NCBI RefSeq assembly: GCF_000797465.1
Contig: NZ_JSWG01000003.1
Location: 1 to 62,429 of the forward strand
Direction: 5' to 3'
DNA length: 62,429 nt
Source: Psychroserpens jangbogonensis
GTDB taxonomy: Bacteria; Bacteroidota; Bacteroidia; Flavobacteriales; Flavobacteriaceae
The notes below the pieces were generated by a model. The model was not told where the DNA came from and made no database searches. It was given only the letters and a program-made list of their open reading frames with translations. Positions 1 to 62,429 of this stretch are shown piece by piece. A program made the translations under genes and the position numbers. Every line of letters begins with the position of its first letter. The first letter of the stretch is position 1.

Positions 1-73
1 TTCAGGACAAGACATTTAAAAAAACTATTCAAATTCTATAATTTTAATCAATAATTTCAATTTGCTTTTTTTT

Positions 74-99
74 GTAACCTAAAAGTTTGATTTGTCGTC
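74..99 (+). promoter_or_regulatory. weak ECF-type promoter candidate
   Basis: GTAAC at 74-78 and CGTC at 96-99 are separated by 17 bases, one more than the 16-base spacing of the three clean copies in this window. It lies 35 bases before the ATG of the serine hydrolase. The call is tentative because of the spacing. Confidence 0.3.
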
Positions 100-133
100 C
101 AACGAGCAAATAACATTTAGAAATAGCAAAATA

Positions 134-1210
134 ATGAAAAAAGCAGTTTATTTAAAGTATCTATTATTAATAGTTACTGTTTTATCCCTTAATTCACAAT
201 CAATATGCTATGCACAGAATTTAACCAAAATTGATAGTTTATTGCAGGAAAAATATCCAGACAATGCTCCTGGAGCAACTTTCCTTATTTCTAAAAATGG
301 AAGTGTCATTTATAAAAAAGCATTTGGTCTTGCAAATCTTGAGTTAAATGTTCCAATGAAAACCGACAATGTCATCAAAATAGGTTCTTTGACAAAACAG
401 TTCACTGCAATATCCATTTTAATGCTTGTGGAAAAAGGCAAACTGAATTTGGATGACGAAATAACCAAGTTTATTCCTGATTATCCTACAAATGGGAATA
501 AAATAACAATACATCACTTGTTAACACATACTTCAGGGATTAAAGATTATACTAAGGTCAAAGGTCTAAATTCAATTTCACAAAAAGATTTGACTCCTTT
601 AGAGTTAATTGAATTTTCTAAAAACGAGCCAATCGATTTTGTTCCTGGGGAAAAATATAAATACAATAATTCAGGATATGTGATATTAGGTTATATCATT
701 GAAAAAGTAACTGGACAGCCTTATGCTAATTTTGTTGAGAAACAAATTTTTAATAAATTAAAGATGACAGCCTCACAATATGCAAGTCAGAGAGAGGTAA
801 TTCAAAATAGAGCTTCAGGGTACCAAAAGAATGATAGTTATATTAACAGAATGAATTTTAGTCTTACTTTAGCTTATTCTGGTGGTGGTTTGATGTCTAC
901 AGTTGATGATATGTTTAAGTGGCAAGAAGCGATAAAAAACAACCTTTTAATAAGTAAAGAAACAACCGAAAAAGCTTTTACGAATTATACATTGAATAAC
1001 GGAGAGCATACTAACTATGGTTATGGCTGGCATATTAAAACCATAAACAACAATCGGACTTTTGAACATGGAGGTGCAGTTTTTGGTTTCAAGTCAATGG
1101 GTGTTTATTTACCTGATTTAGATATTTATGTGATTGGATTAACAAATTGCCTTTGTAACTCGCCAACCAAACTTACAAGGAAAATAGCGGAATTGGCTTC
1201 AAAAAACTAA
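134..1210 (+). CDS. secreted serine hydrolase, class C beta-lactamase fold
   Basis: Exported penicillin-binding-protein-like / class C beta-lactamase-family (S12) hydrolase of 358 residues. I start it at the ATG at 134, because the N-terminus from there is a clean signal peptide (about residues 1-27, ending CYA-Q). The active-site triad is complete: SxxK as SLTK at residues 85-88, YxN as YNN at 177-179, and HGG at 312-314 in place of KTG. Substrate is unknown; family members act on peptidoglycan peptides, D-amino-acid peptides or esters. It has no C-terminal extension, unlike the related 603-residue protein at 12368. It is closed on its right by a full attC-like site. Its left boundary is not recognisable, so it is either the first readable cassette or one with a lost left site. 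Confidence 0.85.
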   Translation: MKKAVYLKYLLLIVTVLSLNSQSICYAQNLTKIDSLLQEKYPDNAPGATFLISKNGSVIYKKAFGLANLELNVPMKTDNVIKIGSLTKQFTAISILMLVEKGKLNLDDEITKFIPDYPTNGNKITIHHLLTHTSGIKDYTKVKGLNSISQKDLTPLELIEFSKNEPIDFVPGEKYKYNNSGYVILGYIIEKVTGQPYANFVEKQIFNKLKMTASQYASQREVIQNRASGYQKNDSYINRMNFSLTLAYSGGGLMSTVDDMFKWQEAIKNNLLISKETTEKAFTNYTLNNGEHTNYGYGWHIKTINNNRTFEHGGAVFGFKSMGVYLPDLDIYVIGLTNCLCNSPTKLTRKIAELASKN

Positions 1211-1226
1211 ACTCTCAAAAAACGCT

Positions 1227-1357
1227 GTACAACAACGTGTATAATTAATACTACTTCTCTACTCCAATTTAAATTTATATATTTATTCAACTGATTTGCT
1301 ACAACCAAAAATCCTGCGGATTCTAGGTCGCACAAATCATACACGAACACGTTAGCA
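1227..1357 (+). repeat. attC-like recombination site, type A
   Basis: An imperfect palindrome of 131 bases. Left R box GTACAAC (1227-1233), left L box CGTGTAT, right L box ATACACG, right R box GTTAGCA (1351-1357). Type A centre, with the tract CTTCTCTACTCCAATTTAAA and the tip hairpin AATCC-TGC-GGATT. The right box is the exact complement of the closing box of the next cassette (TGCTAAC at 2113). Confidence 0.8.
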
Positions 1358-1373
1358 TACATTTAAGAACCTT

Positions 1374-1398
1374 GTAACAACATCGAAATAAAATCGTC
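1374..1398 (+). promoter_or_regulatory. ECF sigma-type promoter GTAAC-N16-CGTC
   Basis: GTAAC at 1374-1378, exactly 16 bases, then CGTC at 1395-1398, just inside the cassette and 23 bases before the DUF4386 ATG. The geometry is that of ECF sigma promoters (-35 with an AAC core, -10 CGTC). The same motif and spacing occur twice near 44.3-44.5 kb. Confidence 0.55.
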
Positions 1399-1421
1399 TT
1401 GAGTGAAAAGGGTTTAACAAT

Positions 1422-2087
1422 ATGGAATTAAAAAAAATACAAAAAATAGGCGGAATATGTGCAATTCTTGAAGCCCTAATCTACATTTTTGCGTTCATTG
1501 TTTATGGTGGCATATTAGTTTACCCAAATGCAAACGCTAGTATAGTAGAGGAATTGAATTTCTTATCTGACAATCACCTCACTTTGTCAATATTGAATCT
1601 TGTTTGCTACGTATTATTTGGAATTTTATTAGCGATATTAGTTCTTGCAATTCATCAACGATTAAAAAGCTACTCGCCAATCTTTTCAAAATTAGCTTCT
1701 GCTTTTGGAATAATTTGGGTCGGACTAGTTATCGCCAGTGGAATGATAGCAAACATAGGCCTAAATTCTGTAATCGGAATTGGAATTAAAGACCCAGAGA
1801 ATGCAATGTTAGTTTGGTCTAGCGTTAGTATTATTTCTGAAGGGCTTGGCGGAGGAAACGAAATTGTCGGAGGAATTTGGGTGTTATTACTTAGCATCAT
1901 TGCCTTGAAAGGACAATTATTTTCAAAACCATTAATTTTTCTTGGAATTTTAGTTGGAATAGCAGGAATTCTAACCATTTATCCATTAGAAATTTTCACA
2001 GAAATTTTCGGAATTAGTCAAATAATTTGGTTCTTATGGATTGGAGTTTTTATGATTAATAAACCATTTATCATAGTAGAGGACTAA
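1422..2087 (+). CDS. DUF4386-family membrane protein
   Basis: Integral membrane protein of 221 residues, about six hydrophobic segments, recognised as DUF4386 from the N-terminal pattern KIGGICAILEALIYI followed by a loop and repeated membrane spans. Function of the family is unknown. It is the only gene of its cassette (1351-2119), whose two end boxes (GTTAGCA and TGCTAAC) are exact complements. An ECF-type promoter lies just upstream, so expression need not depend on read-through from the left. A distant relative sits in another cassette at 9462. Confidence 0.75.
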   Translation: MELKKIQKIGGICAILEALIYIFAFIVYGGILVYPNANASIVEELNFLSDNHLTLSILNLVCYVLFGILLAILVLAIHQRLKSYSPIFSKLASAFGIIWVGLVIASGMIANIGLNSVIGIGIKDPENAMLVWSSVSIISEGLGGGNEIVGGIWVLLLSIIALKGQLFSKPLIFLGILVGIAGILTIYPLEIFTEIFGISQIIWFLWIGVFMINKPFIIVED

Positions 2088-2112
2088 AAAAAATTCATTT
2101 AAAAAAAACGTT

Positions 2113-2245
2113 TGCTAACAACGTGTATAACCCATTGTTTACTTTGTGTGTACTCGGAAAACCCTGCGGATTTCCCTCTGATTCGATTTCTTTTACTAAT
2201 TTAGTTGCTAGCCAACGCAACTAACCATACACGAACACGTTGGCA
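2113..2245 (+). repeat. attC-like recombination site, type B
   Basis: Left R box TGCTAAC (2113-2119), left L box CGTGTAT, right L box ATACACG, right R box GTTGGCA (2239-2245). Type B centre, with tip strands GGAAAACCC and GGATTTCC around TGC, then the TTTTACTAATTTAGT tract typical of this type. Confidence 0.8.
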
Positions 2246-2257
2246 GTAATTAAAAAA

Positions 2258-2821
2258 ATGAGAAACTACTTAAAATCATTTAACATACTATCGAATGATG
2301 AAATTGATTTATTTGAAAGTAAAGTAACTTATAAAAAGCTGGAGAAAGGTGATTTTTTTATCCAAGAAGGAAAAACTTGTAAAGAAGTAGCGTTTGTGAT
2401 TTCTGGGTTATTTAGGTCATTCTATTATTCATCTTCAGAAGAAGAAGTAACGTACTGCTTTACTTTTTCCAATTCCTTTGTTAGTGCTTATTCTTCATTT
2501 TTATCACAAACCAAAACGGTAGAGAATATTCAGGCCTTGTCAGATATTGAATTGTTAACTATTTCAAGAAATGAAATTTTAAAACTAGAGAACTCAAGCA
2601 CTAATTGGCTTAAGTTTTTTAAATTCATTGCTGAGCAAGAATATATAAAAATGGAAAAAAGAATTTTTTTATTGCAAAAAGAAAGCGCTGAGAAACGGTA
2701 TCAAGATTTGATAACAAACGACCCTCAATATTTACAATTAATACCTCTAAACTATCTATCCTCCTATTTAGGAATTACTCAACGACATTTAAGTCGCATA
2801 AGAAAGTTGATATCGAATTAG
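2258..2821 (+). CDS. Crp/Fnr-family transcription regulator
   Basis: Regulator of 187 residues with an N-terminal cyclic-nucleotide-binding-type beta barrel (about residues 20-115, with EKGDFFIQEGKTCKEVAFVISG) and a C-terminal helix-turn-helix (YLSSYLGITQRHLSRIRK, about 160-183). I use the ATG at 2258; the upstream in-frame TTG at 2240 lies inside the attC-like R box and is not a plausible start. Ligand unknown; flavobacterial proteins of this class often lack the cAMP-contact residues. It precedes an NAD(P)H oxidoreductase in the same cassette, and may control it. Confidence 0.8.
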   Translation: MRNYLKSFNILSNDEIDLFESKVTYKKLEKGDFFIQEGKTCKEVAFVISGLFRSFYYSSSEEEVTYCFTFSNSFVSAYSSFLSQTKTVENIQALSDIELLTISRNEILKLENSSTNWLKFFKFIAEQEYIKMEKRIFLLQKESAEKRYQDLITNDPQYLQLIPLNYLSSYLGITQRHLSRIRKLISN

Positions 2822-2882
2822 ACAAATGTCCTTTCTAATGAATTTCATCTTGCTGTTCTTTGTAAAAAATAAAGAACAAATT

Positions 2883-3461
2883 ATGAGACAAATTTTAATA
2901 ATTAATGGACATCCCGATAAGCAGAGCTACAATTATGCTTTATACGATGCCTATAAGAGCGGTGCAAATAAAACAAATGCAGTCATTGACACAATCAATA
3001 TTTCTGAGCTTGACTTTAATCCCAATTTAAGATTTGGATATCGTCAAAGAACCGAACTAGAACCAGATTTGAAAGATGCAATTGATAAAATAAAAATAGC
3101 TGATCATATCGTTTGGTTTTTTCCATTGTGGTGGGCTGGATTACCCGCTTTAATGAAAGGCTTCATAGATAGGACATTCCTTCCAGGAATAACTTTTGAC
3201 TTTATTGAAGGAAAGTCGGCTCCAATTGGCTTATTAAAAGGAAAAACTTCTAGGATTATAATCACAACAGACACACCAAAATGGTATGATTATATAATTA
3301 TGAAAAGACCTGCTTTAAAACAATTTAAAAAAGGAACACTTGAATATTGTGGAATAGGACCTATAAAAGTGACCTATATTTCACCAATTATAAGTTCAAC
3401 TTTAGATGCTCGAAATACATGGTTGAAAAAAGTAATTAAGTTAGGTGAAAAACTAAAATAA
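2883..3461 (+). CDS. NAD(P)H-dependent flavodoxin-fold oxidoreductase
   Basis: Quinone-reductase-like flavoprotein of 192 residues. The start QILIINGHPDKQSYN is the FMN/FAD phosphate loop of the Flavodoxin_2 family, and FFPLWWAGLPALMKGFIDR (about residues 80-98) is its second signature. The ATG at 2883 gives the normal family N-terminus; the in-frame ATG at 2826, four bases after the regulator's stop codon, would add 19 hydrophobic residues and is less likely. It is likely cytoplasmic and likely co-transcribed with the Crp-type regulator. Confidence 0.8.
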   Translation: MRQILIINGHPDKQSYNYALYDAYKSGANKTNAVIDTINISELDFNPNLRFGYRQRTELEPDLKDAIDKIKIADHIVWFFPLWWAGLPALMKGFIDRTFLPGITFDFIEGKSAPIGLLKGKTSRIIITTDTPKWYDYIIMKRPALKQFKKGTLEYCGIGPIKVTYISPIISSTLDARNTWLKKVIKLGEKLK

Positions 3462-3465
3462 CTAC

Positions 3466-3596
3466 AGCTAACAACGTGTATAACCAATTGCTGGTCATAG
3501 CCTACTTGGAAATTCCTACGGAATTTCCTCTGGTTCGTTTTCTTTTGTTAACTTAGTTCCTGCCAACGCAACAAGCCATACACGAACACGTTGGTA
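3466..3596 (+). repeat. attC-like recombination site, type B
   Basis: Left R box AGCTAAC (3466-3472), right R box GTTGGTA (3590-3596), L boxes CGTGTAT and ATACACG. The tip is a perfect 9-base hairpin GGAAATTCC-TAC-GGAATTTCC. The right box exactly complements TACCAAC at the end of the next cassette. Confidence 0.8.
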
Positions 3597-3631
3597 GTAA
3601 CTTCTAAAGCAGAACTAATTTTTAAGTCAGT

Positions 3632-4801
3632 ATGAATCGTCTTGTCTTTATATTATTGCTTCAATTCTTTGGCTTTCAATATATGATAGCGCAAGGCATT
3701 GAGGATTTATCATTCGGTTCAGATGACACATTTGAAATAATAACCTGGAATATAGAACAATTCCCTAAAAACGGTCAAATAACAGTAAGTTATGTCATCG
3801 ATCTAATTGAAGCCTTAGATGTCGATATACTAGCAATACAAGAAGTCAATGACATCAATGCCTTTAATCAAATGATTAGTGAATTAAGTTCATATGATGG
3901 CTACTTAGAGTCTTTATGGTTTGGTGGTTTAGCATATATCTACAAAACAGATAGCATACAAATCAACAGTCTTTATGAAATATATACCACTTCAGAATTT
4001 TGGAATTATTTTCCTAGATCACCTATGATAATGGATTTGGATTACATGGGTGAACGGTTTATTATTATAAATAATCATTTCAAATGTTGTGGTGATGGAA
4101 TTTTAAACATCCCAATTAATAATGACGAAGAAACAAGAAGGTATTTTGCTAATAATTTGTTGAAAGAATATATTGACGCCAATTTTACTAATGAAAATGT
4201 TATCGTTTTAGGAGACCTAAATGATAACTTATTGGATGACACCCAAAATAATGTGTTTCAAATGATTTTGGATGATTCTGACAATTATTTGTTTACAGAT
4301 TATGAAATTGCGGCAGGTAATAATTCTGAATGGTCTTTTCCGTCATGGCCTTCACATCTTGATCATATAATAATAACTAATGAATTATTTAATGAATTTC
4401 AAGATATTGAATCTCACATCCAAACCATTAAAATAGACGAATATTTAACTGGTGGATGGATAGAATATGATGAAAACATTTCTGACCATAGACCAGTTGC
4501 ATTAAAATTATTGATAGATGATAATTTAAGTGTATCTGACTTTGACAATCCAAAGCCATCCTTTTTAAATTATCCAAACCCATTTAGTTCTGAAACTACC
4601 TTTTCATTTAAAAGTACAGCTGAACTTAATAAAATTGTGATATTTAATTTAAACGGTCAAAAAATAATAACACTAAATATCAATGAAAGACAATCTTCTA
4701 TTAGCTTGAATGCTGATGAGTTTTCGAATGGTATTTATATCGCTAAACTACTATCAAATAATAATATTATTGCAACTCGAAAACTTGTAATAATGAAATG
4801 A
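3632..4801 (+). CDS. T9SS-secreted endonuclease/exonuclease/phosphatase-family nuclease
   Basis: Exported protein of 389 residues: signal peptide (1 to about 20, ending MIAQ), EEP-fold catalytic domain (about 34-292) and a type A T9SS sorting domain (about 310-389, starting NYPNPFSSETTF and ending in ATRKLVIMK). Catalytic motifs are visible: WN at 39-40, the metal-binding Glu in IQEV at 71, NNHFKCCGD at about 147-154, GDLND at 194-198, LDH at 243-245 and SDHRP at 284-288. It is probably a surface or secreted DNase/RNase, or a phosphodiesterase. It is the sole gene of a cassette with perfectly matched ends (GTTGGTA and TACCAAC). Confidence 0.85.
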   Translation: MNRLVFILLLQFFGFQYMIAQGIEDLSFGSDDTFEIITWNIEQFPKNGQITVSYVIDLIEALDVDILAIQEVNDINAFNQMISELSSYDGYLESLWFGGLAYIYKTDSIQINSLYEIYTTSEFWNYFPRSPMIMDLDYMGERFIIINNHFKCCGDGILNIPINNDEETRRYFANNLLKEYIDANFTNENVIVLGDLNDNLLDDTQNNVFQMILDDSDNYLFTDYEIAAGNNSEWSFPSWPSHLDHIIITNELFNEFQDIESHIQTIKIDEYLTGGWIEYDENISDHRPVALKLLIDDNLSVSDFDNPKPSFLNYPNPFSSETTFSFKSTAELNKIVIFNLNGQKIITLNINERQSSISLNADEFSNGIYIAKLLSNNNIIATRKLVIMK

Positions 4802-4810
4802 CTAAGCAAC

Positions 4811-4944
4811 TACCAACAACGTGTATAATTCATTGCGTGGCTGTTTATGCGTTTATCGAGAAATCCTGGCGGATTTCCCGCACGTTCTTCCCTTTTTGCT
4901 ATCTTAGTAACAAACGCAACAAATTATACACAAACACGTTGGCA
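4811..4944 (+). repeat. attC-like recombination site, type B
   Basis: Left R box TACCAAC (4811-4817), right R box GTTGGCA (4938-4944). It has the best stem in the window: GTGTATAATTCATTGCGT pairs with ACGCAACAAATTATACAC at 16 of 18 positions. Tip strands GAAATCC and GGATTTC around TGGC. Confidence 0.85.
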
Positions 4945-4965
4945 GTTATTAAAACAAACTAAGAA

Positions 4966-5871
4966 ATGAAAAACCTCATAATTAAATTCTCAGTATTGCT
5001 ATCTGTAATATTTTTAAGTGCTTGTAAAACTGAGAATTCGAATGCACAAGAAAATGATTCTTTGACCATAGAAAACCCATATCTTGGTCAAAAACCACCA
5101 GGATTAACTCCTATACCATTTGCTCCAGGTCTTGTGTCTACAGAAATTTATGAATACGATGGTGCATTTACCCCAGATATGAAGGCATTTTATTTTATTA
5201 GAAGAGGAGAAGAAAATAAAAAATCAGCTTTTTACGAATACAAATACAATGAAATTAATGGGATGTGGGAAAAATCAGAAGTAGCATCTCCATGGATAGG
5301 ACGACCAGTAATAGCTCCAGACGGTGAAACCATGCATTTAGGTGATAGATATCTAAAAAGAACGGAATCTGGATGGTCCGAATTACAAAATCTTGAACCT
5401 CCTACTGTAAGTAATGATTCTATGTATATTATGCGTCTCTCATCATCTGCAAATGGTACGTATTATTTTGACACCTATAAAGAGAATGATTCAACTTTTC
5501 CAATTCGCTATTCACGTTTGATAGATGGAAAGCATGAAGAACCTATAGCTTTGCCCAAAGCAATAAACACAGGAACTTTTTTAAGCCATCCTTTTATAGC
5601 TCCAGATGAATCGTATTTATTATTTGATGCTGAAAGGGAAGATGGTTTTGGTGAATCTGATATTTATATCAGTTTTAAACAAAAAGATGGCACTTGGGGT
5701 AATGGAATTAATTTGGGAGATAAAATAAACACTAACGCTTGGGAAGCTTCTGCAAGTATAACGCCAGATGGTAAATACCTTTTCTTTAGTAGAAATGTAG
5801 GATCAGACGATTTTGAAAATGTAGATATTTTTTGGGTAAGTACAAAGGTTATAGAAAAACTAAGGCAATAA
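4966..5871 (+). CDS. PD40 (WD40-like beta-propeller) lipoprotein
   Basis: Lipoprotein of 301 residues with lipobox FLSAC (Cys about residue 20). Repeated blades carry the TolB/PD40 pattern of a hydrophobic strand followed by a D-G-x motif: YDGAFTPDMKAFYFIRR, IAPDESYLLFDAERED and ITPDGKYLFFSRN. The last blades match the PD40 repeats seen next to OmpA domains in Bacteroidota. No catalytic residues are evident, so a binding or scaffold role at the outer membrane or periplasm is likely. It is the single gene of its cassette; the end boxes GTTGGCA and TCCCAAC match at 6 of 7 positions. Confidence 0.75.
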   Translation: MKNLIIKFSVLLSVIFLSACKTENSNAQENDSLTIENPYLGQKPPGLTPIPFAPGLVSTEIYEYDGAFTPDMKAFYFIRRGEENKKSAFYEYKYNEINGMWEKSEVASPWIGRPVIAPDGETMHLGDRYLKRTESGWSELQNLEPPTVSNDSMYIMRLSSSANGTYYFDTYKENDSTFPIRYSRLIDGKHEEPIALPKAINTGTFLSHPFIAPDESYLLFDAEREDGFGESDIYISFKQKDGTWGNGINLGDKINTNAWEASASITPDGKYLFFSRNVGSDDFENVDIFWVSTKVIEKLRQ

Positions 5872-5883
5872 AACAACAACTAC

Positions 5884-6013
5884 TCCCAACAACGTGTAAA
5901 ATTCATTGCATCTGAAATTCCCTTCGGAATTTCCTCGCTGCTGAACAATGGGCTCACTCCTATTTGCTATCTTAGTACCAAACCCAACGAAACCATACAC
6001 GAACACGTTGTAC
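5884..6013 (+). repeat. attC-like recombination site, type B
   Basis: Left R box TCCCAAC (5884-5890), right R box GTTGTAC (6007-6013). The tip is a strong hairpin, GAAATTCC-CTTC-GGAATTTC. The right box exactly complements GTACAAC at 6469. Confidence 0.8.
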
Positions 6014-6039
6014 ACAATATACCAAATCAATAAAAATCT

Positions 6040-6438
6040 ATGAAAGCGATAATCGGACATATAATTTTTAACGTAAAAGAATTTAATGATTCCGAATTAT
6101 TTTATGACAAATTACTGACCGAAATGGGATTTGAAATTGACCACGTTACAGAAGGAGATTTGGGAACAATGAAATCTTATAAACAGGGCGAACATAATCT
6201 TTATATACGGTATGATCGAGCTAAAACAAGTGAAAAATTTGTCCGTAATGTCGGATTAGACCATTTGGCATTTGAATTGAATAGCGAAACGGAAGTTGAT
6301 AAAATTTATGAACTGATTACTAAACTGAATGTAAAAATCACTCATGAACCGAAAAAATATCCTGAATATTCAGAATCGTATTATGCATTCTATTTTCGTG
6401 ATCCAAACGGAATTCCATTGGAAGTTTATTTGCAGTAA
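6040..6438 (+). CDS. VOC (glyoxalase/bleomycin-resistance fold) protein
   Basis: Single-domain-length glyoxalase-fold protein of 132 residues with two beta-alpha-beta-beta-beta modules. Candidate metal ligands are His5 in IGHIIFNV, His72 in VGLDHLAFEL and the Glu near the C-terminus in GIPLEVYL. The reaction cannot be told from sequence; family members include glyoxalase I, dioxygenases and drug-binding proteins. It is alone in a cassette (6007-6475) whose ends, GTTGTAC and GTACAAC, are exact complements. Confidence 0.8.
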   Translation: MKAIIGHIIFNVKEFNDSELFYDKLLTEMGFEIDHVTEGDLGTMKSYKQGEHNLYIRYDRAKTSEKFVRNVGLDHLAFELNSETEVDKIYELITKLNVKITHEPKKYPEYSESYYAFYFRDPNGIPLEVYLQ

Positions 6439-6468
6439 ACGGGATTTGGAAACTAAATAAAATACAGA

Positions 6469-6599
6469 GTACAACACCTTGTATAATTAATGCTTTACTT
6501 CTACTCCATTTAAAATTTATATCTTTAAACAACTGATTTGCTACAACTAAAAATCTTGTGGATTCGAGGTCCGACAAATCATACACGAACACGTTGGCA
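6469..6599 (+). repeat. attC-like recombination site, type A
   Basis: Left R box GTACAAC (6469-6475), right R box GTTGGCA (6593-6599). The left spacer/L box is slightly worn (ACCTTGTATAATT rather than AACGTGTATAATT). Type A centre, 131 bases. Confidence 0.75.
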
Positions 6600-6624
6600 G
6601 TAATTAAGGAAATTCAGAATTAAA

Positions 6625-7101
6625 ATGCAAAAAACATATAGAAATGGTGCAATCGGAGCTTTAACTGATGAATATGAAAAAGCTCTTGAGGAATTAAAAA
6701 CTCTGATGCTTAAGATTCCTGATGATGAATTCAAAAAAGTATATAGCAAAGACGTTAATACAGATTTTCAATCAGTAAAAAATTTAGTTTTACATATTAC
6801 TCGTTCTGGATATGTTTATGCAAATCATATTAGAAAAAGGTTTGGAAATAGTTATGTAATTCCTAAAATAGAAATCACAAAAACTGAACAAGGCATATTT
6901 GAACTTGATAAAATGTTTCAATATACTATTGAAACTTTTGAAGATAAATGGCACCTGACTTATAACCAATTAATGAATACAATAATCAAAACTTCTTGGA
7001 CAACTTACGATTTAGAAGCCATCATAGAACACGCAATTGTTCATGTTTTAAGGCACAGGCTTCAAATTGAAAAAATGATTATCAAATACAAAATTTTATA
7101 A
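6625..7101 (+). CDS. DinB-superfamily four-helix protein
   Basis: All-helical protein of 158 residues that looks like the DinB/YfiT four-helix bundle. The expected three-His pattern is present: LVLHITRSGY (first helix pair) and EHAIVHVLRHRLQIEK near the C-terminus. Members bind a divalent metal, and some are bacillithiol- or mycothiol-dependent transferases. Substrate here is unknown. Cytoplasmic, no signal peptide. Single-gene cassette; the end boxes GTTGGCA and AGTCAAC match at only 5 of 7 positions. Confidence 0.7.
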   Translation: MQKTYRNGAIGALTDEYEKALEELKTLMLKIPDDEFKKVYSKDVNTDFQSVKNLVLHITRSGYVYANHIRKRFGNSYVIPKIEITKTEQGIFELDKMFQYTIETFEDKWHLTYNQLMNTIIKTSWTTYDLEAIIEHAIVHVLRHRLQIEKMIIKYKIL

Positions 7102-7123
7102 AGTATAAAGAGCTAAAAACTAT

Positions 7124-7250
7124 AGTCAACAAAGTATATTCAATGCTTAGCTGGTTAAGAAGATGAACTTTTCCCACATTTTTGTATATTCACTTCTCGG
7201 AAAATTCTAAACTGAATTTTCCGCACAAATCATACACTAACACGTTGTGT
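7124..7250 (+). repeat. attC-like recombination site, diverged type B
   Basis: Left R box AGTCAAC (7124-7130), right R box GTTGTGT (7244-7250). The left L box is AGTATAT and the right CATACACTAACACG. Tip strands CGGAAAATTC and GAATTTTCCG flank TAAACT. Confidence 0.65.
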
Positions 7251-7292
7251 TTGATTTGACAAAAAACCTAAAAATTAACATTAAAACAAAGA

Positions 7293-7739
7293 ATGAAACA
7301 AGTAAAAAAAATTACCCGAATATTTTTAGTATTAACGCTAGGATTAATATTCTCTTGCGATAGTGATGATGATAACACAGACACATCTTTGACTAATGCA
7401 GAATTAATAATAGGTTCATGGACTTGGACTGCACAATCTGAAAATGCTCTGGATTCTGGACCTTTATCTGAATGCGAATTATTAGAAACTTTTATTTATG
7501 ATGGAATGCAAGTCGAGCAAATTGATTATTCTGGCAGTCCATGTACTCAAGCCTTTACATCAACTGAAAACTATTCAATTGATGGCAATATTCTTACCTT
7601 TTCTGATATAAATGACGCAACCGATTTTTATAGTGAAGAAATAATAGAACTAAATGCTACAACACTTAAATTAAGATATGAAGAAACATTTAACAGTGAA
7701 ACTTCTATTTATATCGATACATATACTAAAGCAAATTAA
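7293..7739 (+). CDS. lipocalin-like lipoprotein
   Basis: Lipoprotein of 148 residues: lipobox LIFSC (Cys about residue 22), an acidic DSDDDN linker typical of Flavobacteriaceae lipoproteins, then a small beta-barrel domain beginning LIIGSWTWTAQSE. Two cysteines (SECELLETF and GSPCTQAF) may form a disulfide. The same layout (IIGEW, SCELQETLTF, DPCEFF) occurs in the lipoprotein at 25186, so these are diverged copies of one cassette gene. Ligand unknown. Confidence 0.65.
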   Translation: MKQVKKITRIFLVLTLGLIFSCDSDDDNTDTSLTNAELIIGSWTWTAQSENALDSGPLSECELLETFIYDGMQVEQIDYSGSPCTQAFTSTENYSIDGNILTFSDINDATDFYSEEIIELNATTLKLRYEETFNSETSIYIDTYTKAN

Positions 7740-7915
7740 GACCTAAAAAAAGCACATAAGAACTTGTAAAAACAGCAGTTAAGAACTAAAATTTAAGTTT
7801 TACTCTTAGCTGCTATCTTTTTTTAAATCCGAAAACATAATGGAATCTAATAAACATTATATTGGATAAAAACGTATTGGAATCCAATGATTATTAATAA
7901 AAGAATTAAAACTGC

Positions 7916-7946
7916 ACATAACAACGTGTATAATTAATATTTGAGA
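7916..7946 (+). repeat. truncated attC-like site, left half only
   Basis: R box ACATAAC (7916-7922) followed by AACGTGTATAATTAAT, then the sequence passes straight into the next gene. The right half has been lost. The R box matches the cassette's opening box GTTGTGT at 6 of 7 positions. Confidence 0.65.
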
Positions 7947-7950
7947 ATCG

Positions 7951-8364
7951 ATGACTATAAAGATAATTTGTGTTTGGATTGGGACTTTTGAATCCGAAAA
8001 TGAACTCTATCAAAACTACCTGAATTTTGATTATGAAAATGAAGACGAATCTGAATCGAAATTCGCAAAAGATTCTGGATTACTATATTACGATGAGGAT
8101 TTTATGGAAAGTTGGTGGTTTAGCAAGCTGGAACTGAATAAACTGACTGAATATAAAGACGACTTACTCGACTCTGAATATTTTTTCGATGAACTTATCG
8201 CTGAACTAAAAAAACGAAACTTAACTGATCGGAATTCAATTTCATTTTTATTTGGAGAAAAAAACCAAAACTCAACAAATGAAATGTTATTTGAATACCA
8301 TGGAATGGAATCAAATGGGAAACCGATTGAGTTTGTATTCCGAAAAGAATATGAATTGAAATAA
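7951..8364 (+). CDS. Imm22-like immunity protein
   Basis: Acidic cytoplasmic protein of 137 residues that I recognise as resembling immunity protein 22 of polymorphic toxin systems: the opening strand VWIGTFESENELYQNY, the E/D-rich segment, and YYDEDFMES. Such proteins neutralise a cognate toxin domain, but no toxin is encoded beside it. A truncated attC half ends only a few bases before the ATG, so the gene must be expressed from upstream or from a promoter made by the fusion. The similarity is judged by eye; an uncharacterised acidic protein is the alternative. Confidence 0.55.
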   Translation: MTIKIICVWIGTFESENELYQNYLNFDYENEDESESKFAKDSGLLYYDEDFMESWWFSKLELNKLTEYKDDLLDSEYFFDELIAELKKRNLTDRNSISFLFGEKNQNSTNEMLFEYHGMESNGKPIEFVFRKEYELK

Positions 8365-8372
8365 AAACGTTA

Positions 8373-8481
8373 GCCAAGAACGTTTGTAGTTCATTGCTTA
8401 AGGGTGTTTAATCTTTTCTACGCTGTTTCTTTTTGCTAACTTAGTACTCACGTAACGAAACCATACACGAACACGTTAGCC
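8373..8481 (+). repeat. attC-like recombination site, short type B
   Basis: Degenerate left R box AGCCAAG (8373-8379), then AACGTTTGTAGTTCATTGC. Right L box ATACACG and right R box GTTAGCC (8475-8481), the exact complement of GGCTAAC at 9262. The tip is shortened; 109 bases in total. Confidence 0.7.
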
Positions 8482-8505
8482 TTCATTAAAACCAATCACT
8501 AACTA

Positions 8506-9237
8506 ATGATAAAATTCTTTAGAAAAATACGATACGACCTTATGGGAAAAAACAAAACTGGAAAGTACTTGAAGTATGCAATTGGCGAAGTTATTCTTGT
8601 GGTTATTGGAATTTTGATTGCTCTCTCAATAAATGATTGGAATGAAAACCGACTAAAATCTAACAAGGAAAAAATTGTATTAGCAAACATTCATAAGGAG
8701 TTTAATGAAAACAAAATGCAATTAGATTCGGTTCTTTACTGGCATAGAAAAATACATTTTAGCTGCTCTAAAATCATGAGCCTCTTTCCAATAAAATCAA
8801 AACCAGAACCAGAAGTTTTAGATTCATTATCAGTATACCTTTGGGATTCTTATGGAGGTCACACATTTAATCCTTCTCAATCAAGTATTAATGCACTTAT
8901 GAGTACCTCTTCTTTTGATATTATTAATGATAAAAGCTTACGTAACCTTTTAATATCTTGGAATGATTTAGTAGAGGATTATCAAGAAGAAGAACAGTAT
9001 TCTAGAAATTATGTTTGGAATCAATACGATCCTTATATGTCTAAACATTTTGATTGGAATTTTAACCTTAAAGATTCACGGAACAATTTTGCAGTTTTAC
9101 AAACTTTGGAGTTTGAATATAAAGTAAAATCAAGACACGATTTTGTTGATCAAATATTAACATCTAGTGGAGAATTAAAAATACTAAAAGAGACGCTAGA
9201 TAAAATAATTGAGCTAACTAAACCAATAAACAAATAG
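8506..9237 (+). CDS. DUF6090-family membrane protein
   Basis: Protein of 243 residues with the highly recognisable flavobacterial N-terminus MIKFFRKIRYDLMGKNK, a segment KYLKYAIGEVILVVIGILIALSI (one membrane span, about residues 25-45) and the motif INDWNENR, followed by a helical extracytoplasmic domain of about 195 residues. The family is abundant in Flavobacteriaceae and functionally uncharacterised. Single-gene cassette with exactly complementary ends (GTTAGCC and GGCTAAC). A 13-codon echo of its N-terminus occurs at 21290. Confidence 0.8.
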   Translation: MIKFFRKIRYDLMGKNKTGKYLKYAIGEVILVVIGILIALSINDWNENRLKSNKEKIVLANIHKEFNENKMQLDSVLYWHRKIHFSCSKIMSLFPIKSKPEPEVLDSLSVYLWDSYGGHTFNPSQSSINALMSTSSFDIINDKSLRNLLISWNDLVEDYQEEEQYSRNYVWNQYDPYMSKHFDWNFNLKDSRNNFAVLQTLEFEYKVKSRHDFVDQILTSSGELKILKETLDKIIELTKPINK

Positions 9238-9261
9238 AATTTAATTATTAAAATAGCGAAA

Positions 9262-9382
9262 GGCTAACAACGTGTTTAATTCATTGCCAAGCTGTTTAAA
9301 GGCTATTTTGGAATTCTCTACGCTGTCTTTTTTTTGTTATCTTAGTGCAATCGCAACGAAACCATACACGAACACGTTGTGC
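9262..9382 (+). repeat. attC-like recombination site, short type B
   Basis: Left R box GGCTAAC (9262-9268), CGTGTTTAATTCATTGC; right arm GCAACGAAACCATACACG, right R box GTTGTGC (9376-9382), the exact complement of GCACAAC at 10198. Confidence 0.8.
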
Positions 9383-9413
9383 TTCATTTAGAACTAGTAT
9401 GATTTTTCATTTT

Positions 9414-9438
9414 GTAACAAGTCTTCAGAAATTAAGTC
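9414..9438 (+). promoter_or_regulatory. ECF-type promoter candidate, imperfect -10
   Basis: GTAAC at 9414-9418, 16 bases, then AGTC at 9435-9438 instead of CGTC. It lies 23 bases before a DUF4386 ATG, the same position as the better copy in front of the other DUF4386 gene at 1422, which raises its credibility. Confidence 0.35.
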
Positions 9439-9461
9439 TTACTTGAAAAGAATAAATAACG

Positions 9462-10175
9462 ATGAAATCAATAACTACTATTACTAATAGAAAAACGGAT
9501 ATATCATTATCAAAAGCAGCATTAATTGCAGGAATAAGTTTGTTTGTTATGATACTGACAACACCCTTTGCTGAGTTTTCTATATTTCCGAAACTTATTG
9601 ATTATAGTAATGCGACAAAAACAGCTGAAAACATTATAAATAATAAGCATTTATTTAGTATTGCTATTTTTTTAATTCTAATAACCCTTATTGCAGATGT
9701 TGTTGCTGCTTGGGCATTATATATATTTCTAAAACCTGTAAATAAAAGTTTATCTCTATTGACAGCTTGGTTTAGATTAATTTATACTGCAATGTATTTC
9801 ATTGCATTATATAACCTCTTAAAGATATTGAGTATCGCAAAATCCATCGAACATTTAAAGCATACAGGAATTGGCAAAATAAATGATGATATTTTTCTAA
9901 ACATAAAAGCCTTTAGAGTTGAAGGTAGTTTTGGGTTAATAGTTTTTGGATTATATCTAATATTACTTGGTTACTTAGTATATAAGGCCACTTATATCCC
10001 AAAAATATTTGGAGCTATTTTAATTCTAGCTGGATTAAGTTGGATGATTGACAATCTGAGTGCTTTTCTTTTTCCTGAAATAGATACAAGCTTCCTATTT
10101 ATTTTTACAATGGGAGAATTGATATTTATGTTATGGCTTTTAATTAAAGGGTCGAGAATAAAGAAATTGGAATGA
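9462..10175 (+). CDS. DUF4386-family membrane protein
   Basis: Multi-spanning membrane protein of 237 residues with the classical DUF4386 layout: a short N-terminal tail, AALIAGISLFVMILTTPFAE, DVVAAWALYIFLKPVN (the family signature), AWFRLIYTAMYFIAL, and further spans up to about residue 225. Function unknown. Single-gene cassette with exactly complementary ends (GTTGTGC and GCACAAC). Confidence 0.8.
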   Translation: MKSITTITNRKTDISLSKAALIAGISLFVMILTTPFAEFSIFPKLIDYSNATKTAENIINNKHLFSIAIFLILITLIADVVAAWALYIFLKPVNKSLSLLTAWFRLIYTAMYFIALYNLLKILSIAKSIEHLKHTGIGKINDDIFLNIKAFRVEGSFGLIVFGLYLILLGYLVYKATYIPKIFGAILILAGLSWMIDNLSAFLFPEIDTSFLFIFTMGELIFMLWLLIKGSRIKKLE

Positions 10176-10197
10176 TATTTACATTTTAAAAACGAAA

Positions 10198-10328
10198 GCA
10201 CAACAACGTGTATAATCAATTCTAACCTCCTACTTCAATTTAAATTTATATCTTTAATCATCTGATTTGTTACAACTGAAAATCCTGCGGATTCTAAGTC
10301 GCACAAATCATGTACGAACACGTTAGCG
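10198..10328 (+). repeat. attC-like recombination site, type A
   Basis: Left R box GCACAAC (10198-10204), CGTGTATAATC; tip AATCC-TGC-GGATT; right R box GTTAGCG (10322-10328). The right box pairs exactly with CGCTAAC at 14197, 3.9 kb away. Confidence 0.8.
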
Positions 10329-10371
10329 GTTAGCGTCAACAAATAGATGATAAAATTAATTGCCTTTAGGT

Positions 10372-11103
10372 TTAATTATTTCTCTTCTTGCTTATACTGT
10401 CTATTATAGCTAAAAAGCTTTCTCTATAATTACTACTTATTGGAATCTCATTCCCATCTATGATCACACAATGTTTTTTGACCGTTTCTATATGTTTTGT
10501 TGCAATAATATAGGAGCGATGTATTCTTACAAAGAACTGTTGAGGCAATAATTCTTTTACTTCTGAAATTTTATAACGTGCTAGAATAGAACGCTTTGCA
10601 GTATGGAACGTTACATAATTACCCTCACTTTCTATGTATTTTATATTTTGAATGGGTAATTGATGAAATTCCGAACCGCTTTTGATAAAAACGGTTTGTT
10701 CAGATACAGAATGAGAAGTTTCAGGACTTGTTTCTACAGTTACTTTATTCTGATTTAATGCTAGTTTTGCTTTCATTACTGCCTGAAGTAATCGATCAAA
10801 TTCAATAGGCTTTAATAGATAGTCCACAGCTTTAAGTTCATAACTTTCTAATGCATATTCTGAATACGCTGTTGTGAAAATAATAAGTGGCTGTTTTTGT
10901 AAAAACTTGGGAAAACTAATTCCAGATAATTTAGGCATATTGATATCTAAGAAAAGAAGATCAACTGTATACTTTTGAAGATATTCAAGAGCGTCCATAG
11001 GATCTCTAAATGTTGCTTTTAATTCCATAAAAGGAATATTACTTAGATGAAATTTAAGAACATCAATAGCATCTGGTTCATCGTCAATTATTATATAATT
11101 CAT
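10372..11103 (-). CDS. LytTR-family response regulator
   Basis: Response regulator of 243 residues. The receiver domain (1 to about 118) has the acidic pair D7-D8, phospho-acceptor D53 in LLFLDINMP, T77/T78 and K98 in DYLLKPI. The LytTR DNA-binding domain (about 135-240) contains IKYIESEGNYVTFHT and FVRIHRSYII. The start is the ATG at 11103, giving MNYIIIDDEP; an alternative ATG at 11118 would overlap the kinase. It follows the kinase gene on the same strand by 7 bases, so the two form a LytS/LytT operon. The pair is antisense to the rest of the array but inside one cassette (10322-14203). Confidence 0.9.
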   Translation of the reverse strand: MNYIIIDDEPDAIDVLKFHLSNIPFMELKATFRDPMDALEYLQKYTVDLLFLDINMPKLSGISFPKFLQKQPLIIFTTAYSEYALESYELKAVDYLLKPIEFDRLLQAVMKAKLALNQNKVTVETSPETSHSVSEQTVFIKSGSEFHQLPIQNIKYIESEGNYVTFHTAKRSILARYKISEVKELLPQQFFVRIHRSYIIATKHIETVKKHCVIIDGNEIPISSNYRESFLAIIDSISKKRNN

Positions 11104-11110
11104 AAAATAG

Positions 11111-12142
11111 TTAATCAAATTTCAGTTCAAGTAAAGATATAAAATATCCTTTTTCCTCTTTTGTTTCCATAGTATATAAGTTGGGATACAGAATAGACAG
11201 TCTTTTTTTTAAATTATCAAGACCGAAACCAGAGGCACTATCCTTCAAACCATAAATGGCTTGATGCATTGTATTGGTAACTTTATAGGATAATTTATTT
11301 TGAGTTACCTCTAAAGATATATCTATTATGGATTTAGCCTTTGTGTCTATACCATGTTTAATAGCGTTTTCAACAAATGGAATAAGCAACATAGGGCTTA
11401 TTTTTACGTTTTCAACTGCTCCCTTTATAGCGAAATTTATAAACACATCATCGTCTTCTGCAATGCGTAACTGATATACCTGAATAAATTTCTTGAGATG
11501 ATGAATTTCTTTTTCCAATGGCACGCTATCTTCATTAGTTTCATACACCATATAGCGCATCAACTCTGCTAATTTCGCAATGCCATCTGCCAATTCGGGT
11601 ACATTGTTTTTTAAGGCCTTAGAATAAAAACTATTGAGCACATTAAACAAAAAGTGAGGGTTTATTTGAGATTTCAAAAAAGCCATTTCTGTAGTTAGTT
11701 TCTCTTCATATAAAATTCGTTTCAGTTTTTCACTTTGAAACCAATATTTAATTAAGGCATATGATAAACCAAGTAAGAGGATAAAAAAACTACTCGTTGC
11801 ATTATAGCCTAAATAACTCAGATAAGACTCACTCTCACTGGAGAAAAAACCAACCAACCAATAATAGTCAATAAAGCTTTCAAACAAATTTATGATAACA
11901 AAAGTGCTTATTAAGGTAATGATTAAAAGTGGCATTTTTTTCAATCGTAAAAATCTAGGAACAATAAAAAAAGCGGTAGAATAAAATATAACTTGGTTCA
12001 TAAGCATTCCAAACAATATTGCAAGCCAAAATGGACCTGCATCTTTCCTGAAATCAGATATGGTATTCACATAATTTAAAATTAAAAAATAGAAAATTCC
12101 CCAAATTAAAATATGCATTATTAATTCTAGATACTTTTTCAT
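11111..12142 (-). CDS. LytS-type sensor histidine kinase
   Basis: Membrane sensor kinase of 343 residues: four hydrophobic spans (about residues 7-23, 38-60, 72-90 and 113-132), a short coiled region, then the His_kinase domain PF06580 with phospho-acceptor H163 in QINPHFLFN. The C-terminal ATPase has the N box VENAIKHG and a glycine motif GLDNLKKRL. There is no large extracellular sensor, so the signal is probably sensed in the membrane. It is transcribed divergently from the serine hydrolase at 12368, its likely target. Confidence 0.9.
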   Translation of the reverse strand: MKKYLELIMHILIWGIFYFLILNYVNTISDFRKDAGPFWLAILFGMLMNQVIFYSTAFFIVPRFLRLKKMPLLIITLISTFVIINLFESFIDYYWLVGFFSSESESYLSYLGYNATSSFFILLLGLSYALIKYWFQSEKLKRILYEEKLTTEMAFLKSQINPHFLFNVLNSFYSKALKNNVPELADGIAKLAELMRYMVYETNEDSVPLEKEIHHLKKFIQVYQLRIAEDDDVFINFAIKGAVENVKISPMLLIPFVENAIKHGIDTKAKSIIDISLEVTQNKLSYKVTNTMHQAIYGLKDSASGFGLDNLKKRLSILYPNLYTMETKEEKGYFISLLELKFD

Positions 12143-12316
12143 TTTAACTGTTTAAGTATCAAAAATAGAGTTTTAATCGCTTTCCAAATCCGTAAAGGGA
12201 TAAAATGGATGCTTAAAGTGACCAAACTGAATATTACTGTGAAGTTTATGCTATTTCACATCGTTTAGAGCATCCACCACAATAAAGAACCAAACAATCA
12301 CTTTCATTTTATTTTA

Positions 12317-12338
12317 CAATAGTAACGCATTACTATTG
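12317..12338. promoter_or_regulatory. palindrome in front of the serine hydrolase
   Basis: Perfect inverted repeat: CAATAGTAA, 4-base spacer CGCA, then TTACTATTG. It sits 30 bases before the ATG at 12368 in the 225-base divergent region between kinase and hydrolase. It is a candidate operator or 5' leader hairpin. LytTR proteins usually bind direct repeats, so a link to the adjacent regulator is not certain. Confidence 0.5.
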
Positions 12339-12367
12339 CTTCATATTAATCATAAAACATTAAAAAA

Positions 12368-14179
12368 ATGAGGAAATCAATAGCTGTCATAATAGTATTA
12401 ATCCTTGGGTTTAATTCATTTAGTCAAACAGGTTCAAATAAAAAATTAGAAAAAAACATCAACGAGGTATTTGAAAGTTATACGCATTATAATCGTTTTA
12501 TAGGGAACGTATTAATAAGCCAAAACGATAACATTATTTATAGAAAAAGCTTTGGTGATGCTGATGCGGAAAATCACAAAAAGAATACAGGAAATTCCAT
12601 ATTTAGGATTGCTTCTGTTACTAAACCATTGACCGCTGTGGGAATAATGAAGTTAGTTGACCAGGGCGAGCTTACATTAGAAACGCCAATTAGCACTTAT
12701 TTCCCAAGTTTTATTCCTGATTTTTCTAAGAAAATCACAATTCGCCATTTATTAAACCATAGTTCTGGTATGCAAGCCAATGTAGGTAGAATAGACGATC
12801 AAGGTAATGGTGTAATGCCTGGAGAAAATCCGATTACATTAAATGAACTTTTTGAAAAATTTAAAAATTCAAAACTGAAATTTGAACCGGGAACAGCTTA
12901 TGAATATAATAATTTTGGATATACGCTTTTAGCATATATTATTGAAAATGTAACTAAACAGTCATATGCTGACTACATGGAACAAGCTGTTTTTAAACCT
13001 GCTAACATGAAAAACACGGCTGTTAACGCTTATAAAGCCTTAAACCAAAGAGCTTTTCCACATACAGGCTTAGGTATGAATGAGTTTAAAAGACTGAGTA
13101 ACTCCATTCACTCCTCTTGGATAACTGGTGGTGGAGATATTAATTCTACTACCAATGATTTATATAATTTTATGGAAGCTTTAGAAAACGGAACATTATT
13201 AAAACCGGCGTCTGTAGATAAGCTTTACAGCTATACACAATCTAGAGGCGTTAATAATTCGGAATACGGATTAGGTTGGAGAATTGAAAATAAAGGGGGA
13301 GAAAAATGGATTAACCATACCGGTTTACTTCCAGGTTTTACTTCCATAATAGGGTCATTACCTCAAAAAAATATTAAAATAATCATCCTATCCAATGCAA
13401 CTTCTACGGATCTAATTACAGAAAGTACATTTCAAGGTAAAGGCCAGTTTGTTGATGGAGAAATAATTGATAAAGTTATTGCAGTTTTACAAGGTAAAAA
13501 TCCAGAATTACTACCAGTAGCGATTAAGATTAATAACCAAAATACTGCAGACTTTAGAAGAACATATATGATAGACACCAATCATTCATTAATTCTATCT
13601 AAACAAGGTGATGATTATTCACTTGAAACAATAGGTACAGAATCTTGGTCAGTTTTTACCTATAAATTTTCAAGAGATGCCAAAGAAGACAATAAACCTA
13701 GTGAAACTGCTTTGTTTTTTGCGAATGCTATGAGCACCCAAAAATTCGAAGGGCTTATCGATTATTCTAGTGATGATATGAAAGGCTTCTTTGCCTCAGA
13801 GGAAGGTAAGCAGCAATTAAAAGGAATGTGGGCTTATTTCATAAAACAAGCCGGAGAATTCAAATCTTATAATATTTATAAAGTTGAAGGAGAAGCTGTT
13901 AAAACAGTAAATATTAGATTTCATTTTGAAAAAGAAGATGTAGGTTTTGTGATAGCAATTAACTCAGTGAATCAAATTCAAGGTATGTTTATGGATGATG
14001 ACATTAGAACAAGCGCTATTCAAAAAGTAAAATTAACACCCATAAATGAAAATGAATTTTTTATTAATGGTCACCAAAATGATGGCATGCAGGATTTAAA
14101 AATAAAAATATCTGAAAAAGGATTGATTTTAATAGACGATAACAAAAAATTTAAAGCAGTATTTAAATCTTCATTTTGA
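12368..14179 (+). CDS. exported serine hydrolase with C-terminal extension
   Basis: Protein of 603 residues: signal peptide (1-20, ending FNSFSQ), a complete class C beta-lactamase-fold domain (about 28-365) with SVTK at 83-86, YNN at 180-182 and HTG at 317-319, and a C-terminal beta-rich region of about 235 residues of unknown role. It is related to the protein at 134 but much longer. A divergent LytS/LytTR pair in the same cassette suggests it is the output of that cell-envelope sensing system (inference from arrangement). Confidence 0.85.
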   Translation: MRKSIAVIIVLILGFNSFSQTGSNKKLEKNINEVFESYTHYNRFIGNVLISQNDNIIYRKSFGDADAENHKKNTGNSIFRIASVTKPLTAVGIMKLVDQGELTLETPISTYFPSFIPDFSKKITIRHLLNHSSGMQANVGRIDDQGNGVMPGENPITLNELFEKFKNSKLKFEPGTAYEYNNFGYTLLAYIIENVTKQSYADYMEQAVFKPANMKNTAVNAYKALNQRAFPHTGLGMNEFKRLSNSIHSSWITGGGDINSTTNDLYNFMEALENGTLLKPASVDKLYSYTQSRGVNNSEYGLGWRIENKGGEKWINHTGLLPGFTSIIGSLPQKNIKIIILSNATSTDLITESTFQGKGQFVDGEIIDKVIAVLQGKNPELLPVAIKINNQNTADFRRTYMIDTNHSLILSKQGDDYSLETIGTESWSVFTYKFSRDAKEDNKPSETALFFANAMSTQKFEGLIDYSSDDMKGFFASEEGKQQLKGMWAYFIKQAGEFKSYNIYKVEGEAVKTVNIRFHFEKEDVGFVIAINSVNQIQGMFMDDDIRTSAIQKVKLTPINENEFFINGHQNDGMQDLKIKISEKGLILIDDNKKFKAVFKSSF

Positions 14180-14196
14180 ACAAGAAAATAGCCAAC

Positions 14197-14327
14197 CGCT
14201 AACAACGTGTATAATTAATTGCTTCACTCCTACTTCAATTAAAATTGATATATTTAAACAACTGATTTGCTACAACTGAAATCCTGCGAATTCTATGTCC
14301 CACAAATCATACACGAAGCCGTTAGCC
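14197..14327 (+). repeat. attC-like recombination site, type A
   Basis: Left R box CGCTAAC (14197-14203), right R box GTTAGCC (14321-14327). The right spacer is mutated (ACACGAAGCC rather than ACACGAACAC). The right box pairs exactly with GGCTAAC at 16907. Confidence 0.8.
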
Positions 14328-14436
14328 TTCACCATGACAGCCTATTAACCAACTATAAAACCCTTTTAAAAAGTGAGGCAACTTGAAAAAGAATACTGAA
14401 GTTAATACTTTCATTTTAAGAAAAAACACATTAAGT

Positions 14437-14781
14437 CTATAATGAATTTACCGTAATATTTTTTTGCTCCATTTGATTTTTAGCCCAAATTCTTAGTTGC
14501 TCAATAAAAGGAATTAATTCTTGGCCTGATTTAGTTAAAGCATACTCAACTTTTGGGGGCACTTCTAAATACACTTTTCTTGAAACCAACTCGTCAACTT
14601 CTAACTCTCGGAGGGTTTGGGTTAACATTTTTGGAGTAACTCCAACAATCGCTCGTTTTAATTCTCCATATCTTAAAACACTATCTCTAAGCACCCATAA
14701 TATGCGTCCTTTATATTTTCCTCCAACTCTTTTGAAACCATAATCGACAATACAATGAACGACTTCCTTATTATTTTTCAA
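14437..14781 (-). CDS. HxlR-family transcription regulator
   Basis: Winged-helix regulator of 114 residues with the family pattern: an N-terminal Cys (VVHCIVDYGF), GGKYKGRILWVLRD, RYGELKRAIVGVTPKMLTQTLRELE and a wing VPPKVEYALT. HxlR proteins often use the N-terminal Cys to sense electrophiles or oxidants. It is divergent from a small membrane protein and a TlpA-like thioredoxin, which suggests redox-responsive control of those genes (inference). Confidence 0.85.
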   Translation of the reverse strand: MKNNKEVVHCIVDYGFKRVGGKYKGRILWVLRDSVLRYGELKRAIVGVTPKMLTQTLRELEVDELVSRKVYLEVPPKVEYALTKSGQELIPFIEQLRIWAKNQMEQKNITVNSL

Positions 14782-14818
14782 TTTTATTTGATTTTAATTA
14801 CCTGTATATCAGCATTAC

Positions 14819-14862
14819 TATACTTTTAGTATGTAGTGTACAAAATAGTAAGTACTTGCAGT
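14819..14862. promoter_or_regulatory. candidate HxlR operator region
   Basis: The divergent region carries a cluster of AGTA/TACT half-sites: TACT-TTT-AGTA at 14821-14831, then AGTAAGTACTTGCAGTA. HxlR regulators bind short inverted repeats of this kind. The exact site cannot be fixed by eye. Confidence 0.3.
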
Positions 14863-14943
14863 AAATATATTAATTACTTTCCTTTGTACAAAAAAATTTA
14901 AGTATAATAACTATTGCTTGAATTCTATATTTAATTAGATAAG

Positions 14944-15042
14944 ATGAAAATTGGTAAAAAAGTAAGCTTTTTAATAGGCTCATTAACAGGATTTGTAGTA
15001 CTACTTTTAGTGTTACTGATACTAGTATTAATATTAGAATAA
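14944..15042 (+). CDS. 32-residue single-span membrane protein
   Basis: Starts MKIGKKVSFLIGSLTGF and continues as an uninterrupted hydrophobic helix to the C-terminal Glu: one membrane span with a short basic N-terminus, i.e. an N-in orientation. It ends 7 bases before the thioredoxin-like gene and is likely co-transcribed with it. Similar tiny spans occur in two other cassettes (18498 and 29586). Confidence 0.5.
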   Translation: MKIGKKVSFLIGSLTGFVVLLLVLLILVLILE

Positions 15043-15049
15043 GATTATT

Positions 15050-15550
15050 ATGGTTAAGAAGTCGTTTTGGAAAGGGTTTGCAATAGGTTGTGTTATTTTA
15101 ATTATAACAGTTGTAATTCTTTATAGTAAGTTTATTGTAACACCAAATATATCAATAGACCAGCTAGAAGTACAAGATTTAAAAGGAAATAAAATAGAAC
15201 TAGCCAAATATCAAGGAAAGCCTCTTGTTGTTAATTATTGGGCAACTTGGTGTGCTCCTTGTCATAAAGAATTTCCATACTTCGAAGAAGTAAAACAACG
15301 TTTGGGCAATGAAGTAAACTTTGTAATGATTTCTGATGAATCGATAGAGAAAATTACGTCTTTCGCTAACTCTAAACCTTATAGTTTCAATTTCTTGAAG
15401 AGTTCTAAAAAACTATCTGAATATGGGCTTAATGAAATTACCGCTTTACCAACCACTTATTTTTATGACGCTCAAGGGAATTTAATTGCAAAACACACAA
15501 GTGACTTGAATATTGAAAGCCTTAAAGAATTAATAAAGAGAATAAGATAA
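15050..15550 (+). CDS. membrane-anchored TlpA/ResA-like thioredoxin
   Basis: Protein of 166 residues: an N-terminal span (about residues 7-27), then a thioredoxin fold outside the membrane with the active site ATWCAPCHKEF (CxxC about residues 68-71) and a cis-Pro loop ALPTTYFYD. It acts as a periplasmic thiol-disulfide oxidoreductase. The divergent HxlR regulator fits a thiol-stress role. Confidence 0.85.
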   Translation: MVKKSFWKGFAIGCVILIITVVILYSKFIVTPNISIDQLEVQDLKGNKIELAKYQGKPLVVNYWATWCAPCHKEFPYFEEVKQRLGNEVNFVMISDESIEKITSFANSKPYSFNFLKSSKKLSEYGLNEITALPTTYFYDAQGNLIAKHTSDLNIESLKELIKRIR

Positions 15551-15554
15551 CTGT

Positions 15555-15578
15555 TGCCAACAACGTATACAAATAACC
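15555..15578 (+). repeat. truncated attC-like site, left half only
   Basis: R box TGCCAAC (15555-15561) followed by AACGTATACAAATAACC; nothing of the right half remains. It marks a fusion point inside the composite cassette 14321-16913, whose outer boxes still match exactly. Confidence 0.6.
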
Positions 15579-15603
15579 ACGAATAAAATATAAAAACAAT
15601 ATC

Positions 15604-16407
15604 ATGTTAGATATTAAAACTAGATCTCCTTTTCTTTTTACAGCAATACTGCTAGCCATTATTGGGATGGTAAGTTTAATCCCTCTAAAAGGAATTCTTT
15701 TAAGCTTATCATTATCAAGCTTTCAAGCAGAATATATTAATCTATCCATAAAAATGAGCATGTTAGCTCTAATTGGGTATATGCTAATTAAAAAATGGAA
15801 CTTAAACGTTATCGGAGGGCTCTCGGCTATTTATAAGTGGGAGTTTAAATCTTTAAATTTAATTCCTATTTATTTAATGCTTCTAGGTATAGTATCAATA
15901 ATATCAGCAGATTTAACCAAAATAGAATTACCAAACATTGTCTTGTTATTACTAAGCATGTTAGCTGTAGGATTTGCCGAAGAGTTTTTATTTAGAGGTG
16001 TACTTCAAGCCTTATTCATCAAGAAATACATTTCGCTAAAATCAGGATTATTTTTAGGTACTTTTATCCCAGCTTTTGCATTTGGCCTATTTCATCTCTT
16101 CAATCTTTTCAGCGACGGACCAATAACACCTGTAATAATCCAAGTTGTTTTTGCAACGTTTATTGGTTTCTTTTTTGGTGCAATACTGCTAAAAACTAAT
16201 AAAATGATTCCACTAGTTATTACGCATGCCCTAATTAATTTTTTCTTTTCAATTCAATTTTTACCAAATTTCAATAGCAAAGTGACACAAGAACCGGCAT
16301 CACTCAGTTCTATACTTATATGTCTACCCTTATTTATTATTGCTCTTTTTATTCTTAAAAAAACAGATAAAACTAAAGTGCAGGAAAAGTTAAACAAGAG
16401 TTTCTAA
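15604..16407 (+). CDS. CPBP-family intramembrane metalloprotease
   Basis: Polytopic protein of 267 residues, about eight spans. The CAAX-protease/bacteriocin-processing (Abi) signature is complete: motif 1 EExxxR as AEEFLFRGVLQ (about residues 121-131), motif 2 FxxxH as FAFGLFHLFN, and motif 3 ITHALINF. In bacteria such proteins serve in bacteriocin self-immunity, processing or regulation. A cupin gene follows after 23 bases. Confidence 0.85.
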   Translation: MLDIKTRSPFLFTAILLAIIGMVSLIPLKGILLSLSLSSFQAEYINLSIKMSMLALIGYMLIKKWNLNVIGGLSAIYKWEFKSLNLIPIYLMLLGIVSIISADLTKIELPNIVLLLLSMLAVGFAEEFLFRGVLQALFIKKYISLKSGLFLGTFIPAFAFGLFHLFNLFSDGPITPVIIQVVFATFIGFFFGAILLKTNKMIPLVITHALINFFFSIQFLPNFNSKVTQEPASLSSILICLPLFIIALFILKKTDKTKVQEKLNKSF

Positions 16408-16430
16408 CGTTTTTTAATATGTTTTAAACT

Positions 16431-16790
16431 ATGAATATCTTTAAAAAATTGGATCAAATTCAAGATTATTTTTCTCCAAAAATTATAGGAGAAGTAAATG
16501 ATGTCTTTGTGAAAATTGTAAAAATAAAAGGCGACATAGTTCCTTGGCACAATCACCAAAATGAAGAAGAACTGTTTTATATTATTAAAGGCAAACTCCT
16601 ATTCCAAATAGAAAACGAAGAGCCGTTCATCATGAAAAAGGGTGATTTATTTATTGTGAAACGTGGTGTAAATCATCGTGTTAGTTCTAAAAAAGAATGT
16701 AGTATTATGTTAGTCGAAAACAAGACTACAAAGCATACGGGTTCTGTAACAAATGCTATCTCTAAAAGTATATTACAACAGTTAAAGTAA
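16431..16790 (+). CDS. cupin-domain protein
   Basis: Small single cupin of 119 residues. Motif 1 is VPWHNHQNEEELFYIIKG, with His-His-Glu metal ligands; motif 2 is KKGDLFIVKRGVNHRV. The metal site is complete, so it may be an isomerase/dioxygenase-like enzyme or a small-ligand sensor. It is in an operon with the CPBP protease. Confidence 0.8.
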   Translation: MNIFKKLDQIQDYFSPKIIGEVNDVFVKIVKIKGDIVPWHNHQNEEELFYIIKGKLLFQIENEEPFIMKKGDLFIVKRGVNHRVSSKKECSIMLVENKTTKHTGSVTNAISKSILQQLK

Positions 16791-16906
16791 CGAAAATACC
16801 AAAAACCACAATTATTATTACTTTACTGCCAAAACAATTTTTATGAGATATCCCAATTCGCATTAGGCAATAATACTTTATTCTGTGAACTGAAAATAAA
16901 ACGAAA

Positions 16907-17037
16907 GGCTAACAACGTGTATAATCAATGCTTCACTTCTACTTCAATTTAAATTTATATATTTAATCATCTGATTTGCATAAACCAAAAATACTACGGA
17001 TTCTAGGTCATACAAATCATACACGAATACTTAGATA
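16907..17037 (+). repeat. attC-like site, type A, damaged right end
   Basis: Left R box GGCTAAC (16907-16913) and CGTGTATAATC are intact. The right arm is CATACACGAATACTTAGAT, so the right R box is lost or mutated. The 344-base gap 16791-17134 holds only this site and a short leader; I see nothing else in it. Confidence 0.7.
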
Positions 17038-17134
17038 GCAATAATATGTGAATACTCATCCAAAATCAATAATACCAATTTAGAATTGCTACATTTATCT
17101 TTTTACATGCACATTCAATTCTAAATTCTCAAAA

Positions 17135-18274
17135 ATGAAACAAAAGTATAAATTAACTATTTTCATAATAGTTATGTTGTTTTCACATTTAATAACTCAA
17201 GCACAATTTATTACATTCGAACATGATGGTATTGACCGACAATATTTATATCATGAGCCTTCAAATTTAAATGAGAATATGCCTTTGGTATTTGTTATGC
17301 ATGGCTTTACTGGTGATGCTAATAGTATGAGAAGTTATACTGAAATGAATCAAATTGCAAATCAATACGGTTTTGCTGTTTGTTATCCTAGAGGAACCTT
17401 TGATTCGGATGGAAATCGGTTTTGGAATGTTGGATATGATTTTCATCAATCTGAAACCGTAAATGATGTTGGTTTTTTAACTGATTTAGCCGAATATCTT
17501 CAAACTACTCATAATTTGAATCCTGATTATACGTTTGCAACTGGATTTTCTAATGGAGGAGAAATGTGTTACATGCTTGCTTGCCAAGCATATGATACGT
17601 TTAAGGCTGTAGCACCTGTAGCTGGCATGATTATACAAGACATACTAAATGAGTGTGATGATAGTCCACCGATACCTTTGTTTGAAATACATGGCTCTCA
17701 AGATAATGTTACACCATTAACTGGAGATCCAAATAATAATGATGGATGGGGAGCTTATCCTAGTATACCCTTTACAATAAATTATTTTGTGGAAAAAAAT
17801 GAATGTACTTCGGTTGATACTCAAACATTACCAAATATCGATAACTCTGACGGAAGTTTTGTAAATAGTTCAAAGTATTTAAATGGTATTAATAATAATG
17901 AGGTATGGTATTACGAAGTTGTAGGCGGTGGACATGATTGGCCTGGAGCTTGGGGAAATATGGATATTAATGCAGGTGAAGAAGCTTGGTTATTTTTTCA
18001 AAATCATATAGATAATACGCTGTCAATCTCAAGTTTTGAAGATCTAAAAAATACCATACGTATTTTTCCTAATCCTACTAGTAATGTAATTACTATAGAA
18101 ACCAATAATCCGTTGGAACTTAAAGAGATAATTCTTTACAATACTTTAGGCGTAAATTTAAACTTAAAATCAACTGATGGACTTATAGATCTAACCAGCT
18201 TAAATACAGGTGTATATTTATTGAGTGTTAAAACTTCTAACGGCACAATAACAAAAAAAGTTGTAAAAAATTAA
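17135..18274 (+). CDS. T9SS-secreted PHB-depolymerase/feruloyl-esterase-like hydrolase
   Basis: Exported esterase of 379 residues in the LpqC/poly(3-hydroxybutyrate) depolymerase-like alpha/beta hydrolase family: signal peptide (1 to about 23, ending TQAQ), oxyanion-region motif FVMHGFTGDANSM, nucleophile elbow TGFSNGGEMC (Ser about residue 136), Asp in IHGSQDNVTP, and His in GGGHDWPG. The C-terminus (about 305-379, IRIFPNPTSN to KKVVKN) is a type A T9SS sorting domain, so the enzyme is probably exported through the outer membrane. The substrate may be a polyester or plant/algal ester. Confidence 0.85.
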   Translation: MKQKYKLTIFIIVMLFSHLITQAQFITFEHDGIDRQYLYHEPSNLNENMPLVFVMHGFTGDANSMRSYTEMNQIANQYGFAVCYPRGTFDSDGNRFWNVGYDFHQSETVNDVGFLTDLAEYLQTTHNLNPDYTFATGFSNGGEMCYMLACQAYDTFKAVAPVAGMIIQDILNECDDSPPIPLFEIHGSQDNVTPLTGDPNNNDGWGAYPSIPFTINYFVEKNECTSVDTQTLPNIDNSDGSFVNSSKYLNGINNNEVWYYEVVGGGHDWPGAWGNMDINAGEEAWLFFQNHIDNTLSISSFEDLKNTIRIFPNPTSNVITIETNNPLELKEIILYNTLGVNLNLKSTDGLIDLTSLNTGVYLLSVKTSNGTITKKVVKN

Positions 18275-18308
18275 ACTTATTTAAATGTAAAATCATTAAT
18301 GTTTTCAT

Positions 18309-18451
18309 AAGTATATTGTGATTATTAAAAATTGGTAAGAAAGTACTATTTCTTTACTCCATTTTTAATTTATATCTTTAAACATACGATTTGCAACAGC
18401 TAAAACCCTGCGAATTCGTAGCTATACAAAACATATACGAACATGTTGGCA
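18309..18451 (+). repeat. attC-like site, type A, decayed left end
   Basis: The right part is clear: TATACGAACATG and R box GTTGGCA (18445-18451), with the type A tract ATTTATATCTTTAAACA. The left boxes are reduced to AAGTATATTGTGATTA. Confidence 0.6.
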
Positions 18452-18497
18452 GTAATTGTAATGTTCCCTGGTTAACTATTAATTCAATCCATTTACT

Positions 18498-18596
18498 ATG
18501 AGTTTGTTCTTCAATAAGGAAAAGAAAAAAATAACTGGTTTAACTCTCGCTATTATTCTCTTTGTACTACTTGCAATCGGTTGGTTCCTAAAATAA
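18498..18596 (+). CDS. 32-residue single-span membrane protein
   Basis: MSLFFNKEKKKITG followed by one hydrophobic helix ending GWFLK: a charged cytoplasmic head plus one membrane span. It sits directly after the attC-like site and in front of a lipoprotein gene in the same cassette. No family recognised. Confidence 0.45.
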   Translation: MSLFFNKEKKKITGLTLAIILFVLLAIGWFLK

Positions 18597-18658
18597 AGTT
18601 CTGGCTAATCACTATAAAATCCTAATTCTAAATTAGATTAATAAAACAATAAAATATT

Positions 18659-19018
18659 ATGAAAAAATCAATTGTATTAATTTTTGGACTGTTATTATTT
18701 TCTTGTAATAATTCTGAGGAATATGAAAAAATTGAAGGAGAATGGAAGTGTTCTGAATGGATTACAGAATCAACAGGAGAAGACAGGTGTAAAAACAATG
18801 TTTATTTTAACTTCAAAAAAGATAAAACATATTCTTCAAAAATTTCAGGACTTGAAGAATCAGGTGTTTACAAAATTTCAAATGGATTATTATATTCTAC
18901 TCCAACTGGAAAATTAGAGATAGGAGTTGAGATAAATAAATTGAACAAAGATACATTGCAATTCATAATGAGTAGATTCGGAGAAAAAGAAATCCTGACT
19001 TTATTACGAAGTGAATAG
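18659..19018 (+). CDS. small lipocalin-like lipoprotein
   Basis: Lipoprotein of 119 residues with lipobox LLFSC (Cys about residue 16), then IEGEWKCSEWITES, a typical first strand of a small lipocalin-like barrel, and alternating strands to the end. No catalytic motif. Probably outer- or inner-membrane anchored. Ligand unknown. Confidence 0.6.
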   Translation: MKKSIVLIFGLLLFSCNNSEEYEKIEGEWKCSEWITESTGEDRCKNNVYFNFKKDKTYSSKISGLEESGVYKISNGLLYSTPTGKLEIGVEINKLNKDTLQFIMSRFGEKEILTLLRSE

Positions 19019-19030
19019 TAAAAAAACTAC

Positions 19031-19133
19031 TGCCAATAACATGTATAGTTAATTACTGGTAAAGCTTATCCTAAATTAGTTGCTAACCAATTCAGCACAC
19101 GTGCTAAGCAAAGCATACTCGAACATGTTAGCT
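19031..19133 (+). repeat. attC-like recombination site, third central type
   Basis: Left box TGCCAAT (19031-19037; matches the cassette's opening GTTGGCA except the last base), then AACATGTATAGTTAATTAC. The centre carries AGCAC-AC-GTGCT, a different tip from types A and B. Right R box GTTAGCT (19127-19133), the exact complement of AGCTAAC at 20549. Confidence 0.65.
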
Positions 19134-19178
19134 ACCATGATTCAAAAAAAATAATTCGATTATAAATAATAATATATA

Positions 19179-20042
19179 ATGCTAAAACTAATACTATCAT
19201 TTCTGTTTCTTACGATTACTCTTTTCCCGCAAATCATTAATTCGCAGGACATTAAAATAACTACAGGAAGTAAAAATGGAACACTTATAGCAATTGGAGG
19301 CGGAAAACTTAGTGATACTAACATTATGACAGAATTCCGAAAACTAGCAGGCGGAGATTCTGCTAAAATAGTCGTAATACCTACCGCGTTTGTTAGAAAT
19401 AACGAAATAGATACAATGCTGCTAAAAACTAATTTTAAAAAATATGGTATTCCAAATTTTACCATTTTACATACAAGTGATTCTACTATGGCTAATACAG
19501 ATGATTTTGTTAAGCCAATTAAGGAAGCTACAGGGATTTATTTTACTGGTGGTAGACATTGGCGTATTGCAGACAGCTATTTAAATACTAAAGTACATCA
19601 AGAATTGTTGAATCTATTAGACAGAGGAGGTGTAATTGCTGGCTCATCTGCAGGTGCAACTATTCAAGGCTCTTATTTGGCAAGAGGAGATACAAAAAAC
19701 AATCAAATTATGATGGGAGACCATGAAGTTGGATTCGGATTTATTTCAAATATTACAATTGACCAACACGTCTTAGCAAGAAATAGACAATTTGATATGT
19801 TTACAATTCTTAAGAATAAACCTGAGCTTTTAGGTATCGGAATTGATGAGAGCACTGCTATCGTTGTTAAAGGAGATATTCTCGAAGTGATAGGAAAAAG
19901 TTATGTTATTATCTATGATCAATCTTTCTGGTCTGGAGAAGGTTCCGATCTAAAGGAATTACCCAATAAAAATCAATTATTCTATTTTCTTAAAAGTGGT
20001 GATAAATATAATTTAAGAGAACGAAAAGTAATTTGGAATTAA
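19179..20042 (+). CDS. exported cyanophycinase-like S51 peptidase
   Basis: Protein of 287 residues with a signal peptide (about 1-22). The S51/cyanophycinase class I glutamine-amidotransferase-like fold is clear: GTLIAIGGGKLSD, IYFTGGRHWRI, the nucleophile elbow GGVIAGSSAGATIQG (Ser about residue 160), and GFGFISNITIDQHVLARNR with the catalytic His. Cyanophycinases cleave the beta-Asp-Arg polymer cyanophycin to dipeptides; the exported form suggests feeding on external polymer or peptides. I infer this from family membership. Confidence 0.85.
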   Translation: MLKLILSFLFLTITLFPQIINSQDIKITTGSKNGTLIAIGGGKLSDTNIMTEFRKLAGGDSAKIVVIPTAFVRNNEIDTMLLKTNFKKYGIPNFTILHTSDSTMANTDDFVKPIKEATGIYFTGGRHWRIADSYLNTKVHQELLNLLDRGGVIAGSSAGATIQGSYLARGDTKNNQIMMGDHEVGFGFISNITIDQHVLARNRQFDMFTILKNKPELLGIGIDESTAIVVKGDILEVIGKSYVIIYDQSFWSGEGSDLKELPNKNQLFYFLKSGDKYNLRERKVIWN

Positions 20043-20071
20043 AATAGTTAAACATTGTGAATTGCCAAAGT

Positions 20072-20101
20072 TACCAACAACGCTTATATTTCATAATGTC
20101 C
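20072..20101 (+). repeat. truncated attC-like site, left half only
   Basis: R box TACCAAC (20072-20078), then AACGCTTATATTTCATAATG, running straight into the next gene. It is a fusion scar inside the composite cassette 19127-20555. Confidence 0.6.
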
Positions 20102-20113
20102 AACAAATGAACA

Positions 20114-20554
20114 ATGATTAACAGATTAAAATTTTCGATTGATATAAAGGCTGAGAAAACCGCGATATGGAAAGCGCTCTGGAATGAGAGTTGTTATCGC
20201 GAATGGGCCAGTGTGTTCTTTGAAGGGTCTTATGCCGTAACTGATGAATGGAAAGAAGGCAGTAAAGTACATTTCCTTGCTCCAGACCAAAGTGGTATCT
20301 ACAGTTTAATCGAAAAACACATTCCTAATAATATCATACAGTTTAAGCATATTGGAAATGTTGTGAGAGGAATCGAGCAACCCCTTGATGACGAAACAAA
20401 AAAGTGGTCAGGAGCTATAGAAACTTATAAACTAATCAAAGGAAAGGATGCTAACACACTTACAGTTGAAATAGATATCATGGATGAGCATTTGGAATTT
20501 ATGACAAATACATTTCCTCAAGCATTGGACAAGGTGAAAGACAACTGCAGCTAA
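20114..20554 (+). CDS. SRPBCC/AHSA1-family protein ending inside an attC site
   Basis: START-like hydrophobic-ligand fold of 146 residues: ISIDIKAEKTAIWKALW-type start (here FSIDIKAEKTAIWKALWNE), YREWASVFFEGS, and VEIDIMDEHLEFM. Ligand unknown. The last codons, Ser (AGC) and the TAA stop, belong to the R box of the following attC-like site, so the present C-terminus was set by recombination rather than inherited intact. Confidence 0.7.
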   Translation: MINRLKFSIDIKAEKTAIWKALWNESCYREWASVFFEGSYAVTDEWKEGSKVHFLAPDQSGIYSLIEKHIPNNIIQFKHIGNVVRGIEQPLDDETKKWSGAIETYKLIKGKDANTLTVEIDIMDEHLEFMTNTFPQALDKVKDNCS

Positions 20555-20679
20555 CAACCTGTACAATTAAAGTTGAACTTCTACTTCAATTTGAATTAAT
20601 AAATTTAATCATCTGATTTGCTATATCCTATAATCCTGTGATTTTTAGATAGCACAAGTCATACACGAACACGTTAGAC
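20549..20679 (+). repeat. attC-like recombination site, type A
   Basis: Left R box AGCTAAC (20549-20555, overlapping the SRPBCC stop codon), AACCTGTACAATTAA; right R box GTTAGAC (20673-20679). 131 bases. Confidence 0.75.
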
Positions 20680-20686
20680 AACATTT

Positions 20687-21109
20687 ATGAACTTAATAGA
20701 TAATTGGGAAGGTTACTATGAATATGGAGAAGGATACCCTTTACCACAATTCGGTCAGAGAGTGAAAATTAGTGTCAATCTTCAAGGGAATAACGATAGC
20801 TTTATTGGTACAGTTAAAGAAGACAATTCTGAACACTCCGTACCACTTGAAGGAAAAATTAAAGGATTTTCAGAAAATGACTTTATTTCCTTTATAAAAA
20901 AATATCCAAAAATCCCAAGATTAAAGAATTTTGGAAGTTCAGAAAAAGTAATGGATGATGGTCAATTGGAAATTGAGCATTATGGCTATATTGATTCTGC
21001 TTTTGATTCAATTTATGGAACATGGTCAATTACAGATAATGTTCCCGTGGATAATGATGATTATCCAGATACTTCATATGGCATTTGGTTGTTAAAAAGA
21101 GTGAAATAA
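20687..21109 (+). CDS. hypothetical beta-rich protein
   Basis: Acidic protein of 140 residues with no signal peptide or span. Repeated strands suggest a small beta barrel that scores and reports on form rather than catalysis: LIDNWEGYYEYGEGY, RVKISVNLQG, FIGTVKED and a closing SIYGTWSITD...YGIWLLKR. No family recognised. The ATG lies 7 bases after the attC right box, so there is no room for a cassette-internal promoter. Confidence 0.6.
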   Translation: MNLIDNWEGYYEYGEGYPLPQFGQRVKISVNLQGNNDSFIGTVKEDNSEHSVPLEGKIKGFSENDFISFIKKYPKIPRLKNFGSSEKVMDDGQLEIEHYGYIDSAFDSIYGTWSITDNVPVDNDDYPDTSYGIWLLKRVK

Positions 21110-21111
21110 AA

Positions 21112-21265
21112 TACCAACAACGTATATAATTCATTGCGTCTGCCATGCTTACTCGGAAAGCCCTACGGATTACCTTTTCGCTATTTCTTTTTGCTATCTT
21201 AGTCCTCAATGTAACACTCTAGCGAAGTGAATTGGCAAAACAAGACATACACGAACGCGTTGTTC
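21112..21265 (+). repeat. attC-like recombination site, long type B
   Basis: Left R box TACCAAC (21112-21118), AACGTATATAATTCATTGCG; tip strands CGGAAAGCCC and GGATTACC; right R box GTTGTTC (21259-21265). At 154 bases it is the longest site, with extra sequence (about 21211-21245) in the right arm. Confidence 0.75.
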
Positions 21266-21289
21266 TTCAATATGACAAACCGCAAACAA

Positions 21290-21331
21290 ATGATAAAATT
21301 CTTTAGAAAATTAATGAAAGGACAACAATGA
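21290..21331 (+). CDS. 13-codon leader, relic of a DUF6090 N-terminus
   Basis: An ORF reading MIKFFRKLMKGQQ. Its first seven residues are those of the DUF6090 protein at 8506 (MIKFFRK). It ends in an ATGA overlap with the VOC gene, so it could act as a translationally coupled leader. It is more probably a deletion remnant of a DUF6090 gene that now provides the translation start region. Confidence 0.35.
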   Translation: MIKFFRKLMKGQQ

Positions 21332-21753
21332 AAACAACAACATTTCTAACATTTGTAGGTGATCAATGCGGAAAGGCCGAAGAAGCAATAAATTTCTACA
21401 CATCTATATTTCCAAATTCGGAAATTAAAAATATCATAAAATACTTCGAAGGAGAGGCAGGAGGAACACCGGAACTTATCAAATATGGAGTATTTACCTT
21501 AAATGGTACAGAGTACAAGGTTTCCGAAAGTAATTTTAATCACGCTTGGTCATTTACACCAGGAGTATCACTGTTTGTTGAATGCAGCTCTGAAAGTGAA
21601 ATACAAACTTTATTCGAAAAACTTTCTTCAAATGGAGGCCAGGTAATGGTCCCTTTGGATAATTACGACTCAGGAGATTACGGCTTTGGTAAAAAATTCG
21701 GATGGTGTGAAGATAAATATGGTGTTTCTTGGCAACTTAATCTTTCAGAATAA
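21328..21753 (+). CDS. PhnB-like VOC-family protein
   Basis: Glyoxalase-fold protein of 141 residues of the PhnB/3-demethylubiquinone-methyltransferase-like group: AEEAINFYTSIFPNSEI, SLFVECSSESEIQTLFEKL and the closing FGWCEDKYGVSWQLNL are diagnostic. No catalytic assignment is possible. The start overlaps the stop of the short leader by four bases (ATGA). Confidence 0.8.
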   Translation: MKTTTFLTFVGDQCGKAEEAINFYTSIFPNSEIKNIIKYFEGEAGGTPELIKYGVFTLNGTEYKVSESNFNHAWSFTPGVSLFVECSSESEIQTLFEKLSSNGGQVMVPLDNYDSGDYGFGKKFGWCEDKYGVSWQLNLSE

Positions 21754-21806
21754 ATTCGAATTAGAATATAAGCCATCCGACTTAAAAGACTAAACGAAAT
21801 AACGAC

Positions 21807-21937
21807 AATCAACAGCGTATTTAATTAATGCTACTTCTCTACTCCAATTTAAATTATTAACTTTATTCATCTGATTTGCTGCAACTGAAAATGATGTGGA
21901 TTGTTAGTCCCACAAACCATACACGAACACGTTGGCA
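21807..21937 (+). repeat. attC-like recombination site, type A
   Basis: Left R box AATCAAC (21807-21813), AGCGTATTTAATTAATGC; right R box GTTGGCA (21931-21937), 131 bases. This is the last full-length site before the decayed part of the array. Confidence 0.75.
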
Positions 21938-21952
21938 AACATTACAAACTGA

Positions 21953-23011
21953 ATGCAAAAAGTTGAAAAATTCTCACCTGAAATTAATAAAGTATACTTT
22001 ATAGAAAGTCATACTCTTATTCATATTCTTTCAGGTAAAGGAAGTATTCAAGTCGATTTTAAGAATTACTTTGATTGGCAAGAGAAAGCAATATTTTTAG
22101 AAAAAGGGCAATACATTAAGTTCTTATCAAATGATTTTATTGTTAGAAGAATTGAATTCTCGAATGAGCGTAAATTTTATGACAATGAAGTTAGAGTATT
22201 ATTTAAACATTTAATTTCTTTAGGTTATATAGATTTATTAGAATGTGAAGATTGTAACACCTTTCTATCTGAAACGGCATTAACTGACAATTCTGCTAAC
22301 ATTATAGATATCTCTTCTAAACAATGGTATTGGCAAAACCCATTTAAAGCTAACAAAGAAGAATATCAAGTCATCTTTGATGCTAAAGAAATTATTGACG
22401 AAGAGTATTCAAATAATTTATCTAGTAACGACTTAGTAAACCTAATAAATGACAGAGGATATAATGCTCAAGCATTAATTAAGAATAAAATCGGATTATC
22501 AGTTAAAAATTTAGTGAACTCCAAAAGACTAAATGAGAGTCTAAAAGAAGTTGCATTTACAAATAAAAACATTCAAGAAATCTCATATGATTTGGGATTT
22601 AAAGATGACGCCTATTTTAATAGAGTTTTTAAAAACTCTATTGGCCAAACCCCTAAACAGTTTAGAGAAAATTTCGATTTTGAAAACAGAGATTTGTTTT
22701 CACAAGACATTTTAGAACTTCTACAAAAATATCACACACAAGAACGATCACTGGAATTTTATGCCAATAAAATGAACCTTTCTATCAAGACACTTTCTAA
22801 TAAAGTGCAATCTAAAATGAATACTTCTTTAGGCCAACTTATCCGTTTAGAATTAATCAACTCTGCTAAATTGATGATTCTTGAAGGTCAATCTATTACT
22901 TCTATATCAAGACAATTAGGGTTTGAAGAGCCAAATCATTTTTCAAGATTTTTTAAACACTATTCAAAAATCACTCCCACAGAATTTAGAATAAAAAAGT
23001 ACAATTCTTAG
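21953..23011 (+). CDS. AraC-type regulator with two tandem HTH domains
   Basis: Regulator of 352 residues: an N-terminal cupin-like sensing region (about 1-95), then two complete AraC/XylS helix-turn-helix modules. Module 1 (about 160-240) ends DLGFKDDAYFNRVFKNSIGQTPKQFRE; module 2 (about 258-350) ends QLGFEEPNHFSRFFKHYSKITPTEFR. Each shows both HTHs plus the conserved GF...F.R.FK....TP.(Q/E)FR pattern. Usual family members carry one module. It precedes an NTF2-like and a YHS-like gene, its likely targets. ATG 16 bases after the attC right box. Confidence 0.85.
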   Translation: MQKVEKFSPEINKVYFIESHTLIHILSGKGSIQVDFKNYFDWQEKAIFLEKGQYIKFLSNDFIVRRIEFSNERKFYDNEVRVLFKHLISLGYIDLLECEDCNTFLSETALTDNSANIIDISSKQWYWQNPFKANKEEYQVIFDAKEIIDEEYSNNLSSNDLVNLINDRGYNAQALIKNKIGLSVKNLVNSKRLNESLKEVAFTNKNIQEISYDLGFKDDAYFNRVFKNSIGQTPKQFRENFDFENRDLFSQDILELLQKYHTQERSLEFYANKMNLSIKTLSNKVQSKMNTSLGQLIRLELINSAKLMILEGQSITSISRQLGFEEPNHFSRFFKHYSKITPTEFRIKKYNS

Positions 23012-23085
23012 TCCTTTTTTTGTAGCATTCAAACTCTTACTCTCAATCATCTTTGCAGTGTATTAATTCACTAAAAAATAAAAAG

Positions 23086-23442
23086 ATGAATATTAAAGAT
23101 CAAGTAACAAAAATGGACGCTGTAGTTTCAACTGGAGCAGTAGTAGATGCTGTAAAGCAATTTTTTGCTGAAAGTGCTAGCACGTCAGATCATGGACAAG
23201 GAGGAACCACTTCAGACAAAGCTGGAATGGTTGCTAAAATGGAAGGATTTGCTGGAGCAATCGCGAAGGTAAATGGTATTACATTACATCATTCTCTTGT
23301 TGAAGGAAATGTTTCTGCCTCAGAATTCACATTCGATTTTGACATGCAAGATGGTAGTAAAATTTACTGGCATGAAATCATTCGTAGAATATGGAATGAC
23401 GAAGGAAAAGTAATTCAAGAAGAATATTTCAACGCAGAATAA
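23086..23442 (+). CDS. NTF2/SnoaL-like protein
   Basis: Cytoplasmic protein of 118 residues with an NTF2-like cone fold: DAVKQFFAESASTSDHG, a His-Gly-rich loop, then strands ending ISWHEIIRR-like KIYWHEIIRRIWNDEGKVIQEEYF. I use the ATG at 23086; the upstream in-frame TTG is unlikely. Ligand or reaction unknown. Probably co-transcribed with the YHS-like gene 29 bases downstream. Confidence 0.7.
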   Translation: MNIKDQVTKMDAVVSTGAVVDAVKQFFAESASTSDHGQGGTTSDKAGMVAKMEGFAGAIAKVNGITLHHSLVEGNVSASEFTFDFDMQDGSKIYWHEIIRRIWNDEGKVIQEEYFNAE

Positions 23443-23471
23443 TAAAACAATAACAATTTAAGATTAGAAAA

Positions 23472-23945
23472 ATGAAAACATTAAAAAGAGCATCACTAGT
23501 ATTATTAGCATTTCTATTTACAATTAGTCTATCTGCTCAAGATAGAATGGCGAACAATGTAGATAACAGTACCATTCACCTACAGGGTTATAGTCCAGTA
23601 TCATATTTAGATTTAGGAATTGCTCAAAAAGGATTAAAGGAGTTTAAGTCTGTACATGAAAACATAGTTTATTATTTCACATCAGTTGAACAAAAAATGA
23701 CGTTTGATAACAATCCAAACAAATATAAACCTCAGTATGGAGGGTTTTGTGCCTTTGGAATCTATGCAGGTGCAAAATTTAGACCAGATCCAAATAAGTT
23801 CATTGTAAAAGATGGAAAGTATTTCCTTTTCTTATATGACCTCAATTTAGATGCTCAACAATTATGGTTAAGTGAACACAATCATAACAAACTCGTCGCT
23901 GGAGCAACTAAAAACTGGAAAAAATTAAGCTTGACATTCAACTAA
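23472..23945 (+). CDS. exported YHS-domain protein
   Basis: Protein of 157 residues with a signal peptide (about 1-22, ending SLSAQ). The YHS-like pattern is visible: LQGYSPVSYLDLG, IVYYFTSVEQKMTFDNNPNKYKPQYGGFCAFG. YHS domains are found in metal-dependent or copper-related proteins, and this group is widespread and uncharacterised. A strong terminator follows. Confidence 0.75.
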   Translation: MKTLKRASLVLLAFLFTISLSAQDRMANNVDNSTIHLQGYSPVSYLDLGIAQKGLKEFKSVHENIVYYFTSVEQKMTFDNNPNKYKPQYGGFCAFGIYAGAKFRPDPNKFIVKDGKYFLFLYDLNLDAQQLWLSEHNHNKLVAGATKNWKKLSLTFN

Positions 23946-23949
23946 CGTC

Positions 23950-24080
23950 AGCTGACAATGTGATTAAGTAATAGCGATTTGAGTTTTAATTCAAATCGCT
24001 ATTACTTTTTATTTGCGTAAATTATTTTCTGAAAAGTAGTAGTCATAAATTCGCTAAACTCATACACAAACACATTAGCA
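23950..24080 (+). repeat. decayed attC-like site
   Basis: The left box is reduced to AGCTGACAATGTG; the right arm survives as CATACACAAACACATTAGCA. The middle is occupied by the terminator. Together with the next remnant it fills the gene-free stretch 23946-24350. Confidence 0.5.
23967..24011 (+). terminator. rho-independent terminator
   Basis: A 16-base perfect stem (AGTAATAGCGATTTGA at 23967-23982 with its complement at 23991-24006), 8-base loop, then TTTTT. It ends the AraC-NTF2-YHS unit and interrupts the decayed attC-like site there. Confidence 0.85.
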
Positions 24081-24155
24081 TCAATTATAAATCACATTTT
24101 CTCAATTGAAGAACATTTATAAATCAACAATGAATATCAGATTAATTAGTTGTAG

Positions 24156-24284
24156 ACTATAACTTGTTTAATTCTTGCTTCACTCCTACTTCAATTTAAA
24201 TTTATATATTTAATCTTCTGATTTGCATCGACTGAAATTCCTTAGAAATCTAAGTCGCCAAATCGTACAAGAACACCTTATGGG
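24156..24284 (+). repeat. decayed attC-like site, type A, no gene before it
   Basis: The type A centre CTTCACTCCTACTTCAATTT is well preserved. The ends are worn (ACTATAACTTGTTTAATTC on the left, CGTACAAGAACACCTTATG on the right). With the preceding site only 75 bases away, this looks like a cassette that has lost its gene. Confidence 0.55.
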
Positions 24285-24350
24285 CAATTACTTTTTTGAT
24301 AGGAATGTACATTGTTTTTGAGTGATGTGATAATAAAATAATAGATTTTG

Positions 24351-25112
24351 ATGGACAAAACAGATAGTAATTATAAAGTTGGCGATTTAATTTATGATGC
24401 CAATATTTATGATGGAATGAATACCAATCTAGCTGATTTGGACTTTTACAAGCGGTGGCTACCAAAAAACAAGAATGCTCGTATCCTTGAGCTTTGTTGT
24501 GGTACAGGCAGACTTACTATTCCAATTGCAAAGGATGGATATGATATTAGTGGAGTAGATAACATGCCTTCAATGCTTGAACAAGCAAAAACAAAAGCGT
24601 CCGAAGGAGGATTAGATGTAGAATTTATTGAAGCAGATATTAGAACTTTAAATCTACCAGAAAAATTCGACCTTATTTTTATTCCATTTAATTCAATCCA
24701 TCATTTATATAAAAATGACGATTTATTTAAGGCCTTTAAAGCTGTAAACAATCATCTCAAAGATGGAGGTTTATTTCTGTTAGATTGCTTTAATCCGAAT
24801 ATTCAATTTATTGTTGAGGGTGAAAAAGAACAAAAAGAAATTGCTAAATATACCACCAACGATGGAAGAGACATATTGATAAAGCAGATCATGCGATATG
24901 AAAATAAAACTCAGATTAATCGCATAGAATGGCAATATTATATAAATGGTAAGTTTGATTCGATTCAAAATTTGGATATGAGATTGTATTTCCCTCAAGA
25001 ATTAGATTCATATCTGGAATGGAATGGTTTTAATATTATTAATAAGTTTGGAGGTTTTGAAGAAGAAGCATTTAATGATCATTCGTTAAAACAGATATTT
25101 GTTTGTCAATAA
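24351..25112 (+). CDS. class I SAM-dependent methyltransferase
   Basis: Protein of 253 residues. Motif I ILELCCGTGRLTIPIAKDG, an acidic residue after motif II (SGVDNMPSML), motif post-I IEADIRTLNL and motif IV FDLIFIPFNSIHHL are present. Substrate is unknown; the C-terminal WQYYINGKFDSIQNLDMRLYFPQEL resembles small-molecule methyltransferases. I use the ATG at 24351 rather than the TTG three bases earlier. Confidence 0.8.
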   Translation: MDKTDSNYKVGDLIYDANIYDGMNTNLADLDFYKRWLPKNKNARILELCCGTGRLTIPIAKDGYDISGVDNMPSMLEQAKTKASEGGLDVEFIEADIRTLNLPEKFDLIFIPFNSIHHLYKNDDLFKAFKAVNNHLKDGGLFLLDCFNPNIQFIVEGEKEQKEIAKYTTNDGRDILIKQIMRYENKTQINRIEWQYYINGKFDSIQNLDMRLYFPQELDSYLEWNGFNIINKFGGFEEEAFNDHSLKQIFVCQ

Positions 25113-25185
25113 GTGATCTATCCTATGATTTTGAAATTCTATTTAGACACATCCTCATTACCAACAATTTAAAACAAACTTTACA

Positions 25186-25614
25186 ATGAAAAAACTGAAT
25201 TTGCTTTTTGGAATTTTAATCGCACTAACAATTATGTCATGCTCTTCAAATGACGACGATTCAAATTCAAATGAACCTACAATAATCGGAGAATGGATTT
25301 TGGTAAATCAAATTTACAATGGGCAGAATGAAATTTTATCCTCTTGTGAATTACAAGAAACGCTAACCTTTAATTCTAATGAAACTCTAATTTCATATTA
25401 TACGGATAATGATCCTTGCGAATTCTTTACTGAAAATCAGCAATACAGTCTAAATGGAGTTGAATTAACTATTCTCTTTGGACAAAATTCTGATTTCAGA
25501 TACAATGTGCTCACCTTATCTTCTACAGTATTGAGTATTGAAAATTTTTATAGGAATGGGGAAACGCTTGAAGATAATAATAGAACCACTTACCAATACG
25601 AAAAAGTGGAATAA
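25186..25614 (+). CDS. lipocalin-like lipoprotein
   Basis: Lipoprotein of 142 residues with lipobox IMSC (Cys about residue 19), SSNDDDSNSN linker, then IIGEWILVNQ, a paired-cysteine layout (SSCELQETLTF and DPCEFF) and a beta-barrel tail. It is a diverged paralogue of the cassette lipoprotein at 7293. Confidence 0.65.
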   Translation: MKKLNLLFGILIALTIMSCSSNDDDSNSNEPTIIGEWILVNQIYNGQNEILSSCELQETLTFNSNETLISYYTDNDPCEFFTENQQYSLNGVELTILFGQNSDFRYNVLTLSSTVLSIENFYRNGETLEDNNRTTYQYEKVE

Positions 25615-25623
25615 AACTGTATG

Positions 25624-25743
25624 GAGCAACACGAATAATCAATTGCTGACTCTGCGTGCACTAGAACATTAGTGATTCGAACTAGCACAGGCAAATTCCT
25701 AAAGATTCTCCTCAGGTTCGTTATCTTTTGCTAATTTAGCTCC
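25624..25743 (+). repeat. decayed type B attC-like site
   Basis: It retains GCAACACGAATAATCAATTGC on the left and the GGTTCGTTATCTTTTGCTAATTTAGC tract, but stops exactly at the next ATG, so the right arm and R box are missing. Confidence 0.5.
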
Positions 25744-26889
25744 ATGGATTTTTGGAATATTCTTTTAATTATTGGGCTAGCACAAGGTTTGTATCTAATT
25801 GTGAGCTTATTAGTGTTTAATAAGTCGAGTGCAATACAAAACAAATACCTAAGTCTTTTAATATTTGCTGGTGCTATTCATATAGCTTTCGAGCTTTTAA
25901 ATGAATTAGATAGTTATCACTATAAAATTATTTTAAGAATTATATCTATTTCTTCTCCTCTATTAATTGGTCCTAGTCTGTACTTGTTTTTTAAGCATAC
26001 ACTAAAATTAAATTATAAAAGCACTAGAAAACATATTTTTCATTTTATCCCATTTTTCGTATTAGTTGTCTTTTTAACACTTATTGAATTAATTTCAAGC
26101 GCAATAAGTTCAAGTGACACCAGTAGCAACATACCTATTTACGTTTTAATAATTGAATTGTTAAAAGCAATTCAGCTAGGCACTTACATTTTGCTTTCCT
26201 ATATGCTTATTCATAATTTAACTAAAACAAAAAAAACAGTCATTTATCAAACCAATACAAAAAAAATTATTTCGTGGTTTAGGGTTTTACTTTTATTAAT
26301 CATTTTGGCCATGGTATTATCTATAATCTATTTTATTTCAATAAAGTATTTAGGTTTCGAACCTATAGTTGGAAGCCCAAATTTTATTGCTTTAATATTA
26401 ATAATTCTTATATATAGTATAGCTTTTATGGCTGTTCGGTTTCCAATTGTTGTTTTGTCTGAGTCAGACTCATTAATTATTAAAAAGAGTCCGAAATACA
26501 AAACCTCATCTTTAGATCTAGAAGATATAGTAGCCTGGCAAGAAACTTTAAGTAATTATATGGAAAAGGAGAAACCGTTCCTTAATGATGAATTAAAAAT
26601 AGAGTCACTAGCAAATGAAGTTAATATTCCTACACATCATTTATCCCAAATAATAAATCAAGGATCTAAAAAGTCTTTTCAGGATTTCATTAATTGTTAT
26701 CGCGTAGAAGAATTTAAAAAGAGAATTATCAACCCAAACACTTCAAATAAAACGATACTAGCTATTGCCTTTGACTCTGGTTTTTCTAGTAAATCTTCAT
26801 TTAATCGTGTTTTCAAATCTCAGACAGGTATGACTCCTTATGAATATAAAAAATCAAATGACACAAATGCGTCCCAGATTAGAAAATAG
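25744..26889 (+). CDS. membrane-bound AraC-family regulator (7TM-HTH)
   Basis: Protein of 381 residues with seven hydrophobic helices (about residues 4-235), a short linker, and a C-terminal AraC HTH module (about 275-375; PTHHLSQIINQGSKKSFQDFINCYRVEEFKKR and FDSGFSSKSSFNRVFKSQTGMTPYEYKK). This architecture is common in Flavobacteriaceae; the signal is presumably a membrane-soluble or extracellular ligand. It probably controls the peptidase-like gene downstream. Confidence 0.85.
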   Translation: MDFWNILLIIGLAQGLYLIVSLLVFNKSSAIQNKYLSLLIFAGAIHIAFELLNELDSYHYKIILRIISISSPLLIGPSLYLFFKHTLKLNYKSTRKHIFHFIPFFVLVVFLTLIELISSAISSSDTSSNIPIYVLIIELLKAIQLGTYILLSYMLIHNLTKTKKTVIYQTNTKKIISWFRVLLLLIILAMVLSIIYFISIKYLGFEPIVGSPNFIALILIILIYSIAFMAVRFPIVVLSESDSLIIKKSPKYKTSSLDLEDIVAWQETLSNYMEKEKPFLNDELKIESLANEVNIPTHHLSQIINQGSKKSFQDFINCYRVEEFKKRIINPNTSNKTILAIAFDSGFSSKSSFNRVFKSQTGMTPYEYKKSNDTNASQIRK

Positions 26890-26947
26890 GTCGATTTAAT
26901 AGGTATAATACCTTTTGTTTGCATTGAATTTAAAATTATTAGATAAA

Positions 26948-28321
26948 ATGAAAACAATAAAAAAGACATCTAAACCTGCCTATCATAGAATTCAATACGC
27001 ACTATTTCTCGTAGGTATTTATTTTTGTATGATTTCTTGTGCTGTTAAAAACAATGTTTCAGTCCAAGACAATACAAATGCAAAGGAGCAATCCATTAGA
27101 GTTGCAAATTGGAAACAAGACTTGAATTTTTTAAAAGGAAAGTTTGAAACGGAACATTACAACTTATTCAGATTGATGACGAAAAAAGAATGGAATTCGG
27201 GATTTCGTCAAATAATCTCAAAAATTCCACAATTGAAAGATCATGAAGTTATAACAGAAACCATGAAAGTTGTTTCTAAGATTGGAGATGGCCATACTTC
27301 AATTTATTTGCCTTTTAAAGGGGAATACCAATTTCATCAAATACCTATTGCGTTCCAAGATTTTAAAGATGGTGTTTTTATTAAAGGAGCAGATTCTTTG
27401 TATCAAAATCTTATAGGAAAAGAACTAATAACAATCGGAGGCGTTCCTATTAAGAAAATAAAGAAGCGTTTAAAAGAAATAACTCCAAGAGATAATAAAC
27501 AATGGATAAAAGTTTTAGGAATAGAGGTATATATGACAATTCCTGAAGTTTTATATTCTCTAAACCTTACTGATGACATCCAAAATATAACAATAGAAGT
27601 AAAAGATTCTAATGATAATATTACTACTGAAAAAATCACCTCTAGTTTGTTTGATATTAACAATGTTAGATTCGTAGATGTTAGACCAGACTGGATGAAT
27701 GCACATGATGACTCTAATAATCCTTTACCATTATATTTAAAAAACATCAATGATTTCCCTAAAGATTTTTACTCATTTGAGCATATTAAAGAAAAATCTA
27801 TGGTTTACTTTCAAATAAATGTAGTTTTTGATAACCCCAAAAAAAACCTAAAAACATTCTGCGAAGAGATGTTTAAATTTATAGATGATAATAATGTTGA
27901 AAATTTGGTAATTGACATACGATTAAATTCTGGAGGGAATAATCAATTGAATAAAGATATTATTTCAAACATTCTAAAATCAGAAAACATTAACAAAAAA
28001 GGAAACCTTTATGTAATTGTCGGAAGAAGAACTTTTTCTGCAGCCATGAATTTAGCAACAAATTTAGAACAAAAAACCAACGCCATTTTTGTAGGTGAAT
28101 ATACAGGGTCTAGTCCAAATTTTGTTGGTGAAGATAATCGCATTATTCTACCAAATAGCAACCTATTTTCTAGCGCCTCAAACAAATATTGGCAAGACTC
28201 AGATTTTAATGACAAAAGGAAATGGATTAAACCTAATTACTTCAATATTTTAAGCTTTGTTGAATACAAAAATAATTTAGATCCAAATATGCAGAAAATA
28301 TTTGAACTCATTAATCAATAA
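26948..28321 (+). CDS. S41-family peptidase-like lipoprotein
   Basis: Lipoprotein of 457 residues (lipobox MISC near residue 32; ATG at 26948 chosen over an upstream in-frame TTG). The C-terminal half matches the TSPc/S41 core: IDIRLNSGGNNQL, GRRTFSAAMNLA with the probable nucleophile Ser, and FVGEYTGSSPNFVGE. No clear PDZ domain. A Lys/Ser dyad enzyme of the tail-specific protease family is likely, acting in the periplasm on unknown peptides. Confidence 0.75.
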   Translation: MKTIKKTSKPAYHRIQYALFLVGIYFCMISCAVKNNVSVQDNTNAKEQSIRVANWKQDLNFLKGKFETEHYNLFRLMTKKEWNSGFRQIISKIPQLKDHEVITETMKVVSKIGDGHTSIYLPFKGEYQFHQIPIAFQDFKDGVFIKGADSLYQNLIGKELITIGGVPIKKIKKRLKEITPRDNKQWIKVLGIEVYMTIPEVLYSLNLTDDIQNITIEVKDSNDNITTEKITSSLFDINNVRFVDVRPDWMNAHDDSNNPLPLYLKNINDFPKDFYSFEHIKEKSMVYFQINVVFDNPKKNLKTFCEEMFKFIDDNNVENLVIDIRLNSGGNNQLNKDIISNILKSENINKKGNLYVIVGRRTFSAAMNLATNLEQKTNAIFVGEYTGSSPNFVGEDNRIILPNSNLFSSASNKYWQDSDFNDKRKWIKPNYFNILSFVEYKNNLDPNMQKIFELINQ

Positions 28322-28334
28322 AAAACTATAAATC

Positions 28335-28712
28335 ATGACTACAAAACAAAGAACAGGAATAACGACTGGGTGGTTAATTTTTATGCTTGTAATTAATATA
28401 TTATCTGCGCTTTTATACCTTTTTAAACAGAACTTAGTGGCTAGTGATTTCCATAATGGCATCCCAGCGTTTATGCTATTTTTCCTGGCTATATTAAGCC
28501 TTATAAATATTCTTTTTATCGTATTAGTTTTTAAATGGATTAAAAAAGGGGTTTGGGGTTTGATTGTAACAAATATATTAGCTGTAGTAATAAATATATA
28601 TAATGGATTAGGAATTGGACAATCTTTATTGGGTTTACTAGGTATAGTTGTTTTACTCTTAATTCTACAGGTTAAAAAAAACAATCATTCCAATTGGAGT
28701 AATCTCACATAA
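28335..28712 (+). CDS. small hypothetical membrane protein
   Basis: Protein of 125 residues with four predicted spans (about residues 10-28, 42-66, 74-92 and 96-114) and a basic C-terminal tail KKNNHSNW. No family recognised. It follows the S41-like gene by 13 bases and is likely co-transcribed. Confidence 0.6.
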   Translation: MTTKQRTGITTGWLIFMLVINILSALLYLFKQNLVASDFHNGIPAFMLFFLAILSLINILFIVLVFKWIKKGVWGLIVTNILAVVINIYNGLGIGQSLLGLLGIVVLLLILQVKKNNHSNWSNLT

Positions 28713-28860
28713 TGTACAAATTATCTATATTTAGAGTAGAATCTACTTAATTGCTTATTCGAGTGTAATGATTACCACAGAAATTTTTCAGAATTCTCGT
28801 TACGCTCTATCTTTTTGCTATCTTAGTATTCATAGCAGCCAATAACTTATTGTACATAAA
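28711..28860 (+). repeat. decayed type B attC-like site
   Basis: TGTACAAATTATCTATA on the left, then TTCTCGTTACGCTCTATC, the TTTTTGCTATCTTAGTA tract of type B, and ...AACTTATTGTACATAA on the right. The L boxes are no longer recognisable. Confidence 0.4.
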
Positions 28861-28869
28861 TTGAAAACT

Positions 28870-29355
28870 ATGAATTTCAAGCCTAAATCTTTAGTAATCA
28901 TCTTATTAATTGGAATTTCTTCGCATTCACAATCAAACACTTCAATTAATAATAATGATTGGAAATTATTTGTAGACGACACTATTGGATATAAAATCGA
29001 ATATCCTAAAGACTGGATTGCAAAAGGTGGTAAAGGTGGTTTTATGTGTGGAAAACAAAGTGGTTTTAAAAATGCCGAATGGATGTTATGGCTGAGTAAA
29101 CCAGAAAACACAGAAAGAATAAATTATATATTCAATCATGATGGATTATATGATGGTTATGATATAATTGAAAAGCCCATTTCTATTAATGGCCTTGATG
29201 GAATTCACACGGTAATTACTCACAAAGAAAAACCAAAAGAATATATCGAATTTATAGTTATAAAAACAACCGAATTTTGGTTTCAGATTGAAAACGCAGG
29301 CATTAAAGATGAGCAATTTGAACTTTTTTATAACAGCTTTAAAATTATAAAGTAA
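28870..29355 (+). CDS. exported hypothetical protein, PsbP-like
   Basis: Protein of 161 residues with a signal peptide (about 1-21, ending SSHSQ). The mature part starts with the pattern KLFVDDTIGYKIEYPKDWIAKGG, typical of small PsbP/DUF1795-like beta-alpha domains, and continues with strands to KIIK. Function unknown. The ATG at 28870 is used; the TTG at 28861 is unlikely. Confidence 0.6.
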   Translation: MNFKPKSLVIILLIGISSHSQSNTSINNNDWKLFVDDTIGYKIEYPKDWIAKGGKGGFMCGKQSGFKNAEWMLWLSKPENTERINYIFNHDGLYDGYDIIEKPISINGLDGIHTVITHKEKPKEYIEFIVIKTTEFWFQIENAGIKDEQFELFYNSFKIIK

Positions 29356-29475
29356 AGGATTGCAAGGATAAATTCAGATTTGTTGTATTCATTAAATCCT
29401 CCTATAGTAAGCATTCAATTTACTCCAATGAATTCGAAGGATTTATTAATAGAAATTTGATAGAATAAATACTTT

Positions 29476-29561
29476 GGTCAACAACGTGTATAATTAAAGC
29501 TTCACTCTTGCTTCAATTTAAATTTATATTTTTAAATTGGAGCAAGAAATATGCTTAAAAT
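29476..29561 (+). repeat. truncated attC-like site with self-complementary remnant
   Basis: R box GGTCAAC (29476-29482) and AACGTGTATAATTAAAGC are intact. The type A centre then folds back on itself: CTTGCTTCAATTTAAA pairs with TTTAAATTGGAGCAAG, one G-T pair. This is a minimal hairpin left after loss of the right half. Confidence 0.6.
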
Positions 29562-29585
29562 GTATTGCCTTAAAAAAGAAAAAAA

Positions 29586-29726
29586 GTGAATCTGATTTTA
29601 AACATTTTTAAGTGGATATTGATAATTCTATTTTTCCCATTATCTTTAGTTTTCGTAGGTTATTATCAACAAAAGAGGGCTAAAAAAGAATATAAGAAAA
29701 GGGAAGTAATGGAAAGAGGCAATTGA
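29586..29726 (+). CDS. 46-residue single-span membrane protein, GTG start
   Basis: VNLILNIFKWILIILFFP-like hydrophobic N-terminus, then a basic tail QQKRAKKEYKKREVMERG. One span with a charged C-terminus. GTG start; the coding call is tentative. It lies between two truncated attC-like sites. Confidence 0.4.
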   Translation: MNLILNIFKWILIILFFPLSLVFVGYYQQKRAKKEYKKREVMERGN

Positions 29727-29737
29727 ATGAAACAATA

Positions 29738-29760
29738 CTCACAACAACCTTATAATTAAA
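29738..29760 (+). repeat. truncated attC-like site, left half only
   Basis: TCACAACAACCTTATAATTAAAT: R box plus a worn L box, no right half. Confidence 0.45.
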
Positions 29761-29786
29761 TATTAACAAAACTATAAAACAAAAGA

Positions 29787-30251
29787 ATGGGACTATTTGA
29801 CAAATTTGTAAAAACACCAGAAATTAAAGATTTAATCTATAAACCTCTTTCAGATTTTGAAGCTTGGATTGGAATCCTATATGCTTGCATGTCATCAGAT
29901 GGAGAAGTGAGCGATGTAGAAATTGATTCTCTTTCGAGAATGATTGTACTTAAACAAAAATTCTCGGGAATAGATATCTCACCACTTTACAATTCAGTTT
30001 CAGAAGCAAAATTAAAAATCGGTGGAATTGGTTTGGTTGAGGCTTGCTCAGAATTCGTTAATGAAAATGATAAGGACACTTTGTTTTCAATGGCAGTTGA
30101 AATAGTATTAGCAGACGGAATTCTTAACAAAGACGAGGAAAAAGTCATAGAGTTAATAGCTGATCGAATGAAAATCGACATGGAATTGGTTGAAAAAATA
30201 ATACAGGTAATGTTGATTAGAAATAGAGGTAATGTTTTAATCGTTGATTAA
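29787..30251 (+). CDS. TerB-family protein
   Basis: All-helical protein of 154 residues with the TerB pattern: WIGILYACMSSDGEVSDVEIDSLSRMI (about 27-53) and a second acidic helix pair SMAVEIVLADGILNKDEEKVIELIA (about 105-130), which is the internal two-fold repeat with D-G-x metal-binding loops. TerB domains are linked to tellurite resistance and membrane stress complexes; the actual role here is unknown. Confidence 0.75.
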   Translation: MGLFDKFVKTPEIKDLIYKPLSDFEAWIGILYACMSSDGEVSDVEIDSLSRMIVLKQKFSGIDISPLYNSVSEAKLKIGGIGLVEACSEFVNENDKDTLFSMAVEIVLADGILNKDEEKVIELIADRMKIDMELVEKIIQVMLIRNRGNVLIVD

Positions 30252-30255
30252 AAAG

Positions 30256-30306
30256 ACTATAACTGATCAATTACTCATTCAGCGTGCACTTAGACACGTT
30301 ACCACT
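30256..30306 (+). repeat. decayed attC-like remnant
   Basis: ACTATAACTGATCAATTACTC followed by the right-end-like GACACGTTACCA; the centre is missing. Confidence 0.35.
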
Positions 30307-30319
30307 AATACCAAACTGA

Positions 30320-30925
30320 ATGCCTAAAATTTGGAAACTAAAAGAATCTAAATCAAATAAACTGATTTTGATTAAAGACAAATCAATCTATAAAGGGAAT
30401 CTAAAAGAGAATGAGATTAACCGAATAAATGCCGACACTACAGATTTTTCTTTTTTGAAAAATTTATTCAGTATTCCATACTCTTACATCAAGAAAATAG
30501 AAAGCCAAAGCGGAAAAAATTATATTAAAATATTTTACGGTAATAATTCAGAAGAAGAACTATTTATTGATAATGATAACCTTAAAAAAGAGATTTTCGC
30601 ATATATAAGAACAGATAATCCAAATCTAAAATATTGTAAAGAACTCCCAAGCGTAATAAGGTATTCTAAAGCACAATTTTTTGCGTTATTATTCATTACA
30701 CTAATTTTTGTCTGGTCGCTATATTTAGCTATTCAAATTGAAAGCGGATCTGATTATGAACTAGTTGGAAATAGAAGTTCTGGAATTATAGGAATAATTC
30801 TCGCTATAGCTAATCTTGGTGTTTTTAAAAATGTAACTGGATATATTAGTCTAGTAGCCATAACAATTTTCGCCATGATAATAAGACTAAAATCCAGAAG
30901 TGAAACTGAATTCCTTAAACGATGA
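30320..30925 (+). CDS. hypothetical membrane protein with PH-like N-terminal domain
   Basis: Protein of 201 residues. The N-terminal ~105 residues are soluble, strand-rich and resemble a PH-like/bPH domain (KSNKLILIKDKSIYKGNL, IPYSYIKKIESQSGKNYIKIFYG). The C-terminal part has three hydrophobic stretches (about 120-137, 150-168 and 172-187) and a basic tail. No named family. Its stop overlaps the next start (ATGA). Confidence 0.55.
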   Translation: MPKIWKLKESKSNKLILIKDKSIYKGNLKENEINRINADTTDFSFLKNLFSIPYSYIKKIESQSGKNYIKIFYGNNSEEELFIDNDNLKKEIFAYIRTDNPNLKYCKELPSVIRYSKAQFFALLFITLIFVWSLYLAIQIESGSDYELVGNRSSGIIGIILAIANLGVFKNVTGYISLVAITIFAMIIRLKSRSETEFLKR

Positions 30926-31887
30926 ATAATAAAGAAAGAATTAAAAAATCAATTGTAAAAACCATCCTAACTTTCGGCCTTATTGGGTTGATAACAACTC
31001 ATGTGTGGGCAACTAATTCAAATTTTGATTTTGTGGTAACTCCTATAGCCGAAAATGTCTATAGCATCGTTTCTCCATCATTTGGTTTACCTACTCCTGA
31101 GAATAAGGGCTGGAATTCTAATAGTCACTTTGTTGTTACCGAAAAAGGTGTTCTGCTCTTTGATACTGGATCGTCTGAATTAATTGGGAACAAAATTAAA
31201 AGTGCAATTAAATCAGTCACTGATCAACCGGTTCGCTGGGTGATTAATTCTCACAGTCATGCAGATCATTGGCTAGGAAATGCGGCTTTTTCTAAAAGTG
31301 ATGTTGAAATTATTGCAAGTAGCCAAGCGTTAGGAACAATGAAAGAGGATGGACAAGGATCCATGGAATTTTATTCACGTGTGACTAAAGGTGAAATCGG
31401 TTCTACGCAACTTGTATATCCAACTCTATTATTGACTCACAAACAAAAACGTAATTTCGGAGGAGTAGACGTTGAATTCATTTTTTCCAATGATGGACAT
31501 TCTCCTGGAGATATTTTGATGTGGTTGCCGAAACAGAAAATCATATTTGGAGGAGATGTATTAAGTTCTGATTGGATGCCGATTATTACACACCATGGAA
31601 ATGTTCCGAATTTAATTAACACCCTTTACGCCGTAGCAAAATTAAATCCCACAATTGTCTTAACAGGACACGGCAAAGCAACAACAGTAAAATCGGTGAT
31701 TCGAGATGCTGATTTATTATCGAGCGTTTGGAAACAAGTAAAAGCGGACTATGAAAATGATAAAAACCCAAATGCAACACTTTTAGATGTTAGAGCGAAA
31801 TTAGGTCCTAAAAATAGACTCTTATATAAAGATTTCGCTACAGAAATTGAGCGACAAGTTAAACAGATGTATAAACTACAGCAGTAA
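30922..31887 (+). CDS. exported metallo-beta-lactamase-fold hydrolase
   Basis: Protein of 321 residues with an N-terminal signal/anchor (about 10-30, ending HVWA). The MBL zinc motif HSHADH lies at 111-116; further ligands are in SNDGHSPGD (His) and GGDVLSSDW (Asp), and the last His in VLTGHGKATT. This is the broad MBL hydrolase family; a beta-lactamase activity cannot be assumed. It is translationally coupled to the preceding gene by a 4-base overlap. Confidence 0.85.
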   Translation: MNNKERIKKSIVKTILTFGLIGLITTHVWATNSNFDFVVTPIAENVYSIVSPSFGLPTPENKGWNSNSHFVVTEKGVLLFDTGSSELIGNKIKSAIKSVTDQPVRWVINSHSHADHWLGNAAFSKSDVEIIASSQALGTMKEDGQGSMEFYSRVTKGEIGSTQLVYPTLLLTHKQKRNFGGVDVEFIFSNDGHSPGDILMWLPKQKIIFGGDVLSSDWMPIITHHGNVPNLINTLYAVAKLNPTIVLTGHGKATTVKSVIRDADLLSSVWKQVKADYENDKNPNATLLDVRAKLGPKNRLLYKDFATEIERQVKQMYKLQQ

Positions 31888-31939
31888 TGGTTTTACCGAA
31901 AACTATATTGCATTGAAATAGCTTTTTACTTTAGCTCGT

Positions 31940-31947
31940 TAACTTTG
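31940..31947 (+). promoter_or_regulatory. Bacteroidota -7 element TAACTTTG
   Basis: An exact match to the TAnnTTTG element of the main Bacteroidota sigma factor, 53 bases before the ATG at 32001. A TTG at 31913-31915 could serve as the -33 element, but the spacing (24 bases) is long. Confidence 0.35.
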
Positions 31948-32000
31948 ATTGATAGTTAGCTATTAATATTTTATCTATGGGATCAAAAATTCAGAACAAA

Positions 32001-32696
32001 ATGAAAGCACTCAAAATAATTATTCTAATACTTCTTACTACCCAAGCTTATAGTCAAGTTTCAATAAATTGTGCCATTAACCCAACAATAAACAGCAATA
32101 ACGGATGTTCTATTAGCCTTAATCAAATAATAAAAGAAGACATTAAAAAATATCAATCATATTGCTCAAATTCAAAATCATTTAACGCAAATGAATTCAC
32201 TTTTTTAGACAATAATGAGGTAATAGAAAACCATTTGTTTAAATCTTACCCGTTAAATTTTAAGAAAACAAAAACTGGATTTGAATTTAAAAATCAGCAA
32301 GATCAAATATTAAAAATTGAAAAAGCATATTTAAATTCGAACTCCAAACAAATCAGGAATTATGATTTCATTGCCAAAGTGGGTCATTTTATAATTATTT
32401 CCCAAACGGGTTACGAATCTTGGAATTACTTATTAATTGATTTAAAAAATTTCAATTCTTATAATTTACCAGGCCAACCTGTGTTCATAGACTCAAACTT
32501 AATCTATGGATATACCAATTATTACGGAAATGGAGAATTGACAATTATTAACATTGAAACAAATAGCGATGTGACTCTATCTTTTGAAAATGAAATTTCA
32601 AATATTAAATACAGTAATAATAAATCAATGGGATTACTACTCGAGTTTAGAAATGAGAAATGTACTTCTAACCAGTTTTTAAATATTGTTCACTAA
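32001..32696 (+). CDS. exported hypothetical protein
   Basis: Protein of 231 residues. The ATG at 32001 gives a standard signal peptide (MKALKIIILILLTTQAYSQ); an in-frame ATG at 31977 is less likely. Two cysteines follow the cleavage site (NCAINP and GCSIS). The rest is strand-rich with a seven- or eight-strand look (FIAKVGHFIIISQTGYESW, VFIDSNLIYGYTNYYGNGE). No family recognised. Confidence 0.55.
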   Translation: MKALKIIILILLTTQAYSQVSINCAINPTINSNNGCSISLNQIIKEDIKKYQSYCSNSKSFNANEFTFLDNNEVIENHLFKSYPLNFKKTKTGFEFKNQQDQILKIEKAYLNSNSKQIRNYDFIAKVGHFIIISQTGYESWNYLLIDLKNFNSYNLPGQPVFIDSNLIYGYTNYYGNGELTIINIETNSDVTLSFENEISNIKYSNNKSMGLLLEFRNEKCTSNQFLNIVH

Positions 32697-32712
32697 TTCA
32701 AAAACAACCCAA

Positions 32713-32760
32713 GGACAACAACCTGTAAAACTAATGCTTCACTCCTATTTGTTTTAAAAC
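32713..32760 (+). repeat. truncated attC-like site, left half only
   Basis: R box GGACAAC (32713-32719), AACCTGTAAAACTAATGC, start of the type A centre (TTCACTCCTA), then unrelated sequence. I see nothing else in 32761-32935. Confidence 0.5.
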
Positions 32761-32935
32761 ATAAAATCAAAATTATAAATTGGAAAAGCAACAGTAGTTT
32801 GGATTAACTTTTAGAAAACTGCATGAGATTTAAGAAATTGCCAACCTAGAAATTTATTGCAACATTCAAAAGAAGAATAATCTTAAAAATTTAAATTATC
32901 TTGCTTAATTAATTACCTATTTAAAAAACACTATT

Positions 32936-33442
32936 ATGAAATACTTTAAGATCATTGCCATAGTATTATTCAGTTCGGTCATTTCTTTATATTCCTGTAA
33001 TGACTCTGCTAAAACACCAAAACAAGACGACTCAAAACAATTGGAAGTAGTTGATACGGCTACTCCTCCAAAGACTCCGACTACAAACCCAGTTACCACT
33101 AACCCAGTTACTAAAGAGCCTGCTCAAAATGAAAAAGGAGTTTGGCACTATACCTGCAGCAAAGGTTGCGCTGGTGGTGCAGGATCAGCTGTTAGCTGCG
33201 ATAATTGTGGAGGTCTTTTAGCACATAACACATCTTATCATAGTAATGCGAATAGTACACCAACTTCTTCTGCTCCTTACGCTAATCCACCTATTGCTCC
33301 TGCTGCCGCAAAAGAGCCTAGTCAAAATACAGCTGGAGTATGGCATTATACCTGTGGAAAAGGTTGTGCTGGAGGATCTGGAGCTGCCGACAATTGTGGT
33401 ACTTGTGGCACTAAGTTGGTTCATAACACAGCTTATCATTAA
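32936..33442 (+). CDS. lipoprotein with two Cys-rich zinc-ribbon-like repeats
   Basis: Lipoprotein of 168 residues (lipobox LYSC, Cys about 21), Pro/Thr-rich linker, and two near-identical modules separated by a second Pro/Ala/Ser linker. Each module reads GVWHYTC.KGCAGG.G, then a C..CG pair, then HNT.YH (about residues 68-101 and 132-168). Four Cys and several His per module imply metal binding outside the cytoplasm. No catalytic domain. A role in metal binding or envelope stress is inference. Confidence 0.65.
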   Translation: MKYFKIIAIVLFSSVISLYSCNDSAKTPKQDDSKQLEVVDTATPPKTPTTNPVTTNPVTKEPAQNEKGVWHYTCSKGCAGGAGSAVSCDNCGGLLAHNTSYHSNANSTPTSSAPYANPPIAPAAAKEPSQNTAGVWHYTCGKGCAGGSGAADNCGTCGTKLVHNTAYH

Positions 33443-33492
33443 TAAACTTTAAATTATTATTATTTACAAGAAAACTTTTTGAATGATCAGAT

Positions 33493-33654
33493 TCTTGTTT
33501 GAGGCAATTCGAATGTAATTTCATAAACGATAATGACGTGAATGGTCTTGGTTCTGGGCATTTTTTAAATAAAAACATGGAACTTTTGATTGATAAGAAT
33601 AAAGGAAAGCTATCTGAAATTCAGAAACAAATTGGTGTTTCAAGAGATCGTTAA
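33493..33654 (+). pseudogene. gene fragment without a proper start
   Basis: An open frame that includes GLGSGHFLNKNMELLI and KLSEIQKQIGVSRDR before a TAA. No convincing start codon except an internal ATG at 33577 (25 residues). Composition is coding-like, so this is probably the tail of a gene cut by a deletion. Family not recognised. Confidence 0.3.
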
Positions 33655-33686
33655 ATATTAAAGTCAATAAACCAAACTAAAGAAAT

Positions 33687-34043
33687 ATGCTAACCGAGAT
33701 TCATCCAAAATTGCCGATGCGTGACAAAAAAGTGACGAGAGAATTTTACGCAAACAATTTGGGGTTTAAGGAATTTGGAAGTGCTGACTATGATGGTTAT
33801 TTAATGATTGAAAAAGACCAAATTCAAATTCACTTCTTTGAATTTAAAACACTAGATCCTAAAGAGAATTATGGCCAAGTTTATATTAGAACTGATCATA
33901 TTGAAGATTTTTACCAATCATTATTAGATAATAAAACTCAAATTCACCCGAATGGTCCGCTCAAAATAAAACCTTGGGGACAAAAAGAATTTTCTATACT
34001 CGATCCAGATAATAATCTGTTGACCTTTGGACAAGACATATAG
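33687..34043 (+). CDS. bleomycin-resistance-type VOC protein
   Basis: Single glyoxalase-fold protein of 118 residues of the BleO/BRP-like group: IHPKLPMRDKKVTREFYANNLGFKEFG, QIHFFEF, and closing KEFSILDPDNNLLTFGQ. Members typically bind drugs or act as small dioxygenases; the residues visible here do not decide which. Confidence 0.75.
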   Translation: MLTEIHPKLPMRDKKVTREFYANNLGFKEFGSADYDGYLMIEKDQIQIHFFEFKTLDPKENYGQVYIRTDHIEDFYQSLLDNKTQIHPNGPLKIKPWGQKEFSILDPDNNLLTFGQDI

Positions 34044-34107
34044 AGAATTATAAAATCGAATTACCTACAAGGTAGATTCTTCCATGTCTTTATGTTATTT
34101 GCAGAAA

Positions 34108-34205
34108 AAATTTGAGCTTAAACAAATGGCTTCTCTTTATTTGCTAACTTAGTGCTCAACACAAAACATGAGAGAATAAAACCTTACACGAACACATTCT
34201 TTACA
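34108..34205 (+). repeat. decayed type B attC-like site, right half
   Basis: The type B tract TTATTTGCTAACTTAGTGCTCAAC and right arm CCTTACACGAACACATTC remain; the left boxes are gone. Confidence 0.45.
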
Positions 34206-34261
34206 AAAAAACAAATAAAACAACTTAGCAAAGAAAACCAAACAACATTAAATTTCAGAAA

Positions 34262-34468
34262 ATGAAAACTAAAACACTAATTATTGCTTTAACTCTATCA
34301 GTAGGTGTATTCTCAGCTTGTACTGACAAGAAAAAGAAGGAAGATAAACCTAAGACAGAAATTGCTTCAGAAGAGAAGAAAGCATCCGTTGAAGACACTG
34401 ATGATGAAGCCGAAAAAAGAAGACTAGATAGTATTCGTCAGGTAAAAGAACATGGGCATGCACACTAA
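34262..34468 (+). CDS. small lipoprotein with His-rich tail
   Basis: Lipoprotein of 68 residues: lipobox VFSAC (Cys about 20), a highly charged Lys/Glu middle and the C-terminus KEHGHAH. The terminal His cluster suggests metal binding. It is the first gene of a three-gene unit with HupE/UreJ and a single-span protein. Confidence 0.55.
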   Translation: MKTKTLIIALTLSVGVFSACTDKKKKEDKPKTEIASEEKKASVEDTDDEAEKRRLDSIRQVKEHGHAH

Positions 34469-34478
34469 TTAAAACTTC

Positions 34479-35168
34479 ATGAAATTAGTAAAACTATCAA
34501 CTCTTATTATACTAATACTGTGTTGTCTTATTTCTGTTTCAGCCTATGCACATGGCGTAGATGAAGAGACGCAATCATTTTTAAACACAAACAAAGGCAT
34601 TGCTTTTGGACCTTTTCTTTATATAGGCGCTAAACACATGATTACAGGTTACGACCATTTACTTTTTCTAGTGGGAGTTATCTTTTTTTTGTACCGAACC
34701 AAAGAAATCATCACCTATGTAAGTTATTTTACAATTGGACATAGTGCTACTCTTTTGTTTGGTGTTATGGCAGATATCAATGTAAACCCTTATATAATAG
34801 ATGCAATAATTGGCTTATCTATAGTCTATAAAGGTTTTGATAATTTAGGAGGATTCAAAAAGATATTTGGCAAACAGCCCAATACTAAAGTAGCCGTTTT
34901 AATTTTCGGATTATTTCATGGTTTTGGACTTGCAACGAAATTACAAGAATTTGAATTTGATAAAGAAGGGCTTTTTACTAATTTATTAGGCTTTAACTTA
35001 GGTGTAGAAATTGGTCAATTTTTGGCATTAGGTTTTGTACTTTTAATTATCTCATTTTGGCGACAGTACGCCAGTTTTATCAAATTCTCTAAGCTCACCA
35101 ACTTAATTTTAATGGCAGCTGGCTTTTTGTTAGTTGGTTATCAATTAACAGGATACTTTATTTCTTAA
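34479..35168 (+). CDS. HupE/UreJ-family membrane protein
   Basis: Protein of 229 residues with an N-terminal signal/anchor (ending SAYAHG) and about six spans. The family signature is KHMITGYDHLLFLVGVIFF (about residues 52-70), with FTIGHSATLL and GLFHGFGLA further on; the conserved His/Asp residues are those proposed to bind Ni/Co. HupE/UreJ proteins act as metal permeases or accessory proteins. Neighbouring His-tailed lipoprotein fits metal handling. Confidence 0.8.
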   Translation: MKLVKLSTLIILILCCLISVSAYAHGVDEETQSFLNTNKGIAFGPFLYIGAKHMITGYDHLLFLVGVIFFLYRTKEIITYVSYFTIGHSATLLFGVMADINVNPYIIDAIIGLSIVYKGFDNLGGFKKIFGKQPNTKVAVLIFGLFHGFGLATKLQEFEFDKEGLFTNLLGFNLGVEIGQFLALGFVLLIISFWRQYASFIKFSKLTNLILMAAGFLLVGYQLTGYFIS

Positions 35169-35181
35169 TACTTACTATAAT

Positions 35182-35811
35182 ATGAATGCAAATAATCAAC
35201 CTAATTTAAATAAAGGCCAACTATTAAAATCACTAATCATTGCTTTTACAATTGGTGCCATTGTGCTTCTAACCGCCGTTTTACCTGCAGAATATGGTTT
35301 AGATCCTTTAGGAACAGGCAAATTTTTTGGTTTTTCAAAATTATATCAAAGCAATGAACAATCAAAAAGTAATGAAACCAATTCTAGTCTGAATTTTAAG
35401 AAAATAAAAATGGATAAACTAGGCTCTCCTTCAAGCGTTTCAAAGCCGAAGGAAGCAGGTAATCCACCTCCAGAAGTTCAGTATCCTGAAAGAGAAGATA
35501 CCATAGAGGTTATCGTACCTGCTGAAAAAGGAATTGAATATAAATTTAAAAGTCTTAAATATGGTAGCACCAAATACGAATGGTCAACAGATAAAGGTAT
35601 TGTTTATATAGATTTTCATGGTGAAGTAAAACAAGAAAACCCTCCTAAAAATGTGTTTTATGAGAGTTATACACTGGCATATTCTAATAATATGGCGGGA
35701 ACATTAACAGCTCCTTTTGAAGGAAAACATGGTTGGTACTTTAGAAACGAAACCAACGAAGATATTGTCGTTACTATTAGACTAAATGGGCAATATGAAC
35801 TATTTAAATAA
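35182..35811 (+). CDS. single-span membrane-anchor protein
   Basis: Protein of 209 residues: short cytoplasmic head, one span (about 12-36, LLKSLIIAFTIGAIVLLTAVLP), a disordered linker (KSNETNSS...) and a C-terminal strand-rich domain (about 105-209; DTIEVIVPAEKGIEYKFK, GWYFRNETNEDIVVTIRLNG). It matches proteins annotated as transmembrane anchor proteins next to HupE/UreJ in other bacteria. The C-terminal domain is extracytoplasmic. Confidence 0.65.
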   Translation: MNANNQPNLNKGQLLKSLIIAFTIGAIVLLTAVLPAEYGLDPLGTGKFFGFSKLYQSNEQSKSNETNSSLNFKKIKMDKLGSPSSVSKPKEAGNPPPEVQYPEREDTIEVIVPAEKGIEYKFKSLKYGSTKYEWSTDKGIVYIDFHGEVKQENPPKNVFYESYTLAYSNNMAGTLTAPFEGKHGWYFRNETNEDIVVTIRLNGQYELFK

Positions 35812-35813
35812 AA

Positions 35814-35834
35814 GAATACACAAACACGTTGTAA
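35814..35834 (+). repeat. attC-like right-end remnant
   Basis: ATACACAAACACGTTGTAA: right L box, spacer and R box GTTGTAA (35828-35834) directly after the preceding gene. The left part is absent. Confidence 0.45.
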
Positions 35835-35853
35835 CACACAAACACAATAGACA

Positions 35854-36504
35854 ATGCAAATAACATACAGAGTGATATTTTTGGCACTTATATTATCAAT
35901 TACTTCCTGTAAACAAGTTGATCCAAACAAGCAAATTGATGAAGGGAAAGTCGAAAATGATTTTTACTCAAGTAAAGAAATAGGATGGACTATGAACATT
36001 CCTAGTAATTGGGAAGTGACTTCTAGAGAACAAAATGAAGAAAATCAAAAGAAAGGTTTAGATGTTATAGAAGATATGGTAGATGGTGAAATTGATATTT
36101 CTGGATTAAAAAACCTTATTGGATTTCAAAAAAATGTATTCAACATGTTTCAATCGACTTCCGAACCCTTTGAACTCGAATATGAAGGCGAATGGGAAGA
36201 AAATAATGCTGGATTAAAAATCTTAATTTATGAAACCTATTTGCAACAAGGTATTAAAACTGATTCGACAGCAACAAAAATTGTAAAAATTGATGATCTC
36301 GATTTTCACACTTATACTTTTACAATTTATAGTCCAAAAGATGAAGTTATTTTGAATCAAATAATGTACAGTCGTTTAATTAACGGATTTGACTTTGGCG
36401 TAAATATTAATTACAATAACGAATCGGACAAGGATGAAATGTTAGAGGTCTGGTTGAATTCAAAATTTATTAAAAAAAAGCTAATTAAAAAATCTCATAA
36501 ATAG
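35854..36504 (+). CDS. hypothetical lipoprotein
   Basis: Lipoprotein of 216 residues (lipobox ITSC, Cys about 20). The mature part starts FYSSKEIGWTMNIPSNWEV, a PsbP-like opening shared with the protein at 28870, and continues with alternating strands and a basic C-terminal tail KKKLIKKSHK. Function unknown. Its 3' end overlaps the convergent methyltransferase gene by 20 bases. Confidence 0.6.
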   Translation: MQITYRVIFLALILSITSCKQVDPNKQIDEGKVENDFYSSKEIGWTMNIPSNWEVTSREQNEENQKKGLDVIEDMVDGEIDISGLKNLIGFQKNVFNMFQSTSEPFELEYEGEWEENNAGLKILIYETYLQQGIKTDSTATKIVKIDDLDFHTYTFTIYSPKDEVILNQIMYSRLINGFDFGVNINYNNESDKDEMLEVWLNSKFIKKKLIKKSHK

Positions 36505-37162
36505 TAGTTGAAATCACACCTTGACCATCATCTAAAACAACAGACAATAACTGTTTTTCTTCTTTTACCTTAAAATTAAATGGTGGAGCTAATAGTTTTA
36601 TACCACTTTGTTTTTTCAGTCTAGTTCCTTGCCCCGAAATAATCTCTTTATTAGGAACAAAATCCCCTTCAGGCATGTGTTCTGTTAATATAACATATTT
36701 GAAACCATGTAATTTGCTCACAATGCTTTGAATTTCAGCATTCGATAAATGTTGAAGCACTTGCCTTAATAAAGCACAATCTCCTATAGGCAAATCATCT
36801 ACTGCGATATCTAAACAATGGAATTCTAAATTTTCTTCATTAAAATTTTCCTTATTATGCTCTATTAAATCTGCTACTATATCTACCGCAACATACTTAG
36901 CTGTATGTTTTACCAATTCTTTTCCTACATTAAAATCTCCACAACCTAAATCACAGACCACAAGCGGCCTTTTAAAAGATGTTAAAAATGATGTTACAAC
37001 GTCGATATATGGATTTACAATCTCTGGTTGATGCGATCCTGCACCTGAATAAAAATCAGATTTATTATCACCCCAAAGTTTCTTTGCATAAACTTGTTCC
37101 ATTGCATCTTTAGTTGGCCAAGGTTTCTTTATTTTACTACTTCCACTTTCTTTCTTCTTCAT
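36485..37162 (-). CDS. SAM-dependent methyltransferase
   Basis: Protein of 225 residues, minus strand. Motif I is VVCDLGCGDFNVG, with an acidic residue in KYVAVDIVADLI (motif II), HCLDIAVDDLP (post-I) and LLRQVLQHLSNAEI (motif IV). The N-terminal ~50 residues (AYAKKLWGD-like VYAKKLWGDNKSDFYSGAG) resemble sugar or small-molecule methyltransferases. ATG at 37162 is used; the upstream TTG is unlikely. It is one of few antisense genes in the accessory part. Confidence 0.75.
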   Translation of the reverse strand: MKKKESGSSKIKKPWPTKDAMEQVYAKKLWGDNKSDFYSGAGSHQPEIVNPYIDVVTSFLTSFKRPLVVCDLGCGDFNVGKELVKHTAKYVAVDIVADLIEHNKENFNEENLEFHCLDIAVDDLPIGDCALLRQVLQHLSNAEIQSIVSKLHGFKYVILTEHMPEGDFVPNKEIISGQGTRLKKQSGIKLLAPPFNFKVKEEKQLLSVVLDDGQGVISTTIYEIF

Positions 37163-37262
37163 AAACGCTCTATAGATCTTCAAAAACTAAAACAAACGTA
37201 CAAATTATAAGCAATATCATTTATTAAATGGCTTACAACTCACTAAATAAAAATCGTTTTAA

Positions 37263-37345
37263 TGAAACGTGATTAATCAATAGTTCACTCCTACTTCAAA
37301 TTAAATTTATATCTTTAATCAACTGATTTGTTACAACTGAATAAG
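37263..37345 (+). repeat. decayed type A attC-like site
   Basis: GAAACGTGATTAATCAATAG, then the well-kept type A centre (TTCACTCCTACTTCAAATTA, TTTATATCTTTAATCAACTG); the right arm is lost. Confidence 0.5.
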
Positions 37346-37421
37346 TAAAGAAAGTAGAACAAATTGTATAACACCGATATACCTCAACTCAGGTATATTG
37401 TATTATTAATTTATCATTATT

Positions 37422-37646
37422 ATGAAATTAAACTTATTGTCTTGTGATGCTCAAAGGCCAGATAGAAGAGCGATAACCAAATGTATTGCAGAAATTTCAT
37501 CTAGCATTAATGAATCCTTGTCTGCTGAACTTACAAGTATTCTATTAGAAGGAGATGCCGTAGATATTGAGATTGACGATAAAAATTCAGGATCTGGGTT
37601 AAGAGCTTTGCGGAAATTAAGTATTGACTACGAAATTATAGAATAA
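37422..37646 (+). CDS. small protein, possibly L7/L12-C-terminal-like
   Basis: Protein of 74 residues: NLLSCDAQRPDRRAITKCI, an acidic helix, then DAVDIEIDDKNSGSGLRALRKLSIDYEI. The alpha-alpha-beta-alpha-beta pattern resembles the C-terminal domain of ribosomal protein L7/L12 found as a stand-alone protein in some bacteria, but the match is weak. A broken paralogue lies at 41064. Confidence 0.5.
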   Translation: MKLNLLSCDAQRPDRRAITKCIAEISSSINESLSAELTSILLEGDAVDIEIDDKNSGSGLRALRKLSIDYEIIE

Positions 37647-37696
37647 ATAATTTTATCTTAAACCATCGTCAACATCATTTACTAAGGAAATTATTG

Positions 37697-38335
37697 CTAT
37701 TGAATGTTTTGCATATCAATTTTCATGTTGATATACATCAATTTAGTTGGAACAGTGTCCGAAATACCATTAACAATCAAATCATAGTCAATTTCCCAAT
37801 CAAACAGATTCATTTGACCTTGTAAAACAAGTGAACTAGCCATTGCATCTTTTGGATCTCTAACGCCAGTTACAAATAACTTAACATCTTTTTCAACTCC
37901 TTTTATAGACATTTTACCATTTACTTGATACCAATCGATTCCCATTGTATAAACAATAGTAGATTTGAAAGTGATATTTTCATCATTCTCTCCAATAAAT
38001 AAACCAGGTGTTTTAATTCTCGCTGTTAAGTCATCTCCTGCACACACGTTAAATGTATTAGGGTTTATTTCAAAAGAAATCTTCATGTTTTCTAGGGGAT
38101 TACCCAAGTCATCTCGTTTAGTTACACCCACTTTTAAATCATTAACAATTCCAGCAAACGGTGTACTGCAATGTCCATGCGTTACAAATAAATTAACTGT
38201 TTGATTTTGTTTCTTTCCAATGACAAGAACCTCCTCATTTTCGTGAAAAACTGGAGTGGCTTTAGTATAACCACTAGCAACAATCATTATTACTAATACG
38301 ACTAACGACAACACAACAAATTTGATATTTTTCAT
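37697..38335 (-). CDS. YceI-family protein
   Basis: Exported protein of 212 residues with a signal peptide (about 1-27). The YceI-like lipocalin barrel is recognisable from the alternating strands and the motif GKMSIKGVEKDVKLFVTG (about 140-157). YceI-like proteins bind polyisoprenoid or amphiphilic ligands. The family's usual His/Asp pattern is only partly conserved. Confidence 0.65.
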   Translation of the reverse strand: MKNIKFVVLSLVVLVIMIVASGYTKATPVFHENEEVLVIGKKQNQTVNLFVTHGHCSTPFAGIVNDLKVGVTKRDDLGNPLENMKISFEINPNTFNVCAGDDLTARIKTPGLFIGENDENITFKSTIVYTMGIDWYQVNGKMSIKGVEKDVKLFVTGVRDPKDAMASSLVLQGQMNLFDWEIDYDLIVNGISDTVPTKLMYINMKIDMQNIQ

Positions 38336-38430
38336 GATATTATAATTTTTATTTCCACGAATATATGTCCACTTCAGTGTTAAACCTGCAAATGAAATGT
38401 CAAAAAAATGTCAAAAAGAGTATATTTTAT

Positions 38431-38525
38431 TGATCTGTTAAGGTTTATCCTGAAAACCTTATGGATATTTCTCAGGTTCGTTTTCTTTTACTAATTTAGA
38501 CCAAGACAACGAAATACAACAACGA
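38431..38525 (+). repeat. decayed type B attC-like remnant
   Basis: CCTGAAAACCTTATGGATATTTCTCAGG (a worn tip hairpin) and the tract TTTTCTTTTACTAATTTAG, then CAACGAAATACAAC. No R or L boxes remain. It lies in front of the MBOAT gene, so the decayed array extends at least to here. Confidence 0.4.
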
Positions 38526-38600
38526 AGAGATCTATATATGAAAACAATGTGCGTCATAAAAAGAAACAGAATTACAAACATTTAAAGAACAGAAAAATAA

Positions 38601-40052
38601 ATGCTTTTTAACTCAATAGATTTTGCAGTATTTTTGCCTATAGTTTTCGTCTTATATTGGTTTGTTGCTAATAAGAACCTAAAACTCCAAAACTATTTAA
38701 TTGTTCTTGCGAGTTATACATTTTACGGCTGGTGGGACTGGCGGTTTTTATCGTTAATCTTGTTTAGTACAATTATTGATTATTACGTTGGTCGCAGATT
38801 ATTAGTTGAAGGGAATGTTTTAAAAAGAAAAGTATTACTATGGATTAGTATACTAGTAAATCTTGGATTTTTAGGATTTTTTAAATACTATAATTTCTTC
38901 CTTGATAATTTTGTTTCTGCCTTTTCCTTTTTTGGAACAGAATTAAATGCAAATTCGTTAAATATTATTCTGCCTGTTGGAATTAGTTTTTATACATTCC
39001 AAACTTTGAGCTATACAATTGATGTTTACAGAAGAAAACTTGAACCAACAAAAGACTTTATTGCTTTCACAGCATTTGTAAGTTTCTTTCCTCAATTAGT
39101 TGCTGGACCAATTGAAAGAGCATCAAATTTATTACCCCAATTTTATAAAAAAAGGACTTTTGAATATACTAAGGCAGTCGACGGATTAAGGCAAATTTTA
39201 TGGGGACTCTTCAAAAAAATAGTAATCGCAGACAATTCAGCACAGTTAGCGAATGAAATATTTAACAATTCAGATTCCTATTCAGGAAGCACATTAGTTT
39301 TAGGAGCAATATTTTTCACATTCCAAATTTATGGAGATTTCTCAGGATATTCTGATATAGCAATTGGGACATCAAGACTTTTTGGATTTAACCTTAAACA
39401 AAACTTTGCATTTCCTTATTTCTCAAGAGATATAGCTGAATTCTGGAGGCGTTGGCATATTTCATTATCAACTTGGTTTAGAGATTATTTATACATTCCA
39501 TTGGGAGGAAGTCGCGGTGGAACTTGGATGAAAGTTAGAAATACATTTATAATATTTATAGTAAGTGGATTTTGGCATGGTGCAAATTGGACTTTTATTA
39601 TTTGGGGAGCATTAAATGCTTTATACTTTTTACCATTACTATTACTTAATAAAAATAGAACAAACAAAGATACGGTTGCAGAAGGAAAATATTTACCGTC
39701 TTTTAAGGAATTGTTTCAAATAGGAATTACATTTAGTTTAACTGTTTTGGCTTGGGTGTTTTTTAGAGCAGAAAATATTGGTCACGCTATTTCCTATTTA
39801 TCTACCATATTTTCAAGTTCAATTTTTGATTTTCCAAAATTTAAAACCTCAAGATTATTCACACTACAAGTTATTATAATGATAATCTTGTTTATTATAA
39901 TTGAATGGAAAGGTAGAACATCTGAATATGCATTAGAAAAGATTGGTTTTCGTTGGAACAAATACCTTCGCCTTTCATTATATTTCAGTATTGTTTTATT
40001 AATATTTATGTTTTTAGGCAAAGAACAACAATTTATATATTTTCAATTTTAA
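38601..40052 (+). CDS. MBOAT-family O-acyltransferase (AlgI-like)
   Basis: Polytopic protein of 483 residues, about ten spans. Signatures of the AlgI/PatA/DltB group are clear: GISFYTFQTLSYTIDVYRR, FVSFFPQLVAGPIERA, AEFWRRWHISLSTWFRDYLYIPLGGSRGG and the catalytic His in SGFWHGANWTFIIWG (about residue 325). It transfers acyl (usually acetyl) groups to an extracellular or cell-envelope glycan. The adjacent SGNH-like gene is the expected partner. Confidence 0.9.
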   Translation: MLFNSIDFAVFLPIVFVLYWFVANKNLKLQNYLIVLASYTFYGWWDWRFLSLILFSTIIDYYVGRRLLVEGNVLKRKVLLWISILVNLGFLGFFKYYNFFLDNFVSAFSFFGTELNANSLNIILPVGISFYTFQTLSYTIDVYRRKLEPTKDFIAFTAFVSFFPQLVAGPIERASNLLPQFYKKRTFEYTKAVDGLRQILWGLFKKIVIADNSAQLANEIFNNSDSYSGSTLVLGAIFFTFQIYGDFSGYSDIAIGTSRLFGFNLKQNFAFPYFSRDIAEFWRRWHISLSTWFRDYLYIPLGGSRGGTWMKVRNTFIIFIVSGFWHGANWTFIIWGALNALYFLPLLLLNKNRTNKDTVAEGKYLPSFKELFQIGITFSLTVLAWVFFRAENIGHAISYLSTIFSSSIFDFPKFKTSRLFTLQVIIMIILFIIIEWKGRTSEYALEKIGFRWNKYLRLSLYFSIVLLIFMFLGKEQQFIYFQF

Positions 40053-40054
40053 CT

Positions 40055-41011
40055 ATGAAGACTTTTATAAATAAAACTGTTTTAATACTTCTTACGTTTT
40101 CTATAGGCATAATAGCCTTTGTTTTATTAATTCATTATACAATAAAACGTACTTCAGATTTTAATCTTTCTGAGGAATACAAATATCTAATATTCGGTCA
40201 TTCACATCCAGAGTGTGCATTTGATGACGATTTATTAGAAAATTTTAAAAACCTTTCTCTATCTGGAGAATCGTACTTTTTTACATATCAAAAAGTTAAA
40301 GAAATTATTCCAAACAATAATATTCAAGCTGTATTTATCGAATACTCAAATAGTTTGATAGACAAAAAAATGGATGAGTGGATCTGGGGCCACGAAAAAA
40401 TGAATGCATATTTTCCTTGGCACTCACCTTTTATGAAAAAAGATGATATGCTGTTCTTGTATGAGAAAAATTCACAAGATTTCTTGAATGCTATTTCGAC
40501 TTCAACTCGTAATAATTTATCTCGGGTACTGTCTTTTGATTTCATCACAATCGAACCTAAATATGGTGGGTATAAAAAATTAATAAGAAATAATATAGAA
40601 GAGGAAATCCAAAAACTAAATACTAATACTAATACTCCTAAAGCACGGGAATTATCTATTGAAAATTTAAACTATCTAGAAAAAATTATTAATTATTGTA
40701 ACATTAACAATGTTAAAGTCTTTTTAATAAGAAGCCCTCAACACAAATATTTTCCTAGAGAAAATGAGAAGGCATTACTTAGTTTAAAAAAGCAAAAATT
40801 TGAAAATCTAGATTTTTTAGATTTTGATAAATTCCCTCTTAAAGATAATCAATTTGGAGATTTTGGACATATCAATTATCAAGGAGCCGAAGTTTTTTCT
40901 CTATGGTTTAATGAATTAATTCAAAATGGGTTATTATCAATTAATAAAAAAACAGAATTTATTAATAAGGAAATCGAAAAATTTAGAACGTATAATATTG
41001 TAAATGAATAG
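40055..41011 (+). CDS. SGNH-like partner of the MBOAT acyltransferase
   Basis: Protein of 318 residues with an N-terminal anchor (about 6-28). ATG at 40055, 2 bases after the acyltransferase stop. It carries a modified SGNH/DltD-like pattern: YLIFGHSHPECAFDDDLL (block I, with GHS where GDS is usual), and the C-terminal DFGHINYQGAEVFSLWF that holds the D-x-x-H-type His. Partner proteins of this kind complete the O-acetylation together with AlgI-type MBOAT proteins. Whether it is catalytic is unsure because of the altered block I. Confidence 0.7.
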   Translation: MKTFINKTVLILLTFSIGIIAFVLLIHYTIKRTSDFNLSEEYKYLIFGHSHPECAFDDDLLENFKNLSLSGESYFFTYQKVKEIIPNNNIQAVFIEYSNSLIDKKMDEWIWGHEKMNAYFPWHSPFMKKDDMLFLYEKNSQDFLNAISTSTRNNLSRVLSFDFITIEPKYGGYKKLIRNNIEEEIQKLNTNTNTPKARELSIENLNYLEKIINYCNINNVKVFLIRSPQHKYFPRENEKALLSLKKQKFENLDFLDFDKFPLKDNQFGDFGHINYQGAEVFSLWFNELIQNGLLSINKKTEFINKEIEKFRTYNIVNE

Positions 41012-41027
41012 CGCAGACTCACCTCAA

Positions 41028-41060
41028 TGCTAACACATTATTACATTAATATTTTGTGTT
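41028..41060 (+). repeat. attC-like left-end remnant
   Basis: TGCTAAC (41028-41034), then ACATTATTACATTAATATT, similar to the left arm of the sites in the array. No right half. Confidence 0.35.
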
Positions 41061-41063
41061 TCA

Positions 41064-41218
41064 GAGATTTTATATAATATAGATGAATTCTTGACAGATG
41101 AAATTACAAGTATATTCAAAGAAGAAGTCAATGTAGACATTGAAGTTTAAGACAAAAACTCAGGTTCCTCTTTAAGAGAATTGCGAAAACTAAGTGTTGA
41201 CTACCAAATTATAGAATA
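41064..41218 (+). pseudogene. broken paralogue of the 74-residue protein
   Basis: Reading frame DEITSIFKEEVNVDIEV, a TAA stop, then DKNSGSSLRELRKLSVDYQIIE. It aligns with the C-terminal half of the protein at 37422 (DIEIDDKNSGSGLRALRKLSIDYEIIE region), including the terminal IIE and stop. Interrupted by the stop, with the 5' part missing. Flanked by attC-like remnants, so it is probably the decayed copy of a former cassette gene. Confidence 0.65.
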
Positions 41219-41228
41219 AATAACGAAA

Positions 41229-41251
41229 TGCTAACAAAGTGAATAATTTCC
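41229..41251 (+). repeat. attC-like left-end remnant
   Basis: TGCTAAC (41229-41235) and AAAGTGAATAATTTCC, matching R and L boxes on the left. It directly precedes the next ATG. Confidence 0.4.
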
Positions 41252-41255
41252 TTAA

Positions 41256-41798
41256 ATGAAACAATTAGTTACGTATTTAGTTTTAGGACTGTGTTTTATT
41301 AATTGTAATAATTCTAAAAAAAAGCTAGCAAATATAGTAGTTCAAGATACCAAAATCAAATGCTCTTCTGATGGTTGTGAAGGAACTTATGTTGGACCTG
41401 AATTTGTAAAAAGATCTGATGTTGCTCACCAATTTTCAAATAAAATGTCTCAGGCTGTAGGTGATAAACTAAAGGTATTATATCATTCCGGAGACTACAG
41501 AAAAGTTGATTTTTCGAAAATCAGCATGACTACCAAAGGAATGGGTTCTGGACATGTTACTTATAAATTATCTATTCCCTTTATATCTGTTCTCGCAAAA
41601 TGTAATGCTTATACATCTTTTGACCACGTAGGTGGATGGAATCATACTCCAGCTTTATCTGAAAGAAAACTGCAACTAAGTGGCGTATTAATGAAAGGTC
41701 ATAAATTAAATATTAGCGAGTTAAAAACTACTCCTGAAGGTTTACAAGAATATTGGATTCAGTGGAAAAATAAAAAGACACAATTTGACTGCAATTAA
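41256..41798 (+). CDS. hypothetical lipoprotein
   Basis: Lipoprotein of 180 residues (lipobox FINC, Cys about 17). Contains SSDGCEGTYVGPEF, a helix-rich middle and KCNAYTSFDHVGGWNH. Ends with a single Cys. No family recognised. Confidence 0.6.
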   Translation: MKQLVTYLVLGLCFINCNNSKKKLANIVVQDTKIKCSSDGCEGTYVGPEFVKRSDVAHQFSNKMSQAVGDKLKVLYHSGDYRKVDFSKISMTTKGMGSGHVTYKLSIPFISVLAKCNAYTSFDHVGGWNHTPALSERKLQLSGVLMKGHKLNISELKTTPEGLQEYWIQWKNKKTQFDCN

Positions 41799-41841
41799 AC
41801 GACAACATTCAAGGTGTTGTAACATATTATAAAATAAATAA

Positions 41842-43422
41842 ATGATTCAATCCTATAAGAAAAAGGCGTTACTACAGGAGACATATGATACAATTATTAT
41901 AGGCTCTGGAATGGGAGGACTTGCTACTGCTGCTATTTTAGCAAAAGAAGGACAAAAAGTATTGGTCTTAGAAAAGCACTACACACCTGGTGGTTTCACA
42001 CATGTCTTTAAGCGCAAAGGTTACGAATGGGATGTAGGAATACATTATATAGGAGAAATGCAACGTGAGACCAGTCTTTTAAAAAAACTGTTTGATTATA
42101 TCAGTAATGGTGAATTAAAATGGGCAGATATGGGAGATGTATATGATCGAATTATTATAGGTGATCAGCAATATGATTTTGTAAAAGGGGTAAAGAATTT
42201 TAAAAAACAAATGATTGCTTATTTCCCTAAAGAAGAACAAGCAATTAATGCCTATGTCGATTTAGTTTTTAAAGCTGTGAAAACAAGTAAAAACTATTAT
42301 ATAAGTAAGGGTATTTCACCCTTATGGAATACTCTATTTGGTAAATTTCTGAAAAAACCATTTTACAAATACTCAGATAAAACAACCTATGAAGTTCTTC
42401 GGTCATTAACAACCAACGAAACTCTAATAAAGGTTCTTACTGCTCAATATGGTGATTACGGTTTACCACCTAAACAAAGTAGTTTTTCAATGCATGCCTC
42501 TGTAGCAAGGCATTATTTTGATGGTGGAAGTTTTCCAATTGGAGGATCTTCTCAAATTGCAAAAAAAGTAGATCCAATAATAGCTGCTTCTGGCGGAACC
42601 GTTTTGGTAAGCGCAGAAGTAGATGAAGTAATTATTAAAAAAAATACTGCTGTTGGTGTTCGCATGAAAGATGGAAAACAATTCAGAGCTGCAAATATCG
42701 TTAGCAATGCTGGTATAATGACGACATATAACACGCTACTGCCATTACAAACAGTTGAGAAACAACAATTAAAGAAACAGTTACAAAAAGTAAAGCAATC
42801 TGTAGCTCATGCTAGTTTGTATATTGGTTTAGATGGAACTCCAGAAGAACTTGGCATTCCAAAAACCAATTATTGGGTTTACCCAAAAGATAATGATCAT
42901 GACACTTGTATTAAAAACTATTTAAAAGATATATCTCAACCCTTTCCATTAGTATATCTTTCTTTTCCTTCTGCAAAAGATCCAGATTGGTCCAATCGCT
43001 ATCCAGGTAAAAGTACTATTGATGTTATTACCTTAATTCCATTCGAAACATTCGAAAAATGGGAAGGAACACCATGGAAAAAAAGAGGTGAAGATTATGA
43101 AGCTAAAAAAGAAGAAATTGCACAACGCTTATTAAAAGAAGTTTATAAACAACTACCACAAGTAGAAGGCAAAATAAATTGTTACGAATTATCTACCCCT
43201 CTAACAACACAACATTTTGTGAATTATGAAAAAGGAGAAATTTATGGATTAGACCATAGTCCTTCTCGATACAGACAACCTTTTTTAAAACCAAAAACAA
43301 CAATCAAAAACTTTTATTTAACAGGACAAGATATCGTAACTGCAGGAGTTGGAGGCGCCTTATTCTCTGGTGTACTAACTTCTATGGCAATAACGGGTAA
43401 AAATGTCCTGAAAAAGATTTAA
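41842..43422 (+). CDS. phytoene-desaturase/retinol-saturase-like FAD oxidoreductase
   Basis: Protein of 526 residues. The N-terminal FAD-binding Rossmann motif is TIIIGSGMGGLATAAILAKEG, followed by LEKHYTPGGFTHVFKRKG; the C-terminal FAD-binding motif is FYLTGQDIVTAGVGGALFSGVL. It belongs to the CrtI/retinol 13,14-reductase superfamily, acting on conjugated polyenes or related lipids. Likely associated with the inner membrane. It may be co-transcribed with the YrdB gene 58 bases later. Confidence 0.85.
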   Translation: MIQSYKKKALLQETYDTIIIGSGMGGLATAAILAKEGQKVLVLEKHYTPGGFTHVFKRKGYEWDVGIHYIGEMQRETSLLKKLFDYISNGELKWADMGDVYDRIIIGDQQYDFVKGVKNFKKQMIAYFPKEEQAINAYVDLVFKAVKTSKNYYISKGISPLWNTLFGKFLKKPFYKYSDKTTYEVLRSLTTNETLIKVLTAQYGDYGLPPKQSSFSMHASVARHYFDGGSFPIGGSSQIAKKVDPIIAASGGTVLVSAEVDEVIIKKNTAVGVRMKDGKQFRAANIVSNAGIMTTYNTLLPLQTVEKQQLKKQLQKVKQSVAHASLYIGLDGTPEELGIPKTNYWVYPKDNDHDTCIKNYLKDISQPFPLVYLSFPSAKDPDWSNRYPGKSTIDVITLIPFETFEKWEGTPWKKRGEDYEAKKEEIAQRLLKEVYKQLPQVEGKINCYELSTPLTTQHFVNYEKGEIYGLDHSPSRYRQPFLKPKTTIKNFYLTGQDIVTAGVGGALFSGVLTSMAITGKNVLKKI

Positions 43423-43480
43423 ACTAAAACTCTAGACATAAGAAATCGTACTGCAACAGCTGTTATAATAAAAAATAAAA

Positions 43481-43849
43481 ATGGGATCACATCCAATCAA
43501 CTTATTAGTTCGATTCATTCTTGAAATTTGTGCCTTAATCTCAGTTGGAGTTTGGGGATGGAATCAAACGGAAGGATGGTTAAAATTTGTCTTAGCATTT
43601 GGTATTCCGATTATTCTCGCAGCAATTTGGGGAATATTTGCAGTTCCAGACGATCCTAGCCGTTCAGGAAAAACTGTAATTCCAACTCGTGGAATTGTAC
43701 GTCTCATTATTGAATTTGGAATATTCTCAATTGCGATTTATTCTTTGTACAATTTGGGGTTAGTAAAACTTAGTTTTGCTTTTGGAGTAGTAATAATAAT
43801 CCATTACATATTATCATATGATAGAATCGCATGGCTCATCTCTAAGTAA
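43481..43849 (+). CDS. YrdB-family (DUF2568) membrane protein
   Basis: Protein of 122 residues with four predicted spans. The signature is LEICALISVGVWGW, FGIPIILAAIWGIFAVPDDPSRSGK (loop) and GIVRLIIEFGIFSIAIYSLY. Function unknown. Confidence 0.8.
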   Translation: MGSHPINLLVRFILEICALISVGVWGWNQTEGWLKFVLAFGIPIILAAIWGIFAVPDDPSRSGKTVIPTRGIVRLIIEFGIFSIAIYSLYNLGLVKLSFAFGVVIIIHYILSYDRIAWLISK

Positions 43850-43920
43850 CAATCCACAAAACAACACAATTAATTAATCGTTTTCGCTGTATAATCGAAA
43901 AATTCGAGCTTTTAAAAACT

Positions 43921-43968
43921 GATATAAAAATAAACACCCTTGAAAAAATAAATTAACAAGGGTGTTTA
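43921..43968 (-). terminator. rho-independent terminator for the micro-ORF transcript
   Basis: A perfect 12-base stem TAAACACCCTTG (43931-43942) and its complement (43957-43968), 14-base loop. Read on the minus strand it is followed by TTTTTATATC, a U tract, so it works for the leftward transcript carrying the two micro-ORFs. It could also stop the rightward yrdB transcript. Confidence 0.75.
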
Positions 43969-44010
43969 CTGATTGTTTTGATTGATGAGTTATCTTTCGA
44001 TAACGAGGTA

Positions 44011-44097
44011 CTAACTATAACGTCTTTTTGTATTCCAAACAAATGTTTTCGTTGCGTTTGATTTTGCTGTAATTCTGTTGGTATTTAATGTTCTCAT
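44011..44097 (-). CDS. 28-residue micro-protein, copy 1
   Basis: Basic peptide MRTLNTNRIT...KTFVWNTKRRYS. It is 23/28 identical to copy 2 at 44141 with no indels. Six of the differing codons are synonymous and five change an amino acid, as expected for selection on protein sequence. No signal peptide or span; the conserved core is FVWN.KRRY. Second gene of a bicistronic minus-strand unit with an ECF-type promoter in front and a terminator behind. Family not known to me. Confidence 0.65.
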   Translation of the reverse strand: MRTLNTNRITAKSNATKTFVWNTKRRYS

Positions 44098-44140
44098 GAT
44101 TTAGTTGATTGAATGGTTATTATATGTTTTTACTTTTAGT

Positions 44141-44227
44141 TTAATTGTAACGTCTTTTCGAATTCCAAACAAAGGTTTTCGTTGTATTTGATGTCGTTGT
44201 TATTCTATTTGTATTTAATGTTCTCAT
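44141..44227 (-). CDS. 28-residue micro-protein, copy 2
   Basis: MRTLNTNRIT...KTFVWNSKRRYN, rich in Thr and Asn with a basic tail. First gene of the unit; its ATG is 32 bases from the CGTC -10 element at 44259-44262. The stop codons of the two copies differ (TAA here, TAG in copy 1), further evidence that the frame rather than the DNA is conserved. Confidence 0.7.
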   Translation of the reverse strand: MRTLNTNRITTTSNTTKTFVWNSKRRYN

Positions 44228-44258
44228 AATTGATTTATTCGATTGTTTATATTCTATA

Positions 44259-44283
44259 GACGACATTGTTTTAATATTGTTAC
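44259..44283 (-). promoter_or_regulatory. ECF sigma-type promoter, leftward
   Basis: On the minus strand GTAAC (44283-44279), 16 bases, CGTC (44262-44259). The start point would lie near 44250, leaving a short leader before the ATG at 44227. Identical geometry to the rightward promoter at 44428. Confidence 0.7.
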
Positions 44284-44427
44284 GGCAATTAACCCTTGTT
44301 AACAGAATTTAACAAATATTTAAGGAATTGACAGTGATACTTTTAGAGCAGAACCTTAACATGAATACTATAAATAAAAATCCAAATTTCTATAAATCCA
44401 TAATCATTGTACGCAATTCTCATATCT

Positions 44428-44452
44428 GTAACATATGAACGAATTTGTCGTC
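44428..44452 (+). promoter_or_regulatory. ECF sigma-type promoter, rightward
   Basis: GTAAC at 44428-44432, 16 bases, CGTC at 44449-44452, 45 bases before the ATG at 44498. Back-to-back with the micro-ORF promoter, 145 bases apart. Confidence 0.7.
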
Positions 44453-44497
44453 AAGTAAGAATCAAACTCTAATTAAAAAGAATAAAAAATAAATCAT

Positions 44498-45229
44498 ATG
44501 AACATTTTAGTAGTAGGTGCAAGCGGCGCAACAGGAAGACAACTTGTAGAGCAACTTTTAATTCAAGGACATGAAGTTAAGGCAGTTGTTAGATCTCCTG
44601 AAAAATTGCCACATACATGGAAAAACAATGAGCACGTGAAAATTATTTCTGCAAGTCTTTTAGATTTTAATGATAAAGAACTTATAGACTTGACCCTTGA
44701 TTGTCATGCCGTCGCATCATGTTTAGGACATAATATGAACTGGAAAGGAATCTATGGACAACCTAGAAAGTTGGTGACAGATGCTACTCGTAGATTATGC
44801 CAAGCTATAGAAGCAAATAATCCAGAAAGACCTACTAAATTTGTTTTAATGAATACAACAGGTAATCGCAATCGTGATTTAAATGAACCTATTTCGTTTG
44901 CCCAAAAAGCTGTAATCGGGCTTTTAAGATTACTCTTACCACCTCACGTGGATAATGAAAAAGCTGCAGATTATTTAAGAACCCAAGTTGGGCAAAACAA
45001 CAAACTAATCGAATGGACTGCTGTGCGACCAGACGGTTTAATTGATAATGATGACGTAACCGATTATGAAATCCACCCATCTCCAACTAGAAGTGCAATT
45101 TTTAACGCTGGTAAGACCAGTCGCATAAATGTTGGTCATTTTATGGCAAGTCTAATTAGTGATGAAAAATTATGGAATAAATGGAAAGGACAAATGCCAG
45201 TAATTTATAATGTATCTACTCCAAAATAG
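44498..45229 (+). CDS. NAD(P)-binding atypical SDR-family reductase
   Basis: Protein of 243 residues. N-terminal GASGATGRQLVEQLLIQGHEV is the extended/atypical SDR (NmrA/YwnB-like) dinucleotide-binding loop; VKAVVRSPEKL and the acidic ending of strand 2 follow. No classical YxxxK. Members act as redox sensors or small reductases. The ECF-type promoter in front and the neighbouring UspA gene suggest a stress function. Confidence 0.8.
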   Translation: MNILVVGASGATGRQLVEQLLIQGHEVKAVVRSPEKLPHTWKNNEHVKIISASLLDFNDKELIDLTLDCHAVASCLGHNMNWKGIYGQPRKLVTDATRRLCQAIEANNPERPTKFVLMNTTGNRNRDLNEPISFAQKAVIGLLRLLLPPHVDNEKAADYLRTQVGQNNKLIEWTAVRPDGLIDNDDVTDYEIHPSPTRSAIFNAGKTSRINVGHFMASLISDEKLWNKWKGQMPVIYNVSTPK

Positions 45230-45368
45230 AAATTTTAAAATCAATACGAACAATTATGATCCCATAAAATCTCAGTTTCTGAATCTTATTTTCCTTCATT
45301 TTTCTTATCTTTAGTAAAGCATAACAAACCATGCAAGAATTCGCTAAAGGTCATTAAAATAATGAGTC

Positions 45369-45803
45369 ATGAAAAATATATTAGTTACAATCGATTTTAA
45401 TAGCGACGAACAATTGCTTGTTGAAAAAGCATTCCAATTGGCTAAGCAATTTGATTCAAAAATATGGCTAGTACATATTGCTGCTCCAGATCCTGATTTT
45501 ATTGGCTACGAAGTTGGTCCACAATATATAAGAGATAGTCGCGCATCAGAACTTAGAGAAGAACATAAGTTACTTCAAAAACTCTCTAATGAGCTTAAGG
45601 AAAAAGGAGTTACAGCTGAAGGTTTACTAGTCCAAGGCGCTACAATAGAAATGATTATGGAAGAATCTAAAAAGTTAAATGTTGATCTAATTATTGCTGG
45701 TCATCATGAACATGGTTTTCTTTATAATGCATTTGTCGGAAGTATATCTGGGCAAATCGTGAAAAAATCAAAAATACCAGTACTTATAATTCCATTAGAT
45801 TAG
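45369..45803 (+). CDS. universal stress protein (UspA family)
   Basis: Cytoplasmic protein of 144 residues with the USP fold. The ATP-binding signature is conserved as IIAGHHEHGFLYNAFVGSISGQIVKKSKIPVL (G-2x-G-9x-G(S/T) spacing, about 112-138), and the N-terminus is ILVTIDFNSDEQ. Single-domain. Likely stress-induced; it may be part of the same response as the neighbouring reductase. Confidence 0.85.
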   Translation: MKNILVTIDFNSDEQLLVEKAFQLAKQFDSKIWLVHIAAPDPDFIGYEVGPQYIRDSRASELREEHKLLQKLSNELKEKGVTAEGLLVQGATIEMIMEESKKLNVDLIIAGHHEHGFLYNAFVGSISGQIVKKSKIPVLIIPLD

Positions 45804-45938
45804 GAATGAATTAAATAAGACTTCATTGATAAATATATCATGTCTTTAGTCTAAACTGTCAAGAGCGTAACGAAAAGACAAAATTAATCCTACTGGAATA
45901 CACCAAGCACAATTTTAAGAATACCATAAAATTTAAGA

Positions 45939-46490
45939 ATGGAATTATATAAATGGATTATTGAAATAGTAGATGCTAATCTAATTTACTGTTTAATTCC
46001 AATAATACTTACTTTAATCTTGGTTGAATTATTTTTCAAAAACAGATTTGAAACAAAAAGAGCATTGAATATAATTTGCTGGATTATATTACTTTACACA
46101 ATAGTGTCTATAATTTATTCTTTGATAGGGCTTATTTTCTTTCCTGAAAAATTCTCCTTTATTGACAGAGCAACTGGACCGTATAAAACAACATATTGGA
46201 TGATGTTTTTTTCTTCAGCTATTTTACCTTTCACCTTGTTTATCAAGAAATTATCTAAGAAATTTTTATACGTTTTGATAGTCGCATTTTTAATGAAAAT
46301 TGGATTCTTCTTTGAACGTTTTGTAATCATAGTCACAAGCTTTCATAGAGACTATAGTCCTGTAAATAATAATCTTGTTTGGTCTGACTCTTTTACTTTT
46401 GGGTTATCTATGATATTTTTGCAAGGATTTATTATCGGAATTCTAATATTAGGAATTTTTGAAATTTCAAAACGGAAAACTACGGTCTAA
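45939..46490 (+). CDS. hypothetical membrane protein
   Basis: Protein of 183 residues with about five spans (about 15-33, 45-70, 85-105, 112-133, and 152-175). The pattern resembles membrane subunits of the NrfD/PsrC-like type (WMMFFSSAILPFTLF, VIIVTSFHRDYSP), but it is too short for a full subunit. No close family; role unknown. Confidence 0.55.
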   Translation: MELYKWIIEIVDANLIYCLIPIILTLILVELFFKNRFETKRALNIICWIILLYTIVSIIYSLIGLIFFPEKFSFIDRATGPYKTTYWMMFFSSAILPFTLFIKKLSKKFLYVLIVAFLMKIGFFFERFVIIVTSFHRDYSPVNNNLVWSDSFTFGLSMIFLQGFIIGILILGIFEISKRKTTV

Positions 46491-46610
46491 AACAACACCG
46501 GAAATTAATCAAGTGATTTGTATTATTTGAGAAATTCCTATTCTTAATTTCTTTCAATTTTTATATCTTCGCCTTCAAGTAAAAACAAACTATAACCTTT
46601 ATAATTCATT

Positions 46611-47450
46611 ATGAAAAATTCAATTTTCCTATTGATAATTACCTTAATGTTAACATCATGTGGTAGCGATAAAAAGAATGACCTTAACAGAAATATTGTC
46701 TTAAACGATACGATTACAACACCTAGCGGACTTAAATACATTTATTTGAAAGAAGGTTCAGGACAAAAAGTTGAAGATGGCTCAAAAATAAAGGCGTATA
46801 CAGAACTATATATAAATGATAATCCTGAAGTTTTCTGGACTACGTCTGGAGATAAGGATTCGATATTTGCTTTTATTCATGGTAAGACTTCACTTATTAA
46901 GGGTTTTTCAGAGTTAAACAGTTACTTAGCAGAAGGTGATGAAGTCATCGCTTTAATTCCAGATTCATTAGCATACGGCAAACAAGAAAAAAACGGTGTA
47001 CCAGGAGGATCTACACTTATTTACAATCCTTATCAAGTAAGATATGTCTCACCTCCCAAAGAACTTTTAGGAGATACTCTTTATAACCTAGCTTCTACTG
47101 TAAACTCAAAGGCTGCTACAGATTTTTACGAACGTATTTTAAACAGTGATCTTAAGAATAAGTACCATACAGATATTGAAGATTTATCAGAATTAGTACT
47201 GAATCTCAATAAAGCAACATTATATGCTGAATCAGAAGAAATAGCAGGTTATTTTTTAAAGAAATCAAACGATAAGGATGTGCAGCAAAGTTTTTCTTTT
47301 TACAAACTTCTTGCTCTTGAATCTCAAAGTAAATTTAGTGAAGCTCTTGTCTTAGTTGAACCATTAGCAAAACAAGCGACTAACCAAGAATGGTGGCACA
47401 ATAAAATGCTGGAGTTAAAAACAAAAGTTGAAAACGATAGTAGTAACTAA
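46611..47450 (+). CDS. FKBP-type peptidyl-prolyl isomerase lipoprotein
   Basis: Lipoprotein of 279 residues (lipobox LTSC, Cys about 17). FKBP-like domain about 37-145: SGLKYIYLKEGSGQKVEDG, IKGFSELNSYLAEGDEVIALIPDSLAYGKQ and LIYNPYQVRYV; key aromatic positions are partly changed, so activity may be low. A helical TPR-like tail (about 165-279) may bind partners. Periplasmic folding helper. Confidence 0.75.
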   Translation: MKNSIFLLIITLMLTSCGSDKKNDLNRNIVLNDTITTPSGLKYIYLKEGSGQKVEDGSKIKAYTELYINDNPEVFWTTSGDKDSIFAFIHGKTSLIKGFSELNSYLAEGDEVIALIPDSLAYGKQEKNGVPGGSTLIYNPYQVRYVSPPKELLGDTLYNLASTVNSKAATDFYERILNSDLKNKYHTDIEDLSELVLNLNKATLYAESEEIAGYFLKKSNDKDVQQSFSFYKLLALESQSKFSEALVLVEPLAKQATNQEWWHNKMLELKTKVENDSSN

Positions 47451-47457
47451 TCATAAA

Positions 47458-48138
47458 TTATTCAACTTCAAAATCAAAATAGGTATTGGGAAATGGTTCC
47501 CAACGCAATGTAAAATGCCACCATTCTTTGGCATAATTTCTAAAGTTATGTTTCAGCATAACCTCTTGTAAAAGTTGTCGATTAGCAATTTGTGCTTCCG
47601 TTAAATCTGAATGTTTCACCCAAGATTCTTTTCCGAAAAAATCATATGGACTTCCCATATCTAAAGGCTCATTTGTAATGCCATCAATAATAGTTACATC
47701 TAAAGTACTACCTCTACTATGGCCTGAACGCGTAGCAATGTATTCTTCTCGAAACAAATAACGCTTTTCTACATTTGGATAAAATTGTTGTTTATTAATC
47801 GTATCGTTTAAATCTTTAGCCCAACGCATAAAATGATTAACTGCACGTTGTGGTCTGTAACCATCATAAACTTTCAAGCATAAATTTTGCTGTTGTAATT
47901 CGTGCTGAACTTTTTTGAGAGCCTGAGCAGTTTCTTTAGTAATGATGAGCACATTAGCTTTGTAACCATCAATAGTATCACCAACAAAATTATTGGTCGT
48001 TAGGTATCGCAACTCAATATTTAAATCAGGAATCACGTTTTTTGCATACACAAATCCTTCTGAAAGTTCTTTTGATTCTTGAGAACCGAAAGCAAACAAA
48101 AGCATTACTATTGATATGATTGTAATTTTGAGTTTCAT
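47458..48138 (-). CDS. D-alanyl-D-alanine dipeptidase (VanX-like)
   Basis: Exported zinc peptidase of 226 residues (M15D) with a short signal peptide. Zinc motif SGHSRGSTLDVT (His and Asp) and EWWHFT (Glu and His) are present, as are the family motifs YDGYRPQRAVNHF and DMGSPYDFF. It cleaves D-Ala-D-Ala; in bacteria without vanA it is generally a peptidoglycan-recycling enzyme (DdpX-like) rather than resistance determinant. Convergent with the lipoprotein gene, 8 bases apart. Confidence 0.9.
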   Translation of the reverse strand: MKLKITIISIVMLLFAFGSQESKELSEGFVYAKNVIPDLNIELRYLTTNNFVGDTIDGYKANVLIITKETAQALKKVQHELQQQNLCLKVYDGYRPQRAVNHFMRWAKDLNDTINKQQFYPNVEKRYLFREEYIATRSGHSRGSTLDVTIIDGITNEPLDMGSPYDFFGKESWVKHSDLTEAQIANRQLLQEVMLKHNFRNYAKEWWHFTLRWEPFPNTYFDFEVE

Positions 48139-48171
48139 AGGATATAAGCTAATTTAGATAAAAATTTAGTG

Positions 48172-48777
48172 ATGGACTTATTTTCCGAAGAAAAAACGAT
48201 TTTACAACTTCCAAATGCAGAACTCATTTACATTCCGAATTTCTTAAATCAACAGAATGCCAATCACTATTTTGAGTTATTAAAATCCAATGTAGACTGG
48301 CAACATGACGATATTACTATATACGGGAAAACCCATAAACAACCTAGGTTAACTGCACTTTATTCTGAAAACAAAGCCTCATACTCCTACTCCAATATTA
48401 CAATGCATCCAACTCCTTTTACTATAGAATTATTAGAATTGAAACAGAACATTGAAACAGAAGCACAACAAAAATTCACAACAGCTCTAATTAATTTATA
48501 TAGAGATGGAAACGATAGTATTGGTTGGCATGCAGATAATGAAAAAGAATTAGGGAAAAATCCAGTTATCGCATCTTTAAGCTTGGGAGTAGCTAGACCT
48601 TTTCATTTTAAACACAGAACACTAAAAGAAGAACGTTATAAACTAGACTTAGAACATGGTAGTCTTTTAATAATGAAAGGTGCTATGCAAGATTATTGGT
48701 TACATCAAATTGCAAAGACTAAGAAAACTATAGGAGAACGGATTAATTTAACCTTTAGAAGTATACGACCTATATAA
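48172..48777 (+). CDS. alkB: AlkB-like Fe(II)/2-oxoglutarate dioxygenase
   Basis: Protein of 201 residues. The dioxygenase triad is visible as HAD in SIGWHADNEKEL and the later His in DYWLHQIAK; the 2-oxoglutarate-binding Arg is in RINLTFRSIRP. PRLTALYSE (nucleotide-recognition lid) is in the expected place. It repairs alkylated DNA or RNA bases (1-methyladenine, 3-methylcytosine). ATG at 48172 is used in preference to the GTG three bases earlier. Confidence 0.85.
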   Translation: MDLFSEEKTILQLPNAELIYIPNFLNQQNANHYFELLKSNVDWQHDDITIYGKTHKQPRLTALYSENKASYSYSNITMHPTPFTIELLELKQNIETEAQQKFTTALINLYRDGNDSIGWHADNEKELGKNPVIASLSLGVARPFHFKHRTLKEERYKLDLEHGSLLIMKGAMQDYWLHQIAKTKKTIGERINLTFRSIRPI

Positions 48778-48784
48778 CAAGAAA

Positions 48785-48810
48785 AAACCGAGATCCCTCA
48801 ATCTCGGTTT
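48785..48810 (+). terminator. hairpin terminator after alkB
   Basis: AAACCGAGAT (48785-48794), 6-base loop, ATCTCGGTTT. The U tract is short, so it may be a bidirectional or weak terminator. The gap 48778-49162 holds this, the palindrome at 49009, and otherwise AT-rich sequence in which I see no gene. Confidence 0.65.
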
Positions 48811-49008
48811 TCCTAATTTGCGTTTTATTTATGTGATAGATTTAGGGTTACTAACTCAATACATAAGCAAATATTAATTAATTAATCCATTGAACTAAAA
48901 ACTAAATTTTAGTACACTTCAAATATAGAACTCTATTTCAATGTACAAGTTAAAATACATAATTAATCGATGAAATACACTTAATTTTAACATTTAAAGA
49001 TGAAAACA

Positions 49009-49030
49009 TGCATTTCATCGATGAAATGCA
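49009..49030. promoter_or_regulatory. 22-base perfect palindrome, candidate operator
   Basis: TGCATTTCATC followed by its exact reverse complement GATGAAATGCA. A further half-site ATCGATGAAATAC lies at 48967-48979, about 40 bases to the left. It sits 132 bases before the start of the inactive-looking hydrolase at 49163. Repeated half-sites make a regulator-binding role likely. Confidence 0.55.
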
Positions 49031-49162
49031 AAATGATTAAACAAGAAAAACAAAGTTATTTACATCCTTTTTTAAATAATTATGATTTTAAAACGTTATG
49101 AATAAACAAAATTCGTTTACGTATTTTTGATATCTGATAAAGAAAAGTTCCAAAAAAAGAAA

Positions 49163-50089
49163 ATGAAACCATTTATAAACTATATACTATTACTCTGTAC
49201 TTTAATAGGATTTGGTCAAGAGGTCAATTTCACTGCTCAAGATCTATCAATTAATAAACATGTGGATGGTACACTTTTAACGCCTAATGATAGTAGTGCT
49301 CCTACTCTAGCCATAATAATTGCTGATGCTGGTCCAACAGACAGGAATGGAAATCAAAATTTTCAGAAAAACAATGTTTTAAAAAAACTTGCCGAAGGTT
49401 TATCTAATCAAAACATAGCGACGTTTAGATATGATAAGCGAATAGTAAAGCAAATTAGAAAAGGAAAAGTAAATCCAAACATCTCTTTTGATGATTTTAT
49501 TACAGATGCAAATGCTGCCATTGACTATTTTAAATCTCAAGATATCTATTCTAAAATCGTGGTTATAGGTCATGGACAAGGAAGTTTAGTTGGTTTAGTA
49601 GCGTCACAAGACAACGTTGACCAATATATCTCTTTAGCAGGTTCTGGCAAATCGATCGATAATGTCGTCATAGATCAGATTACTCAGATGGACCCAGCAC
49701 TTGTAAAAGCCACTAAGCGTGCATTTGAATCCCTAAGAAAAGGACAACTCACAAAAGATTATCCTCAAGCTTTGGGCAGTATTTTTAGTCTAGATGTACA
49801 ACCCTTTATGATGAGTTGGATGCAATACAGTCCTCAAGAGCTTATTAAAAACTTAGAAATACCTACACTTATTATAAATGGTACAAAAGATTTACAGGTA
49901 CCAGTTTCTGAAGCAGAACTCTTGAAAAATTCATCTTCTAAAGCAACGTTTAAAATAATTGAGAACATGAATCACGTTTTATTCATAATTGAAGGAAAAG
50001 AACTGGAAAACTCAAAATCATATAATGAATCATTCAGATTAATATCTAGTGATCTAATTACTGAGCTTGTCAGTTTTATAAAGAACTAA
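49163..50089 (+). CDS. alpha/beta hydrolase-fold protein lacking the nucleophile Ser
   Basis: Exported protein of 308 residues (signal peptide about 1-18; ATG at 49163). Alpha/beta hydrolase with IIADAGPTDRNGNQ (oxyanion region), Asp in TLIINGTKDLQVPV and His in ENMNHVLF. The nucleophile elbow reads VIGHGQGSL: Gly138 replaces the usual Ser (codon GGA). The paralogue at 52052 has GHSQG. It is therefore probably catalytically dead or altered. Confidence 0.8.
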   Translation: MKPFINYILLLCTLIGFGQEVNFTAQDLSINKHVDGTLLTPNDSSAPTLAIIIADAGPTDRNGNQNFQKNNVLKKLAEGLSNQNIATFRYDKRIVKQIRKGKVNPNISFDDFITDANAAIDYFKSQDIYSKIVVIGHGQGSLVGLVASQDNVDQYISLAGSGKSIDNVVIDQITQMDPALVKATKRAFESLRKGQLTKDYPQALGSIFSLDVQPFMMSWMQYSPQELIKNLEIPTLIINGTKDLQVPVSEAELLKNSSSKATFKIIENMNHVLFIIEGKELENSKSYNESFRLISSDLITELVSFIKN

Positions 50090-50116
50090 GTTCAACAAAC
50101 CTAGTATAGCCTATTA

Positions 50117-50147
50117 AAAAAGCATCTCAAGTCTGAGATGCTTTTTT
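50117..50147 (+). terminator. rho-independent terminator
   Basis: A 13-base stem AAAAAGCATCTCA (50117-50129) with a 4-base loop and TGAGATGCTTTTT followed by another T. Ends the hydrolase transcript. Confidence 0.85.
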
Positions 50148-50337
50148 ACTAACCAACCAAATGAAATGTTTACTCCTTTATTTGAGGCAATCACTCCTCG
50201 TTTAATATCATCATAATCATTTACACTTTATATAAAGCAAATGGTATGCCAAACTCAATTTGTTTATCTAAAATCTTTGATGTAACTTTGATATCAAAAT
50301 AATATCATATTGAATTATTTAATTTAAACTTATTACA

Positions 50338-51198
50338 ATGAAAGAAGAAAAAATAATAGTCCCAGCAAATGGTTACCTAATGCTCATTGTGTTTCTTATA
50401 TTATTTTTTGGAGGCATCATCACAGTGATTGCATTTCAAAGTCCTTGGCCAGTTCTTTCTATAGTTACAGCTATATTTATCGCTCCTGGATTTATAATGG
50501 TACAACCAAATGGATCTAGAGTACTATTATTATTCGGAAAGTATGTTGGCACTGTAAAAAAGAATGGTTTCTATTGGGTAAATCCTTTTTATACCAAAAA
50601 GAAAATATCGCTAAGAGCAAGTAATTTTGACAGTGAGCGTTTGAAAGTAAATGACAAACTTGGAAATCCCATAATGATAAGCACCATTTTAGTTTGGCGT
50701 GTTCAAGACACTTATAAAGCTGCTTTTGATGTAGATAATTACGAAAACTTTGTTCGAGTACAAACTGATGCAGCTGTTAGAAAATTGGCAAGCATGTATC
50801 CTTACGATAATTTTGCAGATGAAGGTGTTGACGAAGATATTACATTACGTTCTAGTGTAAATGAAGTAAGTACAGCGCTTGAAACAGAAATTGATGAGCG
50901 TTTATCAATTGCAGGTATTGAAGTGCTTGAAGCACGAATTGGATATTTAGCATATGCTCAAGAAATTGCAAATGCAATGCTTAAGCGTCAACAAGCCACA
51001 GCAATTGTTGCAGCAAGACATAAAATTGTAGAAGGTGCAGTGAGTATGGTTGAAATGGCTATAGAGCAATTAAGTAAAAAAGAGGTTGTTCATTTAGATG
51101 AAGAACGCAAAGCAGCCATGGTAAGTAATTTAATGGTTGTATTATGTGGAGATAAAGATGCGTCTCCAGTGCTTAACACTGGTACACTAAATCATTAA
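50338..51198 (+). CDS. SPFH/Band 7-domain protein
   Basis: Protein of 286 residues with an N-terminal double span (about 12-53), SPFH domain (about 52-220: PNGSRVLLLFGKYVGTVKKNGFYWVNPF, RDTYKAAFDVDNYENFVRVQTDAAVRKLA) and a coiled C-terminal part. Flotillin-like membrane-domain organising protein. First gene of a six-gene operon that includes a glycine-rich span, DUF4177, DUF1648, a hydrolase and a ribbon-helix-helix protein. Confidence 0.85.
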   Translation: MKEEKIIVPANGYLMLIVFLILFFGGIITVIAFQSPWPVLSIVTAIFIAPGFIMVQPNGSRVLLLFGKYVGTVKKNGFYWVNPFYTKKKISLRASNFDSERLKVNDKLGNPIMISTILVWRVQDTYKAAFDVDNYENFVRVQTDAAVRKLASMYPYDNFADEGVDEDITLRSSVNEVSTALETEIDERLSIAGIEVLEARIGYLAYAQEIANAMLKRQQATAIVAARHKIVEGAVSMVEMAIEQLSKKEVVHLDEERKAAMVSNLMVVLCGDKDASPVLNTGTLNH

Positions 51199-51199
51199 A

Positions 51200-51385
51200 A
51201 TGAATAAAAATCAAACATATAGCATCGCTATTGGTGTTGCTCTAGGAAGTAGTCTAGGAACAACGATTGGTGCTGTATCAGGTAATGTTGCCATGGGAGT
51301 AATTTATGGCTCATTAATAGGAACTATAATAGGTGTTATTCTAGCTCTTGTAATCTTTAAAGATGAAAACAACAAAAAATTATGA
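51200..51385 (+). CDS. glycine-rich two-span membrane protein
   Basis: Protein of 61 residues whose two hydrophobic helices are full of small residues (VALGSSLGTTIGAVSG and YGSLIGTIIGVILAL), glycine-zipper-like. It starts 1 base after the SPFH stop and overlaps the next start by 4 bases (ATGA). Confidence 0.65.
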   Translation: MNKNQTYSIAIGVALGSSLGTTIGAVSGNVAMGVIYGSLIGTIIGVILALVIFKDENNKKL

Positions 51386-51549
51386 AAGAATATAAAGTAG
51401 TCAAACCAAAATTAGGATTTAGAAATACTGTTGAAAAACTTGAAGACCTTATAAATAATCATGCTAGAGAAGGATGGGTTGTAAATAATATTTTACCAAT
51501 TGAACATACTATTTCTTATATTATTTTTGAAAGAGATAAAAACAGATAA
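51382..51549 (+). CDS. DUF4177-like small protein
   Basis: Protein of 55 residues: MKEYKVVKPKLGF, then NTVEKLEDLINNHAREGWVVNNI, and FERDKN, the pattern of DUF4177 (a small beta-alpha-beta protein). Cytoplasmic. It overlaps the preceding gene by 4 bases and leads into DUF1648 after 2 bases, so its translation is coupled to the operon. Confidence 0.7.
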   Translation: MKEYKVVKPKLGFRNTVEKLEDLINNHAREGWVVNNILPIEHTISYIIFERDKNR

Positions 51550-51551
51550 TC

Positions 51552-52055
51552 ATGAATACTGGAAGACCAAAAATAAAAGCCCCGTTAGAAGGATTAGATA
51601 TAGTTCTAGATATTATTTCTGCTACAATATTAATATTATTGATAGCATACGCGATCATATCTTATACAGAATTACCAGATAGTATTCCATCTCACTTCAA
51701 TGCCAAAGGTGAAGTTGATGGTTACAGTGAAAAAATCACGATCTGGTTGCTCCCAGCTATTGGTGTTGTTTTATTTTTTGGTTTGTACATTATAAACAGG
51801 TATCCATATTTGCATAATTATATGGTAAATATTACCGAAGAAAATGCACTTAAAAACTATAGGTTAAGTACAAGAATTGTTCGGTTTACAAATCTATTTA
51901 TAATGTTTATCTTCGGAATAATTACGTATAGCATTGTAGAATCTGCCAAAGGCAACAATAGTAATATGGATGGATGGATTCTTCCGTTAATTATCGGATT
52001 AAGTATTTTATTCCCTATAGCTATTTTGATTTATAAGAAAAAAATAAACAAATGA
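51552..52055 (+). CDS. DUF1648-domain membrane protein
   Basis: Protein of 167 residues: a long N-terminal span (about 17-38), then the DUF1648 signature LPDSIPSHFNAKGEVDGYSEK, followed by three more spans. DUF1648 proteins occur in sporulation and immunity contexts but no general function is established. Its last bases overlap the start of the next gene (ATGA). Confidence 0.8.
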   Translation: MNTGRPKIKAPLEGLDIVLDIISATILILLIAYAIISYTELPDSIPSHFNAKGEVDGYSEKITIWLLPAIGVVLFFGLYIINRYPYLHNYMVNITEENALKNYRLSTRIVRFTNLFIMFIFGIITYSIVESAKGNNSNMDGWILPLIIGLSILFPIAILIYKKKINK

Positions 52056-52999
52056 TGAAATATCTGTTTTTTAGTTTAGCCTTACTATCGACAACGCTCT
52101 TATTTAGCCAAGAGATCATTAAAAATCTTAGAGCTAAAGAAGTTTTAGTAATGAACGACAGTATTAAATTACCTGGCACATTAACTTATAATCCCTATTT
52201 AAATAAACAACCACTTGTTATTTTTGTTCCAGGTTCTGGAAATCCAGATCGCAATGGTAATCAACCTCAATTTGGAGTTAATGGAAATTATATCAAATCT
52301 TTATCTTATGCATTAGCTATTAAAGATATTGCTTTTTTTAGATTTGATAAACGTAACGTCACACCTTCTAATATAAAACATATTCTAAAAAGTTATGAAT
52401 TTAACGACCTAGTAAACGATATTAAAGCAGTAATAAATACCTTCAAAAACAATAAAACTTTTAGCAGTATTACCTTAATTGGACATAGTCAAGGATCTTT
52501 AGTATCAATGATGGCGGCTGATGAAAACATAAACAAATTCATTTCTTTAGCAGGACTAGGTGAATCCGTAGACATAACCATAGTCAAACAACTTAATGCT
52601 CAAAGTCCTGATTTAGCAAAAATAGCCGAGCAACATATTGAAGAATTAAATTCTACAGGTACAATCAAAGAGGTTAATCCAATGTTAGTTGGATTATTTG
52701 CTAAACAAAATCATCAATTTTTAATTAGTTATTTACCACTTGATCCTAACGAAGAAATCAAAAAATTAAACATACCAATTTTAATTATTAACGGTAGTAA
52801 AGACCTTCAGGTTAAGGTTGAAGATGCTCATAATTTACATAATGCCAATCCAAAATCAGAATTGGTAATCATTGATAAAATGAACCATGTTTTGAAAATT
52901 ATAGAAAAGGATGAAGACAATTTGGCTTCCTACATGACTCCTGATTTTATGCTATCTGAAGAATTAGTAGAAGTGATCGAAACATTTATAAAAAAATAA
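52052..52999 (+). CDS. exported alpha/beta hydrolase, catalytically complete
   Basis: Protein of 315 residues with a signal peptide (about 1-20). Triad is intact: GHSQG nucleophile elbow at 144-148 (Ser146), Asp in LIINGSKDLQVKV and His in DKMNHVLK. Oxyanion motif VPGSGNPDRNGNQ. It is the active paralogue of the protein at 49163. Substrate probably an ester of the envelope or a dipeptide-like molecule. Confidence 0.8.
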   Translation: MMKYLFFSLALLSTTLLFSQEIIKNLRAKEVLVMNDSIKLPGTLTYNPYLNKQPLVIFVPGSGNPDRNGNQPQFGVNGNYIKSLSYALAIKDIAFFRFDKRNVTPSNIKHILKSYEFNDLVNDIKAVINTFKNNKTFSSITLIGHSQGSLVSMMAADENINKFISLAGLGESVDITIVKQLNAQSPDLAKIAEQHIEELNSTGTIKEVNPMLVGLFAKQNHQFLISYLPLDPNEEIKKLNIPILIINGSKDLQVKVEDAHNLHNANPKSELVIIDKMNHVLKIIEKDEDNLASYMTPDFMLSEELVEVIETFIKK

Positions 53000-53000
53000 G

Positions 53001-53180
53001 ATGTCTAAAAAGAAAGCATTTGCATTACGAATCAATGAAGATATGCTCAAGCAAATTGAGAAATGGGCTGGTGACGAATTCAGAAGTACCAATGGTCAGA
53101 TTGAGTGGATGCTTATGCAATATCTTAAAGAAAAAAACAGACAACCCAAACCAAAAAAGAATACTGAAAGCGACTCATAG
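53001..53180 (+). CDS. Arc-like ribbon-helix-helix DNA-binding protein
   Basis: Protein of 59 residues: KKAFALRINEDMLKQIEKWAGDEFRSTNGQIEWML followed by a basic tail. This is the beta-strand-helix-helix of the Arc/MetJ superfamily. It is the last gene of the SPFH operon and likely autoregulates it; the same pairing of SPFH and Arc-type genes is common in Bacteroidota. Confidence 0.75.
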   Translation: MSKKKAFALRINEDMLKQIEKWAGDEFRSTNGQIEWMLMQYLKEKNRQPKPKKNTESDS

Positions 53181-53195
53181 CGAGTCGTTTTTTTT
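53171..53195 (+). terminator. terminator overlapping a stop codon
   Basis: CGACTC, 5-base loop, GAGTCG and a T tract; the TAG stop (53178-53180) of the ribbon-helix-helix gene lies in the loop, so terminator and stop codon overlap. Confidence 0.75.
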
Positions 53196-53243
53196 ATGCG
53201 CTTTTATTTTGGTATTTTGCAGACACTAAAGAAATTTTAAAAT

Positions 53244-54554
53244 ATGGATACCACACCTCTTTTTACAGATGACACAATTGTTTTCGGACTTCTAATGCTT
53301 TCATTAGGGTTTGTCTTTTTAACCGAATCGATAAAAACAGGTTTTTGGCCTAAATTTTATAAAATTGTTCCTGGCTTATTTATGGCCTATATGATTCCTG
53401 CAGTATTAACAACTGTTGGATTGATTTCACCTGAATGGCAAACAGTTTCAGAAACAGGTGCAATTACAGAACATAGTTCTAGTCTTTATTATGTCTCTAG
53501 TCGCTATTTACTGCCAGCTGCCCTGGTTTTAATGACTTTAAGCATCGATTTAAAGGCCGTCTTTAATTTAGGCTGGAAAGCACTAGTTATGTTTTTCACT
53601 GGAACTGTAGGTATCGTAATAGGAGGACCAATTGCTATTTTATTAATTGCAGCTGTATCTCCAGAAACAGTTGGAGGTTTTGGTGCAGATGCCGTTTGGA
53701 GAGGACTCTCAACATTGGCTGGAAGCTGGATTGGTGGTGGAGCCAACCAAACAGCAATGCTAGAAATTTATGGATATAACCAAAAACTTTATGGCGGAAT
53801 GGTATTCGTTGATATTGTTGTTGCTAATATATGGATGGCTCTTATTTTAATAGGAATTGGAAAACGCAATCGAATTAATAAATGGTTACAAGCAGATACC
53901 TCTTCAATTGAAGAATTAAAAGAAAAAATGTCTACGTTTTCTGAAAAAGTAAAACGAAATCCATCACTAGCAGACATCATGATTATTGGAGCTATTGCCT
54001 TTGGAACCGTTAGTTTTGCACATTTATGCTCAAACTTTTTAGCACCCTTCTTTAATGATCTTGTTGCTGGTATCGACTCTCAAACCACAAGGAATATATT
54101 TACTTTTTTAGGATCTAAATTCTTCTGGATGATTAGTATCGCAACTATAATTGCTGTAGCATTATCTTTTACAAAAGCCAAGAATTATGAAGGTGCAGGT
54201 GCCAGTAAATTTGGTAGTGTTTTTATATATGTTCTTGTAGCAAGTATTGGTATGAAAATGGACTTAATGCTTATTTTTGATAACTTAGGACTTATCGCTA
54301 TTGGTGTTGTTTGGATGACATTTCATGCGATTCTTCTTATTGTTGTAGCTAAACTCATTAAAGCACCTTATTTCTTTTTAGCAGTTGGTAGTCAGGCAAA
54401 CGTTGGCGGAGCTGCTTCAGCTCCTATTGTAGCTTCAGCCTTTCATCCATCGTTAGCAACCGTTGGAGTTTTACTTGCAGTATTTGGCTATGCCATAGGA
54501 ACTATTGCTGCCATTGGTTGTACAATTTTGATGGAATTAGCAGCAGTTAGTTAG
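53244..54554 (+). CDS. DUF819-family membrane transporter-like protein
   Basis: Protein of 436 residues with about twelve spans. Typical DUF819 sequences are present: GSWIGGGANQTAML in the middle, VGSQANVGGAASAPIVASAFHP near residue 390 and ILMELA at the end; the two Gly-rich loops form the internal repeat. Substrate unknown, perhaps an anion or amino acid derivative. Confidence 0.8.
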   Translation: MDTTPLFTDDTIVFGLLMLSLGFVFLTESIKTGFWPKFYKIVPGLFMAYMIPAVLTTVGLISPEWQTVSETGAITEHSSSLYYVSSRYLLPAALVLMTLSIDLKAVFNLGWKALVMFFTGTVGIVIGGPIAILLIAAVSPETVGGFGADAVWRGLSTLAGSWIGGGANQTAMLEIYGYNQKLYGGMVFVDIVVANIWMALILIGIGKRNRINKWLQADTSSIEELKEKMSTFSEKVKRNPSLADIMIIGAIAFGTVSFAHLCSNFLAPFFNDLVAGIDSQTTRNIFTFLGSKFFWMISIATIIAVALSFTKAKNYEGAGASKFGSVFIYVLVASIGMKMDLMLIFDNLGLIAIGVVWMTFHAILLIVVAKLIKAPYFFLAVGSQANVGGAASAPIVASAFHPSLATVGVLLAVFGYAIGTIAAIGCTILMELAAVS

Positions 54555-54577
54555 TATTAAAACAATAAAAGATTAAT

Positions 54578-54585
54578 ATATTTGT
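54578..54585 (+). promoter_or_regulatory. Bacteroidota -7 element TATATTTG
   Basis: An exact TAnnTTTG match; the start point would be near 54592, only about 13 bases before the lipoprotein ATG at 54605. No clear -33 element. Confidence 0.4.
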
Positions 54586-54604
54586 GCTCAAAATTTAAAG
54601 ATTC

Positions 54605-55294
54605 ATGAAGTATATTTTAGGTGTCATATTACTTAGTTTTCTAATGGTTTCTTGTGCAAAAGAAGAACAGCACAACTTCAAACTTAAGGGTTACGTAAAA
54701 GGTTTAAAAAAAGGAACTGTTTATTTACAAAAACAACAGGACTCTCTAATAATAACATTAGATTCTCTTGAAATAAAAGGTGAACCAAATTTTGAATTGC
54801 ATACAGATTTAGAAGAGCCTGAGATATTGATTCTTACATTAGATAAGAATGATGATCGAGAAAACTGGGTATCCTTTTTCGCAGACACTGGTGTTACCGA
54901 AATAAAATCTACTAGGAAACTGTTTAGTTTTAATGCTAAAATTAAAGGGTCAAAACAACAAGTAGTGCTTGAAGAGTATTTATCAACCTTACTTAAATTG
55001 AATAATAGAAATTTGGATTTAATGCAATCTGATTTTGAAACTAAGACCAATACTCCATTTGATCAGCAACAACTAAATTTCATGAAGCGAAAGTATACCT
55101 ATACTATTAGTTTTGCTTTACACCATGCCAACAGTGAAGTTGCGCCTTATTTAGCGCTTTATGAAGTACCTAATACAACCGTTCGTTATTTAGATACTAT
55201 TTACAATACATTAACTCCTCCTATAAAAGAGTCTAAGTACGGAAAACTACTAAAAGAAACTATTGACCTTAGAACTTCATCAGAAAGTAACTAA
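54605..55294 (+). CDS. DUF4369-like lipoprotein
   Basis: Lipoprotein of 229 residues (lipobox MVSC, Cys about 17). The first domain (about 20-110) matches DUF4369: FKLKGYVKGLKKGTVYLQKQQDSLIITLDSLEIKG, often found in front of thioredoxin domains. Here the following thioredoxin domain is absent; the C-terminal half is helical (about 120-229). Function unknown. Confidence 0.75.
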   Translation: MKYILGVILLSFLMVSCAKEEQHNFKLKGYVKGLKKGTVYLQKQQDSLIITLDSLEIKGEPNFELHTDLEEPEILILTLDKNDDRENWVSFFADTGVTEIKSTRKLFSFNAKIKGSKQQVVLEEYLSTLLKLNNRNLDLMQSDFETKTNTPFDQQQLNFMKRKYTYTISFALHHANSEVAPYLALYEVPNTTVRYLDTIYNTLTPPIKESKYGKLLKETIDLRTSSESN

Positions 55295-55316
55295 GTCTAG
55301 GATTAAAACAATATAA

Positions 55317-55349
55317 AAAAAACTCCAATCTTTCGATTGGAGTTTTTTG
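55317..55349 (+). terminator. rho-independent terminator
   Basis: A 14-base stem (AAAAAACTCCAATC at 55317-55330), 4-base loop TTTC, GATTGGAGTTTTTT. Ends the lipoprotein gene and lies directly next to the tRNA on the other strand. Confidence 0.85.
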
Positions 55350-55356
55350 ATTTTTG

Positions 55357-55430
55357 AGCCGATGGAGGGACTCGAACCCACGACCTGCTGATTACAAATC
55401 AGCTGCTCTAGCCAGCTGAGCTACATCGGC
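55357..55430 (-). tRNA. tRNA-Thr (anticodon TGT)
   Basis: Read on the minus strand: 7-base acceptor stem GCCGATG/CATCGGC, D arm GCTC-AGCTGGCTA-GAGC, anticodon stem-loop CTGAT-TTGTAAT-ATCAG-type with anticodon TGT, T arm GTGGGTTCGAACCC, and discriminator T. No CCA is encoded. Decodes ACA and ACN by wobble. Confidence 0.95.
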
Positions 55431-55490
55431 TTTTCAGCCTGCAAATATAAACTTGTAAATGATATTTGCAAATAGCTCAATGAAAAAAGC

Positions 55491-55757
55491 TTATAATTTA
55501 TTTACTTTTTCGATTAACGCTCTTCCTTTTTCCTCAAGTTCGCTATTAATCGTTTTAAAGTGTGCTTTTTTGTTCTCGACACTTCTATCGTTAACTTTAG
55601 CAATTAATTCATCAAAAGTTGAAATAGCTTCATCAATGATAGCTTCACTCTTTTTTGTATCCTTATCAGTGTTTGTATATTCCCAAACATAAACTGCTTC
55701 AATAATATCTCCTAAAACAAAATTGATATCTTTTTTTAGGTCTCTAACATTTGCCAT
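55491..55757 (-). CDS. conserved small helical protein
   Basis: Protein of 88 residues, nearly all helix: NVRDLKKDINFVLGDIIEAVYVWE, TDKKKSEAI-like DTKKSEAIIDEAISTFDELIAKV, ending in a basic helix. A protein of this pattern occurs in Flavobacteriaceae; no function known. A TAATTTTG-type -7 element lies on the minus strand at 55787-55780, overlapping the stop of manA. Confidence 0.65.
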   Translation of the reverse strand: MANVRDLKKDINFVLGDIIEAVYVWEYTNTDKDTKKSEAIIDEAISTFDELIAKVNDRSVENKKAHFKTINSELEEKGRALIEKVNKL

Positions 55758-55784
55758 AATACTTAAATTTATTTTGCCACAAAA

Positions 55785-56756
55785 TTAAACATAAACTTCT
55801 AATAGTTTTGCATTAGTAGACGTTATTTTATAGGTTTCTATTGCTGCAGGAATTAAAATGGTTTCACCCTGTTTAATAAATTCTGAAGCATGCTCTGTTT
55901 CAATCAAGGCTTCTCCTTCAACACACATGTAAATAAAAAACGAATCTTTAGTATTTAGTTTTAATATTGGTTCTGTAACATGAAGAAAACTTGTTGTAAA
56001 ATAAGGACAACTCACCATTTCATTAGATGTGTTTTCGTCTTGATCATAGTCGACTTTGAAATTATCCTCCATTTCAAAATTAAAAGCATCAATCGCTAAA
56101 TCATTATGAAGATCTCTTTCGTTTCCTTCATCATCAACACGATCCCAATCATAAACTCTATATGTAATATCACTAGTTTGTTGTATTTCAGCTAACAATA
56201 CTCCAGCTCCAATAGCATGAACACGACCAACTTCTATAAAATACGTATCTCCAGTTTTTACTTTATCAAAATTTAGAATTTGGGTAAGCGTTTTGTCTTC
56301 TAAATGTTTCAAATATGTTTCAGGTGTCATATCTTGATTAAAACCAACAATTAAGTTTGCATCATCATCAGCTTGCATCACATACCACATTTCGGTTTTT
56401 CCAAAAGAATTATGACGTTTAGCAGCCAGTTCATCATTTGGATGTAATTGGATTGATAAATCTTCTTTAGCGTCAATAAATTTAACCAATAACGGGAATT
56501 TATTTCCGAAGGTTTTATAATTCTTATCTCCAAGCAGTTCTGCTTTATAAGTTTCTAAAATATCTTTGAGTGATTGTCCTTGTAAATAACCATTAGTAAT
56601 TTCAGATGTATCTCCTTCTACATCACTTATCTCCCAACTCTCACCAACATTAGTCAGTTTGGTTTCTTTGTTCAGCAATGTGTTTAGCTTCTCGCCTCCC
56701 CAAATTTTATCTTTTAATATGGGTCTAAATTTAATTGGATACAACTGTTGTTTCAT
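55785..56756 (-). CDS. manA: mannose-6-phosphate isomerase, class I
   Basis: Zinc-dependent isomerase of 323 residues of the small manA group. Metal and active-site motifs: FIDAKEDLSIQLHPNDELA (QLHP), GKTEMWYVMQAD (Glu), and GRVHAIGAGVLLAEIQQTSDITYRVYDWDR (His and Arg). Converts mannose-6-P and fructose-6-P, supplying GDP-mannose precursors. It overlaps the upstream queD start by 4 bases. Confidence 0.9.
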   Translation of the reverse strand: MKQQLYPIKFRPILKDKIWGGEKLNTLLNKETKLTNVGESWEISDVEGDTSEITNGYLQGQSLKDILETYKAELLGDKNYKTFGNKFPLLVKFIDAKEDLSIQLHPNDELAAKRHNSFGKTEMWYVMQADDDANLIVGFNQDMTPETYLKHLEDKTLTQILNFDKVKTGDTYFIEVGRVHAIGAGVLLAEIQQTSDITYRVYDWDRVDDEGNERDLHNDLAIDAFNFEMEDNFKVDYDQDENTSNEMVSCPYFTTSFLHVTEPILKLNTKDSFFIYMCVEGEALIETEHASEFIKQGETILIPAAIETYKITSTNAKLLEVYV

Positions 56757-57163
56757 AATCCCGAATATTTCACAAAATTACGTGGTGTTTCATATAGTGT
56801 AATTTCCAAATCAAAATCTGAATTCAACTTAGGCTTTATTTTATTATAAATTACAACAACGATATTTTCTGCAGTTGGATTTAAGTCTTTAAATTCTGGA
56901 ACTTCAACATTAAGGTTTTTATGATCAAATGCATCTTCTACTTCAGCTTTAATGATATCTTTTAAAACCTTCATATCGATTACATAACCTGTTTCTTGAT
57001 CGATATCTCCAGTGACACTAACAATAAGTTCATAGTTATGACCATGAAAATTTGGGTTATTACACTTTCCGAAGATTTCATCATTCTTATCAAAGTTCCA
57101 ATCTTTACGATATAAACGATGTGCTGCATTAAAATGAGCTTTTCTACTTACCGTTACTCTCAT
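56753..57163 (-). CDS. queD: 6-carboxytetrahydropterin synthase
   Basis: Protein of 136 residues, T-fold. Zn-binding His and catalytic residues: FNAAHRL, KCNNPNFHGHNYEL (Cys and two His), DMKVLKD, FDHKNLN, and the closing ETPRNFV. Enzyme of queuosine/7-deazaguanine synthesis (or pterin-type 6-PTPS). Overlaps manA by 4 bases and idi by 1 base, so the three genes form one operon. Confidence 0.85.
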   Translation of the reverse strand: MRVTVSRKAHFNAAHRLYRKDWNFDKNDEIFGKCNNPNFHGHNYELIVSVTGDIDQETGYVIDMKVLKDIIKAEVEDAFDHKNLNVEVPEFKDLNPTAENIVVVIYNKIKPKLNSDFDLEITLYETPRNFVKYSGL

Positions 57164-57687
57164 TATCTAGCTATATTTATATGTTCGTAAAATTTATCAA
57201 AAATAATTTTAAACCATTCTGTATAAAATTCTGGATGAAGTTCTATATCCTCTTTAACAGATTCTAAAGGCATCCATTTCCAACTTTCTACTTCTTCTGG
57301 ATTAATAATTGGTTCATCATTATAAGTACCAACCATGATATGATCAAATTCATGTTCCGTTAAACCGTTGTCAAAAGGTGCTTTGTAAATAAATGAGATG
57401 GTTTCTCGTAACGCTGTTACAAATCCCATTTCTTCTTGCAAACGACGCTTACCCGCTTCTAAATTAGTTTCACCATCACGTTGATGGCTACAACATGTAT
57501 TTGTCCATAACAATGGAGAATGGTATTTATGCTTTGCTCGTTGTTGCAGCATTAATTCATTGTTATCATTAAAAATAAAAACTGAAAACGCACGATGCAA
57601 AACTGCTTTTTCATGAGCTTCCATTTTAGGCATAGTGCCTATTTGTTCATCATTCTCGTTAACAAGAATTACGTGTTCTTCTATCAT
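57163..57687 (-). CDS. idi: isopentenyl-diphosphate delta-isomerase, type I
   Basis: Nudix-fold isomerase of 174 residues. Motifs: TNTCCSHQRDGE (catalytic Cys and metal His), GKRRLQEEMGFV (Nudix helix) and FDHIMVGTY, with the Glu in the WKWM region. Interconverts IPP and DMAPP for isoprenoid synthesis. ATG at 57687 used; the exact TATTTTTG element (57701-57694 on the minus strand) is so close that the transcript may be leaderless. Confidence 0.9.
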   Translation of the reverse strand: MIEEHVILVNENDEQIGTMPKMEAHEKAVLHRAFSVFIFNDNNELMLQQRAKHKYHSPLLWTNTCCSHQRDGETNLEAGKRRLQEEMGFVTALRETISFIYKAPFDNGLTEHEFDHIMVGTYNDEPIINPEEVESWKWMPLESVKEDIELHPEFYTEWFKIIFDKFYEHINIAR

Positions 57688-57734
57688 AGCAAACAAAAAT
57701 AACAACTAAATTTCTAATAATGAACTAGAAACAA

Positions 57735-57762
57735 AAAAGCTACCTTAAAAAAGGCAGCTTTT
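57735..57762 (-). terminator. terminator after the OmpA-family gene
   Basis: AAAAGCTACCTT and AAGGCAGCTTTT with one mismatch, loop of four A; T-rich tail on the minus strand. It would stop the leftward transcript of the T9SS module before idi. Confidence 0.65.
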
Positions 57763-57781
57763 AACTTTTATTTAATAGATA

Positions 57782-59731
57782 TTACATCTTTACAATAATA
57801 AACTCACTACGTCTATTTAGTTGATGTTGCTCTTCTGCACAATCAGAATCATTAGTTGGTTCACAACCACAATCGTTAACTAATTGAGATTCACCATATC
57901 CTTTTGCAGTTAATCTTCCTGCAGATATTCCTTTCGAAATTAGATAATCACGTGTAGACTGAGCTCTGCTTTCTGATAATTTTTCGTTGTAATCTGCTTT
58001 AGCTCTACAATCTGTATGACTTCTTATATCAACAACCATATCTGGATATTGATTCATTACTGCCAATACTTTTTGTAATTCAATTTCAGCATCATAACGA
58101 ATATTAAACTTATCATAATCGAAGTAAATAATTGGAATTCCAAGTGTTTGTGCTAAATCGGTTCCTTCTTCAATACCTTTAACATCTTTCTCCAATTTAG
58201 GATTTATAACTAAATCTTGTTTTCTATCAGGTGTTGTAAAACGTTCTTCAACCGTTTCGTAATCTTCAGCTTCAATCCTAATTAAATATTCCTTTTCGCA
58301 CTCTAATTTTTCAAATTTATAGGCTGCATCTGTTCCAACAATTTGTTGGTTGAGTGCTTCACCTTCTGCATCTAACAAAGTTACCTTTGCACCTACGATG
58401 AGTTCATCGGTTTCTTCATCTCTTACAATACCTTCAACCTCTTGTTCACAATCAGGTATTGTAAAACTGTAAATATCATCATCTCCTTTACCGCCATCTC
58501 TATTGGATGTAAAAAAGCCTTCTTTAGTCGCAACGTTTTCGTAGTAACCCAAATCGTCCATTGGACTATTAATTGGGCGACCAATATTCTCTAATATCAA
58601 TTGTTGATTTAATTCTCTTCTTTTTTCGAATTCTCTAATCACAAAAACATCTAATCCTCCTAAACCAGTAAATCCGTTAGAAGAAAAGAATAAATCACCT
58701 TCAGAGTTTACAAACGGGAAAGTTTCATGACCTTCAGTGTTAATTGAAGCTCCCAAATTAACAGGCTCTCCAAGAGTTCCATCAGGATTAATATCGACTT
58801 CAAAAATATCAGATTCACCTAAAGTTCCGGTCATATCTGAAGCAAAGTACATTTTAGTTCCTGTAAGGTTTACTGTTGGATGTGCAACGCTATATTCGTC
58901 ACTATTAAAATGAACAGGTTCAATATTCGTCCATTTATCATCTTCTAAAGTGGCCTTAAACATCTTCAGTCTATTTGTACCATCTTCACTGTTTTTATAC
59001 TTTTTATTATAATAGTTATTTCTAGTGAAATACATGACTTGGTCATCTGGAGTAAAGGATACAGTTGATTCGTGAAACTTACTATTAACTTGATCGTTAA
59101 ATGCTGTTACTTCACTATAAGAACCATCTTCTTGCTTTACTGCGGAAAACAAATCTAGGAATGGTTGTTCATTCCACTTATATTTTTTTCCTCCACCTCT
59201 AGCTGAAGCGAAAACCAATTGGTTTTGATACTGTGTAGTTCCAAAGTCTGAAACTTCAGTATTAATATCCATATTGTAGACTTCAAATTCTCTACTTGCC
59301 TCATCAATCATAGACAAATAATCTACAGTTGAAGAAAAAGCTCTTCCTCTAAGATCACTACGATCTGCTTCATGGAATTTTGTCATCCATATATCTGATT
59401 CTGTATAATCTTCAATTGACTTAAGCGCTTGAGCGTATCTAAAATAATACTCTGGATCCATGTTTTCGTTCATAGCCATAAGCTCACCATACCATTGTGC
59501 AGCTTCTTTCATTTGATTATTGAAATAAAACGAATCGGCAAGTTTTTGAAGTAAATCAACAGATTTGAAACCATTATTAGCAACTTCTAATAAAATTTCA
59601 CTAGTCTTAACATAGGCTAAATTATCAAATTCTTTTTTAGCTTGTCTAACTTTTCCTTTTTGCGCATAGCCTATTGTAACAATAAGGCTAAATGCTAGTA
59701 TAGATAGTATTCTTTTTGTTTTCATAATCAT
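57782..59731 (-). CDS. OmpA-family protein with TPR and PD40 repeats (T9SS module)
   Basis: Outer-membrane/periplasmic protein of 649 residues: signal peptide, TPR-like helices (about 25-150), PD40 beta-propeller blades (about 165-420), a carboxypeptidase-regulatory-like beta-sandwich (about 425-520), and OmpA-like peptidoglycan-binding domain (about 535-649, DIRSHTDCRAKADYNEKLSESRAQ). Proteins of this architecture sit next to PorP/SprF genes and large type B CTD adhesins, and link the module to the cell wall. A second in-frame ATG lies two codons later (59725). Confidence 0.85.
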   Translation of the reverse strand: MIMKTKRILSILAFSLIVTIGYAQKGKVRQAKKEFDNLAYVKTSEILLEVANNGFKSVDLLQKLADSFYFNNQMKEAAQWYGELMAMNENMDPEYYFRYAQALKSIEDYTESDIWMTKFHEADRSDLRGRAFSSTVDYLSMIDEASREFEVYNMDINTEVSDFGTTQYQNQLVFASARGGGKKYKWNEQPFLDLFSAVKQEDGSYSEVTAFNDQVNSKFHESTVSFTPDDQVMYFTRNNYYNKKYKNSEDGTNRLKMFKATLEDDKWTNIEPVHFNSDEYSVAHPTVNLTGTKMYFASDMTGTLGESDIFEVDINPDGTLGEPVNLGASINTEGHETFPFVNSEGDLFFSSNGFTGLGGLDVFVIREFEKRRELNQQLILENIGRPINSPMDDLGYYENVATKEGFFTSNRDGGKGDDDIYSFTIPDCEQEVEGIVRDEETDELIVGAKVTLLDAEGEALNQQIVGTDAAYKFEKLECEKEYLIRIEAEDYETVEERFTTPDRKQDLVINPKLEKDVKGIEEGTDLAQTLGIPIIYFDYDKFNIRYDAEIELQKVLAVMNQYPDMVVDIRSHTDCRAKADYNEKLSESRAQSTRDYLISKGISAGRLTAKGYGESQLVNDCGCEPTNDSDCAEEQHQLNRRSEFIIVKM

Positions 59732-59735
59732 TTTT

Positions 59736-60665
59736 TTAGAAGAATCTAGGTGATAATATTCTACCTAATTTTTGCATTTCAAAACGTAACATGATTTCAT
59801 GCGAACCACTATTGTAATTATTCAAATTGGTTGTTGTAGCATCATATGCATAACCAATATATAAACCGTCAGTAACTTGGAATCCAGCTAGACCACTTAC
59901 AGAATCATCCCAGCGCCAAGCTACACCTAAAGTAAACTTCTTATTGAATAAAAAGTTTGCAGAAACATCTGCTATTAAAGGTGCTCCCGAAACTGCTTTA
60001 ACTAAAGCAGCAGGTTTTAACTTTATGTTTTCACTTAAATCAAATACATAGCCTGCGATTAAATAATAGTTCATTCGTTCTTTGGCAACAGATTCTTGAT
60101 AATCATCATAGTGTTCTGTGGTTAAGAAATTAGGAACAGATAAACCAACATACCATTTTCTATTATGCAAATACAAACCAGCTCCAACTGTTGGTGAAAA
60201 CAAACTTATATTTTCACTAAATGCTATATCTGGATTTTGAAAGCGTCCTTTGCTCCAATCTGTATCTAATAAATGTGCTCCAGCTTTTACACCAAAGGAT
60301 AACTTTGTCAATGATTCGTTAAGCTGAATCGTATATGAAAAATTCGCATCTATGTACGTTTCGTTTGCTGGACCTAAAGCGTCATTAACTATAGAAAGTC
60401 CTAAACCAATCTTATCATTTCTAAGAGGTGCATGAATTCCTAAAGTCTGTGTTTTTGGCGCACCTTCAATACCAACCCATTGCGTTCGATATAAACCGGT
60501 TACACTTAACACTTCTCGTTGCCCAGCATATGCAGGATTAACACTCATTGTGTTATACATATACTGCGTATACTGAGGGTCTTGCTGTGCAAAACTAGTA
60601 TTAATCGTTAGTGCACAAAACACTAACAGTATTAATCCTTTTACTAATGATGATTTTTGTATCAT
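59736..60665 (-). CDS. PorP/SprF-family T9SS outer-membrane protein
   Basis: Outer-membrane beta-barrel protein of 309 residues: signal peptide (ending TSFAQQ) then DPQYTQYMYNTMSVNPAYAGQR, the diagnostic opening of PorP/SprF proteins. SprF-type proteins are needed for export or surface anchoring of cognate type B CTD proteins. Located between the adhesin and the OmpA-family gene; 4 bases from the latter. Confidence 0.9.
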   Translation of the reverse strand: MIQKSSLVKGLILLVFCALTINTSFAQQDPQYTQYMYNTMSVNPAYAGQREVLSVTGLYRTQWVGIEGAPKTQTLGIHAPLRNDKIGLGLSIVNDALGPANETYIDANFSYTIQLNESLTKLSFGVKAGAHLLDTDWSKGRFQNPDIAFSENISLFSPTVGAGLYLHNRKWYVGLSVPNFLTTEHYDDYQESVAKERMNYYLIAGYVFDLSENIKLKPAALVKAVSGAPLIADVSANFLFNKKFTLGVAWRWDDSVSGLAGFQVTDGLYIGYAYDATTTNLNNYNSGSHEIMLRFEMQKLGRILSPRFF

Positions 60666-60694
60666 TTTAATATTGTTTTTAATCTTGCCTAATT

Positions 60695-62429
60695 TTATCT
60701 ATTAATGTATAACCATCCAACTCTTGGTTCAGAACCATCACCTAAGTCGATTACATAATAATATGTACCTACAGGTAATTGATCTGATCCATTGACTACA
60801 GCTCTTCCATTAGAAGTTCCATTCCAATTGTTTCTATATCCTCGTTTTGAATAAACGATATTTCCCCAACGGTTATAAACTTCTAGTTTATTATTTGGGA
60901 AGGTTTCTATACAATCTATAACAAACGCTTCATTTACGCCATCTCCATTTGGAGAGAACTCATTGTAAATTGTTAAACAAATTGGATCAACACCTACAGA
61001 TGAAGTATTATTATTGTCATTTTGGTCATCACCTCCGTCAAAACTTGAAATTAAAGCAGTGTTTAAGTAATCTCCAAATCCAAGAACTTCAACAGTTATT
61101 TGCATAACTTCAACTTGACCTGGATTTAACTGGCCAACTATCCACTCACCACTTGAATCAAAGTAAGTTCCTGCAGTTGTAATTGCATCAACAAATGTAT
61201 ATCCACTTGGCAATACATCTTCAACAATAACTCCAGTAGCAGTTACAAAACCTTCATTAGATACTGTGATAGTAAATGTCACATTATCACCAATTAATGG
61301 CTCTAAAGTATCTACCTCTTTAAATACAGATATTTCAAAATCTGAATCTGTTAATGTTTCTGTCGGATCGTTTTCATCATTACCATCAGTATCATCTCCA
61401 TCATCACTCGTATCATCTGTTACTGTATCATTTGGACTCTCTCCCATCGCAACTACACTATTTGTTACACCTCCTGCATCTACATCATCTTGAGTGATAA
61501 TATAACTTGCGATATATGTAGCTACCTCTCCTACTAATAAATCTCCTTCTCCACTTCCTAAACTCGATGGTCCTACATATGTTGGTCCTGAATCTAGTGT
61601 TAAAGGAATACCATTGAGATCTGTAAATGTGTCGGCAATAGTCACATTATCTAATGTTACATTTCCAGCATTAGAAACTGTAATTGTATAGTTAATTATA
61701 TCACCAACTCCGATTATGTTATCACCATCATCAATAATATCAGCAATTTTAACAACATCCAATATTGGAAGTTCTGGAATTACTGTATCTGTTGGATCAT
61801 CTGGATCACCATCACCATCAGGATCTACATCATCTGTATCATTTGGATCATCACTCTCATCTGTAACATTCGTGCCTGCTGGACTATCACCATCTGCTAA
61901 TACAGTGTTACTTACTCCACCTGCATCTGCATCAGCTTGTGTGATGGTATAACTTGCTAAGTAGGTCGCTATCTCATTAACTAATAATGTCCCTTCTAAA
62001 CTTCCTTGATCTGAACTATCAAATGTTGGTCCTGTAACTGTTAGAACAGTTCCATCTAAGTTCGTTAAGGTATCCACTAAACCAACATTGGTCAGGGTTA
62101 CATTTCCGGTGTTCTCTACTGTGATTGTATAGTTGATTACATCGCCTGCTCCTAATACACCATCACCATTATCTGTAACACTAGCACTCTTCTCTGCTAT
62201 AATACTTGGATTCTCTGGAATTACTGTATCTGTTGGATCATCTGGATCACCATCTCCATCAGGATCTACATCATCTGTATCATTTGGATCATCACTCTCA
62301 TCTGTAACATTCGTGCCTGCTGGACTATCACCATCTGCTAATACAGTATTACTTACTCCACCTGCATCTACATCAGCTTGTGTGATGGTATAACTTGCTA
62401 AGTACGTCGCTATCTCATTAACTAATAAT
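60695..62429 (-). CDS. giant DUF11-repeat adhesin with type B T9SS C-terminal domain (partial)
   Basis: The 3' end of a gene that enters the window from the right edge (62429, no start in view). The frame is open across the whole segment. It holds repeated DUF11 domains, each starting VVKIADIIDD- or KSASVTDN-like and ending in Asp-rich linkers, followed by a gliding-motility-associated/type B CTD (YNEFSPNGDGVNEAF, LEVYNRWGNIVY, VGTYYYVIDLG). It is a probable cell-surface adhesin exported by T9SS with the adjacent SprF-like protein. Confidence 0.85.
   Translation of the reverse strand, partial: LLVNEIATYLASYTITQADVDAGGVSNTVLADGDSPAGTNVTDESDDPNDTDDVDPDGDGDPDDPTDTVIPENPSIIAEKSASVTDNGDGVLGAGDVINYTITVENTGNVTLTNVGLVDTLTNLDGTVLTVTGPTFDSSDQGSLEGTLLVNEIATYLASYTITQADADAGGVSNTVLADGDSPAGTNVTDESDDPNDTDDVDPDGDGDPDDPTDTVIPELPILDVVKIADIIDDGDNIIGVGDIINYTITVSNAGNVTLDNVTIADTFTDLNGIPLTLDSGPTYVGPSSLGSGEGDLLVGEVATYIASYIITQDDVDAGGVTNSVVAMGESPNDTVTDDTSDDGDDTDGNDENDPTETLTDSDFEISVFKEVDTLEPLIGDNVTFTITVSNEGFVTATGVIVEDVLPSGYTFVDAITTAGTYFDSSGEWIVGQLNPGQVEVMQITVEVLGFGDYLNTALISSFDGGDDQNDNNNTSSVGVDPICLTIYNEFSPNGDGVNEAFVIDCIETFPNNKLEVYNRWGNIVYSKRGYRNNWNGTSNGRAVVNGSDQLPVGTYYYVIDLGDGSEPRVGWLYINR
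61776..62429 (-). repeat. 441-base tandem repeat inside the DUF11 gene
   Basis: The segment 61776-61988 recurs almost unchanged at 62217-62429, a period of 441 bases (147 codons). Low divergence at DNA level indicates recent duplication or gene conversion within the adhesin. Confidence 0.8.

Follow-up and report, generated by a model that had tools for sequence, protein, structure and literature searches.

Attachment-site arrays in Psychroserpens jangbogonensis point to a widespread integron-type system in Flavobacteriaceae, with a predicted integrase that is an I2-less sister of IntI

Does a row of unrelated genes separated by recurring palindromes in a flavobacterium belong to an integron and, if so, where is its integrase? 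The window studied here is the whole of contig C23 (NZ_JSWG01000003.1, 62,429 bases) of Psychroserpens jangbogonensis GCF_000797465.1 (hereafter the genome, with C-numbers for its contigs), and it displays direct repeats of 103–153 nt recurring from position 1217 onward. A covariance model, R1, was built from 16 of the window sites. It returned 22 window matches at E ≤ 1e-3 (156 kb searched), 19 of which lie at 1227–24284 with E-values of 4.5e-24 to 2.3e-5. The other three are weaker and decayed (34055..34203, 29.5 bits; 37277..37362, partial, 31.6 bits; 38421..38518, partial, 35.6 bits), and correspond to the further truncated copies reported in a first-pass annotation of this DNA. All 22 matches are on the minus (modelled) strand, their coordinates being entered here as + features, and the array therefore has a single orientation, as that annotation had proposed for at least 17 sites. 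Rescanning with the new model, a check it had suggested, gave an array larger than claimed, with 69 sites genome-wide (20 of them in the window) and 160 in other genomes. Since 16 of the 19 strong window sites were used to build R1, their scores are partly obtained by construction, which applies neither to the other 53 of the 69 genome matches nor to the 160 sites elsewhere. Rfam at gathering thresholds gave no match for the window sites and returned one tRNA only. The attC architecture attributed to the palindromes holds insofar as the sites are attC-like, but their outer boxes depart in places from the 7-bp attC consensus RYYYAAC/GTTRRRY, and the outer stretch that matches is about 10 nt or longer.

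The genes between the sites are on the + strand unless stated. The array opens with a serine hydrolase of family PF00144 (92..1210), whose cassette start is lost at the contig end, followed by a cassette gene without Pfam match (1422..2087), a two-gene cassette for a cNMP-binding regulator and a flavodoxin-like oxidoreductase (2240..3461), an endonuclease/exonuclease/phosphatase family protein with a secretion tail (3632..4801), a PD40 repeat protein (4966..5871), and members of the glyoxalase (6040..6438) and DinB (6625..7101) families. Next come two genes for a lipocalin-like and an immunity protein 22 family (DUF4284) product (7293..8364), DUF6090 (8506..9237), DUF4386 (9462..10175), and a large cassette (10372..14179) with a response regulator and a histidine kinase on the minus strand and a serine hydrolase on the plus strand. 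Three genes for thioredoxin-like, CAAX protease family and cupin proteins (15050..16790) precede an esterase-like protein with a secretion tail (17135..18274), a second lipocalin-like protein (18659..19018), a peptidase S51 (19179..20042), a 3-dmu-9_3-mt family protein (21328..21753), and an AraC-type regulator with two small ORFs (21953..23945). PADLOC assigned no defence family to any of the 10 cassette or platform genes submitted.

In order to read the junctions, we compared the letters after GTT at each cassette start with the far-end box of the same cassette and with the opposite box of the site in which they lie, for 12 cassettes of the window, 39 of the genome and 104 of other genomes. 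Site 1 (1227..1358, 121 bits) gives the next cassette a start box beginning GTTAGCA, and the end box of site 2 (2113..2246) matches this start box of its own cassette in 7 letters and its own right box in 3. Site 3 (3466..3597) shows no better match, with 3 letters to the previous box and 3 to its own. The box of the preceding site is matched in 9 letters by site 4 (4811..4945), in 5 by site 5 (5884..6014), in 7 by site 6 (6469..6600), in 9 each by sites 9 (9262..9383) and 10 (10198..10329), in 10 by site 11 (14197..14328), in 9 by site 12 (16907..17038; own right box altered), and in 7 by site 15 (20549..20680); the end box of the short site 14 (19031..19134) agrees with the box at site 13 except for the first letter. 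Site 16 (21112..21266) shares only GTT with the preceding box. The remaining sites are 7 (7124..7251), 8 (8372..8482; left box altered), 13 (18333..18452; left box degraded), 17 (21807..21938), and the diverged sites 18 (23950..24081, 36.5 bits) and 19 (24154..24284, 65.3 bits). Twelve of the 18 neighbouring pairs in the window were testable, and three of these agreed in at most 4 of the 7 letters. Across the 39 pairs of the genome, the mean match over the 7 variable letters was 5.33 for the same cassette, compared to 3.05 for the own site and 2.61 after shuffling; in the 104 pairs from other genomes the values were 5.70, 2.57 and 2.54 (maximum of 2000 shuffles, 2.96), and 78 pairs had their first four letters identical. 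Read from the sequence, the cassette ends match in the way expected of circular cassettes that had crossed over at GTT, and dozens of cassettes with such ends are likely the mark of movement as units.

The sites themselves are asymmetric. Bottom-strand folding was better in 112 of 116 reclosed sites, and mismatches in the bottom-strand stem comprise 186 G.T against 4 A.C (51 against 4 without one fixed pair). The innermost pairs of the model structure are mostly unpaired, with 388 other mismatches. Single-site folding is weak (z from -0.54 to -3.48 for eight strands, seven bottom and one top), and the strand argument therefore rests on the reclosed sites and the mismatch classes. Site asymmetry thus appears to favour folding of the bottom strand, as in attC.

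The statement that no integrase is in view is correct for the window but not for the genome, where two fitting tyrosine recombinases stand directly upstream of arrays on C62 and C55. Tyrosine recombinase matches number nine in all, some of the others being near single sites on C3, C4, C61 and C62. With the IntI profile TIGR02249, the 11 recombinases scored reached 184–229 bits, below the cut-off of 265, while the IntI1 control gave 505.7. Profile positions of about 180–240, the IntI-specific insertion I2, are unmatched in them, and 18 residues separate the matched segments where VchIntIA (2A3V) has 61. Invariant in the alignment are R151, K176, H240, R243, H266 and Y275, which we take to be the tyrosine recombinase catalytic residues. 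The best or near-best profile is NF040815 ('site-specific tyrosine recombinase/integron integrase'), whose cut-off of 220 bits is passed by 5 of the 11. This profile and the tyrosine recombinase fold are shared with XerA, XerC and XerD, and XerA is the best relative of solved structure. The enzymes nevertheless differ from XerC and XerD in scoring below the respective NCBIfam cut-offs (182 and 179 bits for the C55 recombinase, against 335 and 330), and in the tree the new group is sister to IntI, the two grouping together apart from Xer. Two other genes of the genome that resemble Xer, presumably its XerC and XerD, have no site within 55 kb. Below the cut-off, lacking I2 and placed as a sister in the tree, these recombinases are, on sequence criteria, not IntI.

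By itself the window looks like a CALIN, a cluster of attC sites without an integrase, and could be a fragment of an ordinary integron whose cassettes were gathered by a classical IntI, since lost or in an assembly gap. Such an origin would account for the attC-like architecture, the GTT crossover and the bottom-strand bias, and for the 58 genomes that carry sites without a recombinase at threshold; but no TIGR02249 match above cut-off was found in the genome or in 199 Flavobacteriaceae genomes (a family scan that is weak by itself, as 14 controls were also silent), an I2-less recombinase occupies the intI position in dozens of loci, and this genome encodes suitable recombinases, accompanied by attI and sites, on C62 and C55. 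We hold an origin from a classical IntI to be highly improbable.

The loci around the recombinases are laid out as integron platforms. On both C62 and C55, an attI-like GTT box comes after the recombinase gene and has 10 letters in common with the first attC. At 80 recombinase loci, all 160 sites are downstream and on the same strand, in sequence covering 717,626 bases upstream and 292,037 downstream. Sites were present at 33 of the 39 loci with at least 2 kb downstream, the other six having none at E ≤ 3e-4. The attI box passed the comparison with the first cassette in 27 of 41 cases (2.05 expected, maximum 7) and failed in 14, and the attI motif was found at 60 of 73 loci compared to 16 of 1600 control windows. 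TAnnTTTG, the Bacteroidota -7 promoter box, occurs in the 60-nt stretch preceding GTT at 25 of 65 attI, against 112 of 2600 control windows. GTT is mostly preceded by A in attI but by C in attC, and the two kinds of site therefore have no long identical overlap in common.

This last observation bears on whether the same recombinase and cassettes might operate in the manner of Xer/dif modules, by plain double-strand recombination at short core sites, with the palindrome serving protein binding and not a hairpin. An enzyme without I2, the insertion to which the pertinent part of PMC7790495 ties single-strand recombination, and with XerA as its best solved relative, would suit such a mechanism, and we know of no means by which an I2-less enzyme would hold flipped-out hairpin bases. 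The strand-specific excess of G.T over A.C mismatches, the better bottom-strand fold and the A/C difference before GTT speak against it, and we regard double-strand exchange as rather unlikely, if the most serious of the alternatives. Under an integron-type mechanism, the recombinase would act on a site whose bottom strand has folded into a hairpin, cutting it at GTT and joining the circular cassette either to attI or to a further site; transcription into the first cassettes may start from a promoter within attI.

The survey of flavobacterial genomes that the first-pass annotation had called for detected the site family in 141 of 199 Flavobacteriaceae genomes, and sites and recombinase co-occur (Fisher p 2.4e-6). 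At least one site was present in 58 of 103 genomes without a recombinase at E ≤ 1e-90, and 13 of 96 genomes with one had no site at E ≤ 1e-6. An 8.8-kb Chryseobacterium plasmid stretch contained one weak site (E 0.014). In four groups of related loci the upstream genes are common, at 49–91% identity, while none of the 70 ORFs downstream has a relative at any other of the 12 genus-level loci, a comparison made at species level in which three groups are really informative. Over all loci, 134 of 549 ORFs upstream are shared versus 11 of 262 downstream. For recombinase pairs 65–75% identical, the shared fraction is 0.082 upstream versus 0.043 downstream; because just five such pairs had sufficient downstream sequence, the turnover argument rests on the genus comparison. 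Different cassettes thus occupy a shared chromosomal place, and the pattern that would have spoken for a mere repeat, palindromes conserved in position with no cassette turnover, is not what we found. A dispersed, self-moving REP- or MITE-like palindrome inserting between genes could explain why sites within the genome are closely similar to each other and why isolated single sites occur, yet it leaves unexplained the matching cassette ends, the single orientation at a fixed place after the recombinase, and the change of genes together with sites, and we consider it extremely improbable. Both this possibility and an ordinary CALIN were set aside on the downstream one-orientation sites, the cassette-end matches and the turnover data.

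Altogether, we conclude with considerable confidence that the window is a cassette array of 19 well-scoring attC-like sites, likely the distal part of an integron, with the predicted integrase, an I2-less sister of IntI, encoded on other contigs. The array is not joined to any integrase in the assembly, and the earlier suggestion of a distal part is most likely right. More broadly, the data describe a widespread integron-type system in Flavobacteriaceae, of predicted activity. It shares with sedentary chromosomal integrons an integrase gene with adjacent attI, cassettes in one orientation, GTT crossover, the circular-cassette signature, bottom-strand bias and differing cassettes in relatives. 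It differs in an integrase that is without the IntI insertion, scores under the IntI cut-off and reads in the cassette direction, in outer boxes of about 10 nt or more instead of 7 with spacers of 3 and 6 nt, and in an apparent overlap of attI with the 3' end of the integrase gene.

We found no description of an I2-less flavobacterial integron system in the open-access literature searched. The relevant portion of PMC8138268 treats the insertion as indispensable for integron function, although its conservation across the integron-like tyrosine recombinase subgroup is incomplete, and does not link the insertion-less members to cassette arrays. According to the passages of PMC7790495 on this point, acquisition of I2 opened the way to single-strand recombination, I2 occurs in no other protein, and intermediates are lacking. 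PMC9024848 (IntegronFinder 2.0) gives one complete integron in Bacteroidetes proper, in Salinibacter ruber, and Bacteroidota are listed among the phyla with integrons in the corresponding statements of PMC8618304 and PMC9668308. Integron surveys requiring IntI with the insertion would likely miss the flavobacterial system. Whether a branch of integrons across Flavobacteriaceae recombines folded single-stranded attC with an IntI sister lineage that never had I2 is a proposition to which we give even chances; I2 would then not be what makes an integron, and the Xer–IntI intermediate would be alive and common. With an I2-less IntI sister located next to a natural cassette system, the role of I2 and the missing intermediates become directly testable, and the flavobacterial arrays would open a large cassette reservoir.

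The window is full of recurring long direct repeats, and a covariance model (R1) built on the bottom strand of 16 aligned window sites, which are attC-like palindromes with a left and a right GTT box, gave 22 matches in it at E<=1e-3. The whole Psychroserpens jangbogonensis assembly (3.63 Mb in 62 contigs) yielded 69 matches, with 20 instead of 22 in the window because the search space is larger; they are spread over contigs C23 (the window), C62, C60, C44, C6, C7, C11, C3, C55 and C5, plus some isolated hits. With at most two mismatches, the right-hand core of 16 letters turned up 55 times (6 for a reversed control), and six of these copies are no more than 50 bases away from a contig end, indicating that the assembly breaks inside arrays. 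C3, C6, C7, C11, C55 and C44 terminate in TTTTGACCCGTCCTGA, or in a form differing by one letter, some 11 bases past the site GTT, and the window starts with TTCAGGAC (1-17); perhaps an insertion sequence sits at a constant distance from the sites. Lone or paired sites off the arrays occur at C62:541188-542274, C4:357097, C61:80642 and 100848, and C2:103412-105258, some of them less than 10 kb from other tyrosine recombinases. Within the window, the decayed array end carries a 169-nt duplicate at 75% identity (37482-37650 and 41055-41223), and the contig end (61433-62429) consists of repeat units of about 441-447 bases, with two 224-nt copies 97% identical, overlapping a long - strand ORF.

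Cassettes that move as circles and open by crossover at the right-hand GTT should carry, after the GTT at their start, letters complementary to the left box of the following site rather than to the partner box within the same site. In the window, this agreement extends over 9 letters between sites 8/9, 9/10 and 11/12 and over 10 between sites 10/11. Within this genome, 39 pairs drawn from 62 sites selected among the R1 matches of a 156-kb search gave a mean match over the seven variable letters of 5.33 for the same cassette, compared to 3.05 between the two boxes of one site and 2.61 after shuffling (maximum of 2000 shuffles, 3.44); pairs with any box not starting GTT had been left out before counting (13 of 52). 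The 12 window pairs alone, after exclusion of 6 of 18 on account of the left boxes of sites 8, 13, 14, 18 and 19 and the right box of site 12, gave 5.00, 3.00 and 2.89 (maximum 4.42). For other genomes, 104 of 106 neighbouring pairs were tested, with means of 5.70 for the same cassette and 2.57 for the own site; shuffling across gave 2.54 (maximum 2.96) and shuffling within the locus 3.33 (maximum 3.95), and the first four letters were identical in 78 of the 104. The decisive comparison thus came out in favour of cassettes: judged by its letters, a cassette start matches its own far-end box, which fits circles opened at GTT.

The genome encodes nine proteins matching Phage_integrase, none of which reaches the cut-off of TIGR02249, the IntI profile. 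The recombinases on C62 (375 aa) and C55 (312 aa) are encoded immediately upstream of sites and share their direction, the C55 contig stopping after the first site. Just past the stop codon of each there is a GTT box whose ten letters are repeated in the first downstream site, an arrangement that reads as an attI followed by its first cassette. Both recombinases score below the TIGR02249 cut-off of 265 (196 and 204 bits) in two-piece alignments that skip profile positions ~180-240, and 18 query residues separate the segments matched to VchIntIA (2A3V), compared to 61 in that structure. As a positive control, IntI1 aligned in a single piece with 505.7 bits, while nine more recombinases of the group scored 184-229 bits. 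The part left out corresponds to I2, the IntI-specific insertion, which is called defining or essential for integron function in passages of PMC7790495 and PMC8138268. The top profile for 10 of 11 recombinases was NF040815, named 'site-specific tyrosine recombinase/integron integrase', whose cut-off 5 of the 11 pass; some relatives already bear this name in NCBI, without a described array. A predicted structure (pLDDT 79, pTM 0.54) matched XerA first and 2A3V next in the PDB, with TM-scores only near 0.5. A tree of 44 proteins, drawn with a root for display only and with some long branches, C62 included, pairs the new group (32 rows, support 93/86) with IntI (8 rows, 100/100; seven of them closely related to IntI1 and differing in residue composition) as sister groups and leaves Xer outside (99/90).

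GTDB species contigs were scanned with a recombinase alignment, and the best 80 loci of 568 relatives were analysed. R1 found 160 sites around these recombinases at E<=0.01, all of them downstream and in the same orientation, despite more sequence being searched upstream (717,626 bases) than downstream (292,037 bases). At E<=3e-4, 147 sites pass, in 41 loci; 41 of the 80 loci stop less than 2 kb downstream, and sites occur in 33 of the remaining 39. In 27 of 41 loci the first-cassette box recurs downstream of the recombinase (expected 2.05, maximum 7 in 500 shuffles). The motif of attI, ATATAAnn(n)GTT, occurs no more than 300 bases from the stop codon in 60 of the 73 loci with at least 60 bases downstream (seven being too short), compared to 16 of 1600 control windows. 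The motif sits close behind the last integrase codons, which themselves contain conserved letters, suggesting that attI extends into the 3' end of that gene. The integrase has a conserved C-terminal tail, EQKFLLSxK, and the matching DNA before attI is conserved as well, as TTATCCGG (e.g. L058:10870-10970, in another genome). TAnnTTTG, the Bacteroidota -7 promoter element, precedes GTT in 25 of 65 attI, against 112 of 2600 control windows, in 19 cases by 22 bases, and marks a candidate Pc. A Chryseobacterium sp. SNU WT5 plasmid (NZ_CP041688) carries a recombinase of the group (TIGR02249, 206.7 bits), followed by small same-direction genes and an IS110 transposase, with a single weak site match only.

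Of 199 Flavobacteriaceae genomes, drawn almost entirely from different genera, 141 have a site at E<=1e-6, sites per genome being lower bounds with the best 16 candidates at most scored in each. The recombinase was detected at E<=1e-90 in 96; 83 genomes have both, 58 sites only and 13 the recombinase only (Fisher p 2.4e-6). Within the genus, 21 of 23 members have the recombinase, and in a phylum sample sites matched in 20 of 296 genomes, R1 being trained on one genome and missing distant forms. TIGR02249 gave no match at E<=1e-50 or over its cut-off in the 199 genomes, a result weak alone since 14 control genomes also gave none. In the open-access papers searched, we found no description of these arrays with this recombinase. 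Sections of the literature place a complete Bacteroidetes integron in Salinibacter ruber (IntegronFinder 2.0, PMC9024848), list Bacteroidota among integron-bearing phyla (PMC8618304, PMC9668308) and describe a Polaribacter phage with attC sites, one recombined by IntI1 (PMC9892861).

Inner-stem mismatches on the bottom strand of the 147 sites comprised 186 G.T and 4 A.C (35 and 8 in the 16 window sites), a bias that building R1 from the bottom strand could somewhat favour; one fixed pair makes up 135 of the G.T, and without it the counts are 51 and 4. Other mismatches (388, and 42 in the window sites) come mostly from three inner pairs mis-drawn in the model structure. We also rebuilt the circle site from both cassette ends wherever 5 or more of the 7 letters matched (116 of 143 cassettes), and in 112 of these the bottom strand folds better (mean -25.61 vs -22.05 kcal/mol), as it does in 109 for the arms alone. 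Folding is weaker for single chromosomal sites, as it should be if every such site combines the ends of two cassettes. On the working we propose, the integrase would bind the inner boxes of the folded bottom strand and cut at GTT, one strand would be exchanged with attI or another site, and replication would resolve the product, as proposed for IntI. The integrase would have to do this without I2; the main rival is double-strand recombination.

The cassette genes of the window (30 ORFs scanned) show no kinship with one another, lie chiefly on the + strand and have accessory roles (glyoxalase, DinB, flavodoxin-like, cupin, thioredoxin-like, CAAX protease, esterase-like, two-component regulators and unknown families). 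For the 80 recombinase loci, a relative in another locus exists for 134 of 549 ORFs upstream, vs 11 of 262 downstream, and for 12 genus-level loci no downstream ORF (0 of 70) has a relative in another of them. In this species-level comparison, P. jangbogonensis and G203 share the two genes upstream of the integrase (87-88%) and the integrase itself (81%), but no cassette genes (1 vs 13 downstream ORFs). Upstream genes are at 49-91% between G219 and G204 (3 vs 15 downstream ORFs), at 78-87% among G206, G210, G213 and G218 (downstream ORFs only in G213, 14, and G218, 1), and at 66-79% between G212, which is without downstream sequence for comparison, and L058. In a second genus member, G045, the 109 kb analysed contain 95 sites; besides the integrase, 11 of its 113 ORFs have a relative in the compared P. 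jangbogonensis stretches, and a single one of these exceeds 56% identity, a gene of the immunity-protein-22 family at 80%. A cassette of ~512 bp without any 80-aa ORF recurs there (L129-L132, e.g. L131:12671-13183), nine compared copies being 94-97% identical; it may be compared with the gene-less promoter cassettes of Vibrio superintegrons (PMC11014356). New cassettes would enter beside attI, drift outward and decay at the far end, as the decay beyond 24 kb in the window suggests.
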